A DNA stretch of 64,000 nucleotides, from NCBI RefSeq assembly GCF_002240355.1, contig NZ_CP016353.1:6611001-6675000 (forward strand). The letters run 5' to 3'. Position numbers and translations under genes: made by a program. Source of the DNA: Prauserella marina (GTDB taxonomy: Bacteria; Actinomycetota; Actinomycetes; Mycobacteriales; Pseudonocardiaceae). Under the pieces are notes generated by a model, which saw only the letters and a program-made list of their open reading frames with translations, did no database searches and had not been told where the DNA came from. Of this stretch, positions 1 to 64,000 are shown one piece after another (within the stretch, counting starts at the first letter, position 1; the number at the start of each line of letters is the position of its first letter).

Positions 1-323
1 ACAACCCCTACGGCTCGACCTGTTACGGCAAGAGCAAGTCGAGCATGGCGGCGTGGATTCGCGACTTCCACGACACCTATCACAGCCGCACCGGCCGTTA
101 CCCCGTCATCTACACGTCGACGAACTGGTGGAACCAATGCGTCGGCACGGCGCAGAGCTTCGGCAACACGGTTCCGCTGTGGGTGGCGCGGTACTCGTCC
201 TCCGTGGGAACACTGCCCAACGGGTGGAGCTTCCACACCTTCTGGCAGTACACCTCGACACCCATCGATCAGAACTCGTTCAACGGCAGCTACGACAGGC
301 TCAAGGTGCTGGCGACCGGCTGA
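1..323 (+). CDS. Glycoside hydrolase family 25 lysozyme, C-terminal part
   Basis: The reading frame is open from the left edge of the window and stops at TGA 321-323, so only about the last 106 residues are present. The motifs YPVIYTSTNWWNQC, LWVARYSS and FHTFWQYTS are typical of the C-terminal half of GH25 N-acetylmuramidases, which cut the beta-1,4 bond between MurNAc and GlcNAc in peptidoglycan. A two-cysteine pattern (STCYGK, WNQC) fits an exported enzyme. The catalytic Asp/Glu residues and any signal peptide lie outside the window. A strong terminator follows 20 bases downstream, so it ends its transcription unit. Family assignment is confident; the start cannot be seen. Confidence 0.85.
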   Translation, partial: NPYGSTCYGKSKSSMAAWIRDFHDTYHSRTGRYPVIYTSTNWWNQCVGTAQSFGNTVPLWVARYSSSVGTLPNGWSFHTFWQYTSTPIDQNSFNGSYDRLKVLATG

Positions 324-342
324 GTTCAGGTCACGAACCGAT

Positions 343-382
343 AAAAGTTCCCGCCCGGCATGGCCGGTCGGGAACTTTTTTT
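343..382 (+). terminator. Rho-independent terminator of the lysozyme gene
   Basis: Perfect 11-bp arms (343-353 and 369-379) enclose a GC-rich inner stem and are followed by a run of seven T (376-382). It is the only classical hairpin-plus-U-tract terminator I saw in the window; the other hairpins lack the T run. Confidence 0.9.
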
Positions 383-749
383 GCCCAGCGCGCCACAGGG
401 AAGGCACAATGCCCGCTGAGTGAATGTTTGACTGCTGGGGGAGTTCAACCGTGATGGATCAACTACCGTCCGTCGATGTTCCGGTCCGTTCCGGGTCCAG
501 TACGAGACGGGCAGCCGAGCGAGCGCGAGTACGTCGCCGATGAAGCCGCCGCAGGACGTCCCACAACGATGATCTTGGGCAGGACGTCCTGCCCGGGTCA
601 CACCATCACTTCGGCAGCGGCATACCTCATGCCCTGACCAGGCCAATCGCGCACTTACCAGACCATGGCTGGTCCCACCAGCCTCTTCAGCGGAACCAGC
701 CATTCGGGTCGTGCGTCTGCGGTAAAGCATTGTCGACGAAAGGCGCCCC
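383..749. other. Gap with two doubtful mini-ORFs
   Basis: No recognisable gene lies between the lysozyme terminator and the next gene. Two short plus-strand frames are visible. One is 454-543 (29 codons), with GGGGGAG nine bases upstream of its ATG; the other is 476-637 (53 codons), in a different frame. Neither resembles a family I know, and the first is Arg-rich at its end, as random high-GC frames are. The palindrome CAGGACGTCCTG near 580 repeats a word found 30 bases earlier. The start of a decayed gene is possible. Confidence 0.25.
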
Positions 750-1838
750 ATGACCTACCCACCTCAGCCCGGACAGCCGTACGGCGGGCAACCTGACCCG
801 TACGGGCAAGGTGGACACCAGCAGCAAGGCGGTGGCTACCCGCAATCCGGACAGTTCCCGCAGCAGGGCGGCTACCCCCAGGGCGGCCAATATCCACAGC
901 AGGGCGGTTACCCGCAGTCGGGCGCTTTTCCCCAGCAGGGCGGGCAGTACGACCAATACGGTCAGTACCAACAGCAGCAGTACGGCTACCCGCAGGGCGG
1001 CGAATACGGTGGGCCGCCCAAGAAGAGCAAGACCGGACTGTGGGTCGGTCTGTCCGTGCTCCTCGTCGCGCTCGTCGCCTTCGGAGTCACGGGCTTCCTC
1101 GCTCCCGGCTTCCTGCTCGGTGACGACGAGGACGAAAAGACCCCCGGTGGCGGAGGCGAAGAGGGCGGCGCGCAGGCCGTCGCGGAGCAGATCATCACCG
1201 GCCTGAAGAACAAGGACGCCGCCGCGCTCAACGGGCTCAAGTGCTCGAACGCGGGCGAGGACATCGACCAGGTCATCAACTCCGTCAGCACCGTCGAGGA
1301 CGCACGGCTCGGCGAGGTCAACGAGAACGGCGACACCGCGACCGCGACCGCCTCTATCACGGCGGCCGGCCAGCAGTTCGAGGTCAGTGGCGACCTCGCC
1401 AAGGAAAACGGCAAGTGGTGCTGGCAGGACGTCGCGATGGGCGGCGTCGAGCCGCCGCCCGCGACCGAGGAGACCGGTACTACCGAAGAACCCGGCGGCA
1501 CGGGCACCACCGAAGGCACCGGCACTCTCACCGAGACCGAGGCGGAAAGCGTCGCCAGCGGCTTCATCGATGCGCTCAACAGCGGTAACGCCGAGCAGGC
1601 CAAGGCAGCGCTGTGCCCCGAGTCGGCCCAGATCAACGGCCCCTACGTGGACATCATCGCCGGCGATTCACCGGATCTCTCCATTGGCTCGATGTCCGGC
1701 GAACTCGCGGACGTTGGTGCCTACGAAGCGATACTCGCGGGCACCGTCCGCGGCAAGGACGTCACGTCGGAGGAATCGACCATCGGCGTGGTCGACGCGA
1801 TTCCTGGCGGTTGCGTGGACTGGATCATCCTTCCGTAG
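750..1838 (+). CDS. Membrane-anchored protein with Pro/Gln/Gly/Tyr-rich tail and two DUF4878-like domains
   Basis: The 362-residue protein begins with about 90 residues of Q/G/Y/P repeats (units like GGYPQ, PQQGGQY), then a basic KKSK stop and one membrane helix at about 97-118. An acidic linker and an exported part follow. The exported part shows two similar alpha+beta segments, about 144-232 and 262-362, separated by a Thr/Glu/Gly linker. Each opens with a pattern like AxxVAxxFIxxLxxxxAxxA and carries two cysteines (KCSN...KWCW; LCPES...GGCVDW), suggesting one disulfide per domain. They look like NTF2-fold DUF4878/lumazine-binding-like modules. A cytoplasmic N-terminus and wall-side C-terminus are inferred. 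The role is unknown. Its stop overlaps the tail of the convergent XRE gene by 14 bases. Confidence 0.85.
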   Translation: MTYPPQPGQPYGGQPDPYGQGGHQQQGGGYPQSGQFPQQGGYPQGGQYPQQGGYPQSGAFPQQGGQYDQYGQYQQQQYGYPQGGEYGGPPKKSKTGLWVGLSVLLVALVAFGVTGFLAPGFLLGDDEDEKTPGGGGEEGGAQAVAEQIITGLKNKDAAALNGLKCSNAGEDIDQVINSVSTVEDARLGEVNENGDTATATASITAAGQQFEVSGDLAKENGKWCWQDVAMGGVEPPPATEETGTTEEPGGTGTTEGTGTLTETEAESVASGFIDALNSGNAEQAKAALCPESAQINGPYVDIIAGDSPDLSIGSMSGELADVGAYEAILAGTVRGKDVTSEESTIGVVDAIPGGCVDWIILP

Positions 1839-2421
1839 CACGCGAATACCGCGCTCCGGCGTACCGAGGCCGCATGATCATCGCGGCGACGTAGTAGGTA
1901 CACGGTTCGCCGGAGCGGTTGGCATAGCCCAATGTGATGTCCGCTGCGAGGTACACGGAGTCGCCTTCGGACAGTTCGATGACCCGGTCCCCTTCGAGGG
2001 TCAGCGTCACGGTTCCCGATTCGACGTAGATGAACTCGTGCGAACCAGGCGCGTAGGGCGGGTAGTCACCAGGCACGGAGCCCGGCGGCAGGGTCGAGCG
2101 GATCCATTCGAAATTCACCCCGGGAACGACAGGGGTGAGGATGGTTCGCTGCCAGCCGCCGGGCTCTCGCACGTGGTCCTGTTGCCCCGCCCTTCGCACG
2201 ATCACGCGTTCGTCCTCCGGCTCAGCGACCAGCACCGGAAGACGCACACCCAGTCCGGTCGCCACGCGGTCGAGAACGACGACGGTCGGCGCCTTCTCTC
2301 CCTTTTCGATCGCGGAGAGCATGCTGACGCTCACCGCGGATCGGTCGGCGAGTTCCTGGAGTGTGAGGTCGCGTTCGCGTCGTAGCAACTGCACGCGTCG
2401 GCCGAGAACGGCGAGATCCAT
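1825..2421 (-). CDS. XRE-family regulator with C-terminal cupin domain
   Basis: The 198-residue protein has an N-terminal helix-turn-helix (about 8-62; LTLQELADRSAVSVSMLSAIEK) and a C-terminal cupin barrel (about 105-180; PPGSVPGDYPPYAPGSHEF, YVESGTVTLTLEGD). This architecture is that of small-ligand-sensing regulators such as PuuR/SutR-type proteins. It is transcribed divergently from the acetyltransferase gene with only 16 bases between the starts. The minus strand reads TACGAT, seven bases, then ATG, so it is probably leaderless. An inverted repeat in that gap is the likely operator, suggesting autoregulation and control of the acetyltransferase. The ligand is not predictable. Confidence 0.92.
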   Translation of the reverse strand: MDLAVLGRRVQLLRRERDLTLQELADRSAVSVSMLSAIEKGEKAPTVVVLDRVATGLGVRLPVLVAEPEDERVIVRRAGQQDHVREPGGWQRTILTPVVPGVNFEWIRSTLPPGSVPGDYPPYAPGSHEFIYVESGTVTLTLEGDRVIELSEGDSVYLAADITLGYANRSGEPCTYYVAAMIMRPRYAGARYSRATEG

Positions 2422-2422
2422 C

Positions 2423-2437
2423 TACACTATCGTAGTG
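2423..2437. promoter_or_regulatory. Shared divergent promoter and operator (XRE / GNAT)
   Basis: The inverted repeat CACTA-TCG-TAGTG (2425-2437) fills the space between the two start codons. It overlaps the minus-strand -10 TACGAT (2434-2429) and a plus-strand TACACT (2423-2428). Both transcripts would begin at or next to their start codons. A regulator bound here would block both promoters. Binding by the neighbouring XRE-cupin protein is inferred. Confidence 0.6.
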
Positions 2438-2956
2438 ATGAATTCTCCTATAGAGAAATCCGGGGAGGTGCGCGCCGCCACGAAGGACGACCTCGCCTCG
2501 ATAGCCGAGATCTACGCCCACTACGTCACGACGAGCCTCAGTACCTTCGAACTGCAACCGCCTGACCACCCCGAATGGGAGCGAAGGTTCGCCGCGATCA
2601 CCGGTGCCGCGCTGCCGTTTCTCGTCGCCGAGTGCGCGGGCATCGTGGCGGGCTACGCGTACTGCGGAAGGTGGAAACCTCGCCCCGCCTACGAGCACAC
2701 GGTCGAGGACTCGATCTATCTCGCGCCGCAGGCCACCGGCAAAGGCATCGGCGGCACGTTACTCGACACATTGCTCGACGCGTGTGCGGATCGCGGCATC
2801 CGCGAGGTCATCGCCGTGATCGCCGATTCAGGCGATGACGCTTCCCTTCGCCTGCACCGAGGAAGGGGCTTTACCGAAGCAGGGCGGCTGCGCGGGGTCG
2901 GACTCAAACACGGTCACCTCGTGGACACTCTGCTGTTGCAGCGAAGCCTCGGGTAA
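2438..2956 (+). CDS. GNAT N-acetyltransferase, phosphinothricin acetyltransferase-like
   Basis: The 172-residue protein has the GNAT fold: VRAATKDDLASIAEIYAHYV at the N-terminus, the acetyl-CoA pyrophosphate loop QATGKGIGGTLL (about 95-106), and HRGRGFTEAGRLRGVG near the C-terminus. This order and spacing fit the PAT/Bar and methionine-sulfoximine acetyltransferase group, which acetylate amino groups of small amino-acid analogues. ATG 2438 was chosen because the frame further upstream runs through the XRE gene; an in-frame GTG at 2435 is an alternative. The palindrome and -10 directly upstream support a leaderless mRNA. The substrate is inferred from the family only. Confidence 0.88.
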   Translation: MNSPIEKSGEVRAATKDDLASIAEIYAHYVTTSLSTFELQPPDHPEWERRFAAITGAALPFLVAECAGIVAGYAYCGRWKPRPAYEHTVEDSIYLAPQATGKGIGGTLLDTLLDACADRGIREVIAVIADSGDDASLRLHRGRGFTEAGRLRGVGLKHGHLVDTLLLQRSLG

Positions 2957-2989
2957 GCGACTCGGCCTTCTCCGGCGGTTCACGCTGAA

Positions 2990-3073
2990 TGCGGATCTCG
3001 CGTGCCTGGGTGCGGATCTCGGCGTCCCGAGTGCGGATCTCGGCGTCCTGGACGGGGGACTCGCGGGCGTTAA
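2990..3073 (+). repeat. 21-bp repeat array A (four units)
   Basis: Four consecutive 21-bp units start at 2990, 3011, 3032 and 3053. Core consensus: GCGGATCTCGGCGTCCCGAG. The last unit is variant and begins CGGGGGACTCGCG, as in array D. The array ends 13 bases before the ATG of the pentapeptide-repeat gene. Translated, it gives seven-residue pseudo-repeats (ADLGVPS-like), but no start signal or gene supports a protein. Related arrays lie at 33.4, 33.7 and 39.0 kb. Confidence 0.85.
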
Positions 3074-3086
3074 GTAGATTGCCGAC

Positions 3087-4184
3087 ATGAATCGGGTTCG
3101 GGTCGCCCTTCGGTCGCCGCTTTTCGGCACCGTCTTTTGTGCCGTCCTGCTGGTGCTCGCCATCAGCGTGTGGCTGCTCACCGACGGGAAAACCAACCGG
3201 AGCGACGCGCTGCGCACCGGAGGACTCGCGGGCGGCGCCATCGTCGCGCTCTACGCCCTCTGGCTCAACGACCGGCGGCGCCGCGTCGAGGAAGCCCGAC
3301 AGGAGATCGAACGCAAACGTCACGAACTCGAAAGCCGCCGCATATCCGACGAACGGTTCGCTCGCGCCATCGAACTGCTCGGCGACGAGGCCGACCAGGT
3401 CAGGGTCGGTGCGCTGCACGTTCTCGCCGGGCTCGCCAAATCGCGGCCCGGCTACACCCAGACGGTGCTCGACGTCGTGTGCGCCTACCTGCGCCGCCCC
3501 TACTCGCACCCCCGGCTCACCGGAGGCAAGGGCCCCGCTCCTCAGAACGAAGGTCCCGAAAGGGAAATCGCGGAACGGGAACTCCAGGTCAGGCTTACCG
3601 CACAACGCATCCTGCTCGACCTGCTCCCCGAAGCGGGCCAGGACGAAGCGCCCTCCTACGACCTCGACCTGACCGGAGCCACGCTGGAATACCTCGACTG
3701 TTCCGGCCGCAAGCTCGGGACGGTGCTGATGCGCTACGCGAAGCTGCACAGCAGCATCAACTTCAGCGGCTGCGACTTCGGGGGCCCGGTCTGGTTCACC
3801 GCGGCGAGCACCAACGAGGGACGGCTCACCGGCCGCTTTCGCTGCACCAACTCGACGTTCAGGGAACGCGCGTGGTTCAGCGGTACGGAATTCGGCGAAC
3901 TCGCCGACTTCACGGGTACGACCTTCTTGGGGAAGGCGAGCTTCAAGGACTCCACGTTTCACGGCGACGCGCTGTTCGGCACGACGTCCTTCCACACGGG
4001 ACTCGATCTTCGGAGGGCGAGGTTCGCGTCCCGACTCGACCTGCGCTGGAAACGCGGCCCAGAGGCGATTTCCCTCTACAACACCGTGATCGAGCCGGAA
4101 GTCGAAGCCGATCTGCCGGAAGGCTGGACGACAACGAAGTTGCCGGACGGCCAGACCAAACTGACCGCCCCTCCGGGGACCTGA
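3087..4184 (+). CDS. Membrane protein with cytoplasmic pentapeptide-repeat domain
   Basis: The 365-residue protein has two membrane helices (about 12-30 and 46-60), then a charged, probably coiled-coil stretch (about 62-92, RRRRVEEARQEIERKRHELESRR). A helical segment follows, like HEAT-type repeats (ERFARAIELLGDEADQVRVGALHVLAGLA). From about residue 190 to 310 there are loose pentapeptide repeats of the A(D/N)LxX class, such as LTGATLEYLDCSG, FSGCDFGG, FTGTTFLGKASF and FHGDALFGTTSF. These form a right-handed beta-helix used for protein-protein contact. The whole plan is frequent in actinomycetes and its function is not established. It is a single gene downstream of repeat array A. Confidence 0.85.
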   Translation: MNRVRVALRSPLFGTVFCAVLLVLAISVWLLTDGKTNRSDALRTGGLAGGAIVALYALWLNDRRRRVEEARQEIERKRHELESRRISDERFARAIELLGDEADQVRVGALHVLAGLAKSRPGYTQTVLDVVCAYLRRPYSHPRLTGGKGPAPQNEGPEREIAERELQVRLTAQRILLDLLPEAGQDEAPSYDLDLTGATLEYLDCSGRKLGTVLMRYAKLHSSINFSGCDFGGPVWFTAASTNEGRLTGRFRCTNSTFRERAWFSGTEFGELADFTGTTFLGKASFKDSTFHGDALFGTTSFHTGLDLRRARFASRLDLRWKRGPEAISLYNTVIEPEVEADLPEGWTTTKLPDGQTKLTAPPGT

Positions 4185-4193
4185 GCGACCGTC

Positions 4194-6500
4194 CTAATCG
4201 AACAGTGCGGGCAGCGTGCCTTCCCACGCGACGCGAAGCTCTTCGAGCGGGTAGTTCGCGACGTCCTGGATGTCCAGCGCTGCCGATTCGGGATCGACGA
4301 CGCCGGTCTTGCGCCACGGCAGTCCGCGTGCCTCGCACATCTCGGTGAAGCGCAGTTCCTCACTGCGAGGCACGGCGACCAGCACCCTTCCCGCCGATTC
4401 GGAGAAGAGCTGGACGAACGGATCGGCGTCCTGGTCGAGCAAAACCCTTGCCCCGCACTGTCCGATGAGTGCCATCTCGACAACGGCCTGTGCCAGCCCG
4501 CCGTCGGCGAGATCGTGGGCAGCCGAGATCATCCCGTCCCGCGAGCCCGCGACGAGGATCTCGGCGAGCAGGCGCTCCCTTTCGAGGTCGACCTCAGGCG
4601 GCAGCCCGCCGAGGTGACCGTGGATGACACTGGCCCACGCGGAACCGCCGAACTCGTCCTTCGTGTCGCCGAGCAGCAACAAGCTCTCACCCGGCTCCGA
4701 GCCGATCCCGGTGGGGATCCTGCGCCGGACGTCGTCGATGACGCCGAGCACGCCGACGACCGGAGTCGGCAGAATCGCCGTGTCGCCGGTCTGGTTGTAG
4801 AAGCTCACGTTGCCGCCGGTGACCGGAATGCCGAGCTGCGCGCAGCCGTCGGCAAGGCCGTGCACCGCGCGCTCGAACTGCCACATGACGCCCGGGTCGC
4901 GCGGCGAACCAAAGTTGAGGCAGTTCGTCACCGCGACTGGCTCGGCTCCGCCGGTGGCCACGTTGCGATACGCCTCGGCGAGCGCGAGCTGGGTGCCCTG
5001 GTACGGGTCGAGGAAGACGAACCGACTGTTGCAGTCGGTCGCGACTGCGACGCCCCTTCCGGTCGACTCGTCGATGCGAACGACGCCCGAGTCGGAAGGC
5101 TGGGCGAGCACGGTGTTGCCACGAACGTAGCGGTCGTACTGCTGGGTGACCCATTCCTTCGAAGCCTGGTTGGGCGAGGAGATCACCTTGAGCAGGGTGT
5201 CCCTCAATTCGTCCGAAGTGGACGGACGAGGCAGCGAGTCCGTGCTGTCGGCCTGTAGCGCGTCCTGCGTGGCAGGACGCGCGAACGGCCGGTCGTACAC
5301 CGGCCCCTGGTGGGCGACCGTGCGCGGCGGCACGTCGACGACGACCTCGTCGTGCCACGTGATGACGAGGTGATCGCCATCGGTGACCTCACCGATCTCC
5401 GTCGCGATGACGTCCCACTTGCGGCACACCTCCATGAAGGCGTCCACATCGGCCGGAGCCACGACGGCACACATCCGCTCCTGCGATTCGCTGGAAAGGA
5501 TCTCGGCTGGCGTCATCCCCTTCGCGCGAAGGGGAACCCGGTCGAGGTTGATGTGCATCCCTCCGTCGCCTGCCGCTGCCAGCTCGGACGTCGCGCAGGA
5601 AAGCCCGGCACCGCCGAGGTCCTGGATGCCGACGACCAGCTTCTTGCCGAACAGTTCGAGACAGCACTCGATGAGCACCTTCTCGGTGAACGGGTCGCCG
5701 ACCTGGACGCTGGGCAGCTTCTTGCGACCGCCGCTGGTCTCGTCGCCGGAGAAGGAGTCACTGGCGAGCACGGAGACGCCGCCGATGCCGTCGAGCCCCG
5801 TCCTCGCCCCGAACAGGATGATCTTGTTGCCGGTACCTGACGCGTGCGCGAGGTGCAGGTCCTCGACGCGCATCGCGCCGACACACATGGCGTTGACCAG
5901 CGGGTTGCCAGCGTAGCTCTCGTCGAAGACGACCTCGCCGCCGATGTTGGGAAGGCCGAGGCAGTTGCCGTAGCCCGCGACGCCCGCGACGACACCGGGA
6001 AGCACCCGCTTGGTGTCGGGCGCGTCAGCAGGGCCGAACCGCAGCGGGTCGGCCACGGCGAGCGGCCTGGCACCCATGGCGAGGATGTCGCGCACGATGC
6101 CGCCGACACCCGTCGCCGCGCCCTGGTACGGCTCCACATAGGACGGGTGATTGTGGCTTTCCACCTTGAAGGTGACGGCCCAGCCGTCACCGATGTCGAC
6201 CACACCGGCGTTCTCGCCGATGCCCGCGAGCATCTTGGCCCGCATCTCCGGCGTCGTCGTCTCGCCGAAGTAGGCGAGGTGCCGCTTGGAGGACTTGTAC
6301 GAGCAGTGCTCACTCCACATCACGGAGTACATGGCCAGCTCGGCCTCCGTCGGCCGCCGCCCGAGGATCTCGCGGATCCTCGCGTACTCGTCGTCGGCCA
6401 GACCGAGTTCGAGGTAGGGCTGCGGAAGTTCGGGGGTGCCCGCTGCGTGCGCGGTGGTGTCGACGACCGGTGTTTCGACGTGAGGTGATGCCACGGCCAT
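4194..6500 (-). CDS. purL: Phosphoribosylformylglycinamidine synthase subunit PurL
   Basis: The product is 768 residues, the usual size of the small-type PurL that works with PurQ and PurS. It makes formylglycinamidine ribonucleotide amidine from FGAR, ATP and ammonia, the fourth step of purine synthesis. Recognisable motifs are [11 protein letters not shown] near the N-terminus, [31 protein letters not shown] and [11 protein letters not shown] in the second AIRS-type half. Start 6500 (MAVASP) gives a conventional length; ATG 6539 would add 13 residues. It is the first gene left of a divergent ABC exporter. It is therefore separated from purQ-purS, with which it normally forms one operon, by two opposite-strand genes. 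Confidence 0.97.
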
Positions 6501-6569
6501 CAGGATACTTGCCGGTCCCGCGAGAAAATCGGTCGCCATCGACGCAGGTCGTTCGTAACGTTTTCGGAC

Positions 6570-8192
6570 GTGCCACTCAAGCCGTACCCGGCTCCCGACA
6601 TCCGCCTGCCAGCACGACTGACGCCGATCACCTTCCTCGTCGCCCTGCTCAGGGGGCGACCTTGGCTTGCCGTCGGTTCGATCTTGTTCGGCGCGCTGTG
6701 GCTCGTGCCGAGCGCGCTGCTGCCCGTCGTCGTCGGCAACGGCATCGAAGCCGGTATCGCGGACGAGGACAGGTCGGCGCTGCTCGGCTACGCCTTGGCG
6801 ACCGCGGGCATCGGCGTGGTGCAGGCCGTTTTCGGCACCACACTGCTCGGTCTCGGGGTCGGCATGTGGATGCACGGCGCCTCGGCGACGCAGCGGCTCG
6901 TCGTGACGCACGCGGCGAAGCTCGGATCGGGGCTGCGCGCCAAGGTGGGCACCGGCGAAGTGCTCGCCGTCACCTCCTCCGACATCAACAAGATCGGCAA
7001 CGTGCTGGAGGTGATCGGCAGGCTCGGCGGCGCGGTGGTGGCCTTCCTCACGGTCGGCTTCGTACTGGTCGGCTACTCACCGCTGCTCGGGATGGTCGCG
7101 CTCGTCGGTGTTCCGATCGCGACCATCGGCGTCGGCTCGTTGATCGGCCCGCTCGAACGCAAGATCCGGTACCAGAGGGAACAGGTGACCGCCGTCAACG
7201 CGCTCGGCGCCGACATCGTCTCCGGCCTGCGGATACTCAGGGGAGTCGGCGGAGAACGCCAGTTCAACGCCAGGTTCCGCGACGCGAGCCAGCGGGTCCG
7301 GTTCGCGGGAATCGACGTGGCGAGACGGGAATCGTGGCTCACCGGAGCCGAGGTTCTGCTGCCTGGACTCGTCACGGTGGCGATCACCTGGCTCGGCGCG
7401 AAACTCGCCGTCGCGGGAACGATCAGCGTCGGTGAGCTGGTCGCCTTCTACGGTGCCTCCGCGTTTCTCGTCATCCCGGTGAGCACGGCGACCGAGAGCG
7501 CCGGTGCGCTGGCATCGGCGCTGGCATCGGCAGGCAAGGCAGCCAAGGTACTCAACCTGCGTGCCGACCTGACCGAGCCGGAATCACCGGTCACCCTTCC
7601 GGAAGGCCCGCTGGAACCCCACGATCCGAAGACCGGTTTCACGGCGGTAGCCGGCAAACTCACGGTCGTCGACATCGGAAAACAGGGCGAGGAGCTGGCC
7701 GAACGACTGGCCAGATTCACCGACAGTGGCGAGCCTGCTTCGCTGTCCGGTGTCCCGGCCGACAGGGTCGCGCTGACCGAGCTGCGCAGCCGCGTCGTGT
7801 ACGCGCACAACCAGGACCTGTGGTTTTCCGGGATCCTCTCTGCCGAGATCGCGGCCGACGTCCCGGGAAAGGTCACCGTCGACAACGCGCTGTGGGCGGC
7901 AGACGCCGAAGACATCGTCGCCGCGCTTCCCGAAGGGATCGAGGAGCGCATCGGGGAACGCGGCAGGGAGATCTCCGGTGGTCAACGGCAGCGGCTGGCA
8001 CTGGCGAGGGCGCTCGCCACCGACGCCGACGTACTGCTGCTCGACGAGCCGACGTCGGCGGTCGACGCACACACCGAGGCCCGCATCAGCAGGCGAGTCG
8101 CCTCACTGCGCAGGGAAAGGACGACCGTCGTGTTCAGCCAGAGCCCACTGTGGGCCGCTGTCGCCGACGAGGTGGTGACGACATGCAACTGA
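6570..8192 (+). CDS. ABC exporter half-transporter, degenerate Walker A subunit
   Basis: The 540-residue protein has an N-terminal six-helix exporter domain (about 20-320) and a short ATPase domain. The ATPase keeps the signature ISGGQRQ (about 468) and Walker B plus catalytic Glu VLLLDEPTS (about 490). The Walker A region reads [15 protein letters not shown], without the GxxGxGKS/T loop, and the H-loop His is replaced (VVFSQSP). It cannot bind ATP normally on its own Walker A side. Its partner, overlapping by 10 bases, has the reverse defects, so they must work as a heterodimer. GTG 6570 lies eight bases after a TAACGT -10, consistent with a leaderless mRNA. Cargo unknown. Confidence 0.93.
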
Positions 8193-9919
8193 AACTGCCG
8201 CTCGCCTCGGCCGCCGTCGCGAGGCGCTGGGCCGCGACGACGTTTCGCGCCAACCGCCGCGAGTTCGTCGTCGTCCTCGTGCTCTTCACGATCGCCGCCG
8301 TCGCGGGCCTCGCCGGACCGCAGTTGCTCGGCCTGATCGTCGACGAGGTCGCCGGTGGCGAGAACACGATCAGCATCGACGTGCTCGCCGTGGTGTTCGT
8401 CGCCGTACTGGTCGTGCAGAGCTGGCTGCGGCGATCGGCCCGACTCAAGGCAGGGGTACTCGGCGAACGGGTGCTCGCCGAGACGAGGGAAGGCTTCGTC
8501 GGTCAGGCGCTGCGGCTGCCGCTGGGCACCGTCGAGGCCGCGGGCACCGGCGACCTGCTGAGCAGGGCGACCTCCGACATCAGTCGAGTCGACCGCGCTG
8601 TCCGCCACGCGGTACCCGAGATCACCGTGGCCGCCTTCACCGTGCTGCTGACCATCACGGCCATGATCATCACGTCGCCGTTGCTCGCACTGGGCCTGCT
8701 CGTCGCCGTCCCCGTGCTGTTCCTGCCGACCAGGCGCTACTGGCGCAGGGTGCCTTCGACGATCGCGTGGATGCTGGACTCGTGGTCGGGAGTACAGACC
8801 GATACGCACGAAACCGTGGAAGGCGCGCGAACGGCCGAGGCGCTGTCACGCACCGGCCGCAGGATCACCGACGGCGAAAAAGCACTACAGGAGGCCATCG
8901 GCGGGGAAAGGGAACTGCGAAGGCTCCAGGTTCGCTGGGTGCCGTTCCTCGAACTGTCGCACACGTTGCCCATCGCGGCGATGCTGCTGCTCGGCGGCTG
9001 GGCATACGCCAACGATCTCGCCGCGCTCGGCACGATCACCACGATGGTGCTGTACATGCAGGCTCTCGCGGAGCCGATGGACACGTTGATGTGGTGGTTC
9101 GAAGACCTCATGGTGTCCGGCACGGCGCTGCGCAGGGTGCTCGGCGTACGCGGCGCCGACGACGAGAAGAACGGTGGCAGTCCTCGGGGAACCGACATCG
9201 AGGTCAGCGGCGTGCGCTTCGGCTACACGGCCGATCGCCAGGTACTGCACGGCATCGACCTGAGCATCCCGCGAGGCGAACGGCTTGCCGTCGTGGGTCC
9301 CTCCGGAGCGGGGAAGTCCACTTTGGGCAGGTTGCTCGCCGGGATCGCCGCACCGAGCGAGGGTTCGGTGACCGTCGGTGGCATCGAGGTCTCCTCGCTG
9401 CCCGACGACACGCTGCGGCGTGAGGTACTGCTGCTCACCCAGGAGCAGCACGTCTTCAGCGGGACGTTGCGGGAAAACCTCACGTTGCCTGGTGATGGTG
9501 CCTGGAGTGACGACGAATTGCTCGCCGCGCTGGACTCGACGGGCGCACGGGCTTGGGCCGATTCGCTGCCGGAGGGGCTTTCCAGCAAGATCGGCACGGG
9601 TGGCGAGCCGGTTCCCGCCGCGACGGCACAACAGCTCGCGCTGGCGAGGGTGGTTCTGGCCGACCCGCACACCCTCGTACTCGACGAGGCGACGTCACTG
9701 CTCGACACCTCGTCGGCGAGAGAACTCGAACGGACACTGGCGAAGGTGCTCGAAGGAAGGACGGTGATCGCGATCGCACACCGGCTGCACACCGCGGCGG
9801 CTGCCGATCGCGTCGCGGTCGTCGAGGACGGCAGGATCAGCGAACTGGGCAGTCACGGCGAACTGCTTGCCGCGCGAGGGCCCTACGCGCGACTCGTGCA
9901 TGCCGCCCGCGCCGACTGA
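8183..9919 (+). CDS. ABC exporter half-transporter, degenerate signature subunit
   Basis: The 578-residue partner of the preceding gene begins at ATG 8183 inside its last codons (10-base overlap, translational coupling). It has a six-helix membrane domain and a complete Walker [10 protein letters not shown] (about 372), Walker [10 protein letters not shown] (about 496) and H-loop His (IAIAHRL). The LSGGQ signature position reads VPAATAQQ, so it is lost. Pairing its Walker A with the intact signature of the first subunit yields one good ATP site, while the opposite site has lost both halves. This resembles TM287/288- and TAP-type heterodimers, carried to an extreme. A hairpin across its stop codon ends the unit. 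Confidence 0.93.
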
Positions 9920-9929
9920 GCGCGGGCGG
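9903..9929 (+). terminator. Hairpin across the stop codon of the ABC operon
   Basis: Perfect 10-bp arms CCGCCCGCGC (9903-9912) and GCGCGGGCGG (9920-9929) leave a seven-base loop that contains the TGA stop. There is no T run, as is common for actinobacterial terminators. It lies between convergent genes and could serve purQ from the other strand too. Confidence 0.7.
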
Positions 9930-9941
9930 TGTGCACAGACG

Positions 9942-10631
9942 TCAGCTCGTCGCCGCGAGGGGCCTCAGCGCGTCGAGCGCCGAGTAGAACATGCCGAGGC
10001 CGTCGTCAGAAGGCCCGGTGAGCGCGTCGATGGCGTGCTCGGGGTGCGGCATGAGCCCGACAATCCTGCCGTCGGCGCTGCTGATGCCGGCGATGTCGTC
10101 GCGAGAACCGTTGGGATTGCCCCCGACGTAGCGGAAGACGACCCTGCCTTCGGCTTCGAGCGCGTCGAGCGTGTGCTGGTCGGCGACGTAGCCGCCCTCA
10201 CCCGACTTGAGCGGGATCAGAACCTCGGCGCCCTTGTCGTAGCGAGTGCTCCACGCCGTCGTGTTGTTCTCGACCCTCAGCCACTGATCGCGGCACACGA
10301 AGTGCAGTTTCTCGTTGCGTACCAGCGCACCTGGCAGCAATCCCGCCTCGCACAAGATCTGGAATCCGTTGCAGATTCCGAGCACCGGCATGCCCTTGCC
10401 AGCGGCTTCGATGACCGACGTCATCACCGGCGCGAACCTGGCGATCGCGCCACAGCGAAGGTAGTCGCCGTAGGAGAAGCCGCCGGGCACGATGACCGCG
10501 TCGACTCCCTTGAGGTCGGCGTCGGCGTGCCACAGCGCGACCGCCTCGGCCGACGAGCGCGTGACCGCGCGGGCGGCGTCGACGTCGTCGAGCGTGCCGG
10601 GGAAGGTGATGACCCCGATACGCGGGGTCAC
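9942..10631 (-). CDS. purQ: Phosphoribosylformylglycinamidine synthase subunit PurQ (glutaminase)
   Basis: This 229-residue class I glutamine amidotransferase supplies ammonia to PurL. Motifs: [19 protein letters not shown] near the N-terminus, the nucleophile loop GICNGFQIL, and the His/Glu pair in MPHPEHAID at the C-terminus. GTG 10631 was chosen because it overlaps the purS stop (GTGA), the standard coupled arrangement, and because the frame upstream of it is purS DNA. It is transcribed as purS-purQ. The usual next gene, purL, is missing from the operon and lies 3.4 kb away beyond the ABC exporter. Confidence 0.97.
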
Positions 10632-10867
10632 TGTTCGACCCTCCGCACGGTCCAGTCCTCGATCACGGGGTTCGCGAGGAAGCCCTCCGCGATCTTGGCG
10701 AGGGTTTCGTCGTCGACCTCGTCGTCGACTTCCAGTTCGAATCGCTTGCCTTGGCGAACCTCGGTGACCCCGGTGAAGCCGAGGCGCGGGAGCGCACCCG
10801 CGACCGCCTGGCCTTGTGGGTCGAGAATCTCGGGCTTGGGCATGATGTCGACGACTACTCGGGCCAC
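10628..10867 (-). CDS. purS: Phosphoribosylformylglycinamidine synthase subunit PurS
   Basis: The product is 79 residues, the normal PurS size. PurS is a small alpha/beta protein that bridges PurQ and PurL in the multi-subunit synthase. The sequence starts [19 protein letters not shown] and contains [18 protein letters not shown], both characteristic. It is the first gene of purS-purQ, with a four-base overlap at its end. The 300-base region upstream contains a GC-rich hairpin that may act in the leader. Confidence 0.95.
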
Positions 10868-10927
10868 GACGGGCTGCTCCTATATTTCCGCTGTTTCCGC
10901 AGGTCGATGCCCCTTGAGCGTAGCTTA

Positions 10928-10960
10928 GGGGCCGAGAGGCCCCCGACACCCCTCGGCCCC
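10928..10960 (-). promoter_or_regulatory. GC-rich hairpin upstream of purS
   Basis: Arms GGGGCCGAG (10928-10936) and CTCGGCCCC (10952-10960) enclose 15 bases about 60 bases before the purS start. It could be a leader hairpin that modulates purSQ, or an unrelated terminator. I recognise no purine riboswitch core near it. The rest of 10868-11170 contains no gene that I can support. AT-richer words at 10979-10993 (TATACATACGTA) may hold the purS promoter. Confidence 0.4.
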
Positions 10961-11170
10961 ATGCCGACTTCACCTGACTTATACATACGTAGGACGGGCA
11001 ACTATTCCCGACCGTTGCGCGATACCGGCCAATTCGCCGGTTTGGCTCAATGCCGGTAACCCTGAGCCACCGCCGGTGGATTCCCGGCGCCGCGCATGGC
11101 GCGTCTCGTCGCGGGACGCGGCGCGACAGCGAGTGGGATCACCCACAGTAAAAGCGCGGCGAGGGCCGCC

Positions 11171-11602
11171 TCATCGCGGCTCCCCTCCGACCTTGTCGAG
11201 CAGCGCGATCAAGGTGCCGCGCTCGGCGGGAGTGAGGACGGAGAACAGTTCGTCGACGACCGCCGTCCGCTCGGCACGGATTCGCAGGCACATGGTGCGC
11301 CCCTCTTCGGTGAGTTCGAGCAAGGTTGATCTGCGGTTGCACTCGTCGATCCTGCGGCGCACGCAGCCTGCCTCCTCAAGCGCGTCGACCAGCGGGGTCA
11401 CCGCGCGAGGGACGACACCGAGCCGCGTCGCGAGCTCGGCCATGCGCGGCGGCTTCTCGCAATGTCCGATCACACTCAGCGCCCTCGCCTGCGCGGGAGT
11501 CAGACCGAGCGGTCCCAGCCGCTGCATTTGCGTGACCCTGGTTCTGCGCGCCAACCGCAGGAACAGATCACTCAGGCGCGCCTCGCCCTCTTCGGAGTCC
11601 AC
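11171..11602 (-). CDS. MarR-family transcriptional regulator
   Basis: This 143-residue winged-helix protein has LTPAQARALSVIGHCEKPPRM, the recognition-helix region LATRLGVVPRAVTPLVDAL, and the wing sequence RRRIDECNRRSTLLELTEEG. It is divergent from an ABC exporter with 63 bases between the starts. Those bases contain an inverted repeat, so it is most likely the local repressor of itself and the exporter, released by a ligand that the exporter removes. The ligand cannot be inferred. Confidence 0.93.
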   Translation of the reverse strand: MDSEEGEARLSDLFLRLARRTRVTQMQRLGPLGLTPAQARALSVIGHCEKPPRMAELATRLGVVPRAVTPLVDALEEAGCVRRRIDECNRRSTLLELTEEGRTMCLRIRAERTAVVDELFSVLTPAERGTLIALLDKVGGEPR

Positions 11603-11623
11603 CCTGTCAGAATAACAGAGTAG

Positions 11624-11647
11624 AGGTAACTATGAACATAGGTAATT
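11624..11647. promoter_or_regulatory. Candidate MarR operator, MarR / ABC divergent promoter
   Basis: GGTAACTATG-AA-CATAGGTAA is a near palindrome whose core CTATG-AA-CATAG (11630-11641) is perfect. It is strikingly AT-rich for this genome and sits between two divergent genes. Its size fits a MarR dimer. Binding is inferred. Confidence 0.65.
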
Positions 11648-11665
11648 AAGAGCTACGCTCGGAGT

Positions 11666-13465
11666 ATGCCCGTTGCCGAAGAACCACGCCGCGAGCCGGT
11701 GCCAGTGCGCCGGATACTCCGGCTCTTCCGGCCGCATCGGGGCAGGCTCACCATCGTCGGCCTGCTCGTCGGCCTGTCCTCACTCGTCTCCGTCGCCTCA
11801 CCGTTCCTGCTGCGCGAAGTCCTCGACGTCGCGATCCCGCAACAACGAATCGGCCTGCTCAGCGCACTGATCGTCGGCATGCTCGGCGTCGCGGTCGCCA
11901 CCAGCGTCTTCAACGTGCTACAGACCTACCTCTCGACGACCGTCGGCCAGCACGTCATGCACGATCTGCGCTCAGCCGTCTATGCCCGCCTGCAACGCAT
12001 GTCGCTGGCGTTCTTCACCCGCACCCGCACCGGCGAGGTGCAGTCGAGGATCGCCAACGACATCGGGGGAATGCAGTCGACGGTCACCTCGACGGCGACC
12101 TCGCTCGTATCCAACGTGACGACCGTCGTGGCGACCGTGGTCGCGATGATCGCGCTCGACTGGCGGCTGACCGTCGTCTCGCTGCTGCTCATGCCGGTTT
12201 TCGTGTGGATAAGCCGCAGGGTGGGCGCCGAACGCAAGAGGATCACGGCTCGCAGGCAGAAGCAGCTCGCGGCGATGTCGTCGAACGTGCAGGAATCCCT
12301 TTCGGTGAGCGGTATTCTGCTCGGCCGCGCCATGGGAAGGTCCGGTTCGCTCACCGAGCGGTTCACCGACGAGTCGGAGCGCCTGGCGAAGCTGGAGGTC
12401 GAATCCAGCATGGCCGGCAGGTGGCGGATGTCGACCATCCAGATCGTGATGGCCGCCCTGCCCGCGCTGATCTACTGGGCGGCCGGAGTCAGCAGCGCGT
12501 TCGGTGTCCCGATGATCTCGCTCGGCACGCTCGTCGCGTTCGTCACCCTGCAACAGACCCTGTTCCGGCCGACCATGTCGTTGTTGCAGACCGGTGTCGA
12601 ACTGCAAAGTTCGCTCGCGCTCTTCCAGCGGATCTTCGAATACCTCGATCTTCCCGTCGACGTCGAGCAACCACGCGAGCCCGTCGTCATCGAGCCGGTG
12701 AGGGGCGAGGTGCGCTTCGATTCGGTCGGTTTCTCCTACTCCGCGACGGAAACCGGCGAAGAGCCGAGCACCCGCAAGACTCTCGACGGCATCGAGCTGA
12801 CAGTGCCCGCAGGCGGAAGCCTGGCGATCGTCGGCGAAACCGGTTCCGGCAAGACCACGATGAGCTACCTCGTCCCTCGGCTCTACGACGTCTCGGAAGG
12901 CAAGGTGACCATCGACGGCGTCGACGTACGTGAGCTGAGCTTCGCGACACTCGCCGACAGCGTTGGTGTCGTGTCACAGGAGACCTACCTGCTGCACGCC
13001 TCGATCGCGGAGAACCTGCGCTTCGCCAAGCCTGACGCGACGGACGCCGAACTGGTCGAGGCGGCCAAGGCGGCACAGATCCACGATCACATCGCCGCGT
13101 TGCCCGATAGCTACGACACGACCGTCGGCGAGCGTGGCTACCGGTTCTCCGGCGGGGAGAAACAACGTCTCGCCATTGCCCGCACGATCCTGCGCGACCC
13201 GCCGATCCTCGTGCTCGACGAGGCGACGAGCGCACTCGACACCCGGACGGAACTGGCCGTGCAGCAGGCGATCACCGCACTCGCGGCCGGCAGGACGACG
13301 ATCACCATCGCGCACCGGCTTTCCACGATCCGTGACGCCGATCAGATCGTGTTGCTTGAGCGCGGCAGGATCGCCGAACGTGGAACACACGAGGAATTGC
13401 TCGCCGAGGGCGGCAGGTATTCGGCGCTCGTGATGCGGGAGAGCGAACTGGAACCGGCGGCCTGA
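11666..13465 (+). CDS. ABC multidrug/lipid exporter (MsbA/LmrA-like), ATPase-permease fusion
   Basis: The 599-residue half-transporter should act as a homodimer. The membrane domain (about 20-330) is followed by a complete ATPase: Walker A GETGSGKTT (about 390), Q-loop VVSQETYLLH, signature FSGGEKQRL (about 493), Walker [13 protein letters not shown] and H-loop ITIAHRLST. All catalytic residues are intact, unlike in the exporter at 6.6-9.9 kb. The divergent MarR gene and shared operator indicate inducible expression. The cargo is unknown; amphipathic drugs or lipids are usual for the family. Confidence 0.95.
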   Translation: MPVAEEPRREPVPVRRILRLFRPHRGRLTIVGLLVGLSSLVSVASPFLLREVLDVAIPQQRIGLLSALIVGMLGVAVATSVFNVLQTYLSTTVGQHVMHDLRSAVYARLQRMSLAFFTRTRTGEVQSRIANDIGGMQSTVTSTATSLVSNVTTVVATVVAMIALDWRLTVVSLLLMPVFVWISRRVGAERKRITARRQKQLAAMSSNVQESLSVSGILLGRAMGRSGSLTERFTDESERLAKLEVESSMAGRWRMSTIQIVMAALPALIYWAAGVSSAFGVPMISLGTLVAFVTLQQTLFRPTMSLLQTGVELQSSLALFQRIFEYLDLPVDVEQPREPVVIEPVRGEVRFDSVGFSYSATETGEEPSTRKTLDGIELTVPAGGSLAIVGETGSGKTTMSYLVPRLYDVSEGKVTIDGVDVRELSFATLADSVGVVSQETYLLHASIAENLRFAKPDATDAELVEAAKAAQIHDHIAALPDSYDTTVGERGYRFSGGEKQRLAIARTILRDPPILVLDEATSALDTRTELAVQQAITALAAGRTTITIAHRLSTIRDADQIVLLERGRIAERGTHEELLAEGGRYSALVMRESELEPAA

Positions 13466-13508
13466 CTGTCCACAGTGTTGATCCACAATGTTGATCACTT
13501 GTGGACAA
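13466..13508. promoter_or_regulatory. Small DnaA-box group between convergent genes
   Basis: Three DnaA-box-like 9-mers occur within 43 bases: CTGTCCACA (13466-13474), TGATCCACA (13479-13487) and, on the minus strand, a perfect TTGTCCACA (13508-13500). The outer two form an inverted repeat TGTCCACA/TGTGGACA that could also act as a hairpin terminator for the convergent ABC and aldehyde dehydrogenase genes. A similar, denser group lies at 53 kb. Confidence 0.5.
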
Positions 13509-13522
13509 CTGCCAACAACGAG

Positions 13523-14992
13523 TCAGCGTCGTCCGTGGAGTCTGCTGATGAGTTTGCCGACGAGAGCTTCGGTTTTAGCCGAACGGGCAAAGCTCGTCAA
13601 CGCGAGGGGAGCCGTGAACCGTTGCCGCGCAATGGCTTTTGGCCTCGCGAACTCGCGCAACCCCTCCTCGCCGTGAATCCTGCCGAAGCCTGATTCGCCG
13701 ACACCGCCGAACGGAAGCGAGGCGATGCCGACGAACGAGAACGGAGCGTTGATCGCGGTCTGGCCGGTACGCAACCGTCGCGCGAGTTCCATACCCCTTC
13801 GCCTTGAGAACACCGTCGACCCCAGCCCGTAGGCCGAATCGTTGGCTTTCTCGACCGCCTCGTCCATGTCGGCGACCTTGGCGATCGTGACCGTCGGGCC
13901 GAACGTTTCCTCCCGCACCGCTTCCGAGTCCTCGGGTACGTCGACGAGGACGGTCGGCCTGACATACCTGTCGCCGACGGCGCCCTCGCCCCCGACGAGC
14001 GCTCTTCCGCCACGGGCGAGCGCGTCGGCGATGTGCCTTCGCACGATCGCGAGCTGACTCGGCATCGTCATGGGCCCGTAGTCCTGCCCTGGCTCGACCT
14101 GCTCCGTCAGTGCGACGACCTTCGCGAGGAATTCGTCGTAGACCCGCTCGTGCGCGTAGACGCGCTCGACACCGGCACAGGTCTGGCCCGCGTTGGAAAA
14201 CGCTCCCCACACGGTCGCCTCAGCGGCGGCATCGAGATCGGCGTCTTCGTCGACGAGAACGGGATCCTTGCCACCAGCCTCGATGACGACGGGAGTCAGC
14301 CGCTTCGCCGCCGCGGTCATGATCTTCCTGCCCGTCGCCGCCGATCCGGTGAAGGCGATCTTGTCGACCTCGGCGTGCGACAGCGCGGCACCCGTCGGCC
14401 CGAAACCGGTGACGAGCTGAAGCACCGGGTACTCGGGAACGACCTCGGCGAAGGCGTCGACGAGCCAGGTTCCGACGGCGGGCGTGTACTCGCTCGGTTT
14501 GAACACCACGGCGTTTCCAGCGGCAAGCGCGTAACTGACGGACCCGAGCGGGGTGTGCACCGGGTAGTTCCACGGCCCGATCACGCCGACGACTCCGAGT
14601 GGCTGGTACTCGACGCTCGCGGCCTGGTTCGCCAGCAACAGGCCGGGCGAACGGCGCTTGCGGCCGAGTACCCTGTGCGCGTTTTTCGTCGCCCACGCGA
14701 GGTGTTCGATGGCGAGCACCGATTCGAGCTGCGCGTCGCCGGTCGGTTTGCCGGTTTCCTCACTGACCAGCTTGCACAACTCGGTGAGCCGCCTCGCGAG
14801 AATGCCCTTCCATGCGGCGAGCCGGTCAGCGCGGCCGGAGAACCCGAGCCCCGCCCACCAGGCGGCGGCGTCCTTCGCCCTCGCGACCGCTTCCTCGACC
14901 TGGTCCGCGGTGTGCACGGGGAATGTTCCGATCACCTCGTCCGTCGCGGGGTTCAGCGAATCGAACGTGTCGACGGCGTGAGCCGTGGTCAT
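13523..14992 (-). CDS. NAD(P)-dependent aldehyde dehydrogenase
   Basis: The 489-residue protein has the ALDH superfamily plan: VVGVIGPWNYPVHTPLG and FKPSEYTP for cofactor binding, FTGSAATGRKI, the general-base Glu in VIEAGGKDP (about 238), and the nucleophile Cys in NAGQTCAG (about 272). It oxidises an aldehyde to the acid in the cytoplasm. It resembles succinate-semialdehyde and coniferyl-aldehyde-type members, but specificity is not readable from sequence. It is a single minus-strand gene, convergent with the ABC exporter. Confidence 0.95.
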   Translation of the reverse strand: MTTAHAVDTFDSLNPATDEVIGTFPVHTADQVEEAVARAKDAAAWWAGLGFSGRADRLAAWKGILARRLTELCKLVSEETGKPTGDAQLESVLAIEHLAWATKNAHRVLGRKRRSPGLLLANQAASVEYQPLGVVGVIGPWNYPVHTPLGSVSYALAAGNAVVFKPSEYTPAVGTWLVDAFAEVVPEYPVLQLVTGFGPTGAALSHAEVDKIAFTGSAATGRKIMTAAAKRLTPVVIEAGGKDPVLVDEDADLDAAAEATVWGAFSNAGQTCAGVERVYAHERVYDEFLAKVVALTEQVEPGQDYGPMTMPSQLAIVRRHIADALARGGRALVGGEGAVGDRYVRPTVLVDVPEDSEAVREETFGPTVTIAKVADMDEAVEKANDSAYGLGSTVFSRRRGMELARRLRTGQTAINAPFSFVGIASLPFGGVGESGFGRIHGEEGLREFARPKAIARQRFTAPLALTSFARSAKTEALVGKLISRLHGRR

Positions 14993-15121
14993 CGTGCCTC
15001 CAGCGCGTCAGTGGGCCTGCACGTCGCCAGCATGACACAGGCGAGCGCCGTGCGGCTGGCTTCCTCATCCGCCGAACGGATCAGGCGCGTAGGCTGAACG
15101 GAAAGACCAAGGGAGACACCG

Positions 15122-15757
15122 ATGCGCTTTGTCCATTTCGGACACTCTTGCGTGCTGGTCGAAACAGAGAACGCGCGCATTCTCATCGATCCCGGCTCAT
15201 TCTCGGCCGGGTTCGAAAACGAACGCGAACTGGACGCCGTCCTCGTCACCCACCAGCATCCGGATCACCTCGATCCGCACCGGCTTCCCTCGCTACTGTC
15301 GGCCAACCCCTCCGCACGGCTCGTCGTCGACTCCGGTTCAGCGGATGCGGTCGGCAAGCTGGGGCTCACCGCCGCCGTCGCCGCGCCTGGCGAGGCGTTC
15401 GACTTCGGCGGCACCTCGGTCAACGTGGTCGGCGGTCAGCACGCCGTCATCCATCCCGAGGTTCCCATCGTTCCCAACATCGGCTTCGTCGTCGATCACG
15501 GCGCCTTCTACCACCCTGGTGACTCGTTCTTCGTTCCCGAACAGCGCGTTGACGTGCTGGGCCTTCCGACGGCGGCACCGTGGCTCAAGGCAGCCGATGC
15601 CGTCGACTACCTCAGGGAGATCAGGCCGAGGGTCGCGGTGCCGATCCACGAGGCCGTACTGGCCTCGCCCACCATGCACTACGACCTCTTCACCAGGCTC
15701 AGCCCGGAAGGCACCGAGCTCAGGGTCCTCACCAAGGGTGAACCTTCGTCGGTGTGA
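15122..15757 (+). CDS. MBL-fold metallo-hydrolase (UlaG/YtnP-like)
   Basis: The 211-residue protein begins MRFVHFGHSCVLVETENARILIDPG and carries the metal-binding motif HQHPDHLD (about 44-51). Further putative metal ligands lie in GGQHAVIH, YHPGDSF and VPIHEAVLAS. It is the short, UlaG-like form of the metallo-beta-lactamase fold that uses divalent metals to hydrolyse small phosphoesters or lactones. The substrate is unknown. Its last 79 bases overlap the end of the convergent deacetylase-like gene. Confidence 0.92.
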   Translation: MRFVHFGHSCVLVETENARILIDPGSFSAGFENERELDAVLVTHQHPDHLDPHRLPSLLSANPSARLVVDSGSADAVGKLGLTAAVAAPGEAFDFGGTSVNVVGGQHAVIHPEVPIVPNIGFVVDHGAFYHPGDSFFVPEQRVDVLGLPTAAPWLKAADAVDYLREIRPRVAVPIHEAVLASPTMHYDLFTRLSPEGTELRVLTKGEPSSV

Positions 15758-16431
15758 CCGGTGCGCAACGCCGGATAGCCCCTGCCGACCGCGCCTTCGC
15801 CGAGCACCGCGTCGACGGCATCGAGTATCGCCGCGCGCCTGCACGGTGAAGCAAGGTCGGTTCCGCTGACGGCAAGCCGGACCACGCCGCCTCTTCGCGC
15901 CGACCGGCGCGCGCCGGCCACGAAGGCGGAGCAGCGACGGTTCTCCCACGGCCGCCGCTCTTCGAATGCGCGCACCCGTGACTTGACGACGGTTCCGGCT
16001 TCGAGATCACGCACGACCGTCAGTTCGGCCGCTTGGCGAAAACCGTGCCCGCGCAGGGCGCGCACCGTCCCAGCCGAGCAGAGCCAACCTGGCGGGGCGA
16101 ACGCGTCGGCCTGGAGCCCGAGCCGGTCGAGCCCCGCCATGGCGGCGATGAGGCGCAGTCCCGCCTCGTGCGCGGGCAACGAGGCGAACTCCGTTCTCAC
16201 CCTGGGGTCGTAGCCGTGCAGCAGCACCGCGTCGCCTCCGGCGACCCTGGCCCGGAGCCACCCGCTCGTCTCCGCACAGCCGGAGACGAGCCCCGGGGTG
16301 CACAGCAACGACAGCGGGAGCCGCCGCCGGTCGAGTTCGGTGGCGAGATCGGCACACCGGTACACGCAGGCGGGCCCGATCCCCGACAACGAAACCAGCA
16401 GGGTGGCGTCCACGCCTCCATTGGGCCCCAC
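15679..16431 (-). CDS. DUF2334 / polysaccharide-deacetylase-like protein
   Basis: The 250-residue protein opens with LLVSLSGIGPACVYRCADLATELDRR and contains LLHGYDPRVRTEF and APPGWLCSAGTVRALRGHGF. These match the NodB-like barrel of DUF2334 proteins in actinobacteria: the early segment normally carries the first Asp, and LLHG(Y/F) and APPxW are conserved. The early Asp-Asp/Asp-Val metal motif is not clear (LSGIGPA), so activity as a deacetylase is uncertain. The end overlaps 79 bases of the metallo-hydrolase coding region, tail to tail. A hairpin that ends purB lies just upstream. Confidence 0.8.
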   Translation of the reverse strand: MGPNGGVDATLLVSLSGIGPACVYRCADLATELDRRRLPLSLLCTPGLVSGCAETSGWLRARVAGGDAVLLHGYDPRVRTEFASLPAHEAGLRLIAAMAGLDRLGLQADAFAPPGWLCSAGTVRALRGHGFRQAAELTVVRDLEAGTVVKSRVRAFEERRPWENRRCSAFVAGARRSARRGGVVRLAVSGTDLASPCRRAAILDAVDAVLGEGAVGRGYPALRTGHTDEGSPLVRTLSSVPSGLSLVKRS

Positions 16432-16438
16432 CGGAATG

Positions 16439-16470
16439 ACCCCGCACTGACGTCGAGGTGAGTGCGGGGT
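16439..16470 (-). terminator. Hairpin terminator downstream of purB
   Basis: Perfect 10-bp arms ACCCCGCACT (16439-16448) and AGTGCGGGGT (16461-16470) with a 12-base loop lie 23 bases beyond the purB stop. There is no T run. Confidence 0.65.
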
Positions 16471-16493
16471 GAACCGTTACCGGACCGGCGCTG

Positions 16494-17924
16494 TCACAGA
16501 ATCGGCGCCGGACGGTACTCGGCTGCCTCTGGGAAACGTTTGACGATGTCGGCGACCCTTCCGGTGACACCGGCGACCTGGGCCTCGGCCGTCCCGGTGA
16601 AGGAGAGCCGGTCGGCGAGCAGTTGCTCAAGGGAAGGCAGGTCGAGCGGAATGCGCTCGTCGGCGGCCAGCCGGTCGAGCAGATCGTTGGCCTGCTTGCC
16701 CTGCTCACGCATGGCGAGCGCGGCCGCGACCGCGTTCTCCTTGATCGCCTCGTGCGCGCTCTCCCTGCCGACTCCTGCCCTGACCGCGCCCATCAGCACC
16801 TTGGTCGTACCGAGGAAAGGCAGGTACCTCGACAACTCCCTTTCGACCACGGCCGGGAAAGCACCGAACTCGCCAAGCACGGTGAGGAACGTTTCGAGCA
16901 GACCGTCGAGCGCGAAGAACGCGTCGGGAAGGGCCACCCTGCGCACGACCGAATCCGAGACGTCGCCCTCGTTCCACTGGTCACCCGCCAGCTCCCCGAT
17001 CATGGAGAGGTAGCCACGCAACACGACCGCGAGCCCGTTGACGCGCTCGCAGGAGCGCGTGTTCATCTTGTGCGGCATCGCCGACGAGCCGACCTGCCCC
17101 GGCTGGAAGCCCTCGGTCACCAGCTCGTTGCCTGCCATGAGCCTGATGGTCTTCGCGAGGCTCGACGGAGCCGCCGCCACCTGCACGAGCGCGGAGAGCA
17201 CGTCGAAGTCGAGCGAGCGCGGGTACACCTGGCCGACGCTCGTGAAGACGTTCTCGAATCCGAGGTGCCGCGCGACCCTCGTCTCCAGCTCGCCGAGCTT
17301 CGCCGCGTCACCGAGCAGGTCGAGCATGTCCTGCGCGGTGCCGACGGGACCCTTGATGCCGCGCAGCGGGTACCGCGTGACCAGCTCGTCGATTCTGGAG
17401 AAGGCGACAAGCAGCTCGTCGGCAGCCGTCGCGAACCGCTTGCCGAGAGTCGTCGCCTGTGCGGCGACGTTGTGCGAACGGCCTGCCATCACGAGGTCGC
17501 TGTGCTCGGTGGCAAGCTCGGCGAGCCGCGCCAGCACGGTGACGACGCGCTCGCGGACCAGTTCGAGCGAACGCCGGAGCTGAAGTTGCTCGACATTCTC
17601 GGTGAGGTCGCGGGAGGTCATTCCCTTGTGCACGTGTTCGTGCCCCGCGAGCGCGTTGAACTCCTCGATGCGCGCCTTCACGTCGTGCCGGGTGACCCGC
17701 TCCCTCGCCGCGATCGATTCGAGGTCGACCTCCCGCAGCACCCGCTCGTAGTCGGCGATCACGCCGTCTGGAACGTCGACGCCAAGCTCCGACTGCGCCT
17801 TGAGCACGGCGAGCCACAGTTCGCGTTCGAGCGTGACCTTGTACTCGGGCGACCAGAGGCCGACCAGTTCCGGTGAGGCGTAACGGCCTGCGAGCACGTT
17901 GGGGATGCGGGGCTTGTCCTTCAC
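16494..17924 (-). CDS. purB: Adenylosuccinate lyase
   Basis: The 476-residue protein is a fumarase/aspartase-superfamily lyase. It removes fumarate from SAICAR and from adenylosuccinate, two steps of purine synthesis. Seen: the N-terminal NVLAGRYASPELVGLWSPEYK, the catalytic His region in AGRSHNVAAQATTLGK, and the superfamily signature GSSAMPHKMN. The GTG start at 17924 follows TAGCCT by seven bases, so a leaderless transcript is likely. Its usual neighbour purC is not adjacent and I do not find it elsewhere in the window. A TetR gene lies immediately upstream on the same strand. Confidence 0.97.
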   Translation of the reverse strand: MKDKPRIPNVLAGRYASPELVGLWSPEYKVTLERELWLAVLKAQSELGVDVPDGVIADYERVLREVDLESIAARERVTRHDVKARIEEFNALAGHEHVHKGMTSRDLTENVEQLQLRRSLELVRERVVTVLARLAELATEHSDLVMAGRSHNVAAQATTLGKRFATAADELLVAFSRIDELVTRYPLRGIKGPVGTAQDMLDLLGDAAKLGELETRVARHLGFENVFTSVGQVYPRSLDFDVLSALVQVAAAPSSLAKTIRLMAGNELVTEGFQPGQVGSSAMPHKMNTRSCERVNGLAVVLRGYLSMIGELAGDQWNEGDVSDSVVRRVALPDAFFALDGLLETFLTVLGEFGAFPAVVERELSRYLPFLGTTKVLMGAVRAGVGRESAHEAIKENAVAAALAMREQGKQANDLLDRLAADERIPLDLPSLEQLLADRLSFTGTAEAQVAGVTGRVADIVKRFPEAAEYRPAPIL

Positions 17925-17945
17925 GACAGTCAGGCTAACCGTCAG

Positions 17946-18524
17946 TCAGGCGAGCTCGGCGTGCAGCCTGCGCGCGGCGAGACCCCTCGGATCGGGGTCG
18001 ACGGCGATCAACGCGTTGACGACGGTGCCGTCGACGAGCGCGATCAGCCGGTCGAGCCGCTGTGGATCGATGCTCGTGCCCGACCTGACGAAGATCGCGG
18101 TCAGCAGCTCGCGCAGTTCGCCCGCGAGCGTGCGCATGAGCGGCCTGAGGTAGGGCCTTCGCCCCGTCGCGACAAGCCGCTCGTACCGCAGCAACACAGC
18201 CTCGTAGCTGGGGTCGCTTCCGAGTAGCTGGTCGAGGACGAGCTCGACCAGCGTCCCCACGCCCCGTCGATCGACGCTGAGCTGGGCGAGCTGTGTCCGC
18301 CCCTTCTCCAGTTCGGAGCGGCCGTGGTGCTCGGCAGCCGCGTAGATCAGGTCGTCCAGCGAGTCGAAGTAGTAGGTCGTCGAAGCCAGCGGTAGCTCTG
18401 CTCGTTCGGCGACCGCCCTGTGCCGGATGGCCTCGAAGCCGCCTTCCGCCAGCAGTTGCGCTGCCGCCGCGACGAGCGCGGCCCTCCTGCGCTCGCCTTT
18501 CGGCGTGCTCGCTGCTGACGTCAT
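17946..18524 (-). CDS. TetR-family transcriptional regulator
   Basis: The 192-residue protein starts MTSAASTPKGERRRAALVAAA. It has the TetR helix-turn-helix (about 12-58; LLAEGGFEAIRHRAVAERAELPLASTTYYFDS) and an all-helical C-terminal ligand domain of TetR_C type. ATG 18524 was chosen because it gives the usual ten or so residues before the first helix; the open frame upstream runs into the antisense of neighbouring genes. It lies 21 bases upstream of purB on the same strand, and 31 bases downstream of the anti-sigma-like gene. The target genes are not evident. Confidence 0.92.
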   Translation of the reverse strand: MTSAASTPKGERRRAALVAAAAQLLAEGGFEAIRHRAVAERAELPLASTTYYFDSLDDLIYAAAEHHGRSELEKGRTQLAQLSVDRRGVGTLVELVLDQLLGSDPSYEAVLLRYERLVATGRRPYLRPLMRTLAGELRELLTAIFVRSGTSIDPQRLDRLIALVDGTVVNALIAVDPDPRGLAARRLHAELA

Positions 18525-18555
18525 GGCCGGAGTGTGCCATCCGCGGCCGTGACGT

Positions 18556-19284
18556 TCAGAAACGCTCGGCGAGTGCCGTCGCGATGTCGTCCAGCCGGTC
18601 GGCGAACGGCGGGGTTCGCGATCCGGGTTCGGGAACGCTCGCCACCACGACGGTGGCCCCTTCGGCCGTGCGCTGCCGTGCGGTCGCCGTGCCTTCGGCC
18701 CACTGGAAGGAGGTCTCACCACCTTGGGGGACGAGCACGACATCGACCGTGCCGCCTTCGAAAGGCAACGCGGCGGTACGGGCGCCGGAAGGACACACCG
18801 AGGCGGGCCGAGCCGCCCCCGACGCGGTGACCGGGAGCTCGCCGGCGAGGGCGATGGCGAGCTCCCGGTCCACCTTGTCGCACCCTGCGGTGCTGCCGAC
18901 CCTGGGGTCGGTCTTCCCGTTCGACTCATCGCCCTGCTTCGGTGAGTCTTGCGGGACAACCTGTGCACTGGGATGACGCTCGGCTTCCGATTCCGGTTGC
19001 CCTGACTGATCGTTTTCCGCGTTGCCCCTCTGCGCCGTCGGTGCCGATTCGGTCTGTGGTGCGGCGGCGGTCGTCTGCTCGGAGGGAGCCGGGCCGCTGA
19101 GCACTCCGATGGCGGTCCCGACGCCGCCGAGCATGACGACGGCCGCGGCGACCCCGGCAACGATGCCGCGCCGTTTCGCGGTCGCCCTGCGCGAGGCGGT
19201 GGCGACGTCGGCGGCCGTGAAGCCGGGCGGTGGCGGCTCACCTGGCGCTTCGAGGAAAAGCCCCTCAAGTTCCTTCTCATCCAT
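18556..19284 (-). CDS. Putative membrane anti-sigma factor of the SigE-type sigma factor
   Basis: The 242-residue protein begins at ATG 19284, which overlaps the sigma gene stop by eight bases. A cytoplasmic N-terminus (about 1-37, EAPGEPPPPGFTAADVATASRR) is followed by one membrane helix (about 40-62, IVAGVAAAVVMLGGVGTAIG). Next come a polar disordered linker rich in Q/E/S/P and an outer globular part with paired Cys (TAGCDK, ASVCPSG). There is no zinc HxxxCxxC motif. The coupling and topology suggest that it sequesters the sigma factor and senses an envelope signal. That role is inferred from context. Confidence 0.78.
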   Translation of the reverse strand: MDEKELEGLFLEAPGEPPPPGFTAADVATASRRATAKRRGIVAGVAAAVVMLGGVGTAIGVLSGPAPSEQTTAAAPQTESAPTAQRGNAENDQSGQPESEAERHPSAQVVPQDSPKQGDESNGKTDPRVGSTAGCDKVDRELAIALAGELPVTASGAARPASVCPSGARTAALPFEGGTVDVVLVPQGGETSFQWAEGTATARQRTAEGATVVVASVPEPGSRTPPFADRLDDIATALAERF

Positions 19285-19786
19285 GCGTCTCCACCTCCTC
19301 GCCAAGCACGTCACGCAGGTGTGCGAGCCCCCGCGCGGTCTGGCTCTTGACGTTGCCCTCGCTGCATCCGAGTACCTTCGCGACACCGCTGACGTCGAGC
19401 CCCTCGAAATACCGCAGCACCAGCACCGCCCGCTGCCGTGGAGGCACCCTGCGCAATCCCGCGAGCAGGTCTTCCCTCGTCGCGACTCGATCGGCGAGTT
19501 GCTCACCCCGTGGTGGCGGTTCGGGCAGTTCGTCCGACTGCCGTTCCCTCCTCCACGGCCTTCGCGACTCGTCGATCGCGGCCCTGACCAACGTCGTGCG
19601 CACGTACGCGTCGGTCGCCGCCCTGTCGCGGATCTTGCGCCAGCGACGGTGCAGCGCGACGAACGCGGTCTGCGCGAGATCGTCGGCGCGGTGCCAGTCA
19701 CCGCAGAGCATGTACGCGGTCCTGCGCACGGAGTCCCGCTTGGCAGCGAAGTACTCCGCGAACTCCTGCTCATCGCGGTGATCCAC
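19277..19786 (-). CDS. SigE-family ECF RNA polymerase sigma factor
   Basis: The 169-residue protein has sigma region 2 (about 10-75; EFAEYFAAKRDSVRRTAYMLCGDWHRADDLAQTAF, the last part being the core-binding 2.2 segment). It also has region 4 (about 105-160; LRRVPPRQRAVLVLRYFEGLDVSGVAKVLGCSEGNVKS). No extra C-terminal sensor domain is present. It heads a two-gene operon with the membrane protein downstream, the usual sigma/anti-sigma order. Its promoter would lie in 19787-19919, shared with the divergent aldolase gene. Confidence 0.94.
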   Translation of the reverse strand: MDHRDEQEFAEYFAAKRDSVRRTAYMLCGDWHRADDLAQTAFVALHRRWRKIRDRAATDAYVRTTLVRAAIDESRRPWRRERQSDELPEPPPRGEQLADRVATREDLLAGLRRVPPRQRAVLVLRYFEGLDVSGVAKVLGCSEGNVKSQTARGLAHLRDVLGEEVETHG

Positions 19787-19919
19787 GCGGATGGTCTCCG
19801 GTCGTTCGTGTTGTCGGTAGGAGAGACGGAAATACTGCCATCAACGGTTGCACGCCGGGGCAAGCGAGCGCGGGCAAGCACCATTGTGAGATCAACTCAC
19901 GATGTGATGTGATCCAACC

Positions 19920-20960
19920 GTGACCTCCGAGACAGCCGATACGTCCGCGACCATCGATTTCCGCTCGGACACCATCACCAGACCCGACGAGGCAATGCGC
20001 TCGGCCATGGCGAAGGCCGAGGTCGGCGACAACGTGATCGACACGGACCCCACGGTCGCCGAACTGGAGGAGCGGGCGGCGGCGACGCTCGGCATGCAGG
20101 CCGCGCTGTGGACTCCGAGCGGGACCATGGCCAACCTCGTCGCGCTCTGCGTTCACCTGAGGAGAGGCGATCGCTTTCTCGCGACCCGCGACGCGCACGT
20201 GCTCGCCAACGAACTCGGCTCGGGGGCCTGGCTCGCCGGTGGCATGCCGGAGGCGCTCGAACACGACGCGGGCCCAGGCAGACCGTCCCCCAGCGCCGTC
20301 AAGAAGGCGGCAGGCCCGCGAAAAGCGCCCTACTACGCGTTGCGCACCACCCTGCTGTGCCTCGAGAACAGCCACAACGCGGCGGGCGGCGCTATCACTC
20401 CGCCCGACGAGCACGCCCAGCTCGTCGCCACGGCGAGGGCCACGGGGCTTCGCGTTCACCTCGACGGCGCGAGGCTGTGGAACGCGGCGGCGGCGCTCGG
20501 GCTCCCTCCAGCCGCGCTCACCGTCGGCGTCGACAGCGTCTCCGCGTGCTTCAGCAAGGGGCTGGGCGCGCCGGTCGGCTCCGTGCTCGCCGGTGGCGAG
20601 GACTTCGTGGCGCACGCCCGCAGGATCCGGCAGATGCTCGGCGGCGGGGTCAGGCAGGGCGGAGTACTCGCCGCGGCCTGTCTCGTCGCGCTGGGCAGGG
20701 TCAGTAGCCTCAAGGATGATCACGCCAACGCCACCGCACTCGCCTCAGGACTGCGCGAGTGCGGCTGGGACACGACGGAACCGGAGACGAACATCGTGCT
20801 TGCCACCGTTCCCGACGTCGCGCTGACCATCGACCGGCTCCGCGCGGCAGGCATCCTGACGCTGCCCATGGCAGGAAAGGTCCGCTTCGTCACCCACCGC
20901 GACGTGACCTCGGCCGATGTCGCCGAGACGCTGCGCAGGATCAAGGCGGGGCCACGATGA
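19920..20960 (+). CDS. ltaE: Low-specificity L-threonine aldolase
   Basis: This 346-residue PLP enzyme of the beta-eliminating lyase family cleaves threonine or allo-threonine to glycine and acetaldehyde. It shows DFRSDTITRPDEAMRSAMA at the N-terminus, GDNVIDTDPTVAELE, the Asp in HLDGARLWNAA, and the Schiff-base Lys in CFSKGLGAPVGS. GTG 19920 is the only good start near the normal N-terminus. Its stop overlaps the next gene by four bases (ATGA), so the two form an operon. Substrate preference among beta-hydroxy amino acids is not known. Confidence 0.93.
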   Translation: MTSETADTSATIDFRSDTITRPDEAMRSAMAKAEVGDNVIDTDPTVAELEERAAATLGMQAALWTPSGTMANLVALCVHLRRGDRFLATRDAHVLANELGSGAWLAGGMPEALEHDAGPGRPSPSAVKKAAGPRKAPYYALRTTLLCLENSHNAAGGAITPPDEHAQLVATARATGLRVHLDGARLWNAAAALGLPPAALTVGVDSVSACFSKGLGAPVGSVLAGGEDFVAHARRIRQMLGGGVRQGGVLAAACLVALGRVSSLKDDHANATALASGLRECGWDTTEPETNIVLATVPDVALTIDRLRAAGILTLPMAGKVRFVTHRDVTSADVAETLRRIKAGPR

Positions 20961-21538
20961 GCACCCGCTGGGTCGTTTTCGACTACGGCGAGGTGATCAG
21001 CACTCGCACGGTCGCGCTTCCGGCGATGGCGAGGTTGCTGGACGTACCTCCGAGGCCGTTCACGGCCGCGTACTGGGCGCACAGGGATGCCTACGACCGC
21101 GGCGGTACCGACGAGGATTTCTGGCAGGCCATCGCGGACACGCTCGGGATCGCCGTCGGCGAGGCGACCGTCGCCGAGCTGACCGAGCTGGACATCCAGG
21201 GCTGGTCGAGGGTCGAGCCGGACACGCTCGACATGCTCTCGGCTCTCGCTGAGGCGGGCACCCCGCTCGCGCTGCTTTCCAACGCGCCGACGTCGTTCGC
21301 CAGGTTCGCCGAACGGCAGCCGTGGGCGCAGCGGTTCAGGGTGAGGGTCTTCTCCGGCGATGTCGGCGTCGCCAAGCCGGACGAGGAGATCTTCTCGATC
21401 CTGCTCGCGAAACTCGAAGCGGCACCGGAGGACTGCTTGTTCTTCGACGACCGGCAGGCCAACGTCGACGCCGCGAGGACGGTCGGGCTACGGGCTCACC
21501 GCTGGAGCAACACGAAAGAGGCACACGCGGTGCTGTGA
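20957..21538 (+). CDS. HAD-superfamily hydrolase
   Basis: The 193-residue protein has the HAD motifs, although motif I is altered: VVFDYGEVIS has the first Asp followed by Tyr-Gly instead of Asp-x-Asp. This is typical of the epoxide-hydrolase-N/YihX-like phosphatase group. Motif II is LLSNAPTS, motif III is KPDEEIF and motif IV is FFDDRQANVDAA. It is translationally coupled to the threonine aldolase gene, so a role near amino-acid or aldehyde metabolism is possible. The substrate is unknown. Confidence 0.92.
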   Translation: MSTRWVVFDYGEVISTRTVALPAMARLLDVPPRPFTAAYWAHRDAYDRGGTDEDFWQAIADTLGIAVGEATVAELTELDIQGWSRVEPDTLDMLSALAEAGTPLALLSNAPTSFARFAERQPWAQRFRVRVFSGDVGVAKPDEEIFSILLAKLEAAPEDCLFFDDRQANVDAARTVGLRAHRWSNTKEAHAVL

Positions 21539-21542
21539 CCAG

Positions 21543-21896
21543 TCATGACGCGAGGCCGAGGAGGACCGCGTTGGCGACCGCGAGCACACCGAGGGTCGCC
21601 GCGGGAGAAGCGAGGGCGATGGGGTCTTTGCTCCGCACGTGCCGGAAAACGGTGGCGACCATCATCGCCACCAGCCCGATGGAGGCCGCGAGCGCGAATG
21701 GCTTGATCCAGAAACCGACGATCAGGCCGGCCGCCGCGGCGAGTTCCACGGCACCGACCACCCGGTTGTTCGCTCGCGACAGACCGAGATGAGCCGCGTA
21801 TCCCCGTAACGGCTCCACCCCGGCCAATCGCGCGCCACCCGCGCCGACGAACGCCATCGTCAGCAGAAGCGAAAGCACCCCGATGACGATCGACAT
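21543..21896 (-). CDS. DoxX-family membrane protein
   Basis: The 117-residue protein has four predicted membrane helices: MSIVIGVLSLLLTMAFVGAG, then VVGAVELAAAAGLIVGF, IGLVAMMVATVF and ATLGVLAVANAVLLG. The pattern GxxKLxGxxP...GxxE is degenerate but recognisable as DoxX/DoxD (ARLAGVEPLRGY, GAVELAAAAGL). The exact function in actinobacteria is not settled; members have been linked to thiol or quinone redox. Its end is four bases from the HAD gene end (convergent). It probably forms a unit with the small membrane protein upstream. Confidence 0.85.
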   Translation of the reverse strand: MSIVIGVLSLLLTMAFVGAGGARLAGVEPLRGYAAHLGLSRANNRVVGAVELAAAAGLIVGFWIKPFALAASIGLVAMMVATVFRHVRSKDPIALASPAATLGVLAVANAVLLGLAS

Positions 21897-21909
21897 GCGC
21901 GGCGTCGGC

Positions 21910-22095
21910 TCAGGGGCGAATCTGCTTCTTGTTTCCGCTGCCCTTGATGGCGCCGTAGGCAGCCGCGCCGAGGAAGGCGGCGCCCGCGACGATCGCGATC
22001 CAGAACACGGCCTTGACGAGGAAGCCGACGACGGAGCCGATCACCATGAACGCGACCCACGCCAGTAGCAGACCCCCGACGATCTTCCAGAACAT
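21910..22095 (-). CDS. Small two-helix membrane protein, 61 residues
   Basis: The sequence MFWKIVGGLLLAWVAFMVIGS gives one helix and KAVFWIAIVAGAAFLGAAAYG a second; the tail is basic (GSGNKKQIRP). An excellent ribosome site, GGAGGAAAGG, lies seven bases before the ATG, which supports a real gene. It lies 13 bases upstream of the doxX-like gene on the same strand. I do not recognise a family with a known function. Confidence 0.75.
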   Translation of the reverse strand: MFWKIVGGLLLAWVAFMVIGSVVGFLVKAVFWIAIVAGAAFLGAAAYGAIKGSGNKKQIRP

Positions 22096-22181
22096 GACCT
22101 TTCCTCCGCTGAGTCCGAGTGCTTTCTGTCCACCTCAGGTTGTCACGTCGAGGACGGGAAAGCTCCTCGCCCGGCCAACGT

Positions 22182-23375
22182 TCAGGGAAAAGCCGGGGTT
22201 CCCCCGGAGTGGGGCAGCCAGGCTCCCAGCCGACGAACACCCTCCGTGACATCGGCGGTCGCACCGGCAAAGGAAAACCGCACGAACCGGCCTCCTTCCT
22301 CGGGATCGAAGTCGATACCGGGAGTAATGGCGACCCCGGTATCGGCAAGCAGCCGCTGACACCAGCCGAGGCTGTCGTCGGTGTGCTCCGAGACGTCGAC
22401 GTAGGCGTAGAAGGCGCCGTCGACCGGCGCCACCTTGTCGAGCCCCAGCGAGGAAAGGCCGTCGAGCAGCAGGTCACGGTTGGTGCGGTAGTGCGCGACA
22501 TGCCCGTCCAGTTCCGCGTAGGACTCTTCGGTGAAGGCGGCGACGGCCGCCTGCTGGGCGAGCGCGGGAGGGCAGATGTTGAAGTTGCCGGTCAGCACGT
22601 CCACCGCACGGTGCAGGCGCTGGGGAACCAGCATCCAGCCGAGCCGCCAGCCCGTCATCGCGAAGTACTTCGAGAACGAGCCGAGCACCAGTGACTCCGG
22701 CGCGGTCCGCCACGCGCAGCCGACCTCGGTTCCGTAGGAAATACCGTGGTAGATCTCGTCGCTGATGAGCTGGACGCCGCGAGCCGAGCACCAGTCGGCG
22801 ATCGCGGCGAGTTCACCGGTGCCGAGCATCGTTCCGGTCGGATTGCTCGGGCTCGCGACGATGAGTCCGCTGATGGGACCGAGTTCGTCGAGCAGTTCCG
22901 TCGTCGGCTGAAATCTCGTGCTCTCGTCGGTGCCGAACTCGACGACCTCGCAACCGAGTGCCGTGAGCAGGTTGCGGTAGGCGGGGTAGCCGGGTCTCGC
23001 CATGGCGACCCTGTCGCCTGCCTCGAAAGCGGCAAGGAACGACAGCAGAAAACCACCGGATGAACCGGTGGTGATGATGACGTCCTTCGGCTGAACGTCG
23101 AGTCCGTACGAGCGGACGTAGTGCCCCGCGACGGCTTCCCTGAGTTCGGGGACGCCGAGTTGCACCGTGTACCCGAGGTCGCCGCCACGCAGCGCTCGCT
23201 CCGCGGCGGCGACCACCGGCTTCGGCGCGCCGGCTGTCGGCTGGCCCGCGCACAACGCGATGACGTCACCGTGCGTGCGTTGCCTGGCCTGTGCTGCCGA
23301 AAGCACCTCCATCACGTGGAAGGGCGCGACTTCGGCGCGGCGCGCCGGGCCGGGGAGCGGGGCGAAGTCGACCAT
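22182..23375 (-). CDS. PLP-dependent class I/II aminotransferase
   Basis: The 397-residue protein is a fold-type I aminotransferase: ALCAGQPTAGAPKPV, the cofactor loop TTGSSGGFLLSF, SPSNPTGTMLG, the Asp/Tyr pair in LISDEIYHGISYG, and the Schiff-base Lys in SFSKYFAMTGWRLGW. It belongs to the AspC/tyrosine-type group, acting on an unknown amino acid. ATG 23375 follows TACAGT by six bases, so translation probably starts at the 5-prime end of the mRNA. The start gives the usual N-terminal length. Confidence 0.94.
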   Translation of the reverse strand: MVDFAPLPGPARRAEVAPFHVMEVLSAAQARQRTHGDVIALCAGQPTAGAPKPVVAAAERALRGGDLGYTVQLGVPELREAVAGHYVRSYGLDVQPKDVIITTGSSGGFLLSFLAAFEAGDRVAMARPGYPAYRNLLTALGCEVVEFGTDESTRFQPTTELLDELGPISGLIVASPSNPTGTMLGTGELAAIADWCSARGVQLISDEIYHGISYGTEVGCAWRTAPESLVLGSFSKYFAMTGWRLGWMLVPQRLHRAVDVLTGNFNICPPALAQQAAVAAFTEESYAELDGHVAHYRTNRDLLLDGLSSLGLDKVAPVDGAFYAYVDVSEHTDDSLGWCQRLLADTGVAITPGIDFDPEEGGRFVRFSFAGATADVTEGVRRLGAWLPHSGGTPAFP

Positions 23376-23427
23376 GCGGTCACTGTAGGACCTCACGACG
23401 ACCTCGCTCCGCCCCCTTCCCGCTCGG

Positions 23428-23784
23428 TCAGTTCGGGCTGTCGGCCGATGCCGGGGTGTTCGGCGTGTTGGGGCTGACCGGGCTGTTGGCGGTGTTCGGG
23501 CTGTTGGGGCTGTTCGGCGTGTTCGGGCTGTTGGCCGTGTTCGCGGTGTTGGCGCTGTTGGCCGTGTTCGCGCTGGCCGCCGTTCCTGGGCTGTTGACGC
23601 TCGCGCTGTCCACCGCACCGGCGGCACCGTTGCTGTGGTCGACGAGTTGCACGCTCGATGGCGAACGCTGGTCGTTGAGCTGGACGTCGGCCGACGCGGT
23701 TCCGGCGACGGCGATCAGGCCACCGACTCCGGCAGCGGCGGCTGCCCCCGTGATGACGGCCCAGCGGCGCTTGATGTTTGCCAT
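23428..23784 (-). CDS. Secreted low-complexity Ser/Pro/Asn/Thr repeat protein
   Basis: The 118-residue product has a clear signal peptide (MANIKRRWAVITGAAAAAGVG ... GTASA, cleavage near 32). A short unique part follows (DVQLNDQRSPSSVQL), then from about residue 66 a run of tripeptides x-A/P-N such as SPN, TAN and TPN to the end. ATG 23784 is supported by a strong purine-rich ribosome site (GGGAAAGGAAAAGG). Asn every third residue with alternating S/T and P/A suggests an extended, hydrophilic wall-side filament or stalk. No cysteine, hydrophobic anchor or sortase motif is visible. I know no family for it. Confidence 0.75.
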   Translation of the reverse strand: MANIKRRWAVITGAAAAAGVGGLIAVAGTASADVQLNDQRSPSSVQLVDHSNGAAGAVDSASVNSPGTAASANTANSANTANTANSPNTPNSPNSPNTANSPVSPNTPNTPASADSPN

Positions 23785-23831
23785 GTTCCTTTTCCTTTCC
23801 CTCAGAATTCCCGTGAGCGGGACGTTCTTCC

Positions 23832-25010
23832 TCACGCGGCGAGCGGTTGCCCACCGGAGTTCCAGCGATCGGCGAGAGCGAGGCGCTCCCTGATCGCGTC
23901 CTGCCAGCCCGCTTGCCTGACCCGGTGTGGGCCGGTGGCGAGGGAGAGCACGACGGCGGCCACCCTCGCTCGCAGCACGCGGGGGTCCCAGTGCCGTTCG
24001 AACGCACCGAGACAGCGGTCGAGATAGCCGGTTATGGCCTGCTGACCTGGATTGAGCTGCGCGAGTACGGCGAGGTGGCCGAGCAGGCAGGCCGGATCGT
24101 CGTAGCCGTCACCCCCGTGCGCCGTGTCGATGTCGAGCAGTGCGCTGAACCGGTCACCCGCGACGAGGAGCTGGCTTTCGTAGAAGTCGCCGTGGACGGG
24201 CACGCACCTGCCGGTGACGGTGCCGACGGCGTCCACCGCGTCGGCGATGCGATGTGCCTGGGAACCGGCTTCCGGCAACACGCCGGCGACGGCGTCGGCG
24301 TAATGCCTAGCCAGCTCCGCCCACCCCCGCCTCGGCTTCCTGGTGACGAAGGCGGTGGGCAACCCCCCGAGCAGGTCGACGATCAGCTCGGGGTCCGGCA
24401 GCGCGGTTTCGCCTGCCAGCAACAGTTCCTGGAGCGAGCGTCCCGGCTTCCCCGCGAGCACGAGCAAGCCGTCGTCGGTCCAGCCGAGGCTTTCCGGCAC
24501 GAGCGCGTGCTCGGCGGCGCGGTGAAGTTCGTGGAGTTCGCCGACCTTCGAAGGACGCAACACCTTGACGAAAAGGCTCGTCGTGCTGGTCCTGACCTCG
24601 ACGACGGCCCTTCTCGTCGGGCGGTAGGCCCGCACCGTGAGCGCGACCGGCTCGTCACCGAGCCCCATGCTCGCGACGAGCGCCCGCATGCGTTGCGGGT
24701 CACACGCCGCCGCGAGACCGGGCAGCGCGGGGTCGTGGGGAAACCGCCACACGCCGACCTCGTGCTGCCCGTCGGACATCCGCAGCGCCGCCGCCATGTG
24801 CCTGCCGACACCGGCGCCGAAGGTCTCCTCCGTCGTCGAACCGTCAGGCCAGTCGAGGCCGACGGTCGCGGTCAGCGCCCTCGTCGATCCATTGTGGACG
24901 TCGAGGTAGGTGCACTGCCACCGCGTCGCGGTGGCACCGGCCACCTCGGCGGCCGTCGCGAAGAGCAGACCGAGGTCGGTCTCGCTCGGCAGCCATCCGG
25001 ATTCGCTCAT
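23832..25010 (-). CDS. Aminoglycoside-phosphotransferase-fold protein with N-terminal cap
   Basis: The 392-residue protein has an N-terminal domain (about 1-110) of unknown type and a C-terminal APH/choline-kinase-like fold. The fold shows SLFVKVLRP (nucleotide Lys), the catalytic loop VPVHGDFYESQLLV, and the metal Asp segment ALLDIDTAHGGDGYDDPA. In the loop the usual Asn after HGDxxxxN is Gln, which is tolerated in some family members. It probably phosphorylates a small alcohol or sugar; maltokinase-like proteins share the plan of an extra N-terminal cap. It is a single gene, 47 bases from the repeat protein gene. Confidence 0.82.
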   Translation of the reverse strand: MSESGWLPSETDLGLLFATAAEVAGATATRWQCTYLDVHNGSTRALTATVGLDWPDGSTTEETFGAGVGRHMAAALRMSDGQHEVGVWRFPHDPALPGLAAACDPQRMRALVASMGLGDEPVALTVRAYRPTRRAVVEVRTSTTSLFVKVLRPSKVGELHELHRAAEHALVPESLGWTDDGLLVLAGKPGRSLQELLLAGETALPDPELIVDLLGGLPTAFVTRKPRRGWAELARHYADAVAGVLPEAGSQAHRIADAVDAVGTVTGRCVPVHGDFYESQLLVAGDRFSALLDIDTAHGGDGYDDPACLLGHLAVLAQLNPGQQAITGYLDRCLGAFERHWDPRVLRARVAAVVLSLATGPHRVRQAGWQDAIRERLALADRWNSGGQPLAA

Positions 25011-25067
25011 GGCACTTACGATGCTGGAGCACCGTGAATCCCTGCTGAGCGTCGGATTAAAGGACCT

Positions 25068-25607
25068 TCATCGAAGGCAGGCGTCCACGGCCGTCGACCT
25101 GAGCCCCGGATGTCCCTCGAACCCGCCGTAGCGATCGAACGTGTACCGAACGCAGGCGATGATGTTGTCCACCGGATCGTAGATATCGTCGTGACCAGCG
25201 AGTTTGTAGACCTGGAACGTGGGGTCGATGCATTGCATCAGCCCTTTCGACGGTGTTCCCCTCGCCGCGTTGCTGTCCCAGTCGTTGATGGCGTGTGGAT
25301 CTCCGCCCGACTCCTGCTCGATGATCGTCCAGATCTCGTCGACGTCGTCCTCGGTGACCGAGATCCCATTCGCTCGCAGCGTCTTGATCGCCTCGCGAAT
25401 CCACTGCTCCACGTTGCCGGGCGGGGGACCGCTTTCCGGAGGGCCACCGCTCGGACCAAGTCCACCCGCATCCGGGTACCCGTGCGATTCGGTCAGTACG
25501 GGTGGCAGTGCCTCAGGTGAGAGCGCCGTCGAAAAGCCACCGTCTATTTCGGTCTTCATGAGCTCCCGCGCTCTGCTGATGGCCGCATCGGATTCGTTGC
25601 CCCTCAA
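25068..25607 (-). CDS. Lytic-transglycosylase (SLT-fold) domain protein
   Basis: The C-terminal 110 residues form a goose-type/SLT lysozyme domain: the catalytic Glu in IWTIIEQESGGDPHAIN, SKGLMQCIDPTF and DNIIACVRYTFDRYGG. It should cleave peptidoglycan with formation of 1,6-anhydroMurNAc. The N-terminal 75 residues are a short helical part plus a Gly/Pro linker with no signal peptide. TTG 25607 is the first start after an in-frame stop at about 25713, and no better start exists. Export may use another route such as a type VII system; this is inference. It is downstream of purD on the same strand. Confidence 0.8.
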   Translation of the reverse strand: MRGNESDAAISRARELMKTEIDGGFSTALSPEALPPVLTESHGYPDAGGLGPSGGPPESGPPPGNVEQWIREAIKTLRANGISVTEDDVDEIWTIIEQESGGDPHAINDWDSNAARGTPSKGLMQCIDPTFQVYKLAGHDDIYDPVDNIIACVRYTFDRYGGFEGHPGLRSTAVDACLR

Positions 25608-25723
25608 CCCGATGTGTGTCCCCCGTTCGACGTACCAGTACGCCCAGTGGTTCCTGGCGCGGCACAGCGCGGCGGTACCTGCGCCGATCCGTGGGACGGT
25701 CGGGAACGCCTGCTATTCGGCGC

Positions 25724-26986
25724 CTATTCGCTGGGAACCGCGACGGCGCCGCGAGCGGCCAGCGCGGCGATGTCGGTGCGGTAGTGCGCGCCGAGCAGGC
25801 GAACCTTGCCGACGCGCTCGTAAGCCTCTTCGCGCGCGGCTTCGAGGTCGTCGCCCGTGCCGACGACGGAAAGCACCCTGCCGCCGTTGGAGACCACGGC
25901 GCCGTCGTCCCGCCGCCGGGTTCCCGCGTGCAGGACACCTTCGGCCTCACTGCCCGTGATGACATCGCCAGTACGGGGAACTCCGGGATATCCTTCCGCG
26001 GCCATGACGACGGTGACGGCAGCTCCTTCCGCCCATTCCAGCGGCGGCTGCTCGGCGAGCGTTCCCCGCGCCGTCGCGTTCAGCAACGTGACGATGGGCG
26101 TGCGCAGCAGCGCGAGCACGGCCTGGGTCTCCGGGTCGCCGAACCGGCAGTTGAACTCGATCACCTGCGGACCGTCCGCGGTCAGCGCGAGCCCCGCGTA
26201 CAGCAGTCCCGAGAAGGCCGCGTCCCTCGCCACGAGTTCGTCGACGACGGGTTGCACGATGGTGGCGACGACGTCGTCGACCAGGTCGGCGGGCGCCCAC
26301 GGCAGCGGCGCGTACGCGCCCATACCGCCCGTGTTGGGCCCAGCGTCACCGTCGCCGACCCGCTTGAAGTCCTGTGCGGGCAACAGCGGGACGACCGTCC
26401 TGCCGTCGACAAAGCAGAACAGCGAGGCTTCCGGCCCTTCGAGAAACGATTCGAAGAGCACGGGGTGGCCACCGTCGAGCAGCATGAGCGCGTGCTTGCG
26501 GGCCTTGTCGATGTCGCTGGTGACGACGACGCCCTTGCCCGCGGCAAGCCCGTCGTCCTTGACCACCCAGGTGGGACCGAACCGCGCGAGGGTCGCATCG
26601 AGGTGCGCCGGGTTGTCGACGACCTCGCTGCGAGCCGTCGGCACCTTCGCCGCGGCCATCACGTCCTTGGCGAACGACTTGGAGCCCTCGATCCGGGCCG
26701 CCGAAGCCGAGGGGCCGAAGCACGCGATGCCTGTCTTGCGGACGGCGTCGGCCGCACCGGCGACAAGCGGCACCTCGGGGCCGATGACGACCAGGTCGGC
26801 CGACCACTGCTCGGCGACTGCCGCGATGGCGGCCGGATCGGTGAGGTCGGCACCAAGAGTCTCGGAGAGGGCAGCCGTCCCCGCGTTGCCGGGGGCACAG
26901 GCAAGCGCCGTCACCGCCGGATCGTGTGAAGCGGCGAGGACGAGGGCGTGCTCACGGGCTCCGGAGCCGATAACCAGGACGCGCAC
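25724..26986 (-). CDS. purD: Phosphoribosylamine-glycine ligase
   Basis: The 420-residue ATP-grasp enzyme joins glycine to phosphoribosylamine, the second step of purine synthesis. It shows [15 protein letters not shown] at the N-terminus, [32 protein letters not shown] for ATP binding, and [17 protein letters not shown] for metal binding near residue 290. It starts with GTG 26986. It stands alone apart from a possible link to the downstream transglycosylase gene, 116 bases away. Confidence 0.97.
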
Positions 26987-27125
26987 GGGTGTTGAGGGTA
27001 ATCGGGAACGGTCGCCGTCCGTTCACCGGCATGTCCCCTTCGCGCCGTTCGCGCATCACCACGTGGTCGCGACGGCGAGCGAACGTGACCGGGTGGCCCC
27101 ACCAACCCCAGCGAGAGAGGCAGAA

Positions 27126-28250
27126 ATGAGCCGTAAGCGATGGACGATCCTCGCCATGTGCACGCTGGCCGTCCTCGGCACGACGAGCGTTTCCGGTCAC
27201 GCCGAGCCGAGGGCCGACGCGACCTCGCCCGAGGCACGGGCAGGCAAGCCTTCCGACGATTTCGTGATCGTCGCGCACAGGGGCGCGTCGGGCTACCGGC
27301 CGGAGCACACTCTCGCCGCGTACGAACTCGCCGCGAGGATGGGCGCCGACTTCATCGAGCCCGACCTGGTGACCACCAAGGACGGCGTGCTCGTCGCGAG
27401 GCACGAACCGGAGATCGGCGGGACGACCGACGTCGCTGACCATCCCGAGTTCGCCGACCGCAAGACCACGAAGGACCTCGACGGGACACCGGTCACCGGC
27501 TGGTTCGCCGAGGACTTCACGCTGGCCGAGCTGAAGACGCTCAGAGCGAAAGAACGCATCCCCGAGCTGCGCCCGCACAACACCGTCTACGACGGCAGGT
27601 TCGAGATCCCCACCTTCCAGGAGGTGATCGACCTCTCCCGCGAACTGTCCCGCGAGCTACGCCGCGACATCGGGATCTACCCGGAGACCAAGCACCCGAC
27701 CTACTTCAAGCGACAGGGATTGCCGCTCGAACCCGCATTCGTCGACACGTTGAAACGCAACGGGCTCAACAAGCGTGGCGCGAGTGTCTACGTCCAGTCC
27801 TTCGAGGTGGGCAACCTCAAGGAGCTGAGGGGGAAGCTGCGGGTTCCGCTCGTGCAACTCGTCAACGCCTCCGGCGCGCCATACGACTTCGTCGCCGGCG
27901 GCGATCCGCGCACCTACGACGACCTCGTCACGCCGGATGGTCTCGCCGAAATCGCGCGCTATGCCGAAGGGCTCGGCCCGGCGCTTGACAGGGTGATTCC
28001 CAGGGATGCCGATGGCAGGCTCACGCAGCCGACGGCGATCGTCGATGACGCGCACGCGGCAGGTCTCGAAGTGCACCCGTGGACTTTTTGCGCCGAGAAC
28101 AACTTCCTCCCGGCCGACTTGCGCTCCTCCGATGATCCCGCCGCGTGGGGCGACATCCTCACCGCGTACGAGTTGTTCATAGCAACCGGAATCGACGGAC
28201 TGTTCGCCGATCAGCCCGACATCGCGGTCGAGGTGGCAGGGAACCGGTAG
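27126..28250 (+). CDS. glpQ: Secreted glycerophosphodiester phosphodiesterase
   Basis: The 374-residue protein has a signal peptide (MSRKRWTILAMCTLAVLGTTS ... GHAEP). A GDPD TIM barrel follows: VIVAHRGASGYRPEHTLAAYE with the catalytic His, FIEPDLVTTKDGVLVARHEPEI, YPETKHPTYF, and GLEVHPWTFCAEN near the C-terminus. It resembles the periplasmic GlpQ class that releases glycerol-3-phosphate from deacylated phospholipids. ATG 27126 has GAGAGAGG upstream. The symbol reflects class, not proven orthology. A perfect 15-bp inverted repeat ends the gene. Confidence 0.94.
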   Translation: MSRKRWTILAMCTLAVLGTTSVSGHAEPRADATSPEARAGKPSDDFVIVAHRGASGYRPEHTLAAYELAARMGADFIEPDLVTTKDGVLVARHEPEIGGTTDVADHPEFADRKTTKDLDGTPVTGWFAEDFTLAELKTLRAKERIPELRPHNTVYDGRFEIPTFQEVIDLSRELSRELRRDIGIYPETKHPTYFKRQGLPLEPAFVDTLKRNGLNKRGASVYVQSFEVGNLKELRGKLRVPLVQLVNASGAPYDFVAGGDPRTYDDLVTPDGLAEIARYAEGLGPALDRVIPRDADGRLTQPTAIVDDAHAAGLEVHPWTFCAENNFLPADLRSSDDPAAWGDILTAYELFIATGIDGLFADQPDIAVEVAGNR

Positions 28251-28258
28251 CGGTTCGA

Positions 28259-28296
28259 GATTCCACAGTGGACTTTATTTTGTCCACTGTGGAATC
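28259..28296. terminator. Perfect 15-bp inverted repeat between convergent genes
   Basis: Arms GATTCCACAGTGGAC (28259-28273) and its exact complement (28282-28296) flank the loop TTTATTTT. It lies eight bases after the GDPD stop and overlaps the MerR stop codon, so it can terminate both genes. The arms are much less GC-rich than other hairpins here and contain a near DnaA box (TTGTCCACT). Confidence 0.75.
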
Positions 28297-28687
28297 AATC
28301 GGCCATCGTCACGGCCGCCGAACACGAAGGCATCTCGTTCGAATACCAGTCGATCTTGTACCGGATCAATTGCTGGTGCTGCCTCAGCTCCCCGATCCGC
28401 CGCTCGACCCTGACCTCGTGATCGCGGAGCACGGCGAGCCGTTCCGCCGCATGCTCCTCACCGCCGCGAAGCAGCGTCACGAACCGGTGCATGTCGACGA
28501 TGGGCATGTCGGTGTCGCGAAGGCAGCGAAGCAGGTGAAGCAGTCCCACGTCGTCATCGGAGTAACGCCTTCGCCCTCCCGCCGTCCGTGCGACGGGGGA
28601 GAGCAGACCGATCTTCTCGTAGTACCTCAGCGTGTCGATGCTGAAGCCGGACTTCTCGGCCGCCTCGGCGGGGGTGTAGGAGGTCAC
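28295..28687 (-). CDS. MerR-family transcriptional regulator
   Basis: The 130-residue protein has VTSYTPAEAAEKSGFSIDTLRYYEKIGLL, the standard MerR winged helix, then GGRRRYSDDDV and a coiled-coil dimer helix. The C-terminal tail CSAAVTMAD carries only one Cys, so metal sensing is unlikely. It resembles the group controlling aldehyde and NAD(P)-oxidoreductase genes. GTG 28687 was chosen over the longer frame because a MerR-type promoter ends exactly there; the longer start at 28714 would lie inside the promoter. Confidence 0.9.
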   Translation of the reverse strand: MTSYTPAEAAEKSGFSIDTLRYYEKIGLLSPVARTAGGRRRYSDDDVGLLHLLRCLRDTDMPIVDMHRFVTLLRGGEEHAAERLAVLRDHEVRVERRIGELRQHQQLIRYKIDWYSNEMPSCSAAVTMAD

Positions 28688-28693
28688 CGATCC

Positions 28694-28724
28694 AGAGTGG
28701 CACCTGGAGTGCACTCAAGGTCAA
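28694..28724 (-). promoter_or_regulatory. MerR-type promoter/operator with 19-bp spacer
   Basis: On the minus strand, -35 TTGACC (28724-28719) and -10 CACTCT (28699-28694) are separated by 19 bases. A dyad, CTTGAGTGCACTCCAGG, lies between them. The overlong spacer with a central palindrome is the hallmark of MerR-activated promoters. The predicted start site falls on the GTG at 28687. No other target gene is intact nearby. Confidence 0.7.
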
Positions 28725-28800
28725 GCAACTCGGCAAGGACCTGGGAGTCGCGTTGCTGGAACCGAACGGCCGCACGATCCGGCTCACCGGAGCGGTACCC
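28708..28800 (+). pseudogene. LysR-type helix-turn-helix relic
   Basis: Translation of the plus strand in the frame of 28720 gives SALKVKQLGKDLGVALLEP followed by NGRTIRLTGA. This matches the end of a LysR DNA-binding domain (consensus like SRQIRxLExxLGVxLFxRxxRxVxLTxAG). No start, no upstream helix and no ligand-binding domain follow; downstream the frame runs into a Pro/Arg-rich shadow. It overlaps the MerR promoter. The rest of 28725-29013 has no gene I can support. It is probably the remnant of a deleted regulator. Confidence 0.5.
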
Positions 28801-29013
28801 CGCGCCGCGCGACACCGAGACGGCCCACCGCTTCGACCTGCTCGTCGCCGCAAGGTCTTCGGGCTCACCGTCATCGCACCACTTTTTCCCGGGCTTGCGA
28901 TTGTTCGCCCTTCAGCGCTTCGCGCGGTAGACCTCCTAGACTGAGAACAGTGGCACGTTGCCGGATCGATTTCTGTTCGGCCGCGCCAGAGCGACGACTG
29001 GGGTGGAGAACCT

Positions 29014-29697
29014 ATGCAGGCGGTCTTCCAAGACATTGTCAAGGGCGATGAGGCGAGCGTCCGATCGCGGATCGAGAACAATCCGTCACTTGTCGATGCC
29101 GTCGCCTCGGGGTCGCCGAAGAAGTATGTCGGCCAGTCTGCGCTACAGGTGGCGATCCGCACAGGTCGGTTTGGCATCGCGAGGTTTCTGCTGGAGAAGG
29201 GGAGCGACCCCCGCTTCGTCGACGTGAAGTCGCCGACTGGGTGGTCGAGGTCTGTTTTTCATGACGCCGCGGTGGCGGCGGTGATGCGCTCGCGCTGGTC
29301 ACGTCGGACATTCAATGCGGCATCGGAGCAGGTGTGGCTGATCGCTGAGACCGCGAAGAGCGATGAAGCGTTCGAGATGCTCGTCGCGCTCATCGAGGCG
29401 GGCGCTGACGCTACGGCTGTGGATTCTTTGGGAGCGACTCCGCTCGGACGAGCGGTGCTTGCGGCGCACGACGTGCTGCCCAGGCGCAATGACGAGAAGC
29501 CCGAACTGTCCGACGGAAAACCCCTCACTCCTGAACTGGTCGATGACCTCACTCGCATCTTTGAACTCTTGAAGACACACGGAGCCGATCCGGAGCAAGT
29601 CGAGCCTCAGCTCGAAAAGTCCCTTGCGAACCGCTATCGCCACGAACTCGTTGGTAAGTTCCTCAAGGGTGGAGTCGAGCCGGACTCGGCTGCATGA
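29014..29697 (+). CDS. Ankyrin-repeat protein
   Basis: The 227-residue protein has ankyrin-type units: KGDEASVRSRIENNPSLVDAV, GQSALQVAIRTGRFGIARFLLEKG, and FEMLVALIEAGADATAVDS followed by LGATPLGRAVLA. No signal peptide, membrane helix or catalytic domain is present, so it should act as a cytoplasmic binding protein. Codon use appears less GC-biased than in neighbouring genes, and the surroundings include a gene relic, so recent acquisition is possible. The partner is unknown. Confidence 0.85.
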   Translation: MQAVFQDIVKGDEASVRSRIENNPSLVDAVASGSPKKYVGQSALQVAIRTGRFGIARFLLEKGSDPRFVDVKSPTGWSRSVFHDAAVAAVMRSRWSRRTFNAASEQVWLIAETAKSDEAFEMLVALIEAGADATAVDSLGATPLGRAVLAAHDVLPRRNDEKPELSDGKPLTPELVDDLTRIFELLKTHGADPEQVEPQLEKSLANRYRHELVGKFLKGGVEPDSAA

Positions 29698-29849
29698 AGA
29701 GTTCGCTATCGACTGGGTCTGATCCGGGTACGGTCGAACATCGTCGATCAGGGTCACCCTGCTCGACCCATCCGATGGAAGATATGGCTCCGCCGCGGTA
29801 GGAGGACTTCCCTCATGGTGAGGCCCGCCATCGGACGTGCGCTGCGCGT

Positions 29850-30269
29850 TCAGATCTTCGGTTTCCCGCGCATGTTCCCACCGTAGTTGACGTCCGCTGC
29901 CGCTTTCTGTACCGCCACCGTCGTGACCGTGGCAGGACTCACCGGTTCGAACACCTCCACGGTATCCGGAGTTCCGAACCGGTAGGCGACCTGGCCGCCG
30001 CCCTGGTCCCGGGCCATGCCGCTCGGCCACACGTCTACCTGCGCTCCAGCGACCCCGATCCGCCACCCATAAGGCTCCAGTTGCTCGCGCACGAGACAAA
30101 GGGCCTCGAACGCGTCATCTGCTTCTGCCAGGGCCGTGCCGAACGCCGGACACACGATCGACACCGCCCAACCGTAGTCCTCCGTCAGATGCCACTCGAT
30201 CGTCGCATCGTGCAGGATTCTCTCTCGAGAAACCTGGATCGATTGCGGGCTCGTCAACCACTCAGCCAC
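29850..30269 (-). CDS. Conserved-looking hypothetical protein, 139 residues
   Basis: From GTG 30269 the protein reads VAEWLTSPQSIQVSRERILHD and contains DYGWAVSIVCPAFG, DDAFEALCLVREQLEPYGWR and WPSGMARDQGGG, a compact alpha/beta sequence without signal or membrane helix. AAGGAG lies nine bases before the GTG. The same frame stays open upstream to 30635; an ATG at 30407 would give 185 residues and add a segment (VKSS ... CLCVALREWKSSHVLP) reminiscent of DUF397. I cannot name a family. Both starts remain possible. Confidence 0.65.
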   Translation of the reverse strand: MAEWLTSPQSIQVSRERILHDATIEWHLTEDYGWAVSIVCPAFGTALAEADDAFEALCLVREQLEPYGWRIGVAGAQVDVWPSGMARDQGGGQVAYRFGTPDTVEVFEPVSPATVTTVAVQKAAADVNYGGNMRGKPKI

Positions 30270-30653
30270 GGTGTGGCGCTCCTTCGCGGGTAAGACGTGT
30301 GAAGACTTCCATTCCCGCAGGGCGACGCATAGACAGCCTGCCCCGCAGGAAAACGCCCACTCACGTGGCGAACTCTTGACCACGTACACCCGCCACGCCA
30401 ACAACATGACGGCCGCTCGTGGTGGGAGCCGGTTTCTGCTGAGCTGGTAGACGGCGAACGCGGATGCGTGCGGGGTCCATGCCGTGATGGTCAGGAGCGT
30501 GAGCGTCGCGGCGATGCCGCCGAGGCGGCAGGAGCACACCCGCCGTCGCGGCGGCACTGACGGCACTCGACCAACGCGCACGGTCGCTGACCACCGAAGC
30601 CGAGTACGCCTCGGCCCGCTGAACCAACCCTCCACAAAGGACCAGTCGGATCG
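30270..30653 (-). other. Gap with DUF397-like open segment
   Basis: This stretch, upstream of the orphan ORF and downstream of purA, has no independently supported gene. On the minus strand, in frame with the orphan ORF, 30270-30407 encodes KSS...CGAGCLCVALREWKSS, recalling the DUF397 pattern (KSSxSxGxxxCVxVAxRDSK). DUF397 proteins usually sit beside XRE regulators, and none is here. It may be an N-terminal domain of the orphan ORF or a gene fragment. Confidence 0.35.
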
Positions 30654-32675
<2,022 letters not shown>

Positions 32676-32748
32676 CGCGAAAGTGTTGATCGCGTCACCT
32701 TTCTCCGTCACAGTCGGAAAGTTCCCAACTCCGGAGAGAGGCGACGTC

Positions 32749-33387
32749 GTGACCAGCCAACGCACGTTCCGTCATGCTCTGACCGCCATCGGCTCGGCCC
32801 TGCTGCTCACCGCGGGAGTGACCAACGTCGCCTCGGCCGAACCGCCGAACATCCCCGACGAGACCACCGCGCAGGCCCAGCTCGCCGAACTCGCCGTCGC
32901 TCCCGACGGCTCGATGGACGGCTACGACAGGGACCTCTTCCCGCACTGGAGCGACCAGGGCGACAACTGCAACACCAGGGAAGCCGTGCTCAAGCGCGAC
33001 GGAACCGGGGTGGAAACGGGAACCGACTGCTACCCGACGTCAGGTAGCTGGCACAGCCCCTACGACGACGAAACCTGGACCGAACCGTCCGACGTCGACA
33101 TCGACCACGTCGTGCCACTCGCCAACGCCTACCGGACCGGCGCCGACGAATGGACCACCGCGCAGCGCGAGCAGTTCGCCAACGACCTCACCGACGCGCA
33201 GCTCATCGCCGTCACCGACAACGTCAACCAAGAGAAGGGCGACCAGTCACCGGAGGCGTGGAAACCGCCTGCCGAGTCCTACTGGTGCACCTACGCGAGC
33301 ATGTGGATCAGCGTCAAGCACAAGTGGGAGCTGACCGTCAACGATGCCGAAAAAGTCGCGCTCACCGAGATGCTCGAAACCTGCTGA
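32749..33387 (+). CDS. Secreted HNH nuclease (GmrSD/DUF1524-like)
   Basis: The 212-residue protein has a signal peptide (about 1-30, RHALTAIGSALLLTAGVTN ... ASA). Its nuclease domain holds DIDHVVPLANAYRTGA (the beta-beta-alpha metal His), a conserved Asn-containing helix around LIAVTDNVNQEKGDQSPEAW, and SYWCTYASMWISVKHKW. Cysteine pairs (DNCNTRE, GTDCYP; YWCTY, ETC) fit an extracellular fold. GTG 32749 with GGAGAGAGG upstream gives a complete signal peptide. It likely degrades external DNA for nutrients or defence. Its stop codon lies inside 21-bp repeat array B. Confidence 0.92.
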   Translation: MTSQRTFRHALTAIGSALLLTAGVTNVASAEPPNIPDETTAQAQLAELAVAPDGSMDGYDRDLFPHWSDQGDNCNTREAVLKRDGTGVETGTDCYPTSGSWHSPYDDETWTEPSDVDIDHVVPLANAYRTGADEWTTAQREQFANDLTDAQLIAVTDNVNQEKGDQSPEAWKPPAESYWCTYASMWISVKHKWELTVNDAEKVALTEMLETC

Positions 33388-33445
33388 GCCCGCGAGTCCC
33401 GCACTCGGGACGCCGAGATCCGCGCCCAGGCACGCGAGATCCGCA
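33383..33445 (-). repeat. 21-bp repeat array B (three units, inverted)
   Basis: Three 21-bp units occupy 33425-33445, 33404-33424 and 33383-33403 and read on the minus strand. The first two match units of array A almost base for base (GCGGATCTCGCGTGCCTGG, GCGGATCTCGGCGTCCCGAG), and the last is the GGGACTCGCGGG variant. The final unit covers the nuclease stop codon (TGA 33385-33387). The bases between this array and array C hold no gene. Confidence 0.85.
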
Positions 33446-33658
33446 CCGGCCCCTGGGTTTGGCGACGGCGGACAACATGGTCGGCCGCCCGCGTCGGCAA
33501 CAGAGTGCCTCCGACGACGAGTATCCGTCTCGCACCGGCACGCGCGTCCGCTGACGAATGCCGCGCGTGCCCACGCTCGCCCGCCAACCCAGGTTGTCAG
33601 GCTCGGCTTCGCGACCGTACGACTCGTCTGAGCAGGACCAGACTCCGAAAGCCACGAA

Positions 33659-33721
33659 TGCGGATCTCGGATACCCAGACGCAGATTTCGCTGTCCTGAG
33701 CGCGGAACTCGCTGTCCTGTT
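33659..33721 (+). repeat. 21-bp repeat array C (three units)
   Basis: Units start at 33659, 33680 and 33701, are more diverged (TGCGGATCTCGGATACCCAG, CGCAGATTTCGCTGTCCTGA, CGCGGAACTCGCTGTCCTG) and read on the plus strand. The last unit ends inside the stop codon of the convergent DUF3151 gene. Together with array B it forms an inverted pair filling both ends of the 330-bp gap between two convergent genes. The 213 bases between the arrays contain nothing I can identify. Confidence 0.8.
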
Positions 33722-34133
33722 AGGCCAGGCCGGTGGCTTGGGCCGCGGCGGGGTCGGAGTCGATGATGAACTGCTTGCAGCGTTCGTATTCCTCGGTCTC
33801 GCCGATCCGGCCCGCGGCCTTCGCGAGAACGGCGAGCGACCTCAGGAAGCCCTGGTTGGGCCCGTGCGCCCACGGGACGGGACCGAAGCCCTTCCAGCCC
33901 GCACGCCGGAGCTGATCAAGGCCCCTGTGGTAACCGGTGCGGGCGTAGGCGTAGGCCGCGACGACCTCGTCCTCGCCGAGCGCACGCTCGCCGAGCGCGG
34001 CCCACGTGGCGCTGAAGTCGGGGTGTTCGGCAGCGACCTCTGCCGGATCCGTACCCGCGTCGAGCGCTGCCTGTGGCTCCGGCCGCTCTGGCAGTTTGGT
34101 GGCTTCCGGTTCGAGGAGGTTGCCGTGAGTCAT
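33720..34133 (-). CDS. DUF3151 family protein
   Basis: The 137-residue protein contains LLEPEATKLPERPEPQAAL, HPDFSATWAALGERAL, YARTGYHRGLDQLRRAGWKGFGPVPW and GFLRSLAVLAKAAGRIGE, a signature helical sequence conserved across actinobacteria next to fructose-bisphosphate aldolase, as here. It is soluble and its function is unknown. ATG 34133 starts at the usual family N-terminus (MTHGNLL); the frame extends further but without similarity. A 28-residue membrane ORF and fbaA lie upstream. Confidence 0.92.
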   Translation of the reverse strand: MTHGNLLEPEATKLPERPEPQAALDAGTDPAEVAAEHPDFSATWAALGERALGEDEVVAAYAYARTGYHRGLDQLRRAGWKGFGPVPWAHGPNQGFLRSLAVLAKAAGRIGETEEYERCKQFIIDSDPAAAQATGLA

Positions 34134-34167
34134 GCCGCCATTGTGCAGCACTCGCCCTCGCCTGCCC

Positions 34168-34254
34168 TCACAGGATGAGAGCAATCAGCACGCTGCTGCC
34201 GCCTAGTACCAGTGCTGCCACGAGAACGGCGGCGACGAGTCGCTTCGGCATCAT
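34168..34254 (-). CDS. Possible 28-residue membrane peptide
   Basis: ATG-ATG at 34254-34249 opens MMPKRLVAAVLVAALVLGG, followed by SSVLIALIL and a stop at 34168. A positively charged start, one hydrophobic helix and almost nothing else describe a small membrane protein. GGAGG lies 12 bases before the first ATG, slightly far. It sits between the fbaA terminator and the DUF3151 gene. Chance hydrophobic frames of this size exist in GC-rich DNA, so confidence is moderate. Confidence 0.4.
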   Translation of the reverse strand: MMPKRLVAAVLVAALVLGGSSVLIALIL

Positions 34255-34313
34255 CTTCGATTCCCGCCTCCACTTCGCACAGCCCATTCAGGCCATCAAG
34301 GACTCGGCTTTTG

Positions 34314-34351
34314 CCGTGCCGGCACCGCTCGAAGCCGCGGTGCCGGCACGG
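34314..34351 (-). terminator. Hairpin terminator of fbaA
   Basis: Perfect 14-bp arms CCGTGCCGGCACCG (34314-34327) and CGGTGCCGGCACGG (34338-34351) with a 10-base loop lie seven bases beyond the fbaA stop. There is no T run. Confidence 0.75.
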
Positions 34352-34358
34352 AGGTACG

Positions 34359-35387
34359 TCAGAGCTTCTTGCCCGCCGACTTGAGGTTCTCGGCCGCCTC
34401 GACGACGCGAGTTGCCATGGCACCCTCGGCCGCCTTGAGGTAGCTGCGCGGGTCGTAGGTCTTCTTGTTGCCGACCTCACCGTCGATCTTGAGCACGCCG
34501 TCGTAGTTCTTGAACATGTGATCGGCGATAGGCCGGGTGAACGCGTACTGGGTGTCGGTGTCGACGTTCATCTTCACGACGCCGTAGGACAGCGCCTCGT
34601 GGATCTCCTCAAGCAGCGATCCGGAGCCGCCGTGGAAGACGAGTTCGAACGGCTTCGATCCCTCGGCGAGGCCGAGCTTCTCCGATGCGACCTGCTGACC
34701 GCGCTTGAGCACGTCCGGACGCAACTGCACAGCGCCCGGCTTGTAGGCGCCGTGCACGTTGCCGAACGTCGCGGCGAGCAGGTACCGGCCCTTCTCACCC
34801 GCGCCGAGCGCGTCGATGGTCTTCACGAAGTCGCCCTCGGCCGTGTAGAGCTTTTCGTTGATCTCGTTGGCGACACCGTCTTCCTCGCCGCCGACGACGC
34901 CGATCTCGACCTCAAGGATGATCTTGGCCGCCGCGGACTTCGCCAGCAGCTCGGTCGCGATCGACAGGTTCTCGTCGAGGTCGATGGCCGAGCCGTCCCA
35001 CATGTGGGACTGGAAGAGCGGGTTCTCACCCCTGTCGACGCGCTCCTGCGAAATCTCCAGCAGCGGCCTGACGAAGCCGTCGAGCTTGTCCTTGGGGCAG
35101 TGGTCGGTGTGCAGCGCGACGTTGATCGGGTACTTCGCGGCGACGACGTGCGCGAACTCCGCGAGCGCCGCCGCACCGGTGACCATGTCCTTGACCTTCT
35201 GCCCCGACGCGAACTCGGCACCACCCGTCGAGAACTGGATGATCCCGTCGCTCTCGGCTTCCGCGAAGCCCCTCAACGCGGCGTTCAGGGTCTCCGACGA
35301 GGTCACGTTGATGGCGGGATACGCGAACTCGTTCGCCTTGGCCCTGTCCAGCATTTCAGCGTAGACCTCGGGGGTGGCGATGGGCAT
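34359..35387 (-). CDS. fbaA: Fructose-bisphosphate aldolase, class II
   Basis: This 342-residue zinc aldolase of glycolysis and gluconeogenesis cleaves fructose-1,6-bisphosphate to DHAP and glyceraldehyde-3-phosphate. It shows MPIATPEVYAEMLDRAKAN at the N-terminus, zinc ligands in LHTDHCPKDK, EVEIGVVGGEEDG, GAYKPGAVQL, and the phosphate loop FHGGSGSLLEEI. GAGGAGG precedes the ATG at 35387. It is followed by a strong hairpin. Neighbouring DUF3151 is a conserved partner by position. Confidence 0.97.
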   Translation of the reverse strand: MPIATPEVYAEMLDRAKANEFAYPAINVTSSETLNAALRGFAEAESDGIIQFSTGGAEFASGQKVKDMVTGAAALAEFAHVVAAKYPINVALHTDHCPKDKLDGFVRPLLEISQERVDRGENPLFQSHMWDGSAIDLDENLSIATELLAKSAAAKIILEVEIGVVGGEEDGVANEINEKLYTAEGDFVKTIDALGAGEKGRYLLAATFGNVHGAYKPGAVQLRPDVLKRGQQVASEKLGLAEGSKPFELVFHGGSGSLLEEIHEALSYGVVKMNVDTDTQYAFTRPIADHMFKNYDGVLKIDGEVGNKKTYDPRSYLKAAEGAMATRVVEAAENLKSAGKKL

Positions 35388-35504
35388 CGTTGTCCTCCTC
35401 AGCGGTGTCCTGCTCGTGCCGCAGGCTCGGGGCGCTACTTGCCCCGCATCCTACGAGGCCGGTCCACGACGACGCCCTGCCGTGCAGCGAACGCCACCTT
35501 TGCC

Positions 35505-35540
35505 GCATTCGGCGCACATCGGACCGCGTGCGCCGAATGC
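35505..35540 (-). terminator. Hairpin downstream of the LLM oxidoreductase gene
   Basis: Perfect 13-bp arms GCATTCGGCGCAC (35505-35517) and GTGCGCCGAATGC (35528-35540) with a 10-base loop lie 22 bases after the LLM stop codon. There is no T run. It separates this gene from fbaA. Confidence 0.7.
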
Positions 35541-35561
35541 CGAGGTGACGTTCGCCGCTGG

Positions 35562-36392
35562 TCAGAGAAGAATGTCCGCGAGCTGCCGGTATCCGGGCAA
35601 CGGGTCGTCGCCCGCGCTGAGCACCTGGACGCACACGTGATCGGCACCGGCGTCGAGGTGGGCGGTCACTCCCTCGGCGACGGTCTTCGCGTCGCCGTGG
35701 ATGCCGAGCGCGTCGATGAGCTGATCACTACCGCCGTCGGCGATGTCCTCGTCCTTCCAGCCCAACCGCTTGAGGTTGTTCACATAGTTGACGAGATGCA
35801 GATACGGATTCTCGATGGCCGGCCTCGCCACCGCGCGCGCCCGCTCGGGATCGGTGTCGAACACCACCTTCTGCTCAGGCGCCAGCAGGACGCCGTCGCC
35901 GAGGATGTCCCTTGCCTGGCGAGTGTGCTCCGGCGTCGTGAGGTAAGGGTGCGCACCGGCGGTCCGCTCGGCGGCAAGCCGCAACACCTTGGGCCCGAGC
36001 GCGGCGAGTGCCATTTCCTCGACCGGAACACCCGCCTCGTCGAGCTCGTCGAGATAGGACACGATCTTCTCGTAGGGCTTCTGGTAGATCTGGGTCGCCT
36101 CGGGGTGTCCGATGCCGACGCCCAGCAGGAACCGGCCCGGATGCCGCGCCGCGATGCGCTTGTACGAGGCGCCCACCGTCGCGGCGTCGCTGTTCCACAT
36201 GTTGACGATTCCGGTGGCGACCGCGATCGTGCTAGTCGCGTCGAGCAGATCCTCGGCGAGTCTCAGCTCGGCACCCGGTGACCCGCCGATCCAGATGGCT
36301 CCGTAACCGAGCTTCTCCACTTCGACGGCGAGGTCGGGGTTGAGCCCTGGGGCGCCCCGCCAGATTCCGATCTTCCCGAGATTCACAGCCAT
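35562..36392 (-). CDS. LLM-class (luciferase-like) F420- or flavin-dependent oxidoreductase
   Basis: The 276-residue TIM-barrel protein begins MAVNLGKIGIWRGAPGLNPDLA. It has GYGAIWIGGSPGAELRLAEDLL, RIAARHPGRFLLGVGIGHPE and MALAALGPKVLRLAAERTAGAHPYLTTPEHT, the pattern of the short TIGR03620-like actinobacterial group that usually binds F420. The substrate is unknown. ATG 36392 gives the family N-terminus; the longer frame reaches into the promoter. It is divergent from an SDR gene across a palindrome, suggesting joint control. Confidence 0.9.
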   Translation of the reverse strand: MAVNLGKIGIWRGAPGLNPDLAVEVEKLGYGAIWIGGSPGAELRLAEDLLDATSTIAVATGIVNMWNSDAATVGASYKRIAARHPGRFLLGVGIGHPEATQIYQKPYEKIVSYLDELDEAGVPVEEMALAALGPKVLRLAAERTAGAHPYLTTPEHTRQARDILGDGVLLAPEQKVVFDTDPERARAVARPAIENPYLHLVNYVNNLKRLGWKDEDIADGGSDQLIDALGIHGDAKTVAEGVTAHLDAGADHVCVQVLSAGDDPLPGYRQLADILL

Positions 36393-36467
36393 GGCTGTGC
36401 CAACAAAGTCACCCCTTCCCCGCATTCCCGGCTGTCCTGTTTGGACAACGCGAGAAGTACCTACCAA

Positions 36468-36482
36468 CCAGTAGCCTACTGG
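36468..36482. promoter_or_regulatory. Palindrome between LLM and SDR genes
   Basis: CCAGTAG-C-CTACTGG is a perfect 15-bp palindrome in the 137-bp divergent gap, 48 bases before the SDR start. Its form suits a TetR- or GntR-type repressor. No regulator gene is adjacent. Confidence 0.5.
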
Positions 36483-36529
36483 GAGTAAGTTGCGGTACGG
36501 TCTGCTCAAGGCAGACCGAGGAGGCACCA

Positions 36530-37423
36530 ATGGCGTTCCTGACCGGCGGCAAAGTCAAAGGCAAGGTCGTACTCATCACCGGAGCCGCTCGCGGCATTGG
36601 AGCCGGGCTGGCGGAACGACTCGCCGCGGCAGGCGCCAAGGTCGCGCTCGTCGGCATCGAGGCGGCCGAACAGCGCAAGGTCGCCGAGCGGATCGGAAAC
36701 GCGGCGCACTCGTGGGAAGCCGACGTCACGAGCTGGAGCGATCTGGAAAGAGCGACCGAGGGCGTCGTCGAACACTTCGGCGGCATCGACATCGTCATCG
36801 CCAACGCGGGCATAGCCACCACCGGATTCGTTCGTTCCGTCGACCCCGCGGCCTTCGAAAAGGTGATCGAGGTCGACCTGCTCGGCGTGTGGCGAACCTT
36901 CCGCGTCGCCATGCCGCACGTCGTCGAACGCAAGGGCTACCTGCTGGCGATCTCCTCGCTCGCCGCCATCACTCACGCGCCGGGCATGGCCAACTACGCC
37001 GCGGCGAAAGCGGGGGTGGAGGCGTTCTGCAACAGCCTGCGCGCCGAAGTAGCCCACCTCGGCGTCAAGGTCGGCGTCGCGCACCCGACGTGGATCAAGA
37101 CCGACCTCGTCGAGAGCGCCGACGCGCATCCCGTCTTCGGCAAGCTTCGCGCGGGCATGCCCGGACTCATCGGCAAGACGTATCCACTCGACGTCGCGCT
37201 CGATTGCCTCGAAGCCGGAGTGCGGCGAAGGGCGAGGACCATCCACGTACCGCGCTGGGTCGGTGCGTTGAAACTGATCAGGGCCTTCCTGCCGCCGATC
37301 GTGGAAATCGGCGCGCGAAGCAGGGTGCCCTCGGCCGACAGGGCGGCACTGCGGGACATCGAGACGAGGGGCGCCCGCGAGGCCGCGCTCACCGGCCACG
37401 GAGGACGAGCCGCGACGAAGTAG
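36530..37423 (+). CDS. Short-chain dehydrogenase/reductase
   Basis: The 297-residue classical SDR has the cofactor motif ITGAARGIGAGLAERLA (TGxxxGxG), NAG in VIANAGIATTG, the catalytic Ser in AISSLAAITHA, and YAAAKAG with Tyr and Lys. The C-terminal 60 residues extend beyond the usual core with a hydrophobic stretch (VGALKLIRAFLPPIVEIG), as in mycobacterial SDRs thought to touch membranes. GAGGAGG precedes the ATG. It is probably co-regulated with the divergent LLM oxidoreductase; the substrate is unknown. Confidence 0.93.
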   Translation: MAFLTGGKVKGKVVLITGAARGIGAGLAERLAAAGAKVALVGIEAAEQRKVAERIGNAAHSWEADVTSWSDLERATEGVVEHFGGIDIVIANAGIATTGFVRSVDPAAFEKVIEVDLLGVWRTFRVAMPHVVERKGYLLAISSLAAITHAPGMANYAAAKAGVEAFCNSLRAEVAHLGVKVGVAHPTWIKTDLVESADAHPVFGKLRAGMPGLIGKTYPLDVALDCLEAGVRRRARTIHVPRWVGALKLIRAFLPPIVEIGARSRVPSADRAALRDIETRGAREAALTGHGGRAATK

Positions 37424-37440
37424 CCGCCGGGTCTGCCCAC

Positions 37441-38856
37441 TCACCCAGCTCGCCCGCGGAAGGTCAATCCCACGGCGAACGTCATGGCGGCCAGAACGGC
37501 GGCGGCGACGAACGCGCTCGACATGCCCTTGATGAAGGCGGCGTGCCCGAGCCCGCCTCTGGCACCTCCCATCATGGTGGCGATGGTGACCAGCAGAGCG
37601 AGCCCAACCGCCGCACCGAGCTGCTGCATCGTCTGAAGAACACCGCCCGCGACCCCGGCGTCCTCCTGCCCGACCGTGGTCATGATCACGACGACAAGCG
37701 GGGAAAATCCGACGCCGCCGCCGAGGCCGACCAACACCAACGGGCCGAACAGCCCCGTGAAGTAGGTGTCGCCGGAGGAGAGCCCTATGAGCCAGAGCAG
37801 CCCGGCCACCAGCAGTACCGCACCGACAAGCACCAGCGGCTTCGGACCCCATCGTTCGAGCAGCATCGGCATCAACCGGGCCATGACGAAGATCGAGCAG
37901 GCCATGGGCAGGAACGCGAGTCCGGTCATCAGCGCGCTGTAATCGAGAACGGTCTGCATGAACTGGGTCAGGAAGAAGAACGTCGAGATCGTGATCATCG
38001 GTCCGAGGAAGAAATTCAGGAACGCCCCTGCCCGATTGCGCTCGCCGAACAGCCACAGTGGCATCAGGGGCATCCGGATCCTGGCTTCTACGAACACGAA
38101 AACCACCATGAGCAGGAGTCCGGCGACGATACAGCCGATGCCGTCAACCACGCCCCATCCCTGCTCAGCCACCCTGATGAACCCGTAGACGACCGCCCCG
38201 GCCCCTCCCACGGCGGTGAGGGCGCCGGCCACGTCGAGACGATTGGGGCGACGGAGGGATTCACCGACGAAACGCCGGACCGACACCGCGATCAGCACGC
38301 CGATCGGGACGTTGATGAACAGCACCGCGCGCCAGGAGAACCACTCGGTGAGCAGACCTCCCATGACGAGCCCCAGCCCGAACCCTCCACTCGCGACCAC
38401 GGCGGAAAGTCCGAGCGCCCGAGCCTTCGAGCGCGGTTCCACGAACACACCAGCGACAAGCGCGAGTGTGTTGGGACCGGCGGCCGCGGCACCGACCCCC
38501 TGGAGCGCCCTCGCGGCTATCAGCATTTCGGCCGAATCGGCCAGCCCACCCAGCAGCGACGACAGGGTGAAGGCGACGACGCCGAGCAGGAAGACTCTTC
38601 GCTGTCCGAACCAGTCGCCCGCCCTGCCACCGAGCAGGAGAAACCCACCGAAGGGCAGCGTGTAAGCGTTGATGACCCAGGCCAGTCCCGTGGGTGAGAA
38701 CCCGAGTTCGCGCTCGATGTGCGGCAACGCGACATTCATGACCGTCAGGTCGACGATGAGCATGAGCTGGCAGGTCAAGAGAATCGCGAGTGCGACACCC
38801 TGCCGTGGTGACCTCGGTTGATCCGTCGACGTCGAGGGCCGCGTTCGTTCGGCCAA
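37441..38856 (-). CDS. DHA2-family MFS drug exporter
   Basis: The 471-residue protein has about 14 membrane helices and MFS signatures: LMLIVDLTVMNVALPHIERELG (helix 1, motif D1), WVINAYTLPFGGFLLLGGRAGDWFGQRRVFLLG (motif A), GVGAAAAGPNTLALV and GFGLGLVMGGLLTEWFSWRAVLFINVPIG (motif C). It should export drugs by proton antiport. No regulator is adjacent; it is convergent with the SDR gene. The 340 bases beyond its start hold repeat array D. Confidence 0.94.
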   Translation of the reverse strand: MAERTRPSTSTDQPRSPRQGVALAILLTCQLMLIVDLTVMNVALPHIERELGFSPTGLAWVINAYTLPFGGFLLLGGRAGDWFGQRRVFLLGVVAFTLSSLLGGLADSAEMLIAARALQGVGAAAAGPNTLALVAGVFVEPRSKARALGLSAVVASGGFGLGLVMGGLLTEWFSWRAVLFINVPIGVLIAVSVRRFVGESLRRPNRLDVAGALTAVGGAGAVVYGFIRVAEQGWGVVDGIGCIVAGLLLMVVFVFVEARIRMPLMPLWLFGERNRAGAFLNFFLGPMITISTFFFLTQFMQTVLDYSALMTGLAFLPMACSIFVMARLMPMLLERWGPKPLVLVGAVLLVAGLLWLIGLSSGDTYFTGLFGPLVLVGLGGGVGFSPLVVVIMTTVGQEDAGVAGGVLQTMQQLGAAVGLALLVTIATMMGGARGGLGHAAFIKGMSSAFVAAAVLAAMTFAVGLTFRGRAG

Positions 38857-39033
38857 TGGGACTCCCTCCGAGACCGTGAACGTCCCGACCGGACCTCCCT
38901 TACCGGCCCGGCACTCTCACAGTTAGGTCCGCCGAAGGCCCTTCGATAAGAAAGCGAATTTCCCCGAGCACGCCGCTCGACGCGACCGCGAGTTCGAGAC
39001 AGGCACGGCAGGAACGGTCCCCGGACCCGCGAA

Positions 39034-39138
39034 CGCGCATCTCACCGGCCCGAGCGCGGATCTCGGTAGCCCGAACGCGGAACTCGGCGACGTGAGCGCG
39101 GATCTCGACGGGCTGGGCGGGGGACTCGCGATCGAGGG
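39034..39138 (+). repeat. 21-bp repeat array D (five units)
   Basis: Units start at 39034, 39055, 39076, 39097 and 39118. The first four vary around CGCGGATCTCGGNNNCCCGA, and the last is the CGGGGGACTCGCG variant seen at the end of array A. It lies in the 341-bp gap (38857-39197) between the MFS exporter and the activator gene, ending 60 bases before the latter. The rest of the gap shows no gene; AT-richer words near 38945-38960 may belong to the exporter promoter. Confidence 0.85.
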
Positions 39139-39197
39139 GTTCAACCCGACCTACTCGGCTGCCATGATGACGTAGATCACTCAATGAGGAGTGCGCT

Positions 39198-40820
39198 GTG
39201 AAGCTACGTCCCGAGATCGCACAGTCCTGGCGGCGAGCCGAACTCAGCGGCTTGAAACCGACCAGCCCAGCCGACCGCCTCGCGGTACGCGACGTCGACC
39301 CGCGAAGCAGGCTGCTGCGCGCCGCGACACCCGTTCTCGACGAGACCGCGAGGCACCTCGAAGGCACCGGACTCTGCCTCGTGCTCGCCGATCGCGATTG
39401 CCGGATCGTCGCCCGCCGTTTTGGCAGCACGTCCGCCGAGCGGGTGCTCGACAGTGTCAGCGCCGTACCCGGTTCCCTCTTCACCGAGGAAACCAGCGGC
39501 ACGAACTCGCTGGCCACCCCCTTCGAGACCCGTCGCGGCGTCGCCGTTCACGGCGAGGAGCACTACCTCGACGCATTGAAGCGGTTCACCTGCTACGGGC
39601 ACCCGATCGTCCACCCCGCCACGCGACGGCTCGAAGGCGTCCTCGACATCACCGGCCCCGTCGACGCCACCAATCCGCTGCTCGCGCCCTTCCTCGTGCA
39701 CGCGGTCGCCGACATCGAACAGCGCCTCGTCGACGGCTCCAACCAGGCCCAGCAACGACTGCTCGCCGCGTTCCAGGCCGCTCAGCACCGTTCGACCGCC
39801 GTACTGGCGCTCGGCGAGGACGTCGTACTCGCCAACAGCGCGGCCGTCGACCTCGTCGACCCCTGCGATCACCCTCTGTTGCGCGACGTCAGCAGCACGA
39901 TGCGAGGTGTGCGCCGACTGCGCCTGACGTCGGGCACCGAGGTCGAGGTCCGCATGGAAGCCGTTTCGGTCAACGCGGGCATGCTGTTCGAATTGGCACC
40001 GGTGAGGCCGCGAAACTCGACGGAGTTCCGGCGCCGGGCGATCGACGGAGTGCTTCCCGCGGGCGTGGCCGACCGGCTGCGCCGGAGTACCCCCGCCCGC
40101 AGGCGGGTCCTCATCTGCGGCGAACCGGGCACCGGCCGCACGGCAGCGACCGAGGTGCTCGCCGGGCAGGCATCGGTGGCAACGCTGGCCGCCTCGGACG
40201 TACCGACGCTCGGCGAGGCCACGTGGTGCGAACGACTCAGCGAGCTCACCGTCAAGCAGCAGGGACTCGTCGCCATCGCGGGCATTCACCTGTTGCCTTC
40301 CGTGCTGGCCGCGAGGGTGTCCCGGCTGCTGGACAACTCACCCGCGTGGGTCGCGCTCACCAGCGGCCCGTTCGCCGAACTGCACGGCGAACACGCGGCG
40401 CTCGCGTCCCGGATGCACCGCAGGGTCGAGCTGCCGCCGTTGCGTGAGCGCCGCAAGGACATCCCCGAGCTGGCCCGCACTCTGCTGCGGGGCCACGGCA
40501 GCTCGCTGCGGCTGACGGCGGGTGCTCTCGAACTGCTCGCCGCTCAGCCGTGGCAGGGCAACCTGCGGGAGCTCGAATCGGTGCTGGCCGAGGCGGTCAG
40601 CCGCCGCTCGGTCGGCGACATCACGGCCCGCGATCTCGCTCCGAGCTGCCGGGTCAGCGCGGCGGCACCTCACCTGAGCGGATGGGAGCAGGCCGAGCAC
40701 GACGCGATCACCAAGGCGCTGAGCGCGGTCGGCGGCAACAAGGTGCACGCGGCGAGGCAACTGGGGATCAGCCGGTCGACCCTTTACAACCGGATGAGGG
40801 CGCTGCGGATCGCCCACTGA
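39198..40820 (+). CDS. AcoR/MimR-like activator with degenerate sigma-54-type AAA+ domain
   Basis: The 540-residue protein has an N-terminal GAF-type sensor (about 30-190; GLCLVLADRDCRIVARR, FTEETSGTNSLATPFETRRGVAVHG), a central NtrC-like AAA+ region, and a C-terminal Fis helix-turn-helix (NKVHAARQLGISRSTLYNRM). The ATPase is damaged: Walker A GEPGTGRT lacks the Lys, the GAFTGA loop is absent, and Walker B acidic residues are missing (GLVAIAGI). It therefore cannot remodel sigma-54, which actinobacteria lack. GTG 39198 has AGGAG upstream. It precedes an NDMA-type alcohol dehydrogenase by 98 bases and probably activates it. Confidence 0.92.
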   Translation: MKLRPEIAQSWRRAELSGLKPTSPADRLAVRDVDPRSRLLRAATPVLDETARHLEGTGLCLVLADRDCRIVARRFGSTSAERVLDSVSAVPGSLFTEETSGTNSLATPFETRRGVAVHGEEHYLDALKRFTCYGHPIVHPATRRLEGVLDITGPVDATNPLLAPFLVHAVADIEQRLVDGSNQAQQRLLAAFQAAQHRSTAVLALGEDVVLANSAAVDLVDPCDHPLLRDVSSTMRGVRRLRLTSGTEVEVRMEAVSVNAGMLFELAPVRPRNSTEFRRRAIDGVLPAGVADRLRRSTPARRRVLICGEPGTGRTAATEVLAGQASVATLAASDVPTLGEATWCERLSELTVKQQGLVAIAGIHLLPSVLAARVSRLLDNSPAWVALTSGPFAELHGEHAALASRMHRRVELPPLRERRKDIPELARTLLRGHGSSLRLTAGALELLAAQPWQGNLRELESVLAEAVSRRSVGDITARDLAPSCRVSAAAPHLSGWEQAEHDAITKALSAVGGNKVHAARQLGISRSTLYNRMRALRIAH

Positions 40821-40918
40821 CGGCGGTCCCGGTGTGCAGGATTTGCACAGCCGCCGTCGGCGTCCCCGGCCGACAATCGGTTCAACCGACGTAGCAATGG
40901 TGCACGTGAGGAGGAGCC

Positions 40919-42031
40919 GTGAAGACCAAGGCGGCAGTACTTTTCGATGCGGGCAAGCCTTTTGAGATTCTCGAACTCGACCTGGACGGCCCTGGCCCCG
41001 GCGAGGTACTGATCAAGTACACGGCGGCAGGGCTGTGCCACTCCGATCTGCACCTCATCGACGGCGACCTCGCGCCGCGTTTCCCCATCATCGGCGGCCA
41101 CGAGGGCGCGGGCATCATCGAGGAGGTCGGCCCGGGCGTCACCAAGGTCGCGCCCGGCGACCACGTCGTGTGCAGCTTCATTCCAAACTGCGGCCGGTGC
41201 CGTTACTGCGCGACGGGCAGGTCGAACCTGTGCGACATGGGAGCGACGATCCTCGACGGCCACATGCCTGACGGAACGTTCCGATTCCATTCCTCAGGGA
41301 CCGATTTCGGCGCGATGTGCATGCTCGGCACCTTCTCGGAGCGTTCGACGATCTCGGAGCACTCCGTGGTGAAGGTCGACGAATGGCTGCCGCTGGAGAC
41401 GGCGGTGCTGGTCGGTTGCGGGGTTCCGACCGGATGGGCGACGGCCAACTACTCGGGCGGGGTGCGCGCGGGTGACACCACCGTGGTTTACGGAATCGGC
41501 GGCATCGGCATCAACGCCGTGCAGGGCGCGGCGCACGCCGGAGCCAAGAACGTCGTGGTGGTCGATCCGATCGAGTTCAAGCGGGAGGCCGCGATGAAGC
41601 TCGGCGCGACCCACGCGTTCGCCACGGCCGACGAAGCAGCCCAGCAGGTCGCCGAACTGACGTGGGGCCAGATGGCCGACCAGGCGCTGATCACCGTCGG
41701 CACCGTCGACGAGCAGGTGGTCACCGACGCGTTCAACGTCGTAGGCAAGGGCGGAACGGTGGTCGTCACCGGACTGGCGAACCCGGAAAAGCTGACGGTG
41801 CACGTCTCGGGCGGGGTGCTGACCCTGTTCGAGAAGACGATCAAGGGAACGCTGTTCGGCTCGGCGAACCCGCAGTACGACATCGTCAAACTGCTGCGGC
41901 TCTACGACGCGGGCAAGCTCAAGCTCGATGAGCTCGTCACCACGAAGTACACCCTTGACCAGGTCAACGAGGGCTACCAGGACCTGAGGGACGGCAAGAA
42001 CGTGCGCGGGGTCATCGTGCACGCCGAGTGA
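40919..42031 (+). CDS. NDMA-dependent (nicotinoprotein) alcohol dehydrogenase
   Basis: This 370-residue zinc alcohol dehydrogenase has the catalytic zinc Cys in GLCHSDLHLIDGD, GGHEGAGIIEEVG, the structural zinc cluster CGRCRYCATGRSNLC, the insert FRFHSSGTDFGAMCMLGTFSE, and the NAD motif VYGIGGIGINAVQGA. It matches the TIGR03989-type group with tightly bound NAD, which is reoxidised in place and is tied by comparative genomics to mycofactocin. It starts at GTG 40919 after GAGGAGG. The adjacent AcoR-like activator is its likely regulator. No mycofactocin genes are in the window. Confidence 0.93.
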   Translation: MKTKAAVLFDAGKPFEILELDLDGPGPGEVLIKYTAAGLCHSDLHLIDGDLAPRFPIIGGHEGAGIIEEVGPGVTKVAPGDHVVCSFIPNCGRCRYCATGRSNLCDMGATILDGHMPDGTFRFHSSGTDFGAMCMLGTFSERSTISEHSVVKVDEWLPLETAVLVGCGVPTGWATANYSGGVRAGDTTVVYGIGGIGINAVQGAAHAGAKNVVVVDPIEFKREAAMKLGATHAFATADEAAQQVAELTWGQMADQALITVGTVDEQVVTDAFNVVGKGGTVVVTGLANPEKLTVHVSGGVLTLFEKTIKGTLFGSANPQYDIVKLLRLYDAGKLKLDELVTTKYTLDQVNEGYQDLRDGKNVRGVIVHAE

Positions 42032-42049
42032 CGATGCTCGCCATGTTCG

Positions 42050-42087
42050 ACGGTCGGCGTGTTCCAGTTCACTGGCACGCCGGCCGT
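42050..42087. terminator. Hairpin between convergent alcohol dehydrogenase and YciI genes
   Basis: Arms ACGGTCGGCGTG (42050-42061) and CACGCCGGCCGT (42076-42087) pair with a single T-G wobble around a 14-base loop. It can serve both convergent genes. Confidence 0.65.
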
Positions 42088-42091
42088 TTCG

Positions 42092-42373
42092 TCATGTTCC
42101 TGGCACCCAGGCGCCGACCACCGGCTTGAACTCGCGCACGGTACGTTCCGCGAGCGCGCCTTCGAGGTGGTACGGGTCGGCGTCGAGCAGCCGTTGCAGT
42201 TCTTCCCTGTCCTGCGCCTGGTAGAGCGTGAGCCCACCGATATCGTTGTCCAGCGGTCCGGCGACGGCAACGACGCCCTGCTCGGCGAGTGCGGTGAGGT
42301 ACTCGCGATGCCGTGGCCGCACCTCACCGAACTTTTCTTGTACGTACCGGGTTTCGACGACGAACCAGGCCAT
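42092..42373 (-). CDS. YciI-like domain protein
   Basis: The 93-residue protein begins MAWFVVETRYVQEKFGEVRP. It contains the conserved His and Asp of the YciI/muconolactone-isomerase-like ferredoxin fold (RPRHREYLTALAEQG, AGPLDNDIGGLTLYQA, DPYHLEGALAERTVREFKPV). Such proteins are small dimers, sometimes dehalogenase or oxygenase accessories; the function here is unknown. GGAGG six bases before the ATG at 42373 fixes the start, discarding 22 extra residues of open frame. Confidence 0.9.
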   Translation of the reverse strand: MAWFVVETRYVQEKFGEVRPRHREYLTALAEQGVVAVAGPLDNDIGGLTLYQAQDREELQRLLDADPYHLEGALAERTVREFKPVVGAWVPGT

Positions 42374-42531
42374 GCGTCCTCCAAGCCGAGCGCGGTGTGT
42401 CTCCTCGGCGCACCGTATCGGTCGCCAGTACCGGGGCAAGAGCCCTGGGTAATGCCCAGCGGAGGGGATACGCTGTGTGCGCGTGAGTCCTGGGGGGCTC
42501 GAAGGACGCCGTCAACGATGGGCAGGTTTTG

Positions 42532-43131
42532 ATGCAGGGCAGCGCCGAGCCCATGCGGCAGCGCAACTCCGCGAGCAGCGTCGAACAGACGCTGAGCCAT
42601 CTACGCACGCTGGACGCGCCGGCCAAGCCACCTCAGCAGGCTGGGCCGCTCACACTTGAGGATCTTTACCGGCAACACCGCATGCGGCTGGTGAGACTGG
42701 CCATTCTGCTGGTGGACGAACCGGCGACAGCCGAGGACGTCGTGCAGGAGGCATTCACCGGCCTGCACCGCAACTGGGGAAGGCTGAGGGACGCCCAAGC
42801 CGCGGTCGGCTACCTTCGCACCGCTGTCGTCAACGGTTCGCGCAGCGTGCTTCGTCGCAGGAAGACCGCCCGCGAGTACGTGCCGCCACACGCCGTGAAC
42901 GCGCGCTCGGCTGAAAGCCTCGCGATGTTGTCGACCGAACATCAGGCCGTCGTCAACGCGCTGTCGAAGCTGCCGCCACGGCAACGCGAGGTGCTGGTAC
43001 TCCGCTACTACGGCGGGCTCTCCGAAGCGGAGATCTCCGAAGCCGCCGGTATTTCAAAGGGCACGGTCAAATCGACCGCCAGTCGCGCACTCGAAGCCTT
43101 GCAGAGAGCGATGCACGACGGCAGAAACTGA
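42532..43131 (+). CDS. SigE-family ECF sigma factor with N-terminal extension
   Basis: The 199-residue protein has about 40 extra residues at the N-terminus. Region 2 follows (LEDLYRQHRMRLVRLAILLVDEPATAEDVVQEAFTGL), then a conserved VGYLRTAVVNGSRSVLRRRK segment and region 4 (LSKLPPRQREVLVLRYYGGLSEAEISEAAGISKGTVKS). ATG 42532 was preferred to an in-frame TTG one codon earlier. Unlike the sigma gene at 19.3 kb it has no membrane anti-sigma gene beside it; the next gene, nagA, has its own promoter. The signal is unknown. Confidence 0.93.
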   Translation: MQGSAEPMRQRNSASSVEQTLSHLRTLDAPAKPPQQAGPLTLEDLYRQHRMRLVRLAILLVDEPATAEDVVQEAFTGLHRNWGRLRDAQAAVGYLRTAVVNGSRSVLRRRKTAREYVPPHAVNARSAESLAMLSTEHQAVVNALSKLPPRQREVLVLRYYGGLSEAEISEAAGISKGTVKSTASRALEALQRAMHDGRN

Positions 43132-43159
43132 ATGGCCGCCGGATCCCGGATTCCGTGAG

Positions 43160-43190
43160 TTGCCAACATTCTGGTCTGGACCAATATGAT
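43160..43190 (+). promoter_or_regulatory. nagA promoter with DasR-type operator
   Basis: TCTGGTCTGGACCAAT (43170-43185) closely matches the DasR-responsive element consensus ACTGGTCTAGACCACT, with the palindromic core TGGTCT-GGACCA. It lies between a -35-like TTGCCA (43160-43165) and a -10 TATGAT (43185-43190). The start site would fall at the GTG 43197. DasR, a GntR-type repressor of amino-sugar genes released by GlcN-6-P, is the expected binder; its gene is not in the window. Confidence 0.8.
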
Positions 43191-43196
43191 GTGTTC

Positions 43197-44354
43197 GTGA
43201 ACCGCGCCAACGACTTCGTGCTCACGGGTGGCAGGGTGGCCTCCCCGCAGGGCGTGCTCGACGACGGCTGGCTCGCGGTCTCCGGCGAGCTGATCACGGC
43301 ACTCGGCACGGGGACCCCGCCGCCCGGCGAGCACATCGACCTCGATGGCGCGCTGGTCGTACCAGGATTCATCGACCTGCACTGCCATGGCGGTGGCGGC
43401 GGATCGTTCTCGACGTTCGACGGCGACGAGGCCGCGACCGCCATCGCGACCCATCGCCGTCACGGCACGACGACCATGCTGGCCAGCCTCGTCTCGAATC
43501 CGCTACCCGTACTGACCGGGCAACTGAACACGCTTGCCGAACTCGTCGCCGACGGCGAACTCGCCGGGATTCACCTCGAAGGTCCTTTCATCGCGAATGC
43601 CCGCTGCGGTGCTCACGACCCCGCTGCGCTCAGGGAACCGGACAGCGGCACCGTCGATCTCCTGCTCGAAGCCGGCAAGGGCCGGGTCTCGATGGTCACC
43701 CTCGCCCCGGAACTCGCGGGTGGCATCAAGGCCGTCCGCCAGTTCGCGGAGGCGGGTGTAATCGCGGCCATCGGGCACACCGACGGCGTCGAGGCACAGA
43801 TCCGGCCTGCCATCGACGCTGGTGCCACCATGGCGACCCACCTGTTCAACGGCATGCGACCGCTGCATCATCGCGAGCCAGGGCCCATCGGCGTGCTGCT
43901 CGACGACGAGCGGGTCACCGTCGAGCTGATCTGCGACCTCGTCCACGTGCACCCGACGGTGCTCAGACTTGCCGCGAAACATGCCGGCAAGGGGCGAACC
44001 GTGCTCATCACCGACGCGATGTCGGCCACGGACGCCGCCGACGGCACCTACACACTCGGCAAGCTGGAAGTCGACGTCGACGACGGGGTCGCGACGCTCG
44101 CGGGCGCCGGCACCCTCGCCGGCAGCACGCTGACCATGGATGCCGCGTTCCGCAATCTCGTCGCGGGTGCGGGGCTGAGCATCGAGGCCGCCGTTCACGC
44201 GACATCCACTCATCCGGCCGAACTGCTCGGCATCGAGGGCAGGACCGGTTCTCTGGGTCCTGGTTTGTTCGCGGACCTCGTACTTCTCGGTGATGATCTT
44301 TGCCCAACCGGGGTATTGCGGCGCGGGGAATGGGTAACTCGCCGCGACCACTAG
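43197..44354 (+). CDS. nagA: N-acetylglucosamine-6-phosphate deacetylase
   Basis: The 385-residue amidohydrolase removes acetate from GlcNAc-6-P, giving GlcN-6-P for glycolysis or wall synthesis. It shows VVPGFIDLHCHGGGGGSF for metal binding, GIHLEGPFI with the metal Glu, AIGHTDG, THLFNGMRPLHHREPG and the catalytic Asp in LITDAMSATDAADG. GTG 43197 was chosen because it lies seven bases after the TATGAT box; a GTG at 43191 is two codons longer. The earlier in-frame start at 43155 would lie upstream of the operator and promoter. The DasR-type site matches its function. Confidence 0.95.
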   Translation: MNRANDFVLTGGRVASPQGVLDDGWLAVSGELITALGTGTPPPGEHIDLDGALVVPGFIDLHCHGGGGGSFSTFDGDEAATAIATHRRHGTTTMLASLVSNPLPVLTGQLNTLAELVADGELAGIHLEGPFIANARCGAHDPAALREPDSGTVDLLLEAGKGRVSMVTLAPELAGGIKAVRQFAEAGVIAAIGHTDGVEAQIRPAIDAGATMATHLFNGMRPLHHREPGPIGVLLDDERVTVELICDLVHVHPTVLRLAAKHAGKGRTVLITDAMSATDAADGTYTLGKLEVDVDDGVATLAGAGTLAGSTLTMDAAFRNLVAGAGLSIEAAVHATSTHPAELLGIEGRTGSLGPGLFADLVLLGDDLCPTGVLRRGEWVTRRDH

Positions 44355-44364
44355 ACTCTGCTGG

Positions 44365-45123
44365 GTGGCGGAGTACCGCGTCGACGAGCTCGCCCGCACC
44401 GCGGGCACGACGGTCGGAAACGTGCGGGTCTACCAGGACAGGGACCTGCTTCCCCCTCCTTTGCGCAGGGGAAGGGTCGCCGTGTACACGGAGGCACATC
44501 TCGCCAGACTGCGACTCATCCTTGGCCTGCTCAAGCGCCAGTACTCCTTCGCGCAGATCAGGGAAATGATCACCACCTGGCAGACGGGCCGCGATCTCGA
44601 ACACCTCCTCGGCCTCGAACGCGTGCTCACCGAGCCGTGGACGGACGAGGCACCCGAGCGCATCCCACTCGCCGACCTCGCCGCGGAGTTCGGCGCGCAG
44701 GTGAATGCGGAGACCCTCGACCGGCTGGCAAGGATCGGCGTCTTCCGTATCGACGGCGATCACGTGCTCGTGCTCAGTCCCCGGCTACTGCACACCGGTC
44801 GACAGCTCATCGCGGCCGGGATTCCCGTCGAGGCCGTCCTGGGTATCGCCGAGCAGGCGAAACACCAGACCGACCAGCTGGCCGCCGTTTTCGTCGACAT
44901 GGTCGACAGCCACGTACTTCCTTCACCCGGCGGCAACGGACGGCACGGCCGCCTCGACGACAGCGAGGTGCCGGGGCTGACCGACAAGGTCGGCAGGCTG
45001 CGACCGCTCGCGCAGGCAGCGGTATCGGCGTTTCTCGCGGACTCGATGAGCAGGGCACTCGGTGATTGGCTCACCGGACAGTTCGGACCGCTACTGCGGG
45101 ACGACTACTCTGGGAAGCAATGA
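44365..45123 (+). CDS. MerR-family transcriptional regulator with long effector domain
   Basis: The 252-residue protein has the MerR DNA-binding domain (YRVDELARTAGTTVGNVRVYQDRDLLPPP, TEAHLARLRLILGLLKR) followed by about 170 residues, longer than metal-sensing MerR proteins. It contains repeated helical segments (LAAEFGAQVNAETLDRLARIG, AAGIPVEAVLGIAEQAKHQ). TAGACT (44352-44357), overlapping the nagA stop, lies eight bases before GTG 44365, so it probably has its own leaderless transcript. Its stop overlaps the next gene by four bases. The target is unknown. Confidence 0.9.
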   Translation: MAEYRVDELARTAGTTVGNVRVYQDRDLLPPPLRRGRVAVYTEAHLARLRLILGLLKRQYSFAQIREMITTWQTGRDLEHLLGLERVLTEPWTDEAPERIPLADLAAEFGAQVNAETLDRLARIGVFRIDGDHVLVLSPRLLHTGRQLIAAGIPVEAVLGIAEQAKHQTDQLAAVFVDMVDSHVLPSPGGNGRHGRLDDSEVPGLTDKVGRLRPLAQAAVSAFLADSMSRALGDWLTGQFGPLLRDDYSGKQ

Positions 45124-45482
45124 GCGACGATCCGGAGCGGCTGCTCGCCGAGGCACTGCGGGCGCAGGCGAGGCATGCGCCACCGCAGCAGAAGGCGGCG
45201 ACCCGGTGGGAACCGCAGGCCGCGCCGAGCCTGCCACCCGTTGTCGAGACACCTGGTGGTTACGGTCTGCTGTCCGGCGCGGGTGAGGGTTCGCTCGAAA
45301 GGGAACGCGCGGCACTCGACGCATTGGCGGCCGAACAACCGCGGGCAATTACCACCCAATCGGATAAAGACGGCAAGGCGGAAACGCGCGACGAACCACT
45401 CGCTTTGCGCTGGATTGTCTTGCTGACAGTGCTACTCGGCCTTGCCGCTGGAGCCGTCGTCGGGCTTTTGACATTGGTGTGA
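45120..45482 (+). CDS. C-tail-anchored hypothetical membrane protein
   Basis: The 120-residue protein starts MSDDPERLLAEALRAQARHAPPQQ at ATG 45120, overlapping the MerR stop (ATGA). About 95 polar residues rich in Ala/Pro/Glu precede a single C-terminal helix (LRWIVLLTVLLGLAAGAVVGLL), so it is a tail-anchored inner-membrane protein with most of its mass inside. The coupling to the MerR gene suggests joint function. I do not recognise the family. Confidence 0.8.
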   Translation: MSDDPERLLAEALRAQARHAPPQQKAATRWEPQAAPSLPPVVETPGGYGLLSGAGEGSLERERAALDALAAEQPRAITTQSDKDGKAETRDEPLALRWIVLLTVLLGLAAGAVVGLLTLV

Positions 45483-45524
45483 GGTCGCTGAGGGCGCACA
45501 GTTCGACCCTGTACCTTGAGCATC

Positions 45525-46190
45525 GTGATGCTTGCGCAGACACCAGCCGAAATGTCGATCATGCCGGATTGGCTCAATCCGGAGCATCTGCTCTCCGGCC
45601 TTGGTCCAGCCGTCATTGCGGTGCTGTGCCTGATCCTTTTTGTCGAAAGCTGCATCTTTCCCGTGCTTCCCGGTGATTCATTACTGTTCACCGCCGGTCT
45701 TTTCGTGGCGAACGGAAGTCTCGAAGCACCACTGTGGCTGGTGTGCGTACTGGCAACCGTCGCGGCGATCGTTGGCAACGCGCTCGGCTACGGCATCGGC
45801 TGGAAGGTCGGCCCGAAGCTGTTCAACAGGCCGGATTCCCGCTTCTTCAAGCAGGAGTACGTCGACAAGACCCATGCCTTCCTCGAAAAACACGGACCGA
45901 AGGCCGTCGTGCTCGCCAGGTTCGTTCCGTTCGTGCGCACGTTCATCACCTGGATCGCCGGTATCGGCAGGATGGAGCCGAAGAAGTACTTCACGTACAC
46001 GATCATCGGCGGGATCCTGTGGGCCACCGGGCTCATCGTGCTCGGCGCTCTGCTCGGCAACATCGCCTTCATCAAGGAGAACGTCGACGCGATCTTCATC
46101 CTGATCGTGCTGGTTTCCGTACTGCCGATCCTTTTCGAATACCTCAAGAGCCGCAGGGGAAAGAAGGCGGCGGCCAAGCAGGAGCACTGA
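45525..46190 (+). CDS. DedA-family membrane protein
   Basis: The 221-residue SNARE-associated/DedA protein has ILFVESCIFPVLPGDSLLFTAG with the conserved acidic residue and GDS, GNALGYGIGWKVG, and VVLARFVPFVRTFITWIAGIGRM with the two signature Arg. Family members act as flippases for phosphatidylethanolamine or undecaprenyl phosphate and support membrane energetics. GTG 45525 lies eight bases after TACCTT; ATG 45528 is equally possible. A second DedA gene lies at 51.9 kb. Confidence 0.93.
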   Translation: MMLAQTPAEMSIMPDWLNPEHLLSGLGPAVIAVLCLILFVESCIFPVLPGDSLLFTAGLFVANGSLEAPLWLVCVLATVAAIVGNALGYGIGWKVGPKLFNRPDSRFFKQEYVDKTHAFLEKHGPKAVVLARFVPFVRTFITWIAGIGRMEPKKYFTYTIIGGILWATGLIVLGALLGNIAFIKENVDAIFILIVLVSVLPILFEYLKSRRGKKAAAKQEH

Positions 46191-46198
46191 TCTCGCGC

Positions 46199-47596
46199 TC
46201 AATCGAGCGAGAACATCGACCCCGGATTGAATAGATTTCCGGGGTCGAGTGCTTTCTTGAGCCTGCGATGCACGTCGAGCCCGATGGGACCCAGTTCGCG
46301 TTCGAGCCATTCCTGTTTGAACTTGCCGACGCCGTGTTCACCGGTAATCGTGCCGCCGAGCGAAAGTCCGAGCTCCAGTATGGCGTCGAATGCCCGTTTT
46401 GCCCTTCCGAATTCGGATTCGACGGCGGCGTCGTAAACAACGGTCGGGTGCATGTTTCCGTCGCCCGCGTGCCCGCACACCGCGATTTTCAGTCCCGCTT
46501 CGGCGCTGATCCGCTCGCAGCCCTCGATCAACTCGGCGATGCGAGTGCGTGGCACGCAGACGTCGTCGGTCATCGTCGCCCCGTAGGCCGAGATCGCGTA
46601 GTGCACCGAGCGCCGCGCCTTCATCAGCAGCTCACCCTCCGCGAAGTCGTCGGTGGCGTGAACCAGTTCGGCGCCTGCCGCTTCGCAGACCTTCGCGATG
46701 GCGGCGAGTTCGGCCGTCGCCGCTTCGCCTCCGACATCGGACTGACACAGCAACAGCGTGCCGCCTTCGGTTCCAGCGCCGAGATCGGTGTTGAGGTGGC
46801 GCTGCACGGCGTCGATCGTGGTCGCGTCCATGATCTCCATGAGCGAGGGGACAAGTCCCGCCCTCACGACGCCGCTGACCGCGGCTCCCGCGTCGCGCGA
46901 GGAACCGAACGCGGCGACGAGAGTTCCCGGCGCGTGCGGAAGCGGGCGCAACGCCAGCGTCGCGCGGGTGATCACTCCCAGCGTTCCCTCACTGCCGACG
47001 AACAGCTTGGTGAGGTCGTAGCCCGCGACTCCCTTGACGGTGCGCCGTCCCGTCGTGAGCAGCGAGCCGTCGGCGAGTACGACGTCGAGCCCCAGCACTG
47101 AATCGGCGGTCACCCCGTACTTCACGCAGCACAGCCCGCCCGCGTTGGTGGCGAGGTTTCCGCCGATCGTGCACCAGTCGAAGCTCGAAGGGTCGGGGGC
47201 GTAGAAGAGGCCGTGTTCGGCGACCGCTTCTCTCAGCTTGAGGTTGACGACGCCAGGCTCGACGACGGCCAGCCTGTTGTCGGCGTCGATTTCGACGATC
47301 CGGTCGAGTTTCGTGGTGACCAGAACGACGCAGCCCTCGATCGCGTTGGCTCCGCCGCTGATCCCGCTTCCCGCGCCGCGCGGCACGATGGGCACTCCCG
47401 CGGCCGAGCAGCACCGCACGACGGCCCGCACTCCCGCGACGTCGGCTGGCAGCACGACGGCCAGCGGCTTTCCCGAGGGCGCGAGCGGCATCTCGTCTCT
47501 GGCATAGGCGGCGGTCACGTCGGGGTCGGTGAGGACGGCTTCGGCGCCGAGAGCGGCGCGCAGGTCGGAAAGCAATGCGGTGCCAGGCTCTTCCAT
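46199..47596 (-). CDS. FAD-linked 2-hydroxy-acid oxidase (GlcD/D-lactate dehydrogenase-like)
   Basis: The 465-residue protein has the PCMH FAD domain (VLPADVAGVRAVVRC, VPRGAGSGISGGANAIEG, GLFYAPDPSSFDWCTIGGNLATNAGG). It also has the FAD-oxidase C-terminal domain with AVCGHAGDGNMHPTVVYD and TGEHGVGKFKQEWL. It oxidises a 2-hydroxy acid such as glycolate or D-lactate and passes electrons to the membrane or another carrier. No GlcE/GlcF partners are adjacent, so it is a stand-alone type. The substrate is inferred by family. Confidence 0.94.
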   Translation of the reverse strand: MEEPGTALLSDLRAALGAEAVLTDPDVTAAYARDEMPLAPSGKPLAVVLPADVAGVRAVVRCCSAAGVPIVPRGAGSGISGGANAIEGCVVLVTTKLDRIVEIDADNRLAVVEPGVVNLKLREAVAEHGLFYAPDPSSFDWCTIGGNLATNAGGLCCVKYGVTADSVLGLDVVLADGSLLTTGRRTVKGVAGYDLTKLFVGSEGTLGVITRATLALRPLPHAPGTLVAAFGSSRDAGAAVSGVVRAGLVPSLMEIMDATTIDAVQRHLNTDLGAGTEGGTLLLCQSDVGGEAATAELAAIAKVCEAAGAELVHATDDFAEGELLMKARRSVHYAISAYGATMTDDVCVPRTRIAELIEGCERISAEAGLKIAVCGHAGDGNMHPTVVYDAAVESEFGRAKRAFDAILELGLSLGGTITGEHGVGKFKQEWLERELGPIGLDVHRRLKKALDPGNLFNPGSMFSLD

Positions 47597-47754
47597 GGGG
47601 CAACGCTAACGCGCCCAGGAAGCCCTTGAACGCAACGTGATCGGGTGATGACACACCGCTTTACATGCTTGCGTGTGACAACCAACGTGTCTTCGCCCAC
47701 AGCGAAAGTAATTGAGTTGCGCAGGCCACCCGCCCAGGGACATCCTTGCGGAAG

Positions 47755-47766
47755 ACAACTAGTTGT
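47755..47766. promoter_or_regulatory. Candidate operator of the MarR-MFS-YceI operon
   Basis: ACAACTAGTTGT is a perfect 12-bp palindrome, 44 bases before the MarR start and 158 bases from the divergent oxidase gene. Its AT content and spacing fit a MarR/OhrR-type site, close to the OhrR-like form ACAATTxAATTGT. Autoregulation by the downstream MarR protein is inferred. Confidence 0.65.
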
Positions 47767-47809
47767 AGTGGTCAATCAAGACATTGGTGATGAAAGAAAA
47801 GAACTGCTC

Positions 47810-48352
47810 ATGGCACCTGCGACCGGGCATGCCGAGTCGACCGGACATCAGCCGACAGCCGAGGAACTGGTTGTCGCCGACGAACTCGGCAAGCAGATGG
47901 TCCGCTTCATGCGAGCGATCTCCCGCGCGAAAGCGCAGGCGACCAAGCACGGCCCCGACGGCATCGAGCGCGCCGCGTACGCGATTCTCTTCACCCTCGT
48001 CAACGACGGCCCTCAGCGCGCGAGCAAACTCGCCGACGCCTTGCACTCGGACATCTCGACCATCAGCAGGCAAAGCAGTTCGCTTGTTCAGCACGGTCTC
48101 GTAGAACGCCAATCCGACCCCGGCGACCGGCGAGCCAGCCTGCTCGCGCCAACAGCTGAGGGGATCCGGGTTTTCGAGGAGAACCGGCGGCTTCGCGGGC
48201 AATGGATCGCGACGCTGCTCGCCGAATGGCCGGAAGCCGACCGCGACTCGCTGACAGCGCTGCTTGCCAGGTTCAACAGCGAGCTTGAGCGGTTCACTCC
48301 GGTTTCCACAGATCCGCCGGGGGACGGCAACACCGAGGGGGACGACGCATGA
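47810..48352 (+). CDS. MarR-family transcriptional regulator
   Basis: The 180-residue winged-helix protein has ELGKQMVRFMRAISRAKAQ, DGIERAAYAILFTLVNDGPQRASKLADAL, the recognition helix SDISTISRQSSSLVQHGLV, and the wing RQSDPGDRRASLLAPTAEG. ATG 47810 was chosen as the first start after the palindrome; the longer frame crosses the operator. Its stop overlaps the start of the MFS gene by four bases (ATGA), giving translational coupling of the repressor and transporter. No cysteine suitable for peroxide sensing is present, so a drug or lipid ligand is more likely. Confidence 0.93.
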   Translation: MAPATGHAESTGHQPTAEELVVADELGKQMVRFMRAISRAKAQATKHGPDGIERAAYAILFTLVNDGPQRASKLADALHSDISTISRQSSSLVQHGLVERQSDPGDRRASLLAPTAEGIRVFEENRRLRGQWIATLLAEWPEADRDSLTALLARFNSELERFTPVSTDPPGDGNTEGDDA

Positions 48353-51000
48353 CATCCACTGTGGACAAACCGTCCGCATCGAATGGCACTGAGGAAGAGG
48401 GTTTCAACCTCAGCCACCGGCAGATCGTGGTCATCCTGATCGGACTGATGACGGGGATGTTCCTCGCCGCGCTCGATCAGACCATCGTCGGTACGGCGAT
48501 CCGCACGATCGCCGACGACCTGAACGGCCTCAGCCTTCAGGCGTGGATCACGACGGCTTACCTGATCACGGCGACCATCGCGACTCCGATCTACGGCAAG
48601 CTTTCCGACATCTACGGCCGCAAGCCGTTCTATCTCGCCGCCATCACGATCTTCCTCGTCGGTTCGATCGGTTGTAGCTTCGCGCAGAGCATGTACCAAC
48701 TCGCGGCGTTCCGCGCCGTGCAGGGTCTCGGCGCGGGTGGCCTGATGTCGCTCGCGTTGACGATTCTCGGCGACATCGTTCCGCCTCGTCGCAGGGCCAA
48801 GTACCAGGGGTTCTTCCTCGCCGTCTTCGGCACGTCGACGGTGCTCGGTCCCGTGCTCGGCGGCTTCTTCGCCGGCCTCGACTCGTTCCTTTCCGTCGAG
48901 GGCTGGCGCTGGGTGTTTCTCGTGAACGCCCCGCTGGGAATCATCGCCCTCTTCGTGGTCGCGAAGGTGCTCAACGTGCCGCACCAGCGACACGACCACC
49001 GCATCGACTGGTGGGGCGGGCTCGCGCTCGTCGTCTGCCTCGTCCCGCTGCTGCTGATCGCGGAACAAGGCCGCGAATGGGGCTGGGGCTCTCAAGCCGC
49101 GCTGCTCTGCTACGGAATCGGCGGAGTCGGGCTCGTCATGTTCCTGCTGATCGAGCGGAAGATGAAGGACGAGGCGCTGATCCCGTTGCGGCTGTTCCGC
49201 AACTCGACCTTCAGCGTCGCGATCGCGGGCGGTGTCATCGTCGGTGTCGCCATGTTCGGCTCGATCATGCTGATCCCGCAATACCTCCAGATCGTGCAGG
49301 GCTACACGCCGACGGAGGCGGGTCTGCTCTCACTGCCGCTCATGGTCGGCGTGATGTCGGGTTCCGTGCTGTCCGGCCAGTTGACCTCAAGGACGGGGCG
49401 CTACAAGGTCTTCCCTGTCGTCGGTACGGCGCTCATGACCATCGGCATGCTGCTGTTCGCGCAGGTGCGCTGGGACAGCCCGATCTGGCAACCGCTCGTG
49501 TTCATGGCCGTCATCGGGCTCGGACTCGGCGGCTGCATGCAGACCCTGATCATCGCCGTGCAGAACGCCGGTCCTCGCAGGGACATGGGCGTTTCCACCG
49601 CGTCGGCCACGTTCTTCCGGCAGATCGGTGGAACGCTCGGTGTCGCGGTGTTCCTCTCGATCCTGTTCAGCACACTGACCGGCAAGATCACGGCGGCGTT
49701 CCAGGCCGAAGGCGTCGATCCGGCCGCGATGAACGCGGCAGGCGGCGACATCATGCAGGACTCGTCGTTCCTGAACGCGCTGCCGATCGAGCAGGCGAAG
49801 CCCTTCTTGATCGGGTTCACCGACTCCATCAACCTCGTGTTCTACATCGGGGCAGGGGTCGCCGCGCTCGCGTTCCTCGTACTGCTGTTCATGAAGGAGA
49901 TCCCGCTCGCCGACGGTGCCCCGAAGGCGTCCCCGATGGAAGGCGGCGAGGCGCTGGTTGACGACGGCGACGACGGCGACGACGCTGCCGAGAAAACCGC
50001 GGAGACCGACGAAGCGGACCGGGTCGCCAGGGAAGCGGCGCTGCTCGACGCCGACGAAGCCCTCACCGAACCCGCACTCGTCACGGCGGGACGACACTCG
50101 CTGCCCCAACACAACGGCAACGGTCAGCTCAAGGCCACCGCGAGCGGCGCGCCGATCGTGGCCGGACTCGGTGACGCGGACGAAGTCGTCGAAACCACGC
50201 GGGTCCCTGGGCAATCGATCACTGGACACGTCAGAAGGCAGGACGGGTCGGCCGTCGCGGCGGCGGCGCTCACGCTGATCGATCAAAAGGGAAGGCAGGT
50301 CGGCAGGAGCACGGGCCTCGCCGACGGCGGTTATCTTGTCGAAACGCCGGGCTCCGGCACCTACGTGCTGATCGTGTCGGCAGGCGGTTACCAGCCGCAG
50401 GCATCCAGCGTCGTCGTCAACGACAACGGCGCGACGACGAGGCTGGACATCACGCTGACCGGTTCCGGAGAGGTCACCGGCTTCGTCCGCTCCTCGACGG
50501 AAGGAACCCCACTGCCCGGCGTCACCGTGACGCTCGCCGATTCCCGGGGCGAGGTCACCGGGGCGGCCATCACGCAGGACGACGGCCGGTACTCGTTCAC
50601 CGGGGTCGGCGCGGGCAGCTACACGCTGGTGGCCAGCGGCGAAGGGTTCCGGCCCTGCGCGGTGACGCTGACCGTCCCCGACAGCGGAGTGCTCAGCCAC
50701 GATGTCGAACTGACCGGCGCGGCCTTGCTCTCCGGCACTGCTCGCACCGAGGGTGACCGGGTCGTCGGAGACGCCCGCGTCACCGTTCTCGACGCCGAGG
50801 GCAACGTCGCGGCGGTCGCGAGGACCGACGATTCGGGCAGGTACGTCGTGAGCGATCTGCCAGCCGGCAACTACACGGTCGTCGCCAGCGGGTATCCGCC
50901 AGCGGCGAGCGAGGTGAGGCTCGATGGCGGCGAGGCAGAGCACGACGTGCGACTCGGGTACGACAAGGCGATCGACGACCTGACCGGACCGCAGTACTGA
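48349..51000 (+). CDS. DHA2 MFS exporter fused to three carboxypeptidase-regulatory-like domains
   Basis: The 883-residue protein has a 14-helix EmrB/QacA-like transporter (about 20-520; LAALDQTIVGTAIRTIADDL, TAYLITATIATPIYGKLSDIYGRK, VLGPVLGGFFAG). An acidic linker (about 530-615) leads to three beta-sandwich repeats of about 85 residues starting near 622, 705 and 790. Each repeat has xGxVR/A...G..V.GA.VTL.D..G, followed by D.GGRY.....PAGSYTLVASG. The C-terminus of a 14-helix MFS protein faces the cytoplasm, so these usually extracellular domains would lie inside. The stop overlaps the next start (TGATG). Expression should follow the MarR repressor. The cargo is unknown. Confidence 0.92.
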   Translation: MTSTVDKPSASNGTEEEGFNLSHRQIVVILIGLMTGMFLAALDQTIVGTAIRTIADDLNGLSLQAWITTAYLITATIATPIYGKLSDIYGRKPFYLAAITIFLVGSIGCSFAQSMYQLAAFRAVQGLGAGGLMSLALTILGDIVPPRRRAKYQGFFLAVFGTSTVLGPVLGGFFAGLDSFLSVEGWRWVFLVNAPLGIIALFVVAKVLNVPHQRHDHRIDWWGGLALVVCLVPLLLIAEQGREWGWGSQAALLCYGIGGVGLVMFLLIERKMKDEALIPLRLFRNSTFSVAIAGGVIVGVAMFGSIMLIPQYLQIVQGYTPTEAGLLSLPLMVGVMSGSVLSGQLTSRTGRYKVFPVVGTALMTIGMLLFAQVRWDSPIWQPLVFMAVIGLGLGGCMQTLIIAVQNAGPRRDMGVSTASATFFRQIGGTLGVAVFLSILFSTLTGKITAAFQAEGVDPAAMNAAGGDIMQDSSFLNALPIEQAKPFLIGFTDSINLVFYIGAGVAALAFLVLLFMKEIPLADGAPKASPMEGGEALVDDGDDGDDAAEKTAETDEADRVAREAALLDADEALTEPALVTAGRHSLPQHNGNGQLKATASGAPIVAGLGDADEVVETTRVPGQSITGHVRRQDGSAVAAAALTLIDQKGRQVGRSTGLADGGYLVETPGSGTYVLIVSAGGYQPQASSVVVNDNGATTRLDITLTGSGEVTGFVRSSTEGTPLPGVTVTLADSRGEVTGAAITQDDGRYSFTGVGAGSYTLVASGEGFRPCAVTLTVPDSGVLSHDVELTGAALLSGTARTEGDRVVGDARVTVLDAEGNVAAVARTDDSGRYVVSDLPAGNYTVVASGYPPAASEVRLDGGEAEHDVRLGYDKAIDDLTGPQY

Positions 51001-51821
51001 TGCCCGGTATCTCCGGGATCGTGCGCTCCGCTGACGGCTGGGCTGTCGAGCACGCGGTGCTGACGGTGACCGACCCGAGAGGGCGGCAAGCCGCACGCTC
51101 GCAGGCCGACGCGAACGGAGCCGTGCTCACCGAACCGCTCGCTCCCGGCGTCTACACGGTGGTGGTGACGGCGGCCGGCTACCAGCCGGTCGCCCGCACC
51201 ACCCAGGTCGCCACTGACGGATCGGGATCGATCGGCCAGGTCAGGCTCACCCCAGAGGACGGGGCGATCGAACTGCCGCCAGAGGGTCCGTGGGTCATCG
51301 ACCCCATGCACTCCTCGCTCGTGGTCACCGCGCGTCATCTCGGGATCGCGAGCATAAAGGCGCGGTTTCCCGAACTGTCGGGAAGCATCGTCGTCGAGCG
51401 GCCCGTCGAACGCTCGTCCGTGCGAGCCGAGATCGAAGCGACGAGCATCGACACCGGCATCAAGATGCGCGACGACCACCTCCGTTCCGCCGAATTTCTC
51501 GACGTCGAGAAGTACCCGACTATCGGCTTCGTCAGCACAGGGCTGCGGCAGCGCGACGGCGAGCAATGGCAGTTGTTCGGCGAGTTGAGCCTGCACGGGA
51601 GGCGCAGGGAGATCGAACTCGACCTCCGCTACGGCGGTTTCGGTCCGGATCCATGGGGTGGCGTCCGAGCCGCTTTCCACGCCGAGACCCAGTTGAGCCG
51701 TTCGGACTTCGCGATCGACTACAACGCCATGGTGCGCGCGGGTGTCGCGGCGGTGGGAACGACGGTTAAGGTCGAGTTGGATATTCAAGCACTGAGGGGG
51801 AACACGCTCCCCGACCTCTGA
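51000..51821 (+). CDS. YceI-like lipocalin protein with N-terminal carboxypeptidase-regulatory-like domain
   Basis: The 273-residue protein has an N-terminal beta-sandwich (about 1-85; GISGIVRSADGWAVEHAVLTV, LAPGVYTVVVTAAGYQPV) of the same type as the three in the transporter. A YceI domain follows (about 95-268; GPWVIDPMHSSLVVTARHLGIAS, IDTGIKMRDDHLRSAEFLDVEKYPTI, GELSLHGRRREIEL). YceI proteins are beta-barrels that bind polyisoprenoid or other long lipids. No signal peptide is present, so it should be cytoplasmic, on the same side as the transporter tail. Coupled translation suggests a complex in which YceI hands a lipid to the exporter; that is inference. Confidence 0.9.
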   Translation: MPGISGIVRSADGWAVEHAVLTVTDPRGRQAARSQADANGAVLTEPLAPGVYTVVVTAAGYQPVARTTQVATDGSGSIGQVRLTPEDGAIELPPEGPWVIDPMHSSLVVTARHLGIASIKARFPELSGSIVVERPVERSSVRAEIEATSIDTGIKMRDDHLRSAEFLDVEKYPTIGFVSTGLRQRDGEQWQLFGELSLHGRRREIELDLRYGGFGPDPWGGVRAAFHAETQLSRSDFAIDYNAMVRAGVAAVGTTVKVELDIQALRGNTLPDL

Positions 51822-51942
51822 ACCACCATCACCCGAGCATGGGCCGCCCTGCCCGACACCTGTGACGTGCCGACCTGGCGGAGACCGCGACCGACACCTC
51901 GGGGTTAGGACTGCACCGAGGATGACACGTACTCTGCCGAAC

Positions 51943-52614
51943 GTGAGTGTTGTGCACGCTGAAGCCGCTGGTATGGGCCTTGACTGGCTCGCGACAGCGG
52001 GCCCATTGCTCGTGTGGGCCATCGTGCTCAGCTTCGTTTTCGTCGAGTGCGCGCTGATCGTCGGGTTGTTCCTTCCCGGCGATTCGTTGCTGTTCGCGGC
52101 AGGTGTCGTGCTGGCCCAGCACGCCGCCGAAGGGCACGCGTGGGGCCTGTCGGTGGCGGCGCTACTGATCGCGATCGTCGGCAATCAGGTAGGCTACTAC
52201 ATCGGGAGACAGACGGGGACCCGGTTCATCGCCCGCAGGGGCGGCAAGGTGCTGAACCAGGCGAACCTCGAACGCGCGAGAGCCTTCCTCAACAGGAAGG
52301 GCTTCCTCGCGATCGTCGCGGCCCGCTGGATCCCGTGGGTCCGCACCCTCGCGCCACTGATCGCGGGAGCGGCTCGCATGGACTCGCGACGGTTCGCGCT
52401 GGCCACGGCCCTCGGCGCGGTGCTGTGGGTGCCGACGCTCGTGCTGCTCGGCTACTACGCGGCCGGGCTGCTCGACGCGTTGCCGTGGCTCAAGACGGTG
52501 TTCGTCTGGGGGAGCGTCGCCTTCTTCGTGGTCGGCACGGCGTTCGGGTTCTGGCGCTACCGGCAGGAGATGAAGCGGCCCGTCGACGACGGCACCGAAC
52601 CCGTCCAGGCCTGA
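51943..52614 (+). CDS. DedA-family membrane protein (second copy)
   Basis: The 223-residue protein has FVFVECALIVGLFLPGDSLLFAAG, GNQVGYYIGRQTGTRF, and AARWIPWVRTLAPLIAGAARMDSRRF with the signature Arg residues, and a C-terminal helix. GTG 51943 follows TACTCT by seven bases, indicating a leaderless mRNA; ATG 51922 would lie ahead of the -10. It shares the fold of the DedA protein at 45.5 kb but is clearly a separate paralogue. It ends directly against the convergent VOC gene. Confidence 0.92.
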   Translation: MSVVHAEAAGMGLDWLATAGPLLVWAIVLSFVFVECALIVGLFLPGDSLLFAAGVVLAQHAAEGHAWGLSVAALLIAIVGNQVGYYIGRQTGTRFIARRGGKVLNQANLERARAFLNRKGFLAIVAARWIPWVRTLAPLIAGAARMDSRRFALATALGAVLWVPTLVLLGYYAAGLLDALPWLKTVFVWGSVAFFVVGTAFGFWRYRQEMKRPVDDGTEPVQA

Positions 52615-53025
52615 TCACTGCCGGTCGGCCCACACTTCGAGCTGGATTCCGTCGGGGTCCCGGAACACCACGACCTCGGAATCGGGGGCGATCAACGACG
52701 GCGCGGCCGGGGTGAACGTGACGCCGTACTCGGCGAGGCGTTGTTCCCACTGTTGCAGTTCCGCCCTTGAACCGACCTTGAACGCCACGTGGTCGAGGCC
52801 GGTTCTTCGTTCGTCGAAGGCGGGACGCTCCACGCGGGAGTGCTGAACGAGCACGATGGCGAACCCGTCACCTGGCGCCCTGAGTACGACCTTGCGGACA
52901 CCGGTGTGCGGGTCCTCGCGCCTGTCGACCTCTTCGAAGTCGAGCACCCTGACGTACCAGGGCACGCTACGGTCGACATCGGTGACCGTGAGGGCGAGAT
53001 GATGCACGCACGTCAGTTTCGACAT
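52615..53025 (-). CDS. VOC-superfamily (glyoxalase/dioxygenase-fold) protein
   Basis: The 136-residue protein consists of one paired beta-alpha-beta-beta-beta module set: MSKLTCVHHLALTVTDVDRSVPWYVRVLDFEEV, TGLDHVAFKVGSRAELQQWEQRL, and VVVFRDPDGIQLEVWAD with the terminal metal Glu. Metal His/Glu positions are present (HHLAL, LDHVAF, LEVW), so it may be an active lyase or dioxygenase, or a resistance-type binder. ATG 53025 matches the family start; the longer frame reaches into the DnaA-box region. The substrate is unknown. Confidence 0.88.
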   Translation of the reverse strand: MSKLTCVHHLALTVTDVDRSVPWYVRVLDFEEVDRREDPHTGVRKVVLRAPGDGFAIVLVQHSRVERPAFDERRTGLDHVAFKVGSRAELQQWEQRLAEYGVTFTPAAPSLIAPDSEVVVFRDPDGIQLEVWADRQ

Positions 53026-53084
53026 GCCGTCGCAACCGTCCTTCCACCCCCGAGCTCGCCTGGGCGACCGGCCAGGGGCCACCT

Positions 53085-53366
53085 TGTGGACAACCAACTT
53101 TCCGGCCCGTCCTGAATTCTCGGGCAGAAGATTGCCACATGCTCGCCAGGTGGCTGGAATGCGATGGCGCTGTAACCATGCCGTACTCACCGCTCACTTC
53201 CACAATGCACGTCCACCTGCGCATTTTGCTCAAGAGGAAGCGCCGAGGAAGATTCACCTCACCCGCGCGGGGCACCGGCCGGTCACCCGGGGTCACGTGA
53301 GTTGTCGACAGGAGTTATCCACCTGTGGATAACTCGCACTTGTCCACAGCTTCTGTGGACAAGTGC
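53085..53366. promoter_or_regulatory. DnaA-box cluster with two adjacent palindromes
   Basis: Perfect or near DnaA boxes: TTGTCCACA at 53093-53085 (minus), 53340-53348 (plus) and 53362-53354 (minus); TTATCCACA at 53332-53324 (minus). One-mismatch boxes: TTATCCACC 53315-53323 and TTGTCGACA 53302-53310. The right-hand boxes form two hairpins: arms 53312-53322/53325-53335 and 53336-53349/53353-53366. It lies in a 350-bp gap without genes. The hairpins are also placed to terminate the kinase gene that ends at 53376. No dnaA, dnaN or AT-rich unwinding region is nearby, so it is not an obvious oriC. Confidence 0.7.
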
Positions 53367-53375
53367 GAAATCCGC

Positions 53376-54011
53376 TCACACCGCGAAGGAGGGCAGCTCC
53401 ATGTCCGTCACCACGAGGTCGGCCCGCTCGGCACTCGGCGCGACGAGATCGGCATTGCGCTGATCGGAGCCGAGCGCGCGCTGCTTCGCCTCGACAAGTG
53501 AGCGCCCGTATTTGCGGTGCCGGGTCACCAACCGCTCAAGCCGCGCCTCCTCGTCGGGACGCAGGTACCAGACCTCGTCGAGCAGGTCACGCAGCTCGGC
53601 CCACGGGTCCGTGTCGAGCAGCAGGTAGTTGCCCTCGGTCAACACGATCCGCACGCTTTCCGGCACCTCGACCGCTCCGGCGATCGGTTCCTCGATCTCC
53701 CTGCGGAACTCGGGCGCGTACACCGGCTCGGTACCGGCGGCCAGCCTGCGGACGAGATGCACATAGCCGTGGCCGTCGAAGGTGTCCGGTGCGCCCTTCC
53801 GGTCGGCGCGGCCGAGCCTCGCCAACTCGACCTGGGCGAGGTGGAACCCGTCCATCCCCACGACGGCCGCCGTCGTTCCCAGCGCGTCGGCAAGGCGCCA
53901 GGCGAGCGTCGTCTTGCCGGAGGCCGGAGGCCCCGCGATGCCGAGCACGGTGCGTTCCTCGCGGTCCGCGAGTGCCCTGGCCCGCCCGAGCAGTTCGTCG
54001 AACGACGTCAT
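53376..54011 (-). CDS. P-loop nucleoside/sugar kinase (uridine-kinase/YggC-like)
   Basis: The 211-residue protein starts MTSFDELLGRARALADREERT. It has Walker A GIAGPPASGKTTLAWRLA (about 24-40), MDGFHLAQVELARLGRADRKGAPDTFDG, YAPEFRREIEEPIAGAVEV, and the Walker B-like VLTEGNYLLLD. The pattern fits the phosphoribulokinase/uridine kinase fold and its fructokinase-like YggC branch. It overlaps the preceding PfkB gene by four bases (ATGA), so the two form an operon controlled by the LacI operator upstream. A sugar or nucleoside substrate is inferred. Confidence 0.9.
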   Translation of the reverse strand: MTSFDELLGRARALADREERTVLGIAGPPASGKTTLAWRLADALGTTAAVVGMDGFHLAQVELARLGRADRKGAPDTFDGHGYVHLVRRLAAGTEPVYAPEFRREIEEPIAGAVEVPESVRIVLTEGNYLLLDTDPWAELRDLLDEVWYLRPDEEARLERLVTRHRKYGRSLVEAKQRALGSDQRNADLVAPSAERADLVVTDMELPSFAV

Positions 54012-54862
54012 CTCACTCCCATCTTCGCCCTCACCGGGGCGATCCAGCTTCGTGGCCCGACGTGTCGCACTCGCTCCGCCGCGACCTCGTTGGCGAACTC
54101 GATCAGTTCGACCAGCGGCAACGTCCCGATCCTCGACACCAGTGCGCCGTGCCAGACGTCGCCAGCACCGAGGGTGTCTTTCGCGGCAACCCGGGGCACT
54201 GGAACCTCGCCGCAACGCCCACCGCGCCACCATCGAACAGGTGCCGCTCCGGCTGTGGCAACCACCGAGGGGGCGGCGGGCACGGTTCCCTCCGGCGGGT
54301 CGAACTGCGCGGAGCAGGCGATGATGTCGGCCGCGTCCGCGAGCGGAAACAACTCGGCGAACACCGGTTTCCAGCTCCCCGCGTCGACCACGAGCGGAAT
54401 CCCCTCCGCCTTCGCCGCCCGTGCTGTCGCCATCGCCAGTTCGGGATGGTGACCGTCCACGAGCACCGCGTCGGCCCGCGTCGCCTCCGCAAGCTCGGCC
54501 GAGCCGAGTTCGGCCAGGAAAGAGCCCGCGTTGCGCGAGACGACGGTGCGTTCTCCGTCGCGTTCCCTGACGGCCACGGCACTCACCGCGGGCGGATCGA
54601 GAGCGCCGGCCGCGACATCGTGGACGCGCACACCGCATGCGTCGAGATCGGCACGCGCCAGGCTTGCGAGCGGATGCGCGCCGAGCGCGGTGACCAGCAC
54701 CGCCTCGCCGCCGAGTGCCGCCACCGTCACGGCCGCGTTCGTCGCGGGTCCGCCTGCCGCGACCCTGACCGACAACGACGCCACCTTCTGGCCGGGCGCG
54801 GGCAGCTCGTCGACACGCTGCACCAGGTCGACGGTGCACAACCCCGCCAGCAGCACGCGCAC
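54008..54862 (-). CDS. PfkB-family carbohydrate kinase
   Basis: This 284-residue ribokinase-fold protein has LLAGLCTVDLVQRVDELPAPGQK and AAGGPATNAAVTVAALGG at the N-terminus, and the catalytic KDTLGAGDVWHGAL near 235. It resembles ketohexokinase/fructokinase-like members; the sugar cannot be read. GTG 54862 was chosen because GAGGAGG lies nine bases upstream; GTG 54871 or ATG 54892 would have poorer spacing. It heads a two-kinase operon divergent from a LacI gene, with a 24-bp palindrome between them. Confidence 0.92.
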   Translation of the reverse strand: MRVLLAGLCTVDLVQRVDELPAPGQKVASLSVRVAAGGPATNAAVTVAALGGEAVLVTALGAHPLASLARADLDACGVRVHDVAAGALDPPAVSAVAVRERDGERTVVSRNAGSFLAELGSAELAEATRADAVLVDGHHPELAMATARAAKAEGIPLVVDAGSWKPVFAELFPLADAADIIACSAQFDPPEGTVPAAPSVVATAGAAPVRWWRGGRCGEVPVPRVAAKDTLGAGDVWHGALVSRIGTLPLVELIEFANEVAAERVRHVGPRSWIAPVRAKMGVR

Positions 54863-54932
54863 GCCTTGCACCCTCCTCGACCAGTGAGGCACGCCGGTTA
54901 CGCCTGGAAGGTAAACAGGCTCTATGCTCTTC

Positions 54933-54956
54933 GCAAGCGTTTGCGCAAACGCTTGC
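54933..54956. promoter_or_regulatory. Perfect LacI-type operator
   Basis: A perfect 24-bp palindrome with half-site GCAAGCGTTTGC lies in the 121-bp gap between the LacI gene and the kinase operon. Central CG and the AAGCG/CGCTT arms are typical LacI/GalR features. It lies just before a -10-like TATTCT (54961-54966) of the LacI gene and upstream of the kinase start, so one site can repress both directions. Confidence 0.9.
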
Positions 54957-54983
54957 CGACTATTCTAAGGTGAAGGGACGGTC

Positions 54984-56021
54984 ATGCCTCCGCCGAGATC
55001 GACCCGGCCAACCCAGCGCGACATCGCCGAGCTCGCCGGCGTCTCGATCACCACCGTCTCGCACGTCGTCAACGGCACCAGGGCCGTCGCGCCCGAGACC
55101 CGCGCCGCGGTGCTCGCGGCGGTGGAGCAGACCGGCTACACCGGCGACGTCATCGCGAGGTCGCTCGTCACCGGCGGCACCCGTTCCATCGGCGTCGCCA
55201 TCTCACTGCTCGCCAATCCGTACTTCGCGGTGCTGATGCAGACCATCGAGCGGGAGGCGGCGAGCGCAGGCTACACCGTGCTGCTTTCCGACACCCACGA
55301 CACCGTTGACACCGAACAGGCCATCGTCCGCGCGCTGAGGGCCCGCAGGGTGGAGGGACTGCTGCTGACGCCGGTTCCCGGCGACGGGCCGGTGGTCAGC
55401 GAACTGGTCTCGCTCGGGATCCCGACCGTGCTCGTCGACAGGGTCGCGACCAGGAACGACGTCGATCAGGTCGGCGTCGAGAACATCCAGTCGACGTCGG
55501 CACTCACCGAACACCTCGCCTCGCTCGGCCACCGCAGGATCGGCCTGATCAGCGGCACCAACGGACTGGCGACGAGCGAGGAACGCACCCTCGGCTACCG
55601 ACTCGGCCTTGGCAGAGCGGGTCTTGCCTGGAACCCCGACCTCGTCGTGCCGGGACATTCAGAGCAGGTCGGTGGTGCCGCAGCGTTCGCGGCGCTGCTG
55701 GCAAAACCGGAACCGCCGACGGCGGTCGTCGTCGCGAACGACGCGATGATGGTCGGCGTGCTTCGCGAAGCCCGCAGGCGACGGATCCGCATCGGGGAGG
55801 ACATCGCCGTCGTCGGATACGACGAGACCGAGTGGGCCGACCTCGTCGACCCACCGCTGACGACGATGGCACAACCGATCGGCGACATTGGCAGACAGGC
55901 GGTCCGCTTGCTGCTCGCGAGGATCAACGACCCACAGCGGGCGCCGGAGACCGTGCGCCTGCCTCCCGTACTCAGGCACCGGCAGTCCTGCGGCTGCGAC
56001 CTCGTTCACTCAGAAAGGTGA
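54984..56021 (+). CDS. LacI-family transcriptional repressor
   Basis: The 345-residue protein has the LacI headpiece (TQRDIAELAGVSITTVSHVVNGTRAVAPETRAAVLAAVEQTGYT), the hinge, then the periplasmic-binding-like core (SIGVAISLLANPYFAVLMQTIEREAASAG, GIPTVLVDRVATRNDVDQVGV, GHRRIGLISGTNG). AAGGTGAAGGGA precedes the ATG. It probably binds the palindrome upstream and controls itself and the divergent sugar-kinase operon. An HTH-less paralogue follows 83 bases downstream. Confidence 0.95.
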   Translation: MPPPRSTRPTQRDIAELAGVSITTVSHVVNGTRAVAPETRAAVLAAVEQTGYTGDVIARSLVTGGTRSIGVAISLLANPYFAVLMQTIEREAASAGYTVLLSDTHDTVDTEQAIVRALRARRVEGLLLTPVPGDGPVVSELVSLGIPTVLVDRVATRNDVDQVGVENIQSTSALTEHLASLGHRRIGLISGTNGLATSEERTLGYRLGLGRAGLAWNPDLVVPGHSEQVGGAAAFAALLAKPEPPTAVVVANDAMMVGVLREARRRRIRIGEDIAVVGYDETEWADLVDPPLTTMAQPIGDIGRQAVRLLLARINDPQRAPETVRLPPVLRHRQSCGCDLVHSER

Positions 56022-56104
56022 ACATCGGGTAGCACTGCTGCTCAACGACCCCCTTCGTTAGGCCAGGAGGGTTAGCGTCGCCGCAGCCTTTCCTTGGAGT
56101 CCCC

Positions 56105-56968
56105 ATGAGCGCACCGTCGCCAGCACAAGCACCGTGGGCCACCCGCGTCGCGTACCGATTCGGCGTCGTGATCGGCTCCGGCGCGGGTGCGCGGTCGGTG
56201 GATCTGTCCGCGGCCATCGAGCGAGTCGCGAAAAGCGCGGGCTGCGCGGCGACCTTCGCCGCGACGGACAGCATCGCGGCTGAACGGGCCGCCGTCAGGA
56301 TGTTGTGCGCGCGGGGCGTCGACGGTCTTCTGCTGACCCCGGCGAGAGACGACGACACCGTGGTCGCGGAAGCGCTGAGGCTCGGTATTCCGACCGTGCT
56401 CGTCGACCACATCACCGAAGGGGTCGACGTCGACAAGGTCGCCACCGAGTACACCGAGTCGACGGCGGCGCTGACCCTGCGGCTGGTCGCGCTCGGTCAC
56501 CATCGCATCGGGTTCATCAGCGGCGCCACCGGCGCGAGCAGCGACGAGCGCGCGCTCGGCTATCGGCTCGGGCTGGGCCGCGCGGGCATTCCGTGGACCT
56601 CGGGGCTGATCGCCTGCGCCGGTTCCACCGCGACGGGAGCGGAAACGGCAGCACGGCGAGTTCTCGGGACGGCACCCGCCCCAACAGCGTTGATCATCAC
56701 CGACGAGACCGTGCTCGACGGCGTGCGGCACGAGGCGAACCGGCGAGGACTCCGGCTCGGCGCCGACCTCGCGGTGTGCTGCTTCGACGCGTCCGAGTCG
56801 CCGGAGTCGGCAGGCCCTCCCGGTACGGATCTCGTGGCTCCGGCGGCCGACATCGCCGCGCACGCCATCGAACTTCTGCTCGCGAGGCTCGCCGATCCCG
56901 GGATGCGGTCGAGGACGATCCGGCTGCCACCCCGCTTCGTGCACGCGACCGATTCCACCGTCCACTGA
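56105..56968 (+). CDS. LacI-like sugar-binding protein without DNA-binding domain
   Basis: The 287-residue protein aligns with the core of the preceding repressor: LLLTPARDDDTVVAEALRLGIPTVLVDHI versus LLLTPVPGDGPVVSELVSLGIPTVLVDRV, and GYRLGLGRAGIPW versus GYRLGLGRAGLAW. It begins directly with about 16 unrelated residues and has no helix-turn-helix, signal peptide or hinge helix. The ATG at 56105 has GGAG upstream and no upstream frame restores a headpiece. It arose by tandem duplication and may be a sugar sensor or a subunit forming mixed dimers with the repressor; both are inference. Confidence 0.85.
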   Translation: MSAPSPAQAPWATRVAYRFGVVIGSGAGARSVDLSAAIERVAKSAGCAATFAATDSIAAERAAVRMLCARGVDGLLLTPARDDDTVVAEALRLGIPTVLVDHITEGVDVDKVATEYTESTAALTLRLVALGHHRIGFISGATGASSDERALGYRLGLGRAGIPWTSGLIACAGSTATGAETAARRVLGTAPAPTALIITDETVLDGVRHEANRRGLRLGADLAVCCFDASESPESAGPPGTDLVAPAADIAAHAIELLLARLADPGMRSRTIRLPPRFVHATDSTVH

Positions 56969-57060
56969 GGACAGAACCGGCGGGCCCGTTTCACTGCTCG
57001 GCACCGGCTGATCTCACACCGGCCCTCGACTTGCCGCCCGTTGTATAGAACGATGGGCGA

Positions 57061-59214
57061 ATGGCGACGGCGCATGTCACATGTCCTTTGTGCGAGGCCA
57101 CCTGCGGTCTGGCTGTGACACACGAAGGCAATTCGGTGACCGGAGTACGCGGTGACGCCGACGACGTTTTCTCCCATGGCTACGTGTGCCCGAAGGGTGC
57201 TTCGCTCGGCGCGCTGCACCACGACCCCGACCGGATCACCACGCCGCTCGTCAAGCGCGGGGGCGCGTTCACCGAGGTGCCGTGGGACGAGGCGTTCGAG
57301 GTGATCGACGAGCGGTTGACCTCGCTCTTCGCCGAGCACGGCAGAGACGCGCTCGCCGTCTACGCGGGAAACCCCGCAGCACACAATCTTTCCATCGCCC
57401 TCTACGGCCGCGCGTTGTTCAAAGCCATTGGTACCAAGAACTTCTACACGGCCGGTACCGCAGACCAGATTCCCAAGCACTACTCCTCCGGATACCTCTT
57501 CGGCGCGGGCTTCTCCATTCCCGTCCCCGACCTCGATCGCACCGAACACCTGCTCCTGCTCGGTGCAAATCCGTTGGTGTCAAACGGAAGTCTGATGACC
57601 GCGCCCGATGTCAGGGGAAGGCTGCGGAACATCCGCAAGCGGGGAGGAAAGATCGTCGTCGTCGACCCCCGCAGGACGAGAACCGCGGAAGTCGCCGACG
57701 AGCACCACGCCATCCGGCCCGGTACGGACGCTCTGCTGTTGTTCTCTCTCGTTCACGTGTTGTTCGCCGAACAACGGATCACGCTCGGCAGGCTCACCGA
57801 TCACGTCAACGGGGTCGAGGACATCCTCGCGCTCGCCCAGCCGTTCACCCCTGAGGCCGTCGCGCCGACCACCGGAATCGAGCCTGGCGAAATCCGCCGC
57901 ATGGCAAGGGAACTCGCCGACGCGCCGAGGGCGGTGGTGTACGGAAGGATGGGCACGACGACCCAGTCGTTCGGCACCCTCGCCAGTTGGCTCGTCGACG
58001 TTCTCAACGTCCTCACCGGAAATCTGGACGCCGAGGGCGGTGCGATGTTCCCGCTCGCGGCGGCGGGCCAGTACAACAGCACCAAGGGTCGCCGCAGGCC
58101 ATTCACCTCTGGTCGTTGGCGGACAAGGGTACGAGGGCTTCCCGAGGTCTTCGGTGAGGTCCCGATCGCGACGCTTGCCGACGAGATTCTGACTCCCGGA
58201 TCCGATCAGGTGCGCGGATTGTTCACGGTCGCTGGCAACCCGTGCCTCAGCGCGCCCAACGCGGGCAGGCTCTCGGAAGCCTTGTCGCAGCTCGACTTCA
58301 TGGTGTCCTTCGACATCTACCTCAACGAGACGACCCGGCACGCCGACGTGATTCTTCCCGGTACCGTGCCGCTTGAGCGCCCGCACTACGACCTCTCGCT
58401 GTACCAGATCGCCGTGCGCAACGTCGCCAACTGGACACCGGCGACCTTCGACACCGACGTTCCCCAGGACTGGCGAACGTTGCTGCGGCTGCTCGGCGTC
58501 GTCAACGGTATGGGACCCCGCGCCGACGTCGACGCTCTCGACGGACTCGTCGCGGACGAGATCGCGGGCAGGGCGGGGCTCGACAAGGCTGTCGCCGGTG
58601 AGCGCGAAGGGCCGGAGCGGCTGCTCGACCTGATGCTGAGGGCCGGGCCCTACGATCTGACGCTCGCCGAGTTGGAAGCTGCCCCGCACGGCATCGACCT
58701 CGGCCCGCTCACGTCACGGATCCCCGACGTCCTGTGCACCGCGAGCGGCAAGATCGAGTTGGCACCGGATGCCATCACCGGCGATGTGCCACGACTCGTC
58801 GCGACGCTGGACGACGAGGTGGAAAGCCAGCTCGTTCTGATCGGGCGAAGGCAGCTCAACTCGAACAACTCGTGGATGCACAACGTGGAGCCGCTGGTCA
58901 GGGGATCCAACCGCTGCACGGTCCAGGTCCACCCGGACGACGCGGTACGCATCGGCCTCGTCGACGGCGGCACCGCGGTCGTGACGGCACGTACCGGCAA
59001 GATCGAACTGCCCGTCGAGATCACCGACGTGGTCAGGCGGGGAGTGGTCAGCATCCCGCACGGCTGGGGCCACGACGTCGCAGGCGTACGGACGGCCGTC
59101 GCGACCGCGCACGCGGGGGCCAACTCCAACCTGCTCGCCGACGACCTGGTGATCGACGTCCCTTCGGGAACAGCGGTGCTCAACGGCATCCCCGTCGAGC
59201 TGGCACCGGCCTGA
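57061..59214 (+). CDS. Molybdopterin-dependent oxidoreductase (MopB family) with [4Fe-4S] site
   Basis: The 717-residue protein is a DMSO-reductase-family enzyme. The N-terminal iron-sulfur motif has Cys 8, 11, 15 and 43 (CPLCEATCG ... VCPKG). Cofactor segments follow (LLLLGANPLVSNGSLMTAPD, VVVDPRRTRTAEVADEHHAIRPGTDA), and the C-terminal dinucleotide-binding domain holds LIGRRQLNSNNSWMHN. No twin-arginine signal is seen, so it is cytoplasmic. No electron-transfer subunit or chaperone gene adjoins it. The substrate is unknown; formate-dehydrogenase-like and biotin-sulfoxide-like assignments are both possible. Confidence 0.92.
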   Translation: MATAHVTCPLCEATCGLAVTHEGNSVTGVRGDADDVFSHGYVCPKGASLGALHHDPDRITTPLVKRGGAFTEVPWDEAFEVIDERLTSLFAEHGRDALAVYAGNPAAHNLSIALYGRALFKAIGTKNFYTAGTADQIPKHYSSGYLFGAGFSIPVPDLDRTEHLLLLGANPLVSNGSLMTAPDVRGRLRNIRKRGGKIVVVDPRRTRTAEVADEHHAIRPGTDALLLFSLVHVLFAEQRITLGRLTDHVNGVEDILALAQPFTPEAVAPTTGIEPGEIRRMARELADAPRAVVYGRMGTTTQSFGTLASWLVDVLNVLTGNLDAEGGAMFPLAAAGQYNSTKGRRRPFTSGRWRTRVRGLPEVFGEVPIATLADEILTPGSDQVRGLFTVAGNPCLSAPNAGRLSEALSQLDFMVSFDIYLNETTRHADVILPGTVPLERPHYDLSLYQIAVRNVANWTPATFDTDVPQDWRTLLRLLGVVNGMGPRADVDALDGLVADEIAGRAGLDKAVAGEREGPERLLDLMLRAGPYDLTLAELEAAPHGIDLGPLTSRIPDVLCTASGKIELAPDAITGDVPRLVATLDDEVESQLVLIGRRQLNSNNSWMHNVEPLVRGSNRCTVQVHPDDAVRIGLVDGGTAVVTARTGKIELPVEITDVVRRGVVSIPHGWGHDVAGVRTAVATAHAGANSNLLADDLVIDVPSGTAVLNGIPVELAPA

Positions 59215-59219
59215 TCAGG

Positions 59220-59876
59220 TCACCACGCCGTGGAAAGGTCGGCGTGCTGCCTGATCCACGAGTGCATGACGATTCCAGCGGCCACACCGGCATTGATCGA
59301 TCTCGTCGTGCCGAACTGGGCGATCGAGACGGCCATCGTGGCGTGCCGCTGTGCCTCTTCGGAGAGCCCCGGGCCTTCCTGGCCGAACAGCAGTACACAT
59401 TCGCGCGGCAGTTCCGCCGTTTCGATCGGCAGTGCGCCAGGCGTGTTGTCGACGGCGACGATGGCCAGACCTCGCTCGGTCGCGAACTCGGCGAGGTCGG
59501 CGACTTCCGGCTGGTGGTAGAGGTGCTGGTAGCGATCGGTGACCATCGCGCCGCGCCGGTTCCACCTGCGTTTGCCGACGATGTGCACCGAGGCCGCGGC
59601 GAACGCGTTCGCCGTCCTGACGACGGTTCCGATGTTGTGGTCGTGCTGGAAGTTCTCGATGGCGACATGGAACGGGTACCGTCTGCCGTCCATGTCGGCG
59701 ACGATCGCCTCCCTGCGCCAGTACCGGTAGACGTCGACGACGTTGCGCCGGTCGCCCTCAAGCAGCAGTTCGGGGTCGTAGCGTTCGTCGTCAGGCAGCG
59801 GCCCTTCCCACGGCCCGACACCGACCTCACCACGGGAACCCCACTCGGTGGGCCCTGCCCCGGCCTCGTCGATCAC
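59220..59876 (-). CDS. TrmH-family (SPOUT) RNA 2-prime-O-methyltransferase
   Basis: The 218-residue protein has the three SpoU motifs: motif 1 NFQHDHNIGTVVRTANAFAA, motif 2 LLFGQEGPGLS and motif 3 SIAQFGTTRSINAGVAAGIVMHSW. It also has an N-terminal extension of about 70 residues. It transfers methyl from S-adenosylmethionine to a ribose in tRNA or rRNA; the target is not readable. It starts at GTG 59876. It is adjacent to DUF2784 and pyrE genes, a neighbourhood also known in mycobacteria. It is convergent with the molybdopterin enzyme gene. Confidence 0.93.
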   Translation of the reverse strand: MIDEAGAGPTEWGSRGEVGVGPWEGPLPDDERYDPELLLEGDRRNVVDVYRYWRREAIVADMDGRRYPFHVAIENFQHDHNIGTVVRTANAFAAASVHIVGKRRWNRRGAMVTDRYQHLYHQPEVADLAEFATERGLAIVAVDNTPGALPIETAELPRECVLLFGQEGPGLSEEAQRHATMAVSIAQFGTTRSINAGVAAGIVMHSWIRQHADLSTAW

Positions 59877-59890
59877 CCGGCCATTCTCGC

Positions 59891-60277
59891 TCAGCTGATG
59901 CCGACCCTGCGCTCAGGGACGCCGTGATGCTTGTTGCGCCAGCGCAGGTATGCCCCGATGTAGGAAACGACGACGAGCAGGAGCGCGAGAACACCGACGA
60001 CCGGCAGGGCTTCCCTCGGGAAGATCGTGCCGTAGATGTAGTACTCGTTGAAGCCGCCGGACAACGGGCCGAGTCCGCGCAGCTCGCGCAAATAGTCTTC
60101 CAGCACGGTCAGTGGGCATGGCAACGGAAGGACGTTGACCGCAACGCCCCACAAAGCGAAGAAAACGTGCACAAAGATCGTCTTCGGCCACTTCCAGGCA
60201 AGAAAGCCGCCAAGACCGATGTAGATCAACGCGAGAAAATGGACCGCTGTCGTGAGTCCGGTGAAGAACTCAAGCAT
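59891..60277 (-). CDS. DUF2784 membrane protein
   Basis: The 128-residue protein has about four membrane helices (TTAVHFLALIYIGLGGFLAW, FVHVFFALWGVAVNVLPLPCPLTVLEDYLR, LPVVGVLALLLVVVSYIGAYL). The segment PCPLTxLExxLR matches DUF2784, a conserved actinobacterial and proteobacterial membrane family of unknown function. ATG 60277 (MLEFF) is preferred over an upstream start six codons away. It is 14 bases upstream of the TrmH gene, so the two are probably cotranscribed. The gap 60278-60448 upstream holds no gene that I can support. Confidence 0.9.
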   Translation of the reverse strand: MLEFFTGLTTAVHFLALIYIGLGGFLAWKWPKTIFVHVFFALWGVAVNVLPLPCPLTVLEDYLRELRGLGPLSGGFNEYYIYGTIFPREALPVVGVLALLLVVVSYIGAYLRWRNKHHGVPERRVGIS

Positions 60278-60448
60278 CGCCCCACCTGTCCCCAATCGCT
60301 GCCCCCGACACCTGCGACGTTACTCCGAAAAAGGGCGTGAGGTGTCGAAAGAACGATCTGTCGAGCGTTATGGGGAAGTGCTACATCCGCAGGTCGAGAG
60401 CAATTTTTACGGTGGGTCTCAGTTGAATAACACCGGCCTGTGCTTCGC

Positions 60449-61030
60449 TCACGCGAGGCCGAGGTCATCCAGATCGAGCAGATACCGATAGGGGAGGCCC
60501 GTTTTCTCGATGGCCTCTTTCGCGCCCGTCCCCCTGTCGACGACCGTGGCGACGCCGACGACCGTCGCCCCCGCCTCGCCGAGCGCGTCGACGGCGGTGA
60601 GCACGCTTCCGCCCGTCGTCGACGTGTCCTCGACGGCGAGCACCCGCTGGCCCGCGACCTCCATGCCCTCGATCCGCCGCTGCATGCCGTGTTCCTTGAC
60701 CGCCTTGCGCACGACGAAGGCGTCGAGCACCATGCCGTCGCCCGCCGCCGAATGCAGCATGGCCGTCGCAACCGGATCAGCGCCAAGGGTGAGCCCGCCG
60801 ACGGCGACGTAGTCCCAGTCGGCGGTCAGCTGGCGAAGCAGCGTGCCGATGAGCGGCGCGGCGGCATGATGAAGAGTCGCCCTGCGCAGATCGATGTAGT
60901 AATCGGCCTCTTTGCCCGAGGAGAGGGTCACGGTGCCCCGAACAACACACAGTTCGGTGACCAGCCGGGCCAGTTCGATCTTCGCCGCTTGATCCAAGGA
61001 GGGGTTCGCCACGGCCAGCAAGTCTGGCAT
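60449..61030 (-). CDS. pyrE: Orotate phosphoribosyltransferase
   Basis: The 193-residue enzyme joins orotate and PRPP to OMP in pyrimidine synthesis. It shows VRGTVTLSSGKEADYYIDLRR at the N-terminus, VGGLTLGADPVATAM, KAVKEHGMQRRIEG (catalytic loop region) and the PRPP motif RVLAVEDTSTTGGSVLTAV. It lies nine bases downstream of an SDR gene on the same strand, so the two are probably one transcript. Confidence 0.97.
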   Translation of the reverse strand: MPDLLAVANPSLDQAAKIELARLVTELCVVRGTVTLSSGKEADYYIDLRRATLHHAAAPLIGTLLRQLTADWDYVAVGGLTLGADPVATAMLHSAAGDGMVLDAFVVRKAVKEHGMQRRIEGMEVAGQRVLAVEDTSTTGGSVLTAVDALGEAGATVVGVATVVDRGTGAKEAIEKTGLPYRYLLDLDDLGLA

Positions 61031-61039
61031 GAGTACTGG

Positions 61040-61807
61040 TCAGGTTCGGTCGCGCCCCGCGAAGCGACCACCGATCATGCGAACCAGACCACGTGGCAAC
61101 AGCTTTCCGATCGCGACGACGAGCTTGTACTGCGGGCTCGGCACCGAGATGACCTTGCCGCGCCGCAGATCGGCCAGCGCCTCACCGACCACCCGCTCCG
61201 CGCTGAGCCAGAACAGCTTCGGTCCCGACTTCTCAAGCCCCGCCCGCGAGTGGAACTCGGTGTTGGTGAAGCCGGGGCACAGGGCAAGCACCCTTACTCC
61301 CGATCCGCGCAGCGCCGAGGCAAGCCCGTCGGAGAAGGAGGTCACCCAGCTCTTGCTCGCCGTGTAGGTCGAGCCCCTTCCCGAGAAGAACCCAGCGACA
61401 CTCGACACGTTGATGACGTCGCCGCGACCCCTGTCGAGCATTCCGGGCAGCGCGGCCCTGGTGAGCCGCAGCACCGCCGTGACGTTGACGTCGAGCTGAC
61501 GTTGAAGATCCTCCTGCGACGCGGTCCACAACTCGCCTGCGAGGCCGAGACCCGCGTTGTTGACGAGCAGGTCGACGGGCGCGGCTCCGAGCTTGCGCTC
61601 GACGAGCTGCCGTCCCTCCTGGGTTGCGAGGTCCGCCGGCAGGGACTCGACGGTGACGCCGTGGCGCTCGGTGACCTCCGCCGAGATCGTGGAAAGCCGC
61701 TGCTCGTCCCTTGCGACGAGGATGAGGTCGTAGTGCTCCGCGGCAAGCCTGCGAACGAAAGCGGCGCCGATACCCGCCGTGGCTCCGGTGATCAATGCGA
61801 CTGGCAT
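61040..61807 (-). CDS. Short-chain dehydrogenase/reductase upstream of pyrE
   Basis: The 255-residue classical SDR has [31 protein letters not shown], the catalytic Ser in [14 protein letters not shown], and YTASKSWV with Tyr and Lys. It starts at ATG 61807, eight bases after TACGGT, so the mRNA is probably leaderless; the longer open frame crosses this promoter. The C-terminus is basic and hydrophobic ([20 protein letters not shown]), like fatty-acyl or ketoacyl reductases near membranes. The substrate is unknown. Confidence 0.93.
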
Positions 61808-61814
61808 GGATATG

Positions 61815-61840
61815 GACCGTAGTGCCCCGTTTGTACGGTC
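61815..61840. promoter_or_regulatory. Inverted repeat in the SDR-pyrE divergent promoter
   Basis: GACCGTA (61815-61821) and TACGGTC (61834-61840) are perfect 7-bp arms 12 bases apart. The left arm covers the -10 TACGGT of the SDR gene, so a bound protein would block transcription. No regulator is adjacent. Confidence 0.5.
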
Positions 61841-61968
61841 GGCGAAGTTGGGCGGTCTCGGTGAGGTCGCGTCGGCTCCCCTCGACGCAGCCGCCATGGC
61901 GACAGGAAGTATGTTCCATAAGCCATTAGGGGGCGCCACGCCTCACCCGGACGGGGAAGTAACTCCAG

Positions 61969-62346
61969 ATGGAGAACACTGCAAGCGAGTACCTGTCGTT
62001 TGTCCGTGGCTATCTCGCGGCAACCGACGGAACGACAGCCGACCTCGACTACGCCGCGTTGTCTGGCGGCGACATGGACAGCGACGCCTACGCCGAGGGC
62101 TATGCCGCGGGCCTTGAGCCGGACAGACCCGCCGTCACCTATCTCGAACTGTCGGTCCGCGACGACGGTCGGTTCACCGGCACGCTCGACCTCTCCCACT
62201 TCGCCGAAGAGCCGGAACCACCCGCACAACCGGTACAGCCCGAGCCGCCGGAACCTGCCGACTGGCCGCGCGACGAGCACGACGGCCCGCGCGGAGAACT
62301 GCCGGGCGAGCTGACCTCCCTCTCGGGAACCCTCGACCTCGGCTGA
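61969..62346 (+). CDS. Acidic hypothetical protein, 125 residues
   Basis: The protein starts MENTASEYLSFVRGYLAATDG, with a helical N-terminal half containing DSDAYAEGYAAGLEPD. A Pro/Glu-rich segment (EEPEPPAQPVQPEPPEP) and a short acidic tail follow. It has no signal, helix or cysteine. Coding statistics look genuine and the gene fills the space between divergent SDR and convergent hypothetical genes. No family recognised. Confidence 0.7.
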   Translation: MENTASEYLSFVRGYLAATDGTTADLDYAALSGGDMDSDAYAEGYAAGLEPDRPAVTYLELSVRDDGRFTGTLDLSHFAEEPEPPAQPVQPEPPEPADWPRDEHDGPRGELPGELTSLSGTLDLG

Positions 62347-62351
62347 GGCGC

Positions 62352-63059
62352 TTAAAAGCCCTGTTGGCGGGCGCGTTCTTCGGTGGTGAGCTCGGGTTCG
62401 GCCTCCAACTGCCCGCCGTACTCCTCGTCGAACGGGTCGACGATGTCGGCGATTTCGCCGAGATCGCGTAGCAACCGCTCAAGCCGCGAAGGGCCGACGT
62501 TGGGCGCGACGCTGGCGAGCACCCACTCGTTTTCGAGCCAGGCGACGCCGACATCGCCACCGAGCGCGTCAGCGGCATCGACGAGTTCCTGCGTGATGAG
62601 CGACCGCGCCGCCGTGACGTCGTCGGCGAAGGCGTACCGCTGCCCGACGGGACCGAGCAGTTCCGGCATCTCCGCACGCTGGAACGGCACACTCGCCAGC
62701 CACAGTTCGAGTAGCACGGGATGAAGCCGATTGCACCGAACGGCGACGAGCACGGCGGGAATCATCCCGTCGGCCTCGATGTCGAAGACGAAGACGGGCC
62801 TGCGACCGTCCGAGGTGAAGGTCGAGCCCGCGACGACGTTGACAGCGGAGGAGGCACCGAAGTACCCGATGGCGCCGCCTGCCCACTGCTGAGGCAAGCG
62901 GTCGTCCTCTTCCACGTACTGCCAACCGCGCAGCTCAGCCCAGCGTGCGCGCTCGCGATTGCGCGAACTCTCCTTCGCTCTGTCGACGGTGAGCAAGGCG
63001 AGTCCAGCCACCGCGGCGACGGCGGCGATGATGAACCAGATCCACGCTGGAATACCCAC
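62352..63059 (-). CDS. Membrane-anchored hypothetical protein near clpB
   Basis: The 235-residue protein has an N-terminal helix (MGIPAWIWFIIAAVAAVAGLALL) and a basic segment (DRAKESSRNRERARW). A cytoplasmic globular part (LRGWQYVEEDDRLPQQW, VFDIEADGMIPAVLVAVRC, FADDVTAARSLITQELVDAAD) and an acidic tail follow. With one N-terminal helix the orientation is uncertain. Its position between clpB and pyrE matches an uncharacterised conserved membrane protein in mycobacteria. Function unknown. Confidence 0.82.
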   Translation of the reverse strand: MGIPAWIWFIIAAVAAVAGLALLTVDRAKESSRNRERARWAELRGWQYVEEDDRLPQQWAGGAIGYFGASSAVNVVAGSTFTSDGRRPVFVFDIEADGMIPAVLVAVRCNRLHPVLLELWLASVPFQRAEMPELLGPVGQRYAFADDVTAARSLITQELVDAADALGGDVGVAWLENEWVLASVAPNVGPSRLERLLRDLGEIADIVDPFDEEYGGQLEAEPELTTEERARQQGF

Positions 63060-63076
63060 GCGACCAGGGTATCTCG

Positions 63077-63108
63077 CACGGCCCGCTGACCAAGATCAGC
63101 GGGCCGTG
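63077..63108 (-). terminator. Hairpin terminator of clpB
   Basis: Perfect 13-bp arms CACGGCCCGCTGA (63077-63089) and TCAGCGGGCCGTG (63096-63108) with loop CCAAGA lie 20 bases beyond the clpB stop. There is no T run. Confidence 0.8.
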
Positions 63109-63127
63109 TCGGAGCTACCCTTTCGGT

Positions 63128-64000
63128 TTATCCCGCTCGCGAGACCCTGAGCGCGCCTTCACCAGCTTCGATCTCGGGTATGTCGACCAGCACCGTGTCG
63201 CCGTCCCTGATCTCGCCTCCGAGCAGCTTGCGGGCCAGCTCGTCACCGATCGCCGACTGCACGAGCCGCCGCAGCGGGCGAGCACCGTAGATCGGGTCGA
63301 AGCCGTTGAGCGCGAGCCACTCCCTCGCGGCCGGCGTGACCTCCAGCGTCAGCCTCCGCTGTGCAAGCCGCCTCCCGAGCGCCTGCACCTGGATGTCCAC
63401 AATGGAAGCCAGTTGCTCCGTGTCGAGCGCGTGGAAGACCACGATGTCGTCGAGCCGGTTCAGGAACTCCGGCTTGAAGTGCCGCTGCACCACGGCGAGC
63501 ACAGCGTCCTTGCGCTGCCGCTCGTCGAGCGAGGCATCCGCGATCGCCTGCGAACCGAGGTTCGAGGTCAGCACCAGGATCGTGTTGCGGAAGTCGACCG
63601 TACGACCCTGGCCGTCGGTGAGCCTCCCGTCGTCGAGCACCTGAAGCAACACGTCGAAGACGTCGGGGTGTGCCTTCTCGACCTCGTCGAGCAGCACGAC
63701 CGAGTACGGCCGTCTCCTCACCGACTCGGTGAGCTGACCGCCCTGGTCGTACCCGACGTAGCCGGGGGGAGCGCCGACGAGCCGGGCGACGCTGTGCTTC
63801 TCGCTGTACTCGCTCATGTCGATGCGCAACATGGCGCGCTCGTCGTCGAAGAGGAATTCCGCGAGTGCCTTCGCCAGCTCGGTCTTTCCGACCCCGGTCG
63901 GGCCGAGGAACAGGAACGATCCGGTGGGCCGGTCGGGGTCGGCCACCCCGGCCCTTGCCCTTCGCACGGCATCGGAGACGACCCGCACCGCGTCGGCCTG
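63128..64000 (-). CDS. clpB: ATP-dependent chaperone ClpB, C-terminal part
   Basis: The frame is open to the right edge, so about the last 290 residues are present. They hold the second AAA+ domain: Walker [10 protein letters not shown], Walker [17 protein letters not shown], the pore-loop region [13 protein letters not shown], sensor 1 TSNLGS and the arginine-rich C-terminal domain ([22 protein letters not shown]). ClpB disaggregates proteins with DnaK. I could not see the heat-shock promoter, which is outside the window. The distal tail ([19 protein letters not shown]) is the usual ClpB end, not ClpC. Confidence 0.96.

What the first reader, a model, noticed from the sequence alone, without database searches (positions are those of the whole stretch)
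2990..39138. Dispersed 21-bp repeat family in four intergenic arrays, two overlapping stop codons of convergent genes
Arrays A (2990-3073), B (33383-33445, inverted), C (33659-33721) and D (39034-39138) use the same 21-bp unit around GCGGATCTCGGCGTCCCGAG. Spacing is strict with no intervening bases. Three arrays end with a distinct variant unit (GGGGGACTCGCG or GGGACTCGCGGG), so they have polarity. Many units contain a small dyad, CTCGG-NNNN-CCGAG. The 21-bp period keeps reading frame, yet no start or ribosome site supports a protein, and the two sense/antisense placements argue against coding. B and C face each other across a 330-bp gap and cover the stop codons of the genes on either side. 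This looks like a mobile or recombination-amplified element, a transcript-end structure or a protein-binding array. I cannot name a described family for it.
Basis: partly seen in the sequence, partly recalled or inferred. Interest (0 to 1): 0.8.

Follow-up and report, generated by a model that had tools for sequence, protein, structure and literature searches.

The report
Phased 21-base repeat arrays behind genes
Hundreds of short DNA arrays, built from a 21-base unit repeated head to tail, sit mostly just behind the stop signals of genes in this bacterium and some of its relatives; their spelling can differ between species while their layout stays the same, which suggests an undescribed way of marking or ending gene transcripts.

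Summary
Arrays A-D belong to a family of roughly 260 arrays in this 7.0-Mb genome, a Prauserella relative. An element reads: head YGRRY, n units of GCGGATCTCGN6YGRRY, and in 46 of 78 arrays a tail GSGGGACTCGCG. Neighbouring cores are exactly 21 bp apart in 88 of 91 cases. Tails face a gene 3' end in 37 of 47 arrays, often within 14 nt of the stop codon; close opposite pairs are head-to-head. All four genomes of the (GTDB) genus held here carry arrays, at two examined gaps in the same place, yet core positions 2-6 have three spellings among four species: concerted turnover. A core-independent pattern finds the family patchily in several Pseudonocardiaceae genera and not in a class-wide sample. 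Convergent gaps with arrays mostly lack the hairpin seen elsewhere (own 3/16 against 39/74; similar in two relatives); codirectional gaps show no such difference. Best reading: a polar, helically phased 3'-end module standing in for hairpin terminators, probably bound by an unidentified protein. Selfish DNA tolerated at 3' ends is a serious rival. It is not coding, and no RAYT-type transposase domain was found in this genome. Anatomy, distribution and turnover are shown; function is inferred.

The parts
2986..3065 (+). Array A: head TGAAT, 3 units of 21 bp, tail GGGGGACTCGCG; between a GNAT acetyltransferase gene (stop at 2956) and a pentapeptide-repeat gene (ATG 3087). Tail faces a gene start.
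   Evidence: Pfam
33391..33449 (-). Array B: head CCGGT, 2 units, tail GCGGGACTCGCG lying 3 nt after the TGA stop (33385-33387) of the GmrSD_C-domain gene
   Evidence: Pfam
33655..33722 (+). Array C: head CGAAT, 3 diverged units, no terminal variant; last unit runs into the stop codon (33720-33722) of the DUF3151 gene
   Evidence: Pfam
33450..33654 (.). Spacer between the head-to-head arrays B and C; the whole B-spacer-C stretch folds as RNA better than shuffles (dG -160.6, z -5.3)
39030..39130 (+). Array D: head CGAAC, 4 units, tail GGGGGACTCGCG; in a divergent gap between an MFS gene (minus) and a Fis-type regulator gene (GTG 39198). Tail faces a gene start.
   Evidence: Pfam
32749..33387 (+). 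Gene with GmrSD C-terminal domain, ends at array B
33720..34184 (-). DUF3151 gene, ends at array C

Best explanation
A Pseudonocardiaceae family of polar elements. Each is a head (YGRRY), a run of units spaced 21 bp apart (two helical turns of B-DNA), and usually a terminal unit, most often placed just behind a stop codon and antisense to the gene. Shown: the anatomy, exact spacing, polarity, preference for gene 3' ends and convergent gaps, head-to-head pairing, scarcity of hairpins in convergent gaps that hold arrays, positional conservation at some sites, cores that change between species. Inferred: the arrays end or insulate transcripts in place of hairpin terminators. An unidentified sequence-specific DNA-binding protein would sit on the phased units on one face of the helix and stop RNA polymerase that arrives tail-first; its preferred core (positions 2-6) would change together with the whole set of arrays. 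In head-to-head pairs an RNA hairpin between the two arms adds a second, bidirectional stop. In the relatives new units seem to arise on the stop-codon side.
For: Spacing exactly 21: own 88 of 91, G021 100 of 102, P. endophytica 18 of 18, P. cavernicola 28 of 29, P. flavalba 30 of 30. Tails facing gene 3' ends: own 37 of 47, 36 of 43 in an overlapping set (binomial p about 1e-8 against an expected 0.41 from gap lengths); G021 14 of 17; flav 31 of 40, cave 32 of 40, endo 10 of 12. Distance from core end to stop codon 14 nt or less: flav 24 of 31, cave 14 of 32, endo 8 of 10, own 13 of 36. Own arrays occupy 16 of 90 convergent, 17 of 338 codirectional and 2 of 179 divergent gaps. Strong inverted repeat in convergent gaps with against without arrays: own 3/16 against 39/74 (p 0.025), flav 0/9 against 15/22 (p 0.0008), cave 3/13 against 14/21 (p 0.03), endo 1/3 against 12/25 (p 1.0). 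The swap goes both ways at orthologous gaps: B/C is a palindrome in three relatives; the gap with arrays in endo L247 and flav L292 has a hairpin, read by eye, in own L043. The 12 pairs folded have z -2.3 to -23. Arrays within 800 bp: head-to-head 12, tail-to-tail 0, tandem 1 in own; 18/0/0 flav, 15/0/2 cave, 4/0/2 endo. Same two gaps, different core.
Against: No transcript or binding data; no binding protein identified. A and D here, and 10 of 47 own arrays, point at gene starts; in the contiguous part of P. cavernicola plus two orthologous loci only 5 of 11 tails face a 3' end (3 of 8), against 32 of 40 in loci picked by similarity. Codirectional gaps show no hairpin exclusion: 2 of 17 with arrays, 42 of 321 without. 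The terminal variant is found in 46 of 78 arrays only. 26 of 47 own arrays have no second array within 800 bp, and arrays folded alone have no RNA structure. P. endophytica and P. cavernicola share one consensus core, so cores are not strictly species-specific. 0 of 5 syntenic gaps that hold own arrays are occupied in P. cavernicola; 320 kb each of P. endophytica and P. flavalba hold none. 273 of 297 family genomes have fewer than 25 pattern matches. The tail-side youth signal (pooled n=66, p 1.4e-5; orthologous and paired arrays are not independent) is absent in own (n=25, p 0.48) and G021 (n=9, p 0.84).
Confidence: 0.42

Rival explanations
1. Selfish or neutral repeat DNA. Units multiply by unequal exchange and spread by recombination or gene conversion; they persist behind stop codons only because insertions elsewhere are harmful. 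Cores that differ between species are the footprint of homogenisation, not of a binding protein.
For: Patchy presence within genera; sites not shared (0 of 5 own sites occupied in P. cavernicola); near-identical neighbouring units in P. endophytica and P. flavalba arrays (by eye) and a regular array in G021 (C3 436 kb, listing, by eye); tail-side units more alike in flav and cave; fewer distinct units than independence predicts (305 against 329.7); no hairpin exclusion in codirectional gaps.
Against: Exact 21-bp spacing kept in both genera measured while other positions change; at variable positions units of one array are only slightly more alike than units of different arrays (0.584 adjacent and 0.557 non-adjacent against 0.523, beyond standard error), less than simple tandem copying would give; sharp ends; distance to stop codons tighter than mere avoidance of genes needs; hairpin scarcity in convergent array gaps.
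Confidence: 0.4
2. Pure RNA element: head-to-head pairs form long hairpins that terminate transcription or protect 3' ends; lone arrays are decayed halves of pairs.
For: All 12 pairs that I chose to fold have negative z; at two gaps in four species both arms largely share the local core, so pairing survives sequence turnover (by eye).
Against: 26 of 47 own arrays have no second array of 14 bits or more within 800 bp; arrays folded alone show no RNA structure; a hairpin needs neither exact 21-bp spacing nor a special terminal unit.
Confidence: 0.1
3. Chromosome-scale signal (segregation, replication arrest, DNA uptake) that happens to lie in gaps.
For: Hundreds of copies, polarity, denser between 1.5 and 3.7 Mb around the skew-inferred terminus (6.00 against 2.19-3.41 per 100 kb elsewhere).
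Against: No strand bias by replichore: 15 of 29 plus-strand arrays before the skew turn near 3.4 Mb and 11 of 18 after it (counted from the table); orientation follows the neighbouring gene instead.
Confidence: 0.05
4. REP-like element moved by a dedicated RAYT (Y1) transposase.
For: Gap preference and opposite pairing match what is written of REPs.
Against: Unit not palindromic; PF01797 absent from own and from 15 of 16 carriers, present in 4 of 20 non-carriers; no target-site duplication.
Confidence: 0.02
5. Coding remnants of one repeat protein.
For: 21 is a multiple of three and some frames stay open.
Against: Arrays lie in gaps (1 of 47 inside a called gene), mostly behind stop codons and antisense to the gene, at many different gene pairs.
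Confidence: 0.01

Closest known systems
REP / BIME elements (GTAG- and CGTC-tagged palindromes; PMC3733652, passages including parts of the abstract seen)
   Same: Many copies, intergenic, mostly between convergent or unidirectional genes and downstream of coding regions, neighbours often in opposite orientation, some families species-specific.
   Different: The unit here is not a palindrome, is phased at 21 bp in polar arrays, usually with a terminal unit, and this genome has no Y1 (RAYT-type) transposase domain.
Intergenic palindromes of Prauserella and Amycolatopsis seen here (terminator-like by eye; no published name found)
   Same: Occupy the same convergent gap as arrays B/C; spelling differs between species.
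   Different: Single long hairpin, no tandem units, no polarity.
TAACTGA direct repeats of Beggiatoaceae (PMC4679880, abstract and section list seen)
   Same: 169 intergenic sets of short direct repeats in one genome, patchy distribution, proposed binding sites of an unknown regulator.
   Different: 7-bp unit, mostly just upstream of start codons; here 21-bp unit, mostly just downstream of stop codons, with a core that varies between species.
Mycobacterial interspersed repetitive units (MIRU; recalled, nothing read)
   Same: Dispersed tandem repeats in actinobacterial gaps, close to start and stop codons (recalled).
   Different: Recalled as 40-100 bp units; here 21 bp with variable core, sharp ends and head-to-head pairs.
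Prokaryotic satellites (PMC6749651, passages seen)
   Same: Tandem repeats scattered over a genome; the table lists Amycolatopsis mediterranei with 23 satellites.
   Different: The passages seen name no 21-bp family, no placement at stop codons and no concerted change.

Membership tests
REP elements | 20-40 bp palindromic unit able to form a hairpin | tested here: not met
   30 arrays folded alone: mean RNA z 0.20 in gene sense, -0.07 in array sense; no dyad pair among the 14 top covarying column pairs
REP elements | GTAG or CGTC tag at one end of the unit | tested here: not met
   End logos: head YGRRY, tail GSGGGACTCGCG
REP elements | RAYT (Y1 transposase) in the genome, for the GTAG class | tested here: not met
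   PF01797: 0 matches in own; present in 1 of 16 carrier genomes
REP elements | Located mainly between convergent and unidirectional genes, units often in opposite orientation | tested here: met
   16 of 90 convergent, 17 of 338 codirectional, 2 of 179 divergent gaps; head-to-head 12, tail-to-tail 0, tandem 1
CRISPR | Repeats of 24-48 bp separated by unique spacers at one or more loci | tested here: not met
   21-bp units without spacers, about 264 arrays
CRISPR | cas genes | not tested
   No search for cas genes was made
Intrinsic transcription terminator | G+C-rich hairpin in the RNA | tested here: inconclusive
   Met by the 12 head-to-head pairs folded (z -2.3 to -23), not by 30 arrays folded alone
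Intrinsic transcription terminator | RNA 3' ends fall at the element | not testable with these tools
   Needs Term-seq or 3' RNA-seq
Protein-binding phased array (roadblock) | Sites on one face of the helix at a fixed spacing | tested here: met
   Exactly 21 bp in 88 of 91 (own), 100 of 102, 18 of 18, 28 of 29, 30 of 30
Protein-binding phased array (roadblock) | A protein that binds the unit | not testable with these tools
   Needs pull-down or ChIP
MIRU | Repeat unit of 40-100 bp (recalled) | tested here: not met
   Unit is 21 bp
Described Rfam family | Match at the gathering score | tested here: not met
   0 matches in the window

The most novel reading that the evidence does not exclude
A self-renewing transcript-end system. 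A family-specific DNA-binding factor recognises 21-bp-phased sites in polar arrays laid behind stop codons; arrays gain new units at the gene-proximal end; and the recognition core of hundreds of dispersed arrays changes in concert between species while spacing, polarity and placement stay fixed. The arrays replace hairpin terminators gap by gap.
Probability: 0.24. Interest if true: 0.9.

Novelty: new variant of a known kind. Interest (0 to 1): 0.73.

Why it matters
If the arrays end transcripts, part of a family of antibiotic-making actinobacteria has a terminator type that is neither a hairpin nor a known Rho site and that depends on an unknown protein; terminator prediction in these genomes would need it. 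If they do not, they are still a clear bacterial case of concerted change across hundreds of dispersed loci with conserved anatomy, and four related genomes make the process testable. Either way the exact two-turn spacing, kept while the core changes, calls for a cause.

Tried and rejected
Within-unit hairpin: rejected. Coding reading: rejected. RAYT and reverse transcriptase as spreaders: Y1 domain absent from own and from 15 of 16 carriers, present in 4 of 20 non-carriers; RVT_1 absent from own and 5 other carriers, present in 10 of 16 carriers and 8 of 20 non-carriers; so neither domain is required. Spreaders of other families were not tested. Target-site duplications: observed mean 2.64 against 2.52 for shuffled flanks. 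Gradient of core type along own arrays: weak, only a raised C4 in first units (0.24 of 45 against 0.08 of 118). Phage or plasmid carriage: no match of one P. endophytica array pair in either collection (BLAST's low-complexity filter was on). My first reading that the repeat is private to this species was wrong: the pattern was tied to this species' core; core-independent patterns corrected it. P. flavalba first looked nearly empty (17 matches, control 2) for the same reason.

Limits. In one search comparisons between P. flavalba and P. cavernicola loci are circular, because both sets were picked for having arrays, and some of its 'no array' rows come from misplaced intervals; I use only comparisons into the own sample, of which the L068 interval may also be misplaced. 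The 20 flavalba and 20 cavernicola loci were picked from the best matches to two P. endophytica array loci, not at random. The p of 2.1e-6 for convergent gaps printed mixes two gap cut-offs and is not used. Core conservation is partly by ascertainment, since arrays were found by the core; spacing and placement are not. Loci L001-L030 were fetched with an exact core pattern. Gene calls in scripts come from my own codon-based caller: stops are exact, starts are not. Several sequence readings are by eye. In mending this report I lowered the best explanation from 0.45 to 0.42 and the novel case from 0.27 to 0.24, and raised the selfish-DNA rival from 0.37 to 0.40, because the codirectional gaps, the shared core of two species and the terminal-variant share had been left out.
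Full report
What was checked. Arrays A to D were read base by base. They are real, in register, and absent from shuffled sequence. An element is therefore YGRRY - (GCGGATCTCG N6 YGRRY)n - usually GSGGGACTCGCG. The 78 arrays include 3-kb loci fetched with an exact core pattern, so they lean towards the consensus.

How many. In an even sample of this chromosome (59 stretches of 20 kb plus the window, 1.244 Mb) a profile finds 47 arrays of at least 20 bits, and none in the reversed control. This extrapolates to about 264 arrays. An exact two-unit pattern alone gives 80 + 64 places genome-wide, control 0.

Where they lie. With my own gene caller (1143 genes), 16 of 90 convergent gaps, 17 of 338 codirectional gaps and 2 of 179 divergent gaps of 40-900 bp hold arrays. 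The tail points at a gene 3' end in 37 of 47 arrays. Of the four in this window B and C do so; A and D do not. Where a 3' end is faced, the core ends within 14 nt of the stop codon in 13 of 36 own cases, and in 24 of 31 P. flavalba, 14 of 32 P. cavernicola and 8 of 10 P. endophytica cases. The flavalba and cavernicola loci were picked by similarity to P. endophytica arrays. In the contiguous stretch of P. cavernicola plus two orthologous loci the rule is weak: 5 of 11 tails face a 3' end. Two arrays within 800 bp are head-to-head in 12 cases, tail-to-tail in none, tandem in one; in the three relatives 37 head-to-head, 0 tail-to-tail, 4 tandem.

Spacing. Neighbouring cores with at most one mismatch are exactly 21 bp apart in 88 of 91 cases here (distances of 15-27 bp), and in 100 of 102, 18 of 18, 28 of 29 and 30 of 30 in G021, P. 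endophytica, P. cavernicola and P. flavalba, two genera in all. At variable positions units inside an array are only slightly more alike (0.584 adjacent, 0.557 otherwise) than units of different arrays (0.523); 305 of 334 units are distinct, against 329.7 expected under independence. The spacing is thus held while much of the sequence drifts; 21 bp is two turns of B-DNA (established knowledge).

Relatives. A DUF3151 search places the window near Prauserella endophytica, P. flavalba and P. cavernicola. Two P. endophytica array loci were aligned genome-wide: at both gaps all four species hold the head-to-head pair, but the core differs: GCGGATCTCG and variants here, GGGGGACTCG in endophytica and, mixed with others, in cavernicola, GCACGACTCG in flavalba (read by eye). 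Larger sets give the same consensus for flavalba and cavernicola; endophytica and cavernicola share it, so there are three spellings among four species. At one of the two gaps (site 2) inner units of endophytica and flavalba are nearly identical while stop-side units differ. Over 66 arrays of flavalba, cavernicola and endophytica, neighbouring units are more alike on the tail half than on the head half (0.84 against 0.75, Wilcoxon p 1.4e-5; flavalba alone 0.014, cavernicola 0.0009, endophytica 0.16); paired and orthologous arrays are not independent. Own arrays (n=25, p 0.48) and G021 (n=9, p 0.84) show no such gradient.

Gain and loss. Sites are not all shared. Of five own array gaps with synteny in P. 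cavernicola none is occupied there (the D comparison spans a gene); five other own arrays and all eight cavernicola arrays in the stretch had no synteny to judge by. Site A is a 50-bp gap in P. cavernicola and site B/C a palindrome in all three relatives. In the other direction, of six array sites of relatives with a located own counterpart, four are occupied (sites of L245 and L246; flav L287 = own L053; cave L318 = own L039) and two are not (flav L292 with endo L247 = own L043; cave L308 = own L068, interval uncertain). Contiguous 320 kb of P. endophytica and of P. flavalba hold none.

Distribution. A pattern that ignores the core (three CTCG in register plus G at unit positions 18 and 1) gives 50 or more matches in 13 of 297 family genomes and 25 or more in 24 of 297, against at most 7 in any reversed control (counted from the table). 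The 13 lie in six genera and carriers are patchy within genera. Among 50 named genomes Amycolatopsis anabasis (67, control 3) and Saccharomonospora saliphila (74, control 0) stand out; A. kentuckyensis, A. iheyensis and A. decaplanina show a few units of their own spelling in the listing; Prauserella salsuginis, named Prauserella but not among the genus-mates here, has none to speak of (4, control 1). In 148 genomes of the class, own apart, no genome exceeds 14 matches; those in the capped listing look like coding sequence by eye.

Relation to terminators. In own convergent gaps a strong inverted repeat is found in 39 of 74 gaps without arrays and in 3 of 16 with them (p 0.025). The same holds in flavalba (15 of 22 against 0 of 9) and cavernicola (14 of 21 against 3 of 13); endophytica shows no difference on small numbers (12 of 25 against 1 of 3). 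In own codirectional gaps there is no difference: 42 of 321 without, 2 of 17 with. Arrays and hairpins replace each other at orthologous gaps in both directions. Arrays folded one at a time have no RNA structure (mean z 0.20, n=30), but all 12 pairs that I folded do (z -2.3 to -23).

Interpretation. Helical phasing, polarity towards the stop codon, sharp ends and the scarcity of hairpins in convergent array gaps point to a module that handles transcript ends. Since arrays alone cannot act as hairpins, I favour a bound protein acting as a polar block, with an RNA hairpin added in pairs. This step is inference: no transcript or binding data are available. Selfish DNA tolerated at 3' ends explains patchiness, concerted change and the codirectional gaps well, and fixed spacing, sharp ends and tight placement at stop codons less well. 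Replication-linked roles are unlikely because strand is unbiased by replichore.

Spreading agent. None was found. PF01797 is absent from own and from 15 of 16 carriers. PF00078 is absent from own; it occurs in 10 of 16 carriers and 8 of 20 non-carriers. No target-site duplication; no match on phages or plasmids with one probe.

Literature. Searches brought up no description; they cover openly licensed PubMed Central papers only, and of the longer result lists I saw only the listed titles and abstract beginnings. I saw passages of PMC3733652 (REPs), PMC6749651 (satellites) and PMC3469384, and the abstract and section list of PMC4679880. MIRU features are recalled.

Noticed in passing
window 33387-33720; L100, L101, L102, L112-L115, L120: The orthologous gap carries long palindromes of differing spelling in Prauserella and Amycolatopsis. 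Their arms recur: AAGGCCACCTT 13 times (both strands) in 120 kb of P. endophytica, AAGGGCACCTT 10 times in 120 kb of P. cavernicola, 1 and 0 times in 1.244 Mb here: a second fast-changing family of gap elements.
   Followed up: partly
G021:C3:435933-436446: An array with a regular higher-order repeat of units in the listings, which looks like recent tandem amplification.
   Followed up: no
window 2956-3087: P. endophytica and P. flavalba have an extra gene (MFS-like by eye) between the orthologs; P. cavernicola and this genome lack it.
   Followed up: no
own chromosome 1.5-3.7 Mb: Array density is about twice that of the rest (6.00 against 2.19-3.41 per 100 kb), around the skew-inferred terminus.
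   Followed up: partly
window 23431-23583: Overlapping 9/18/27-bp tandem repeats (GTTCGGGCTGTT-like), probably a coding repeat.
   Followed up: no
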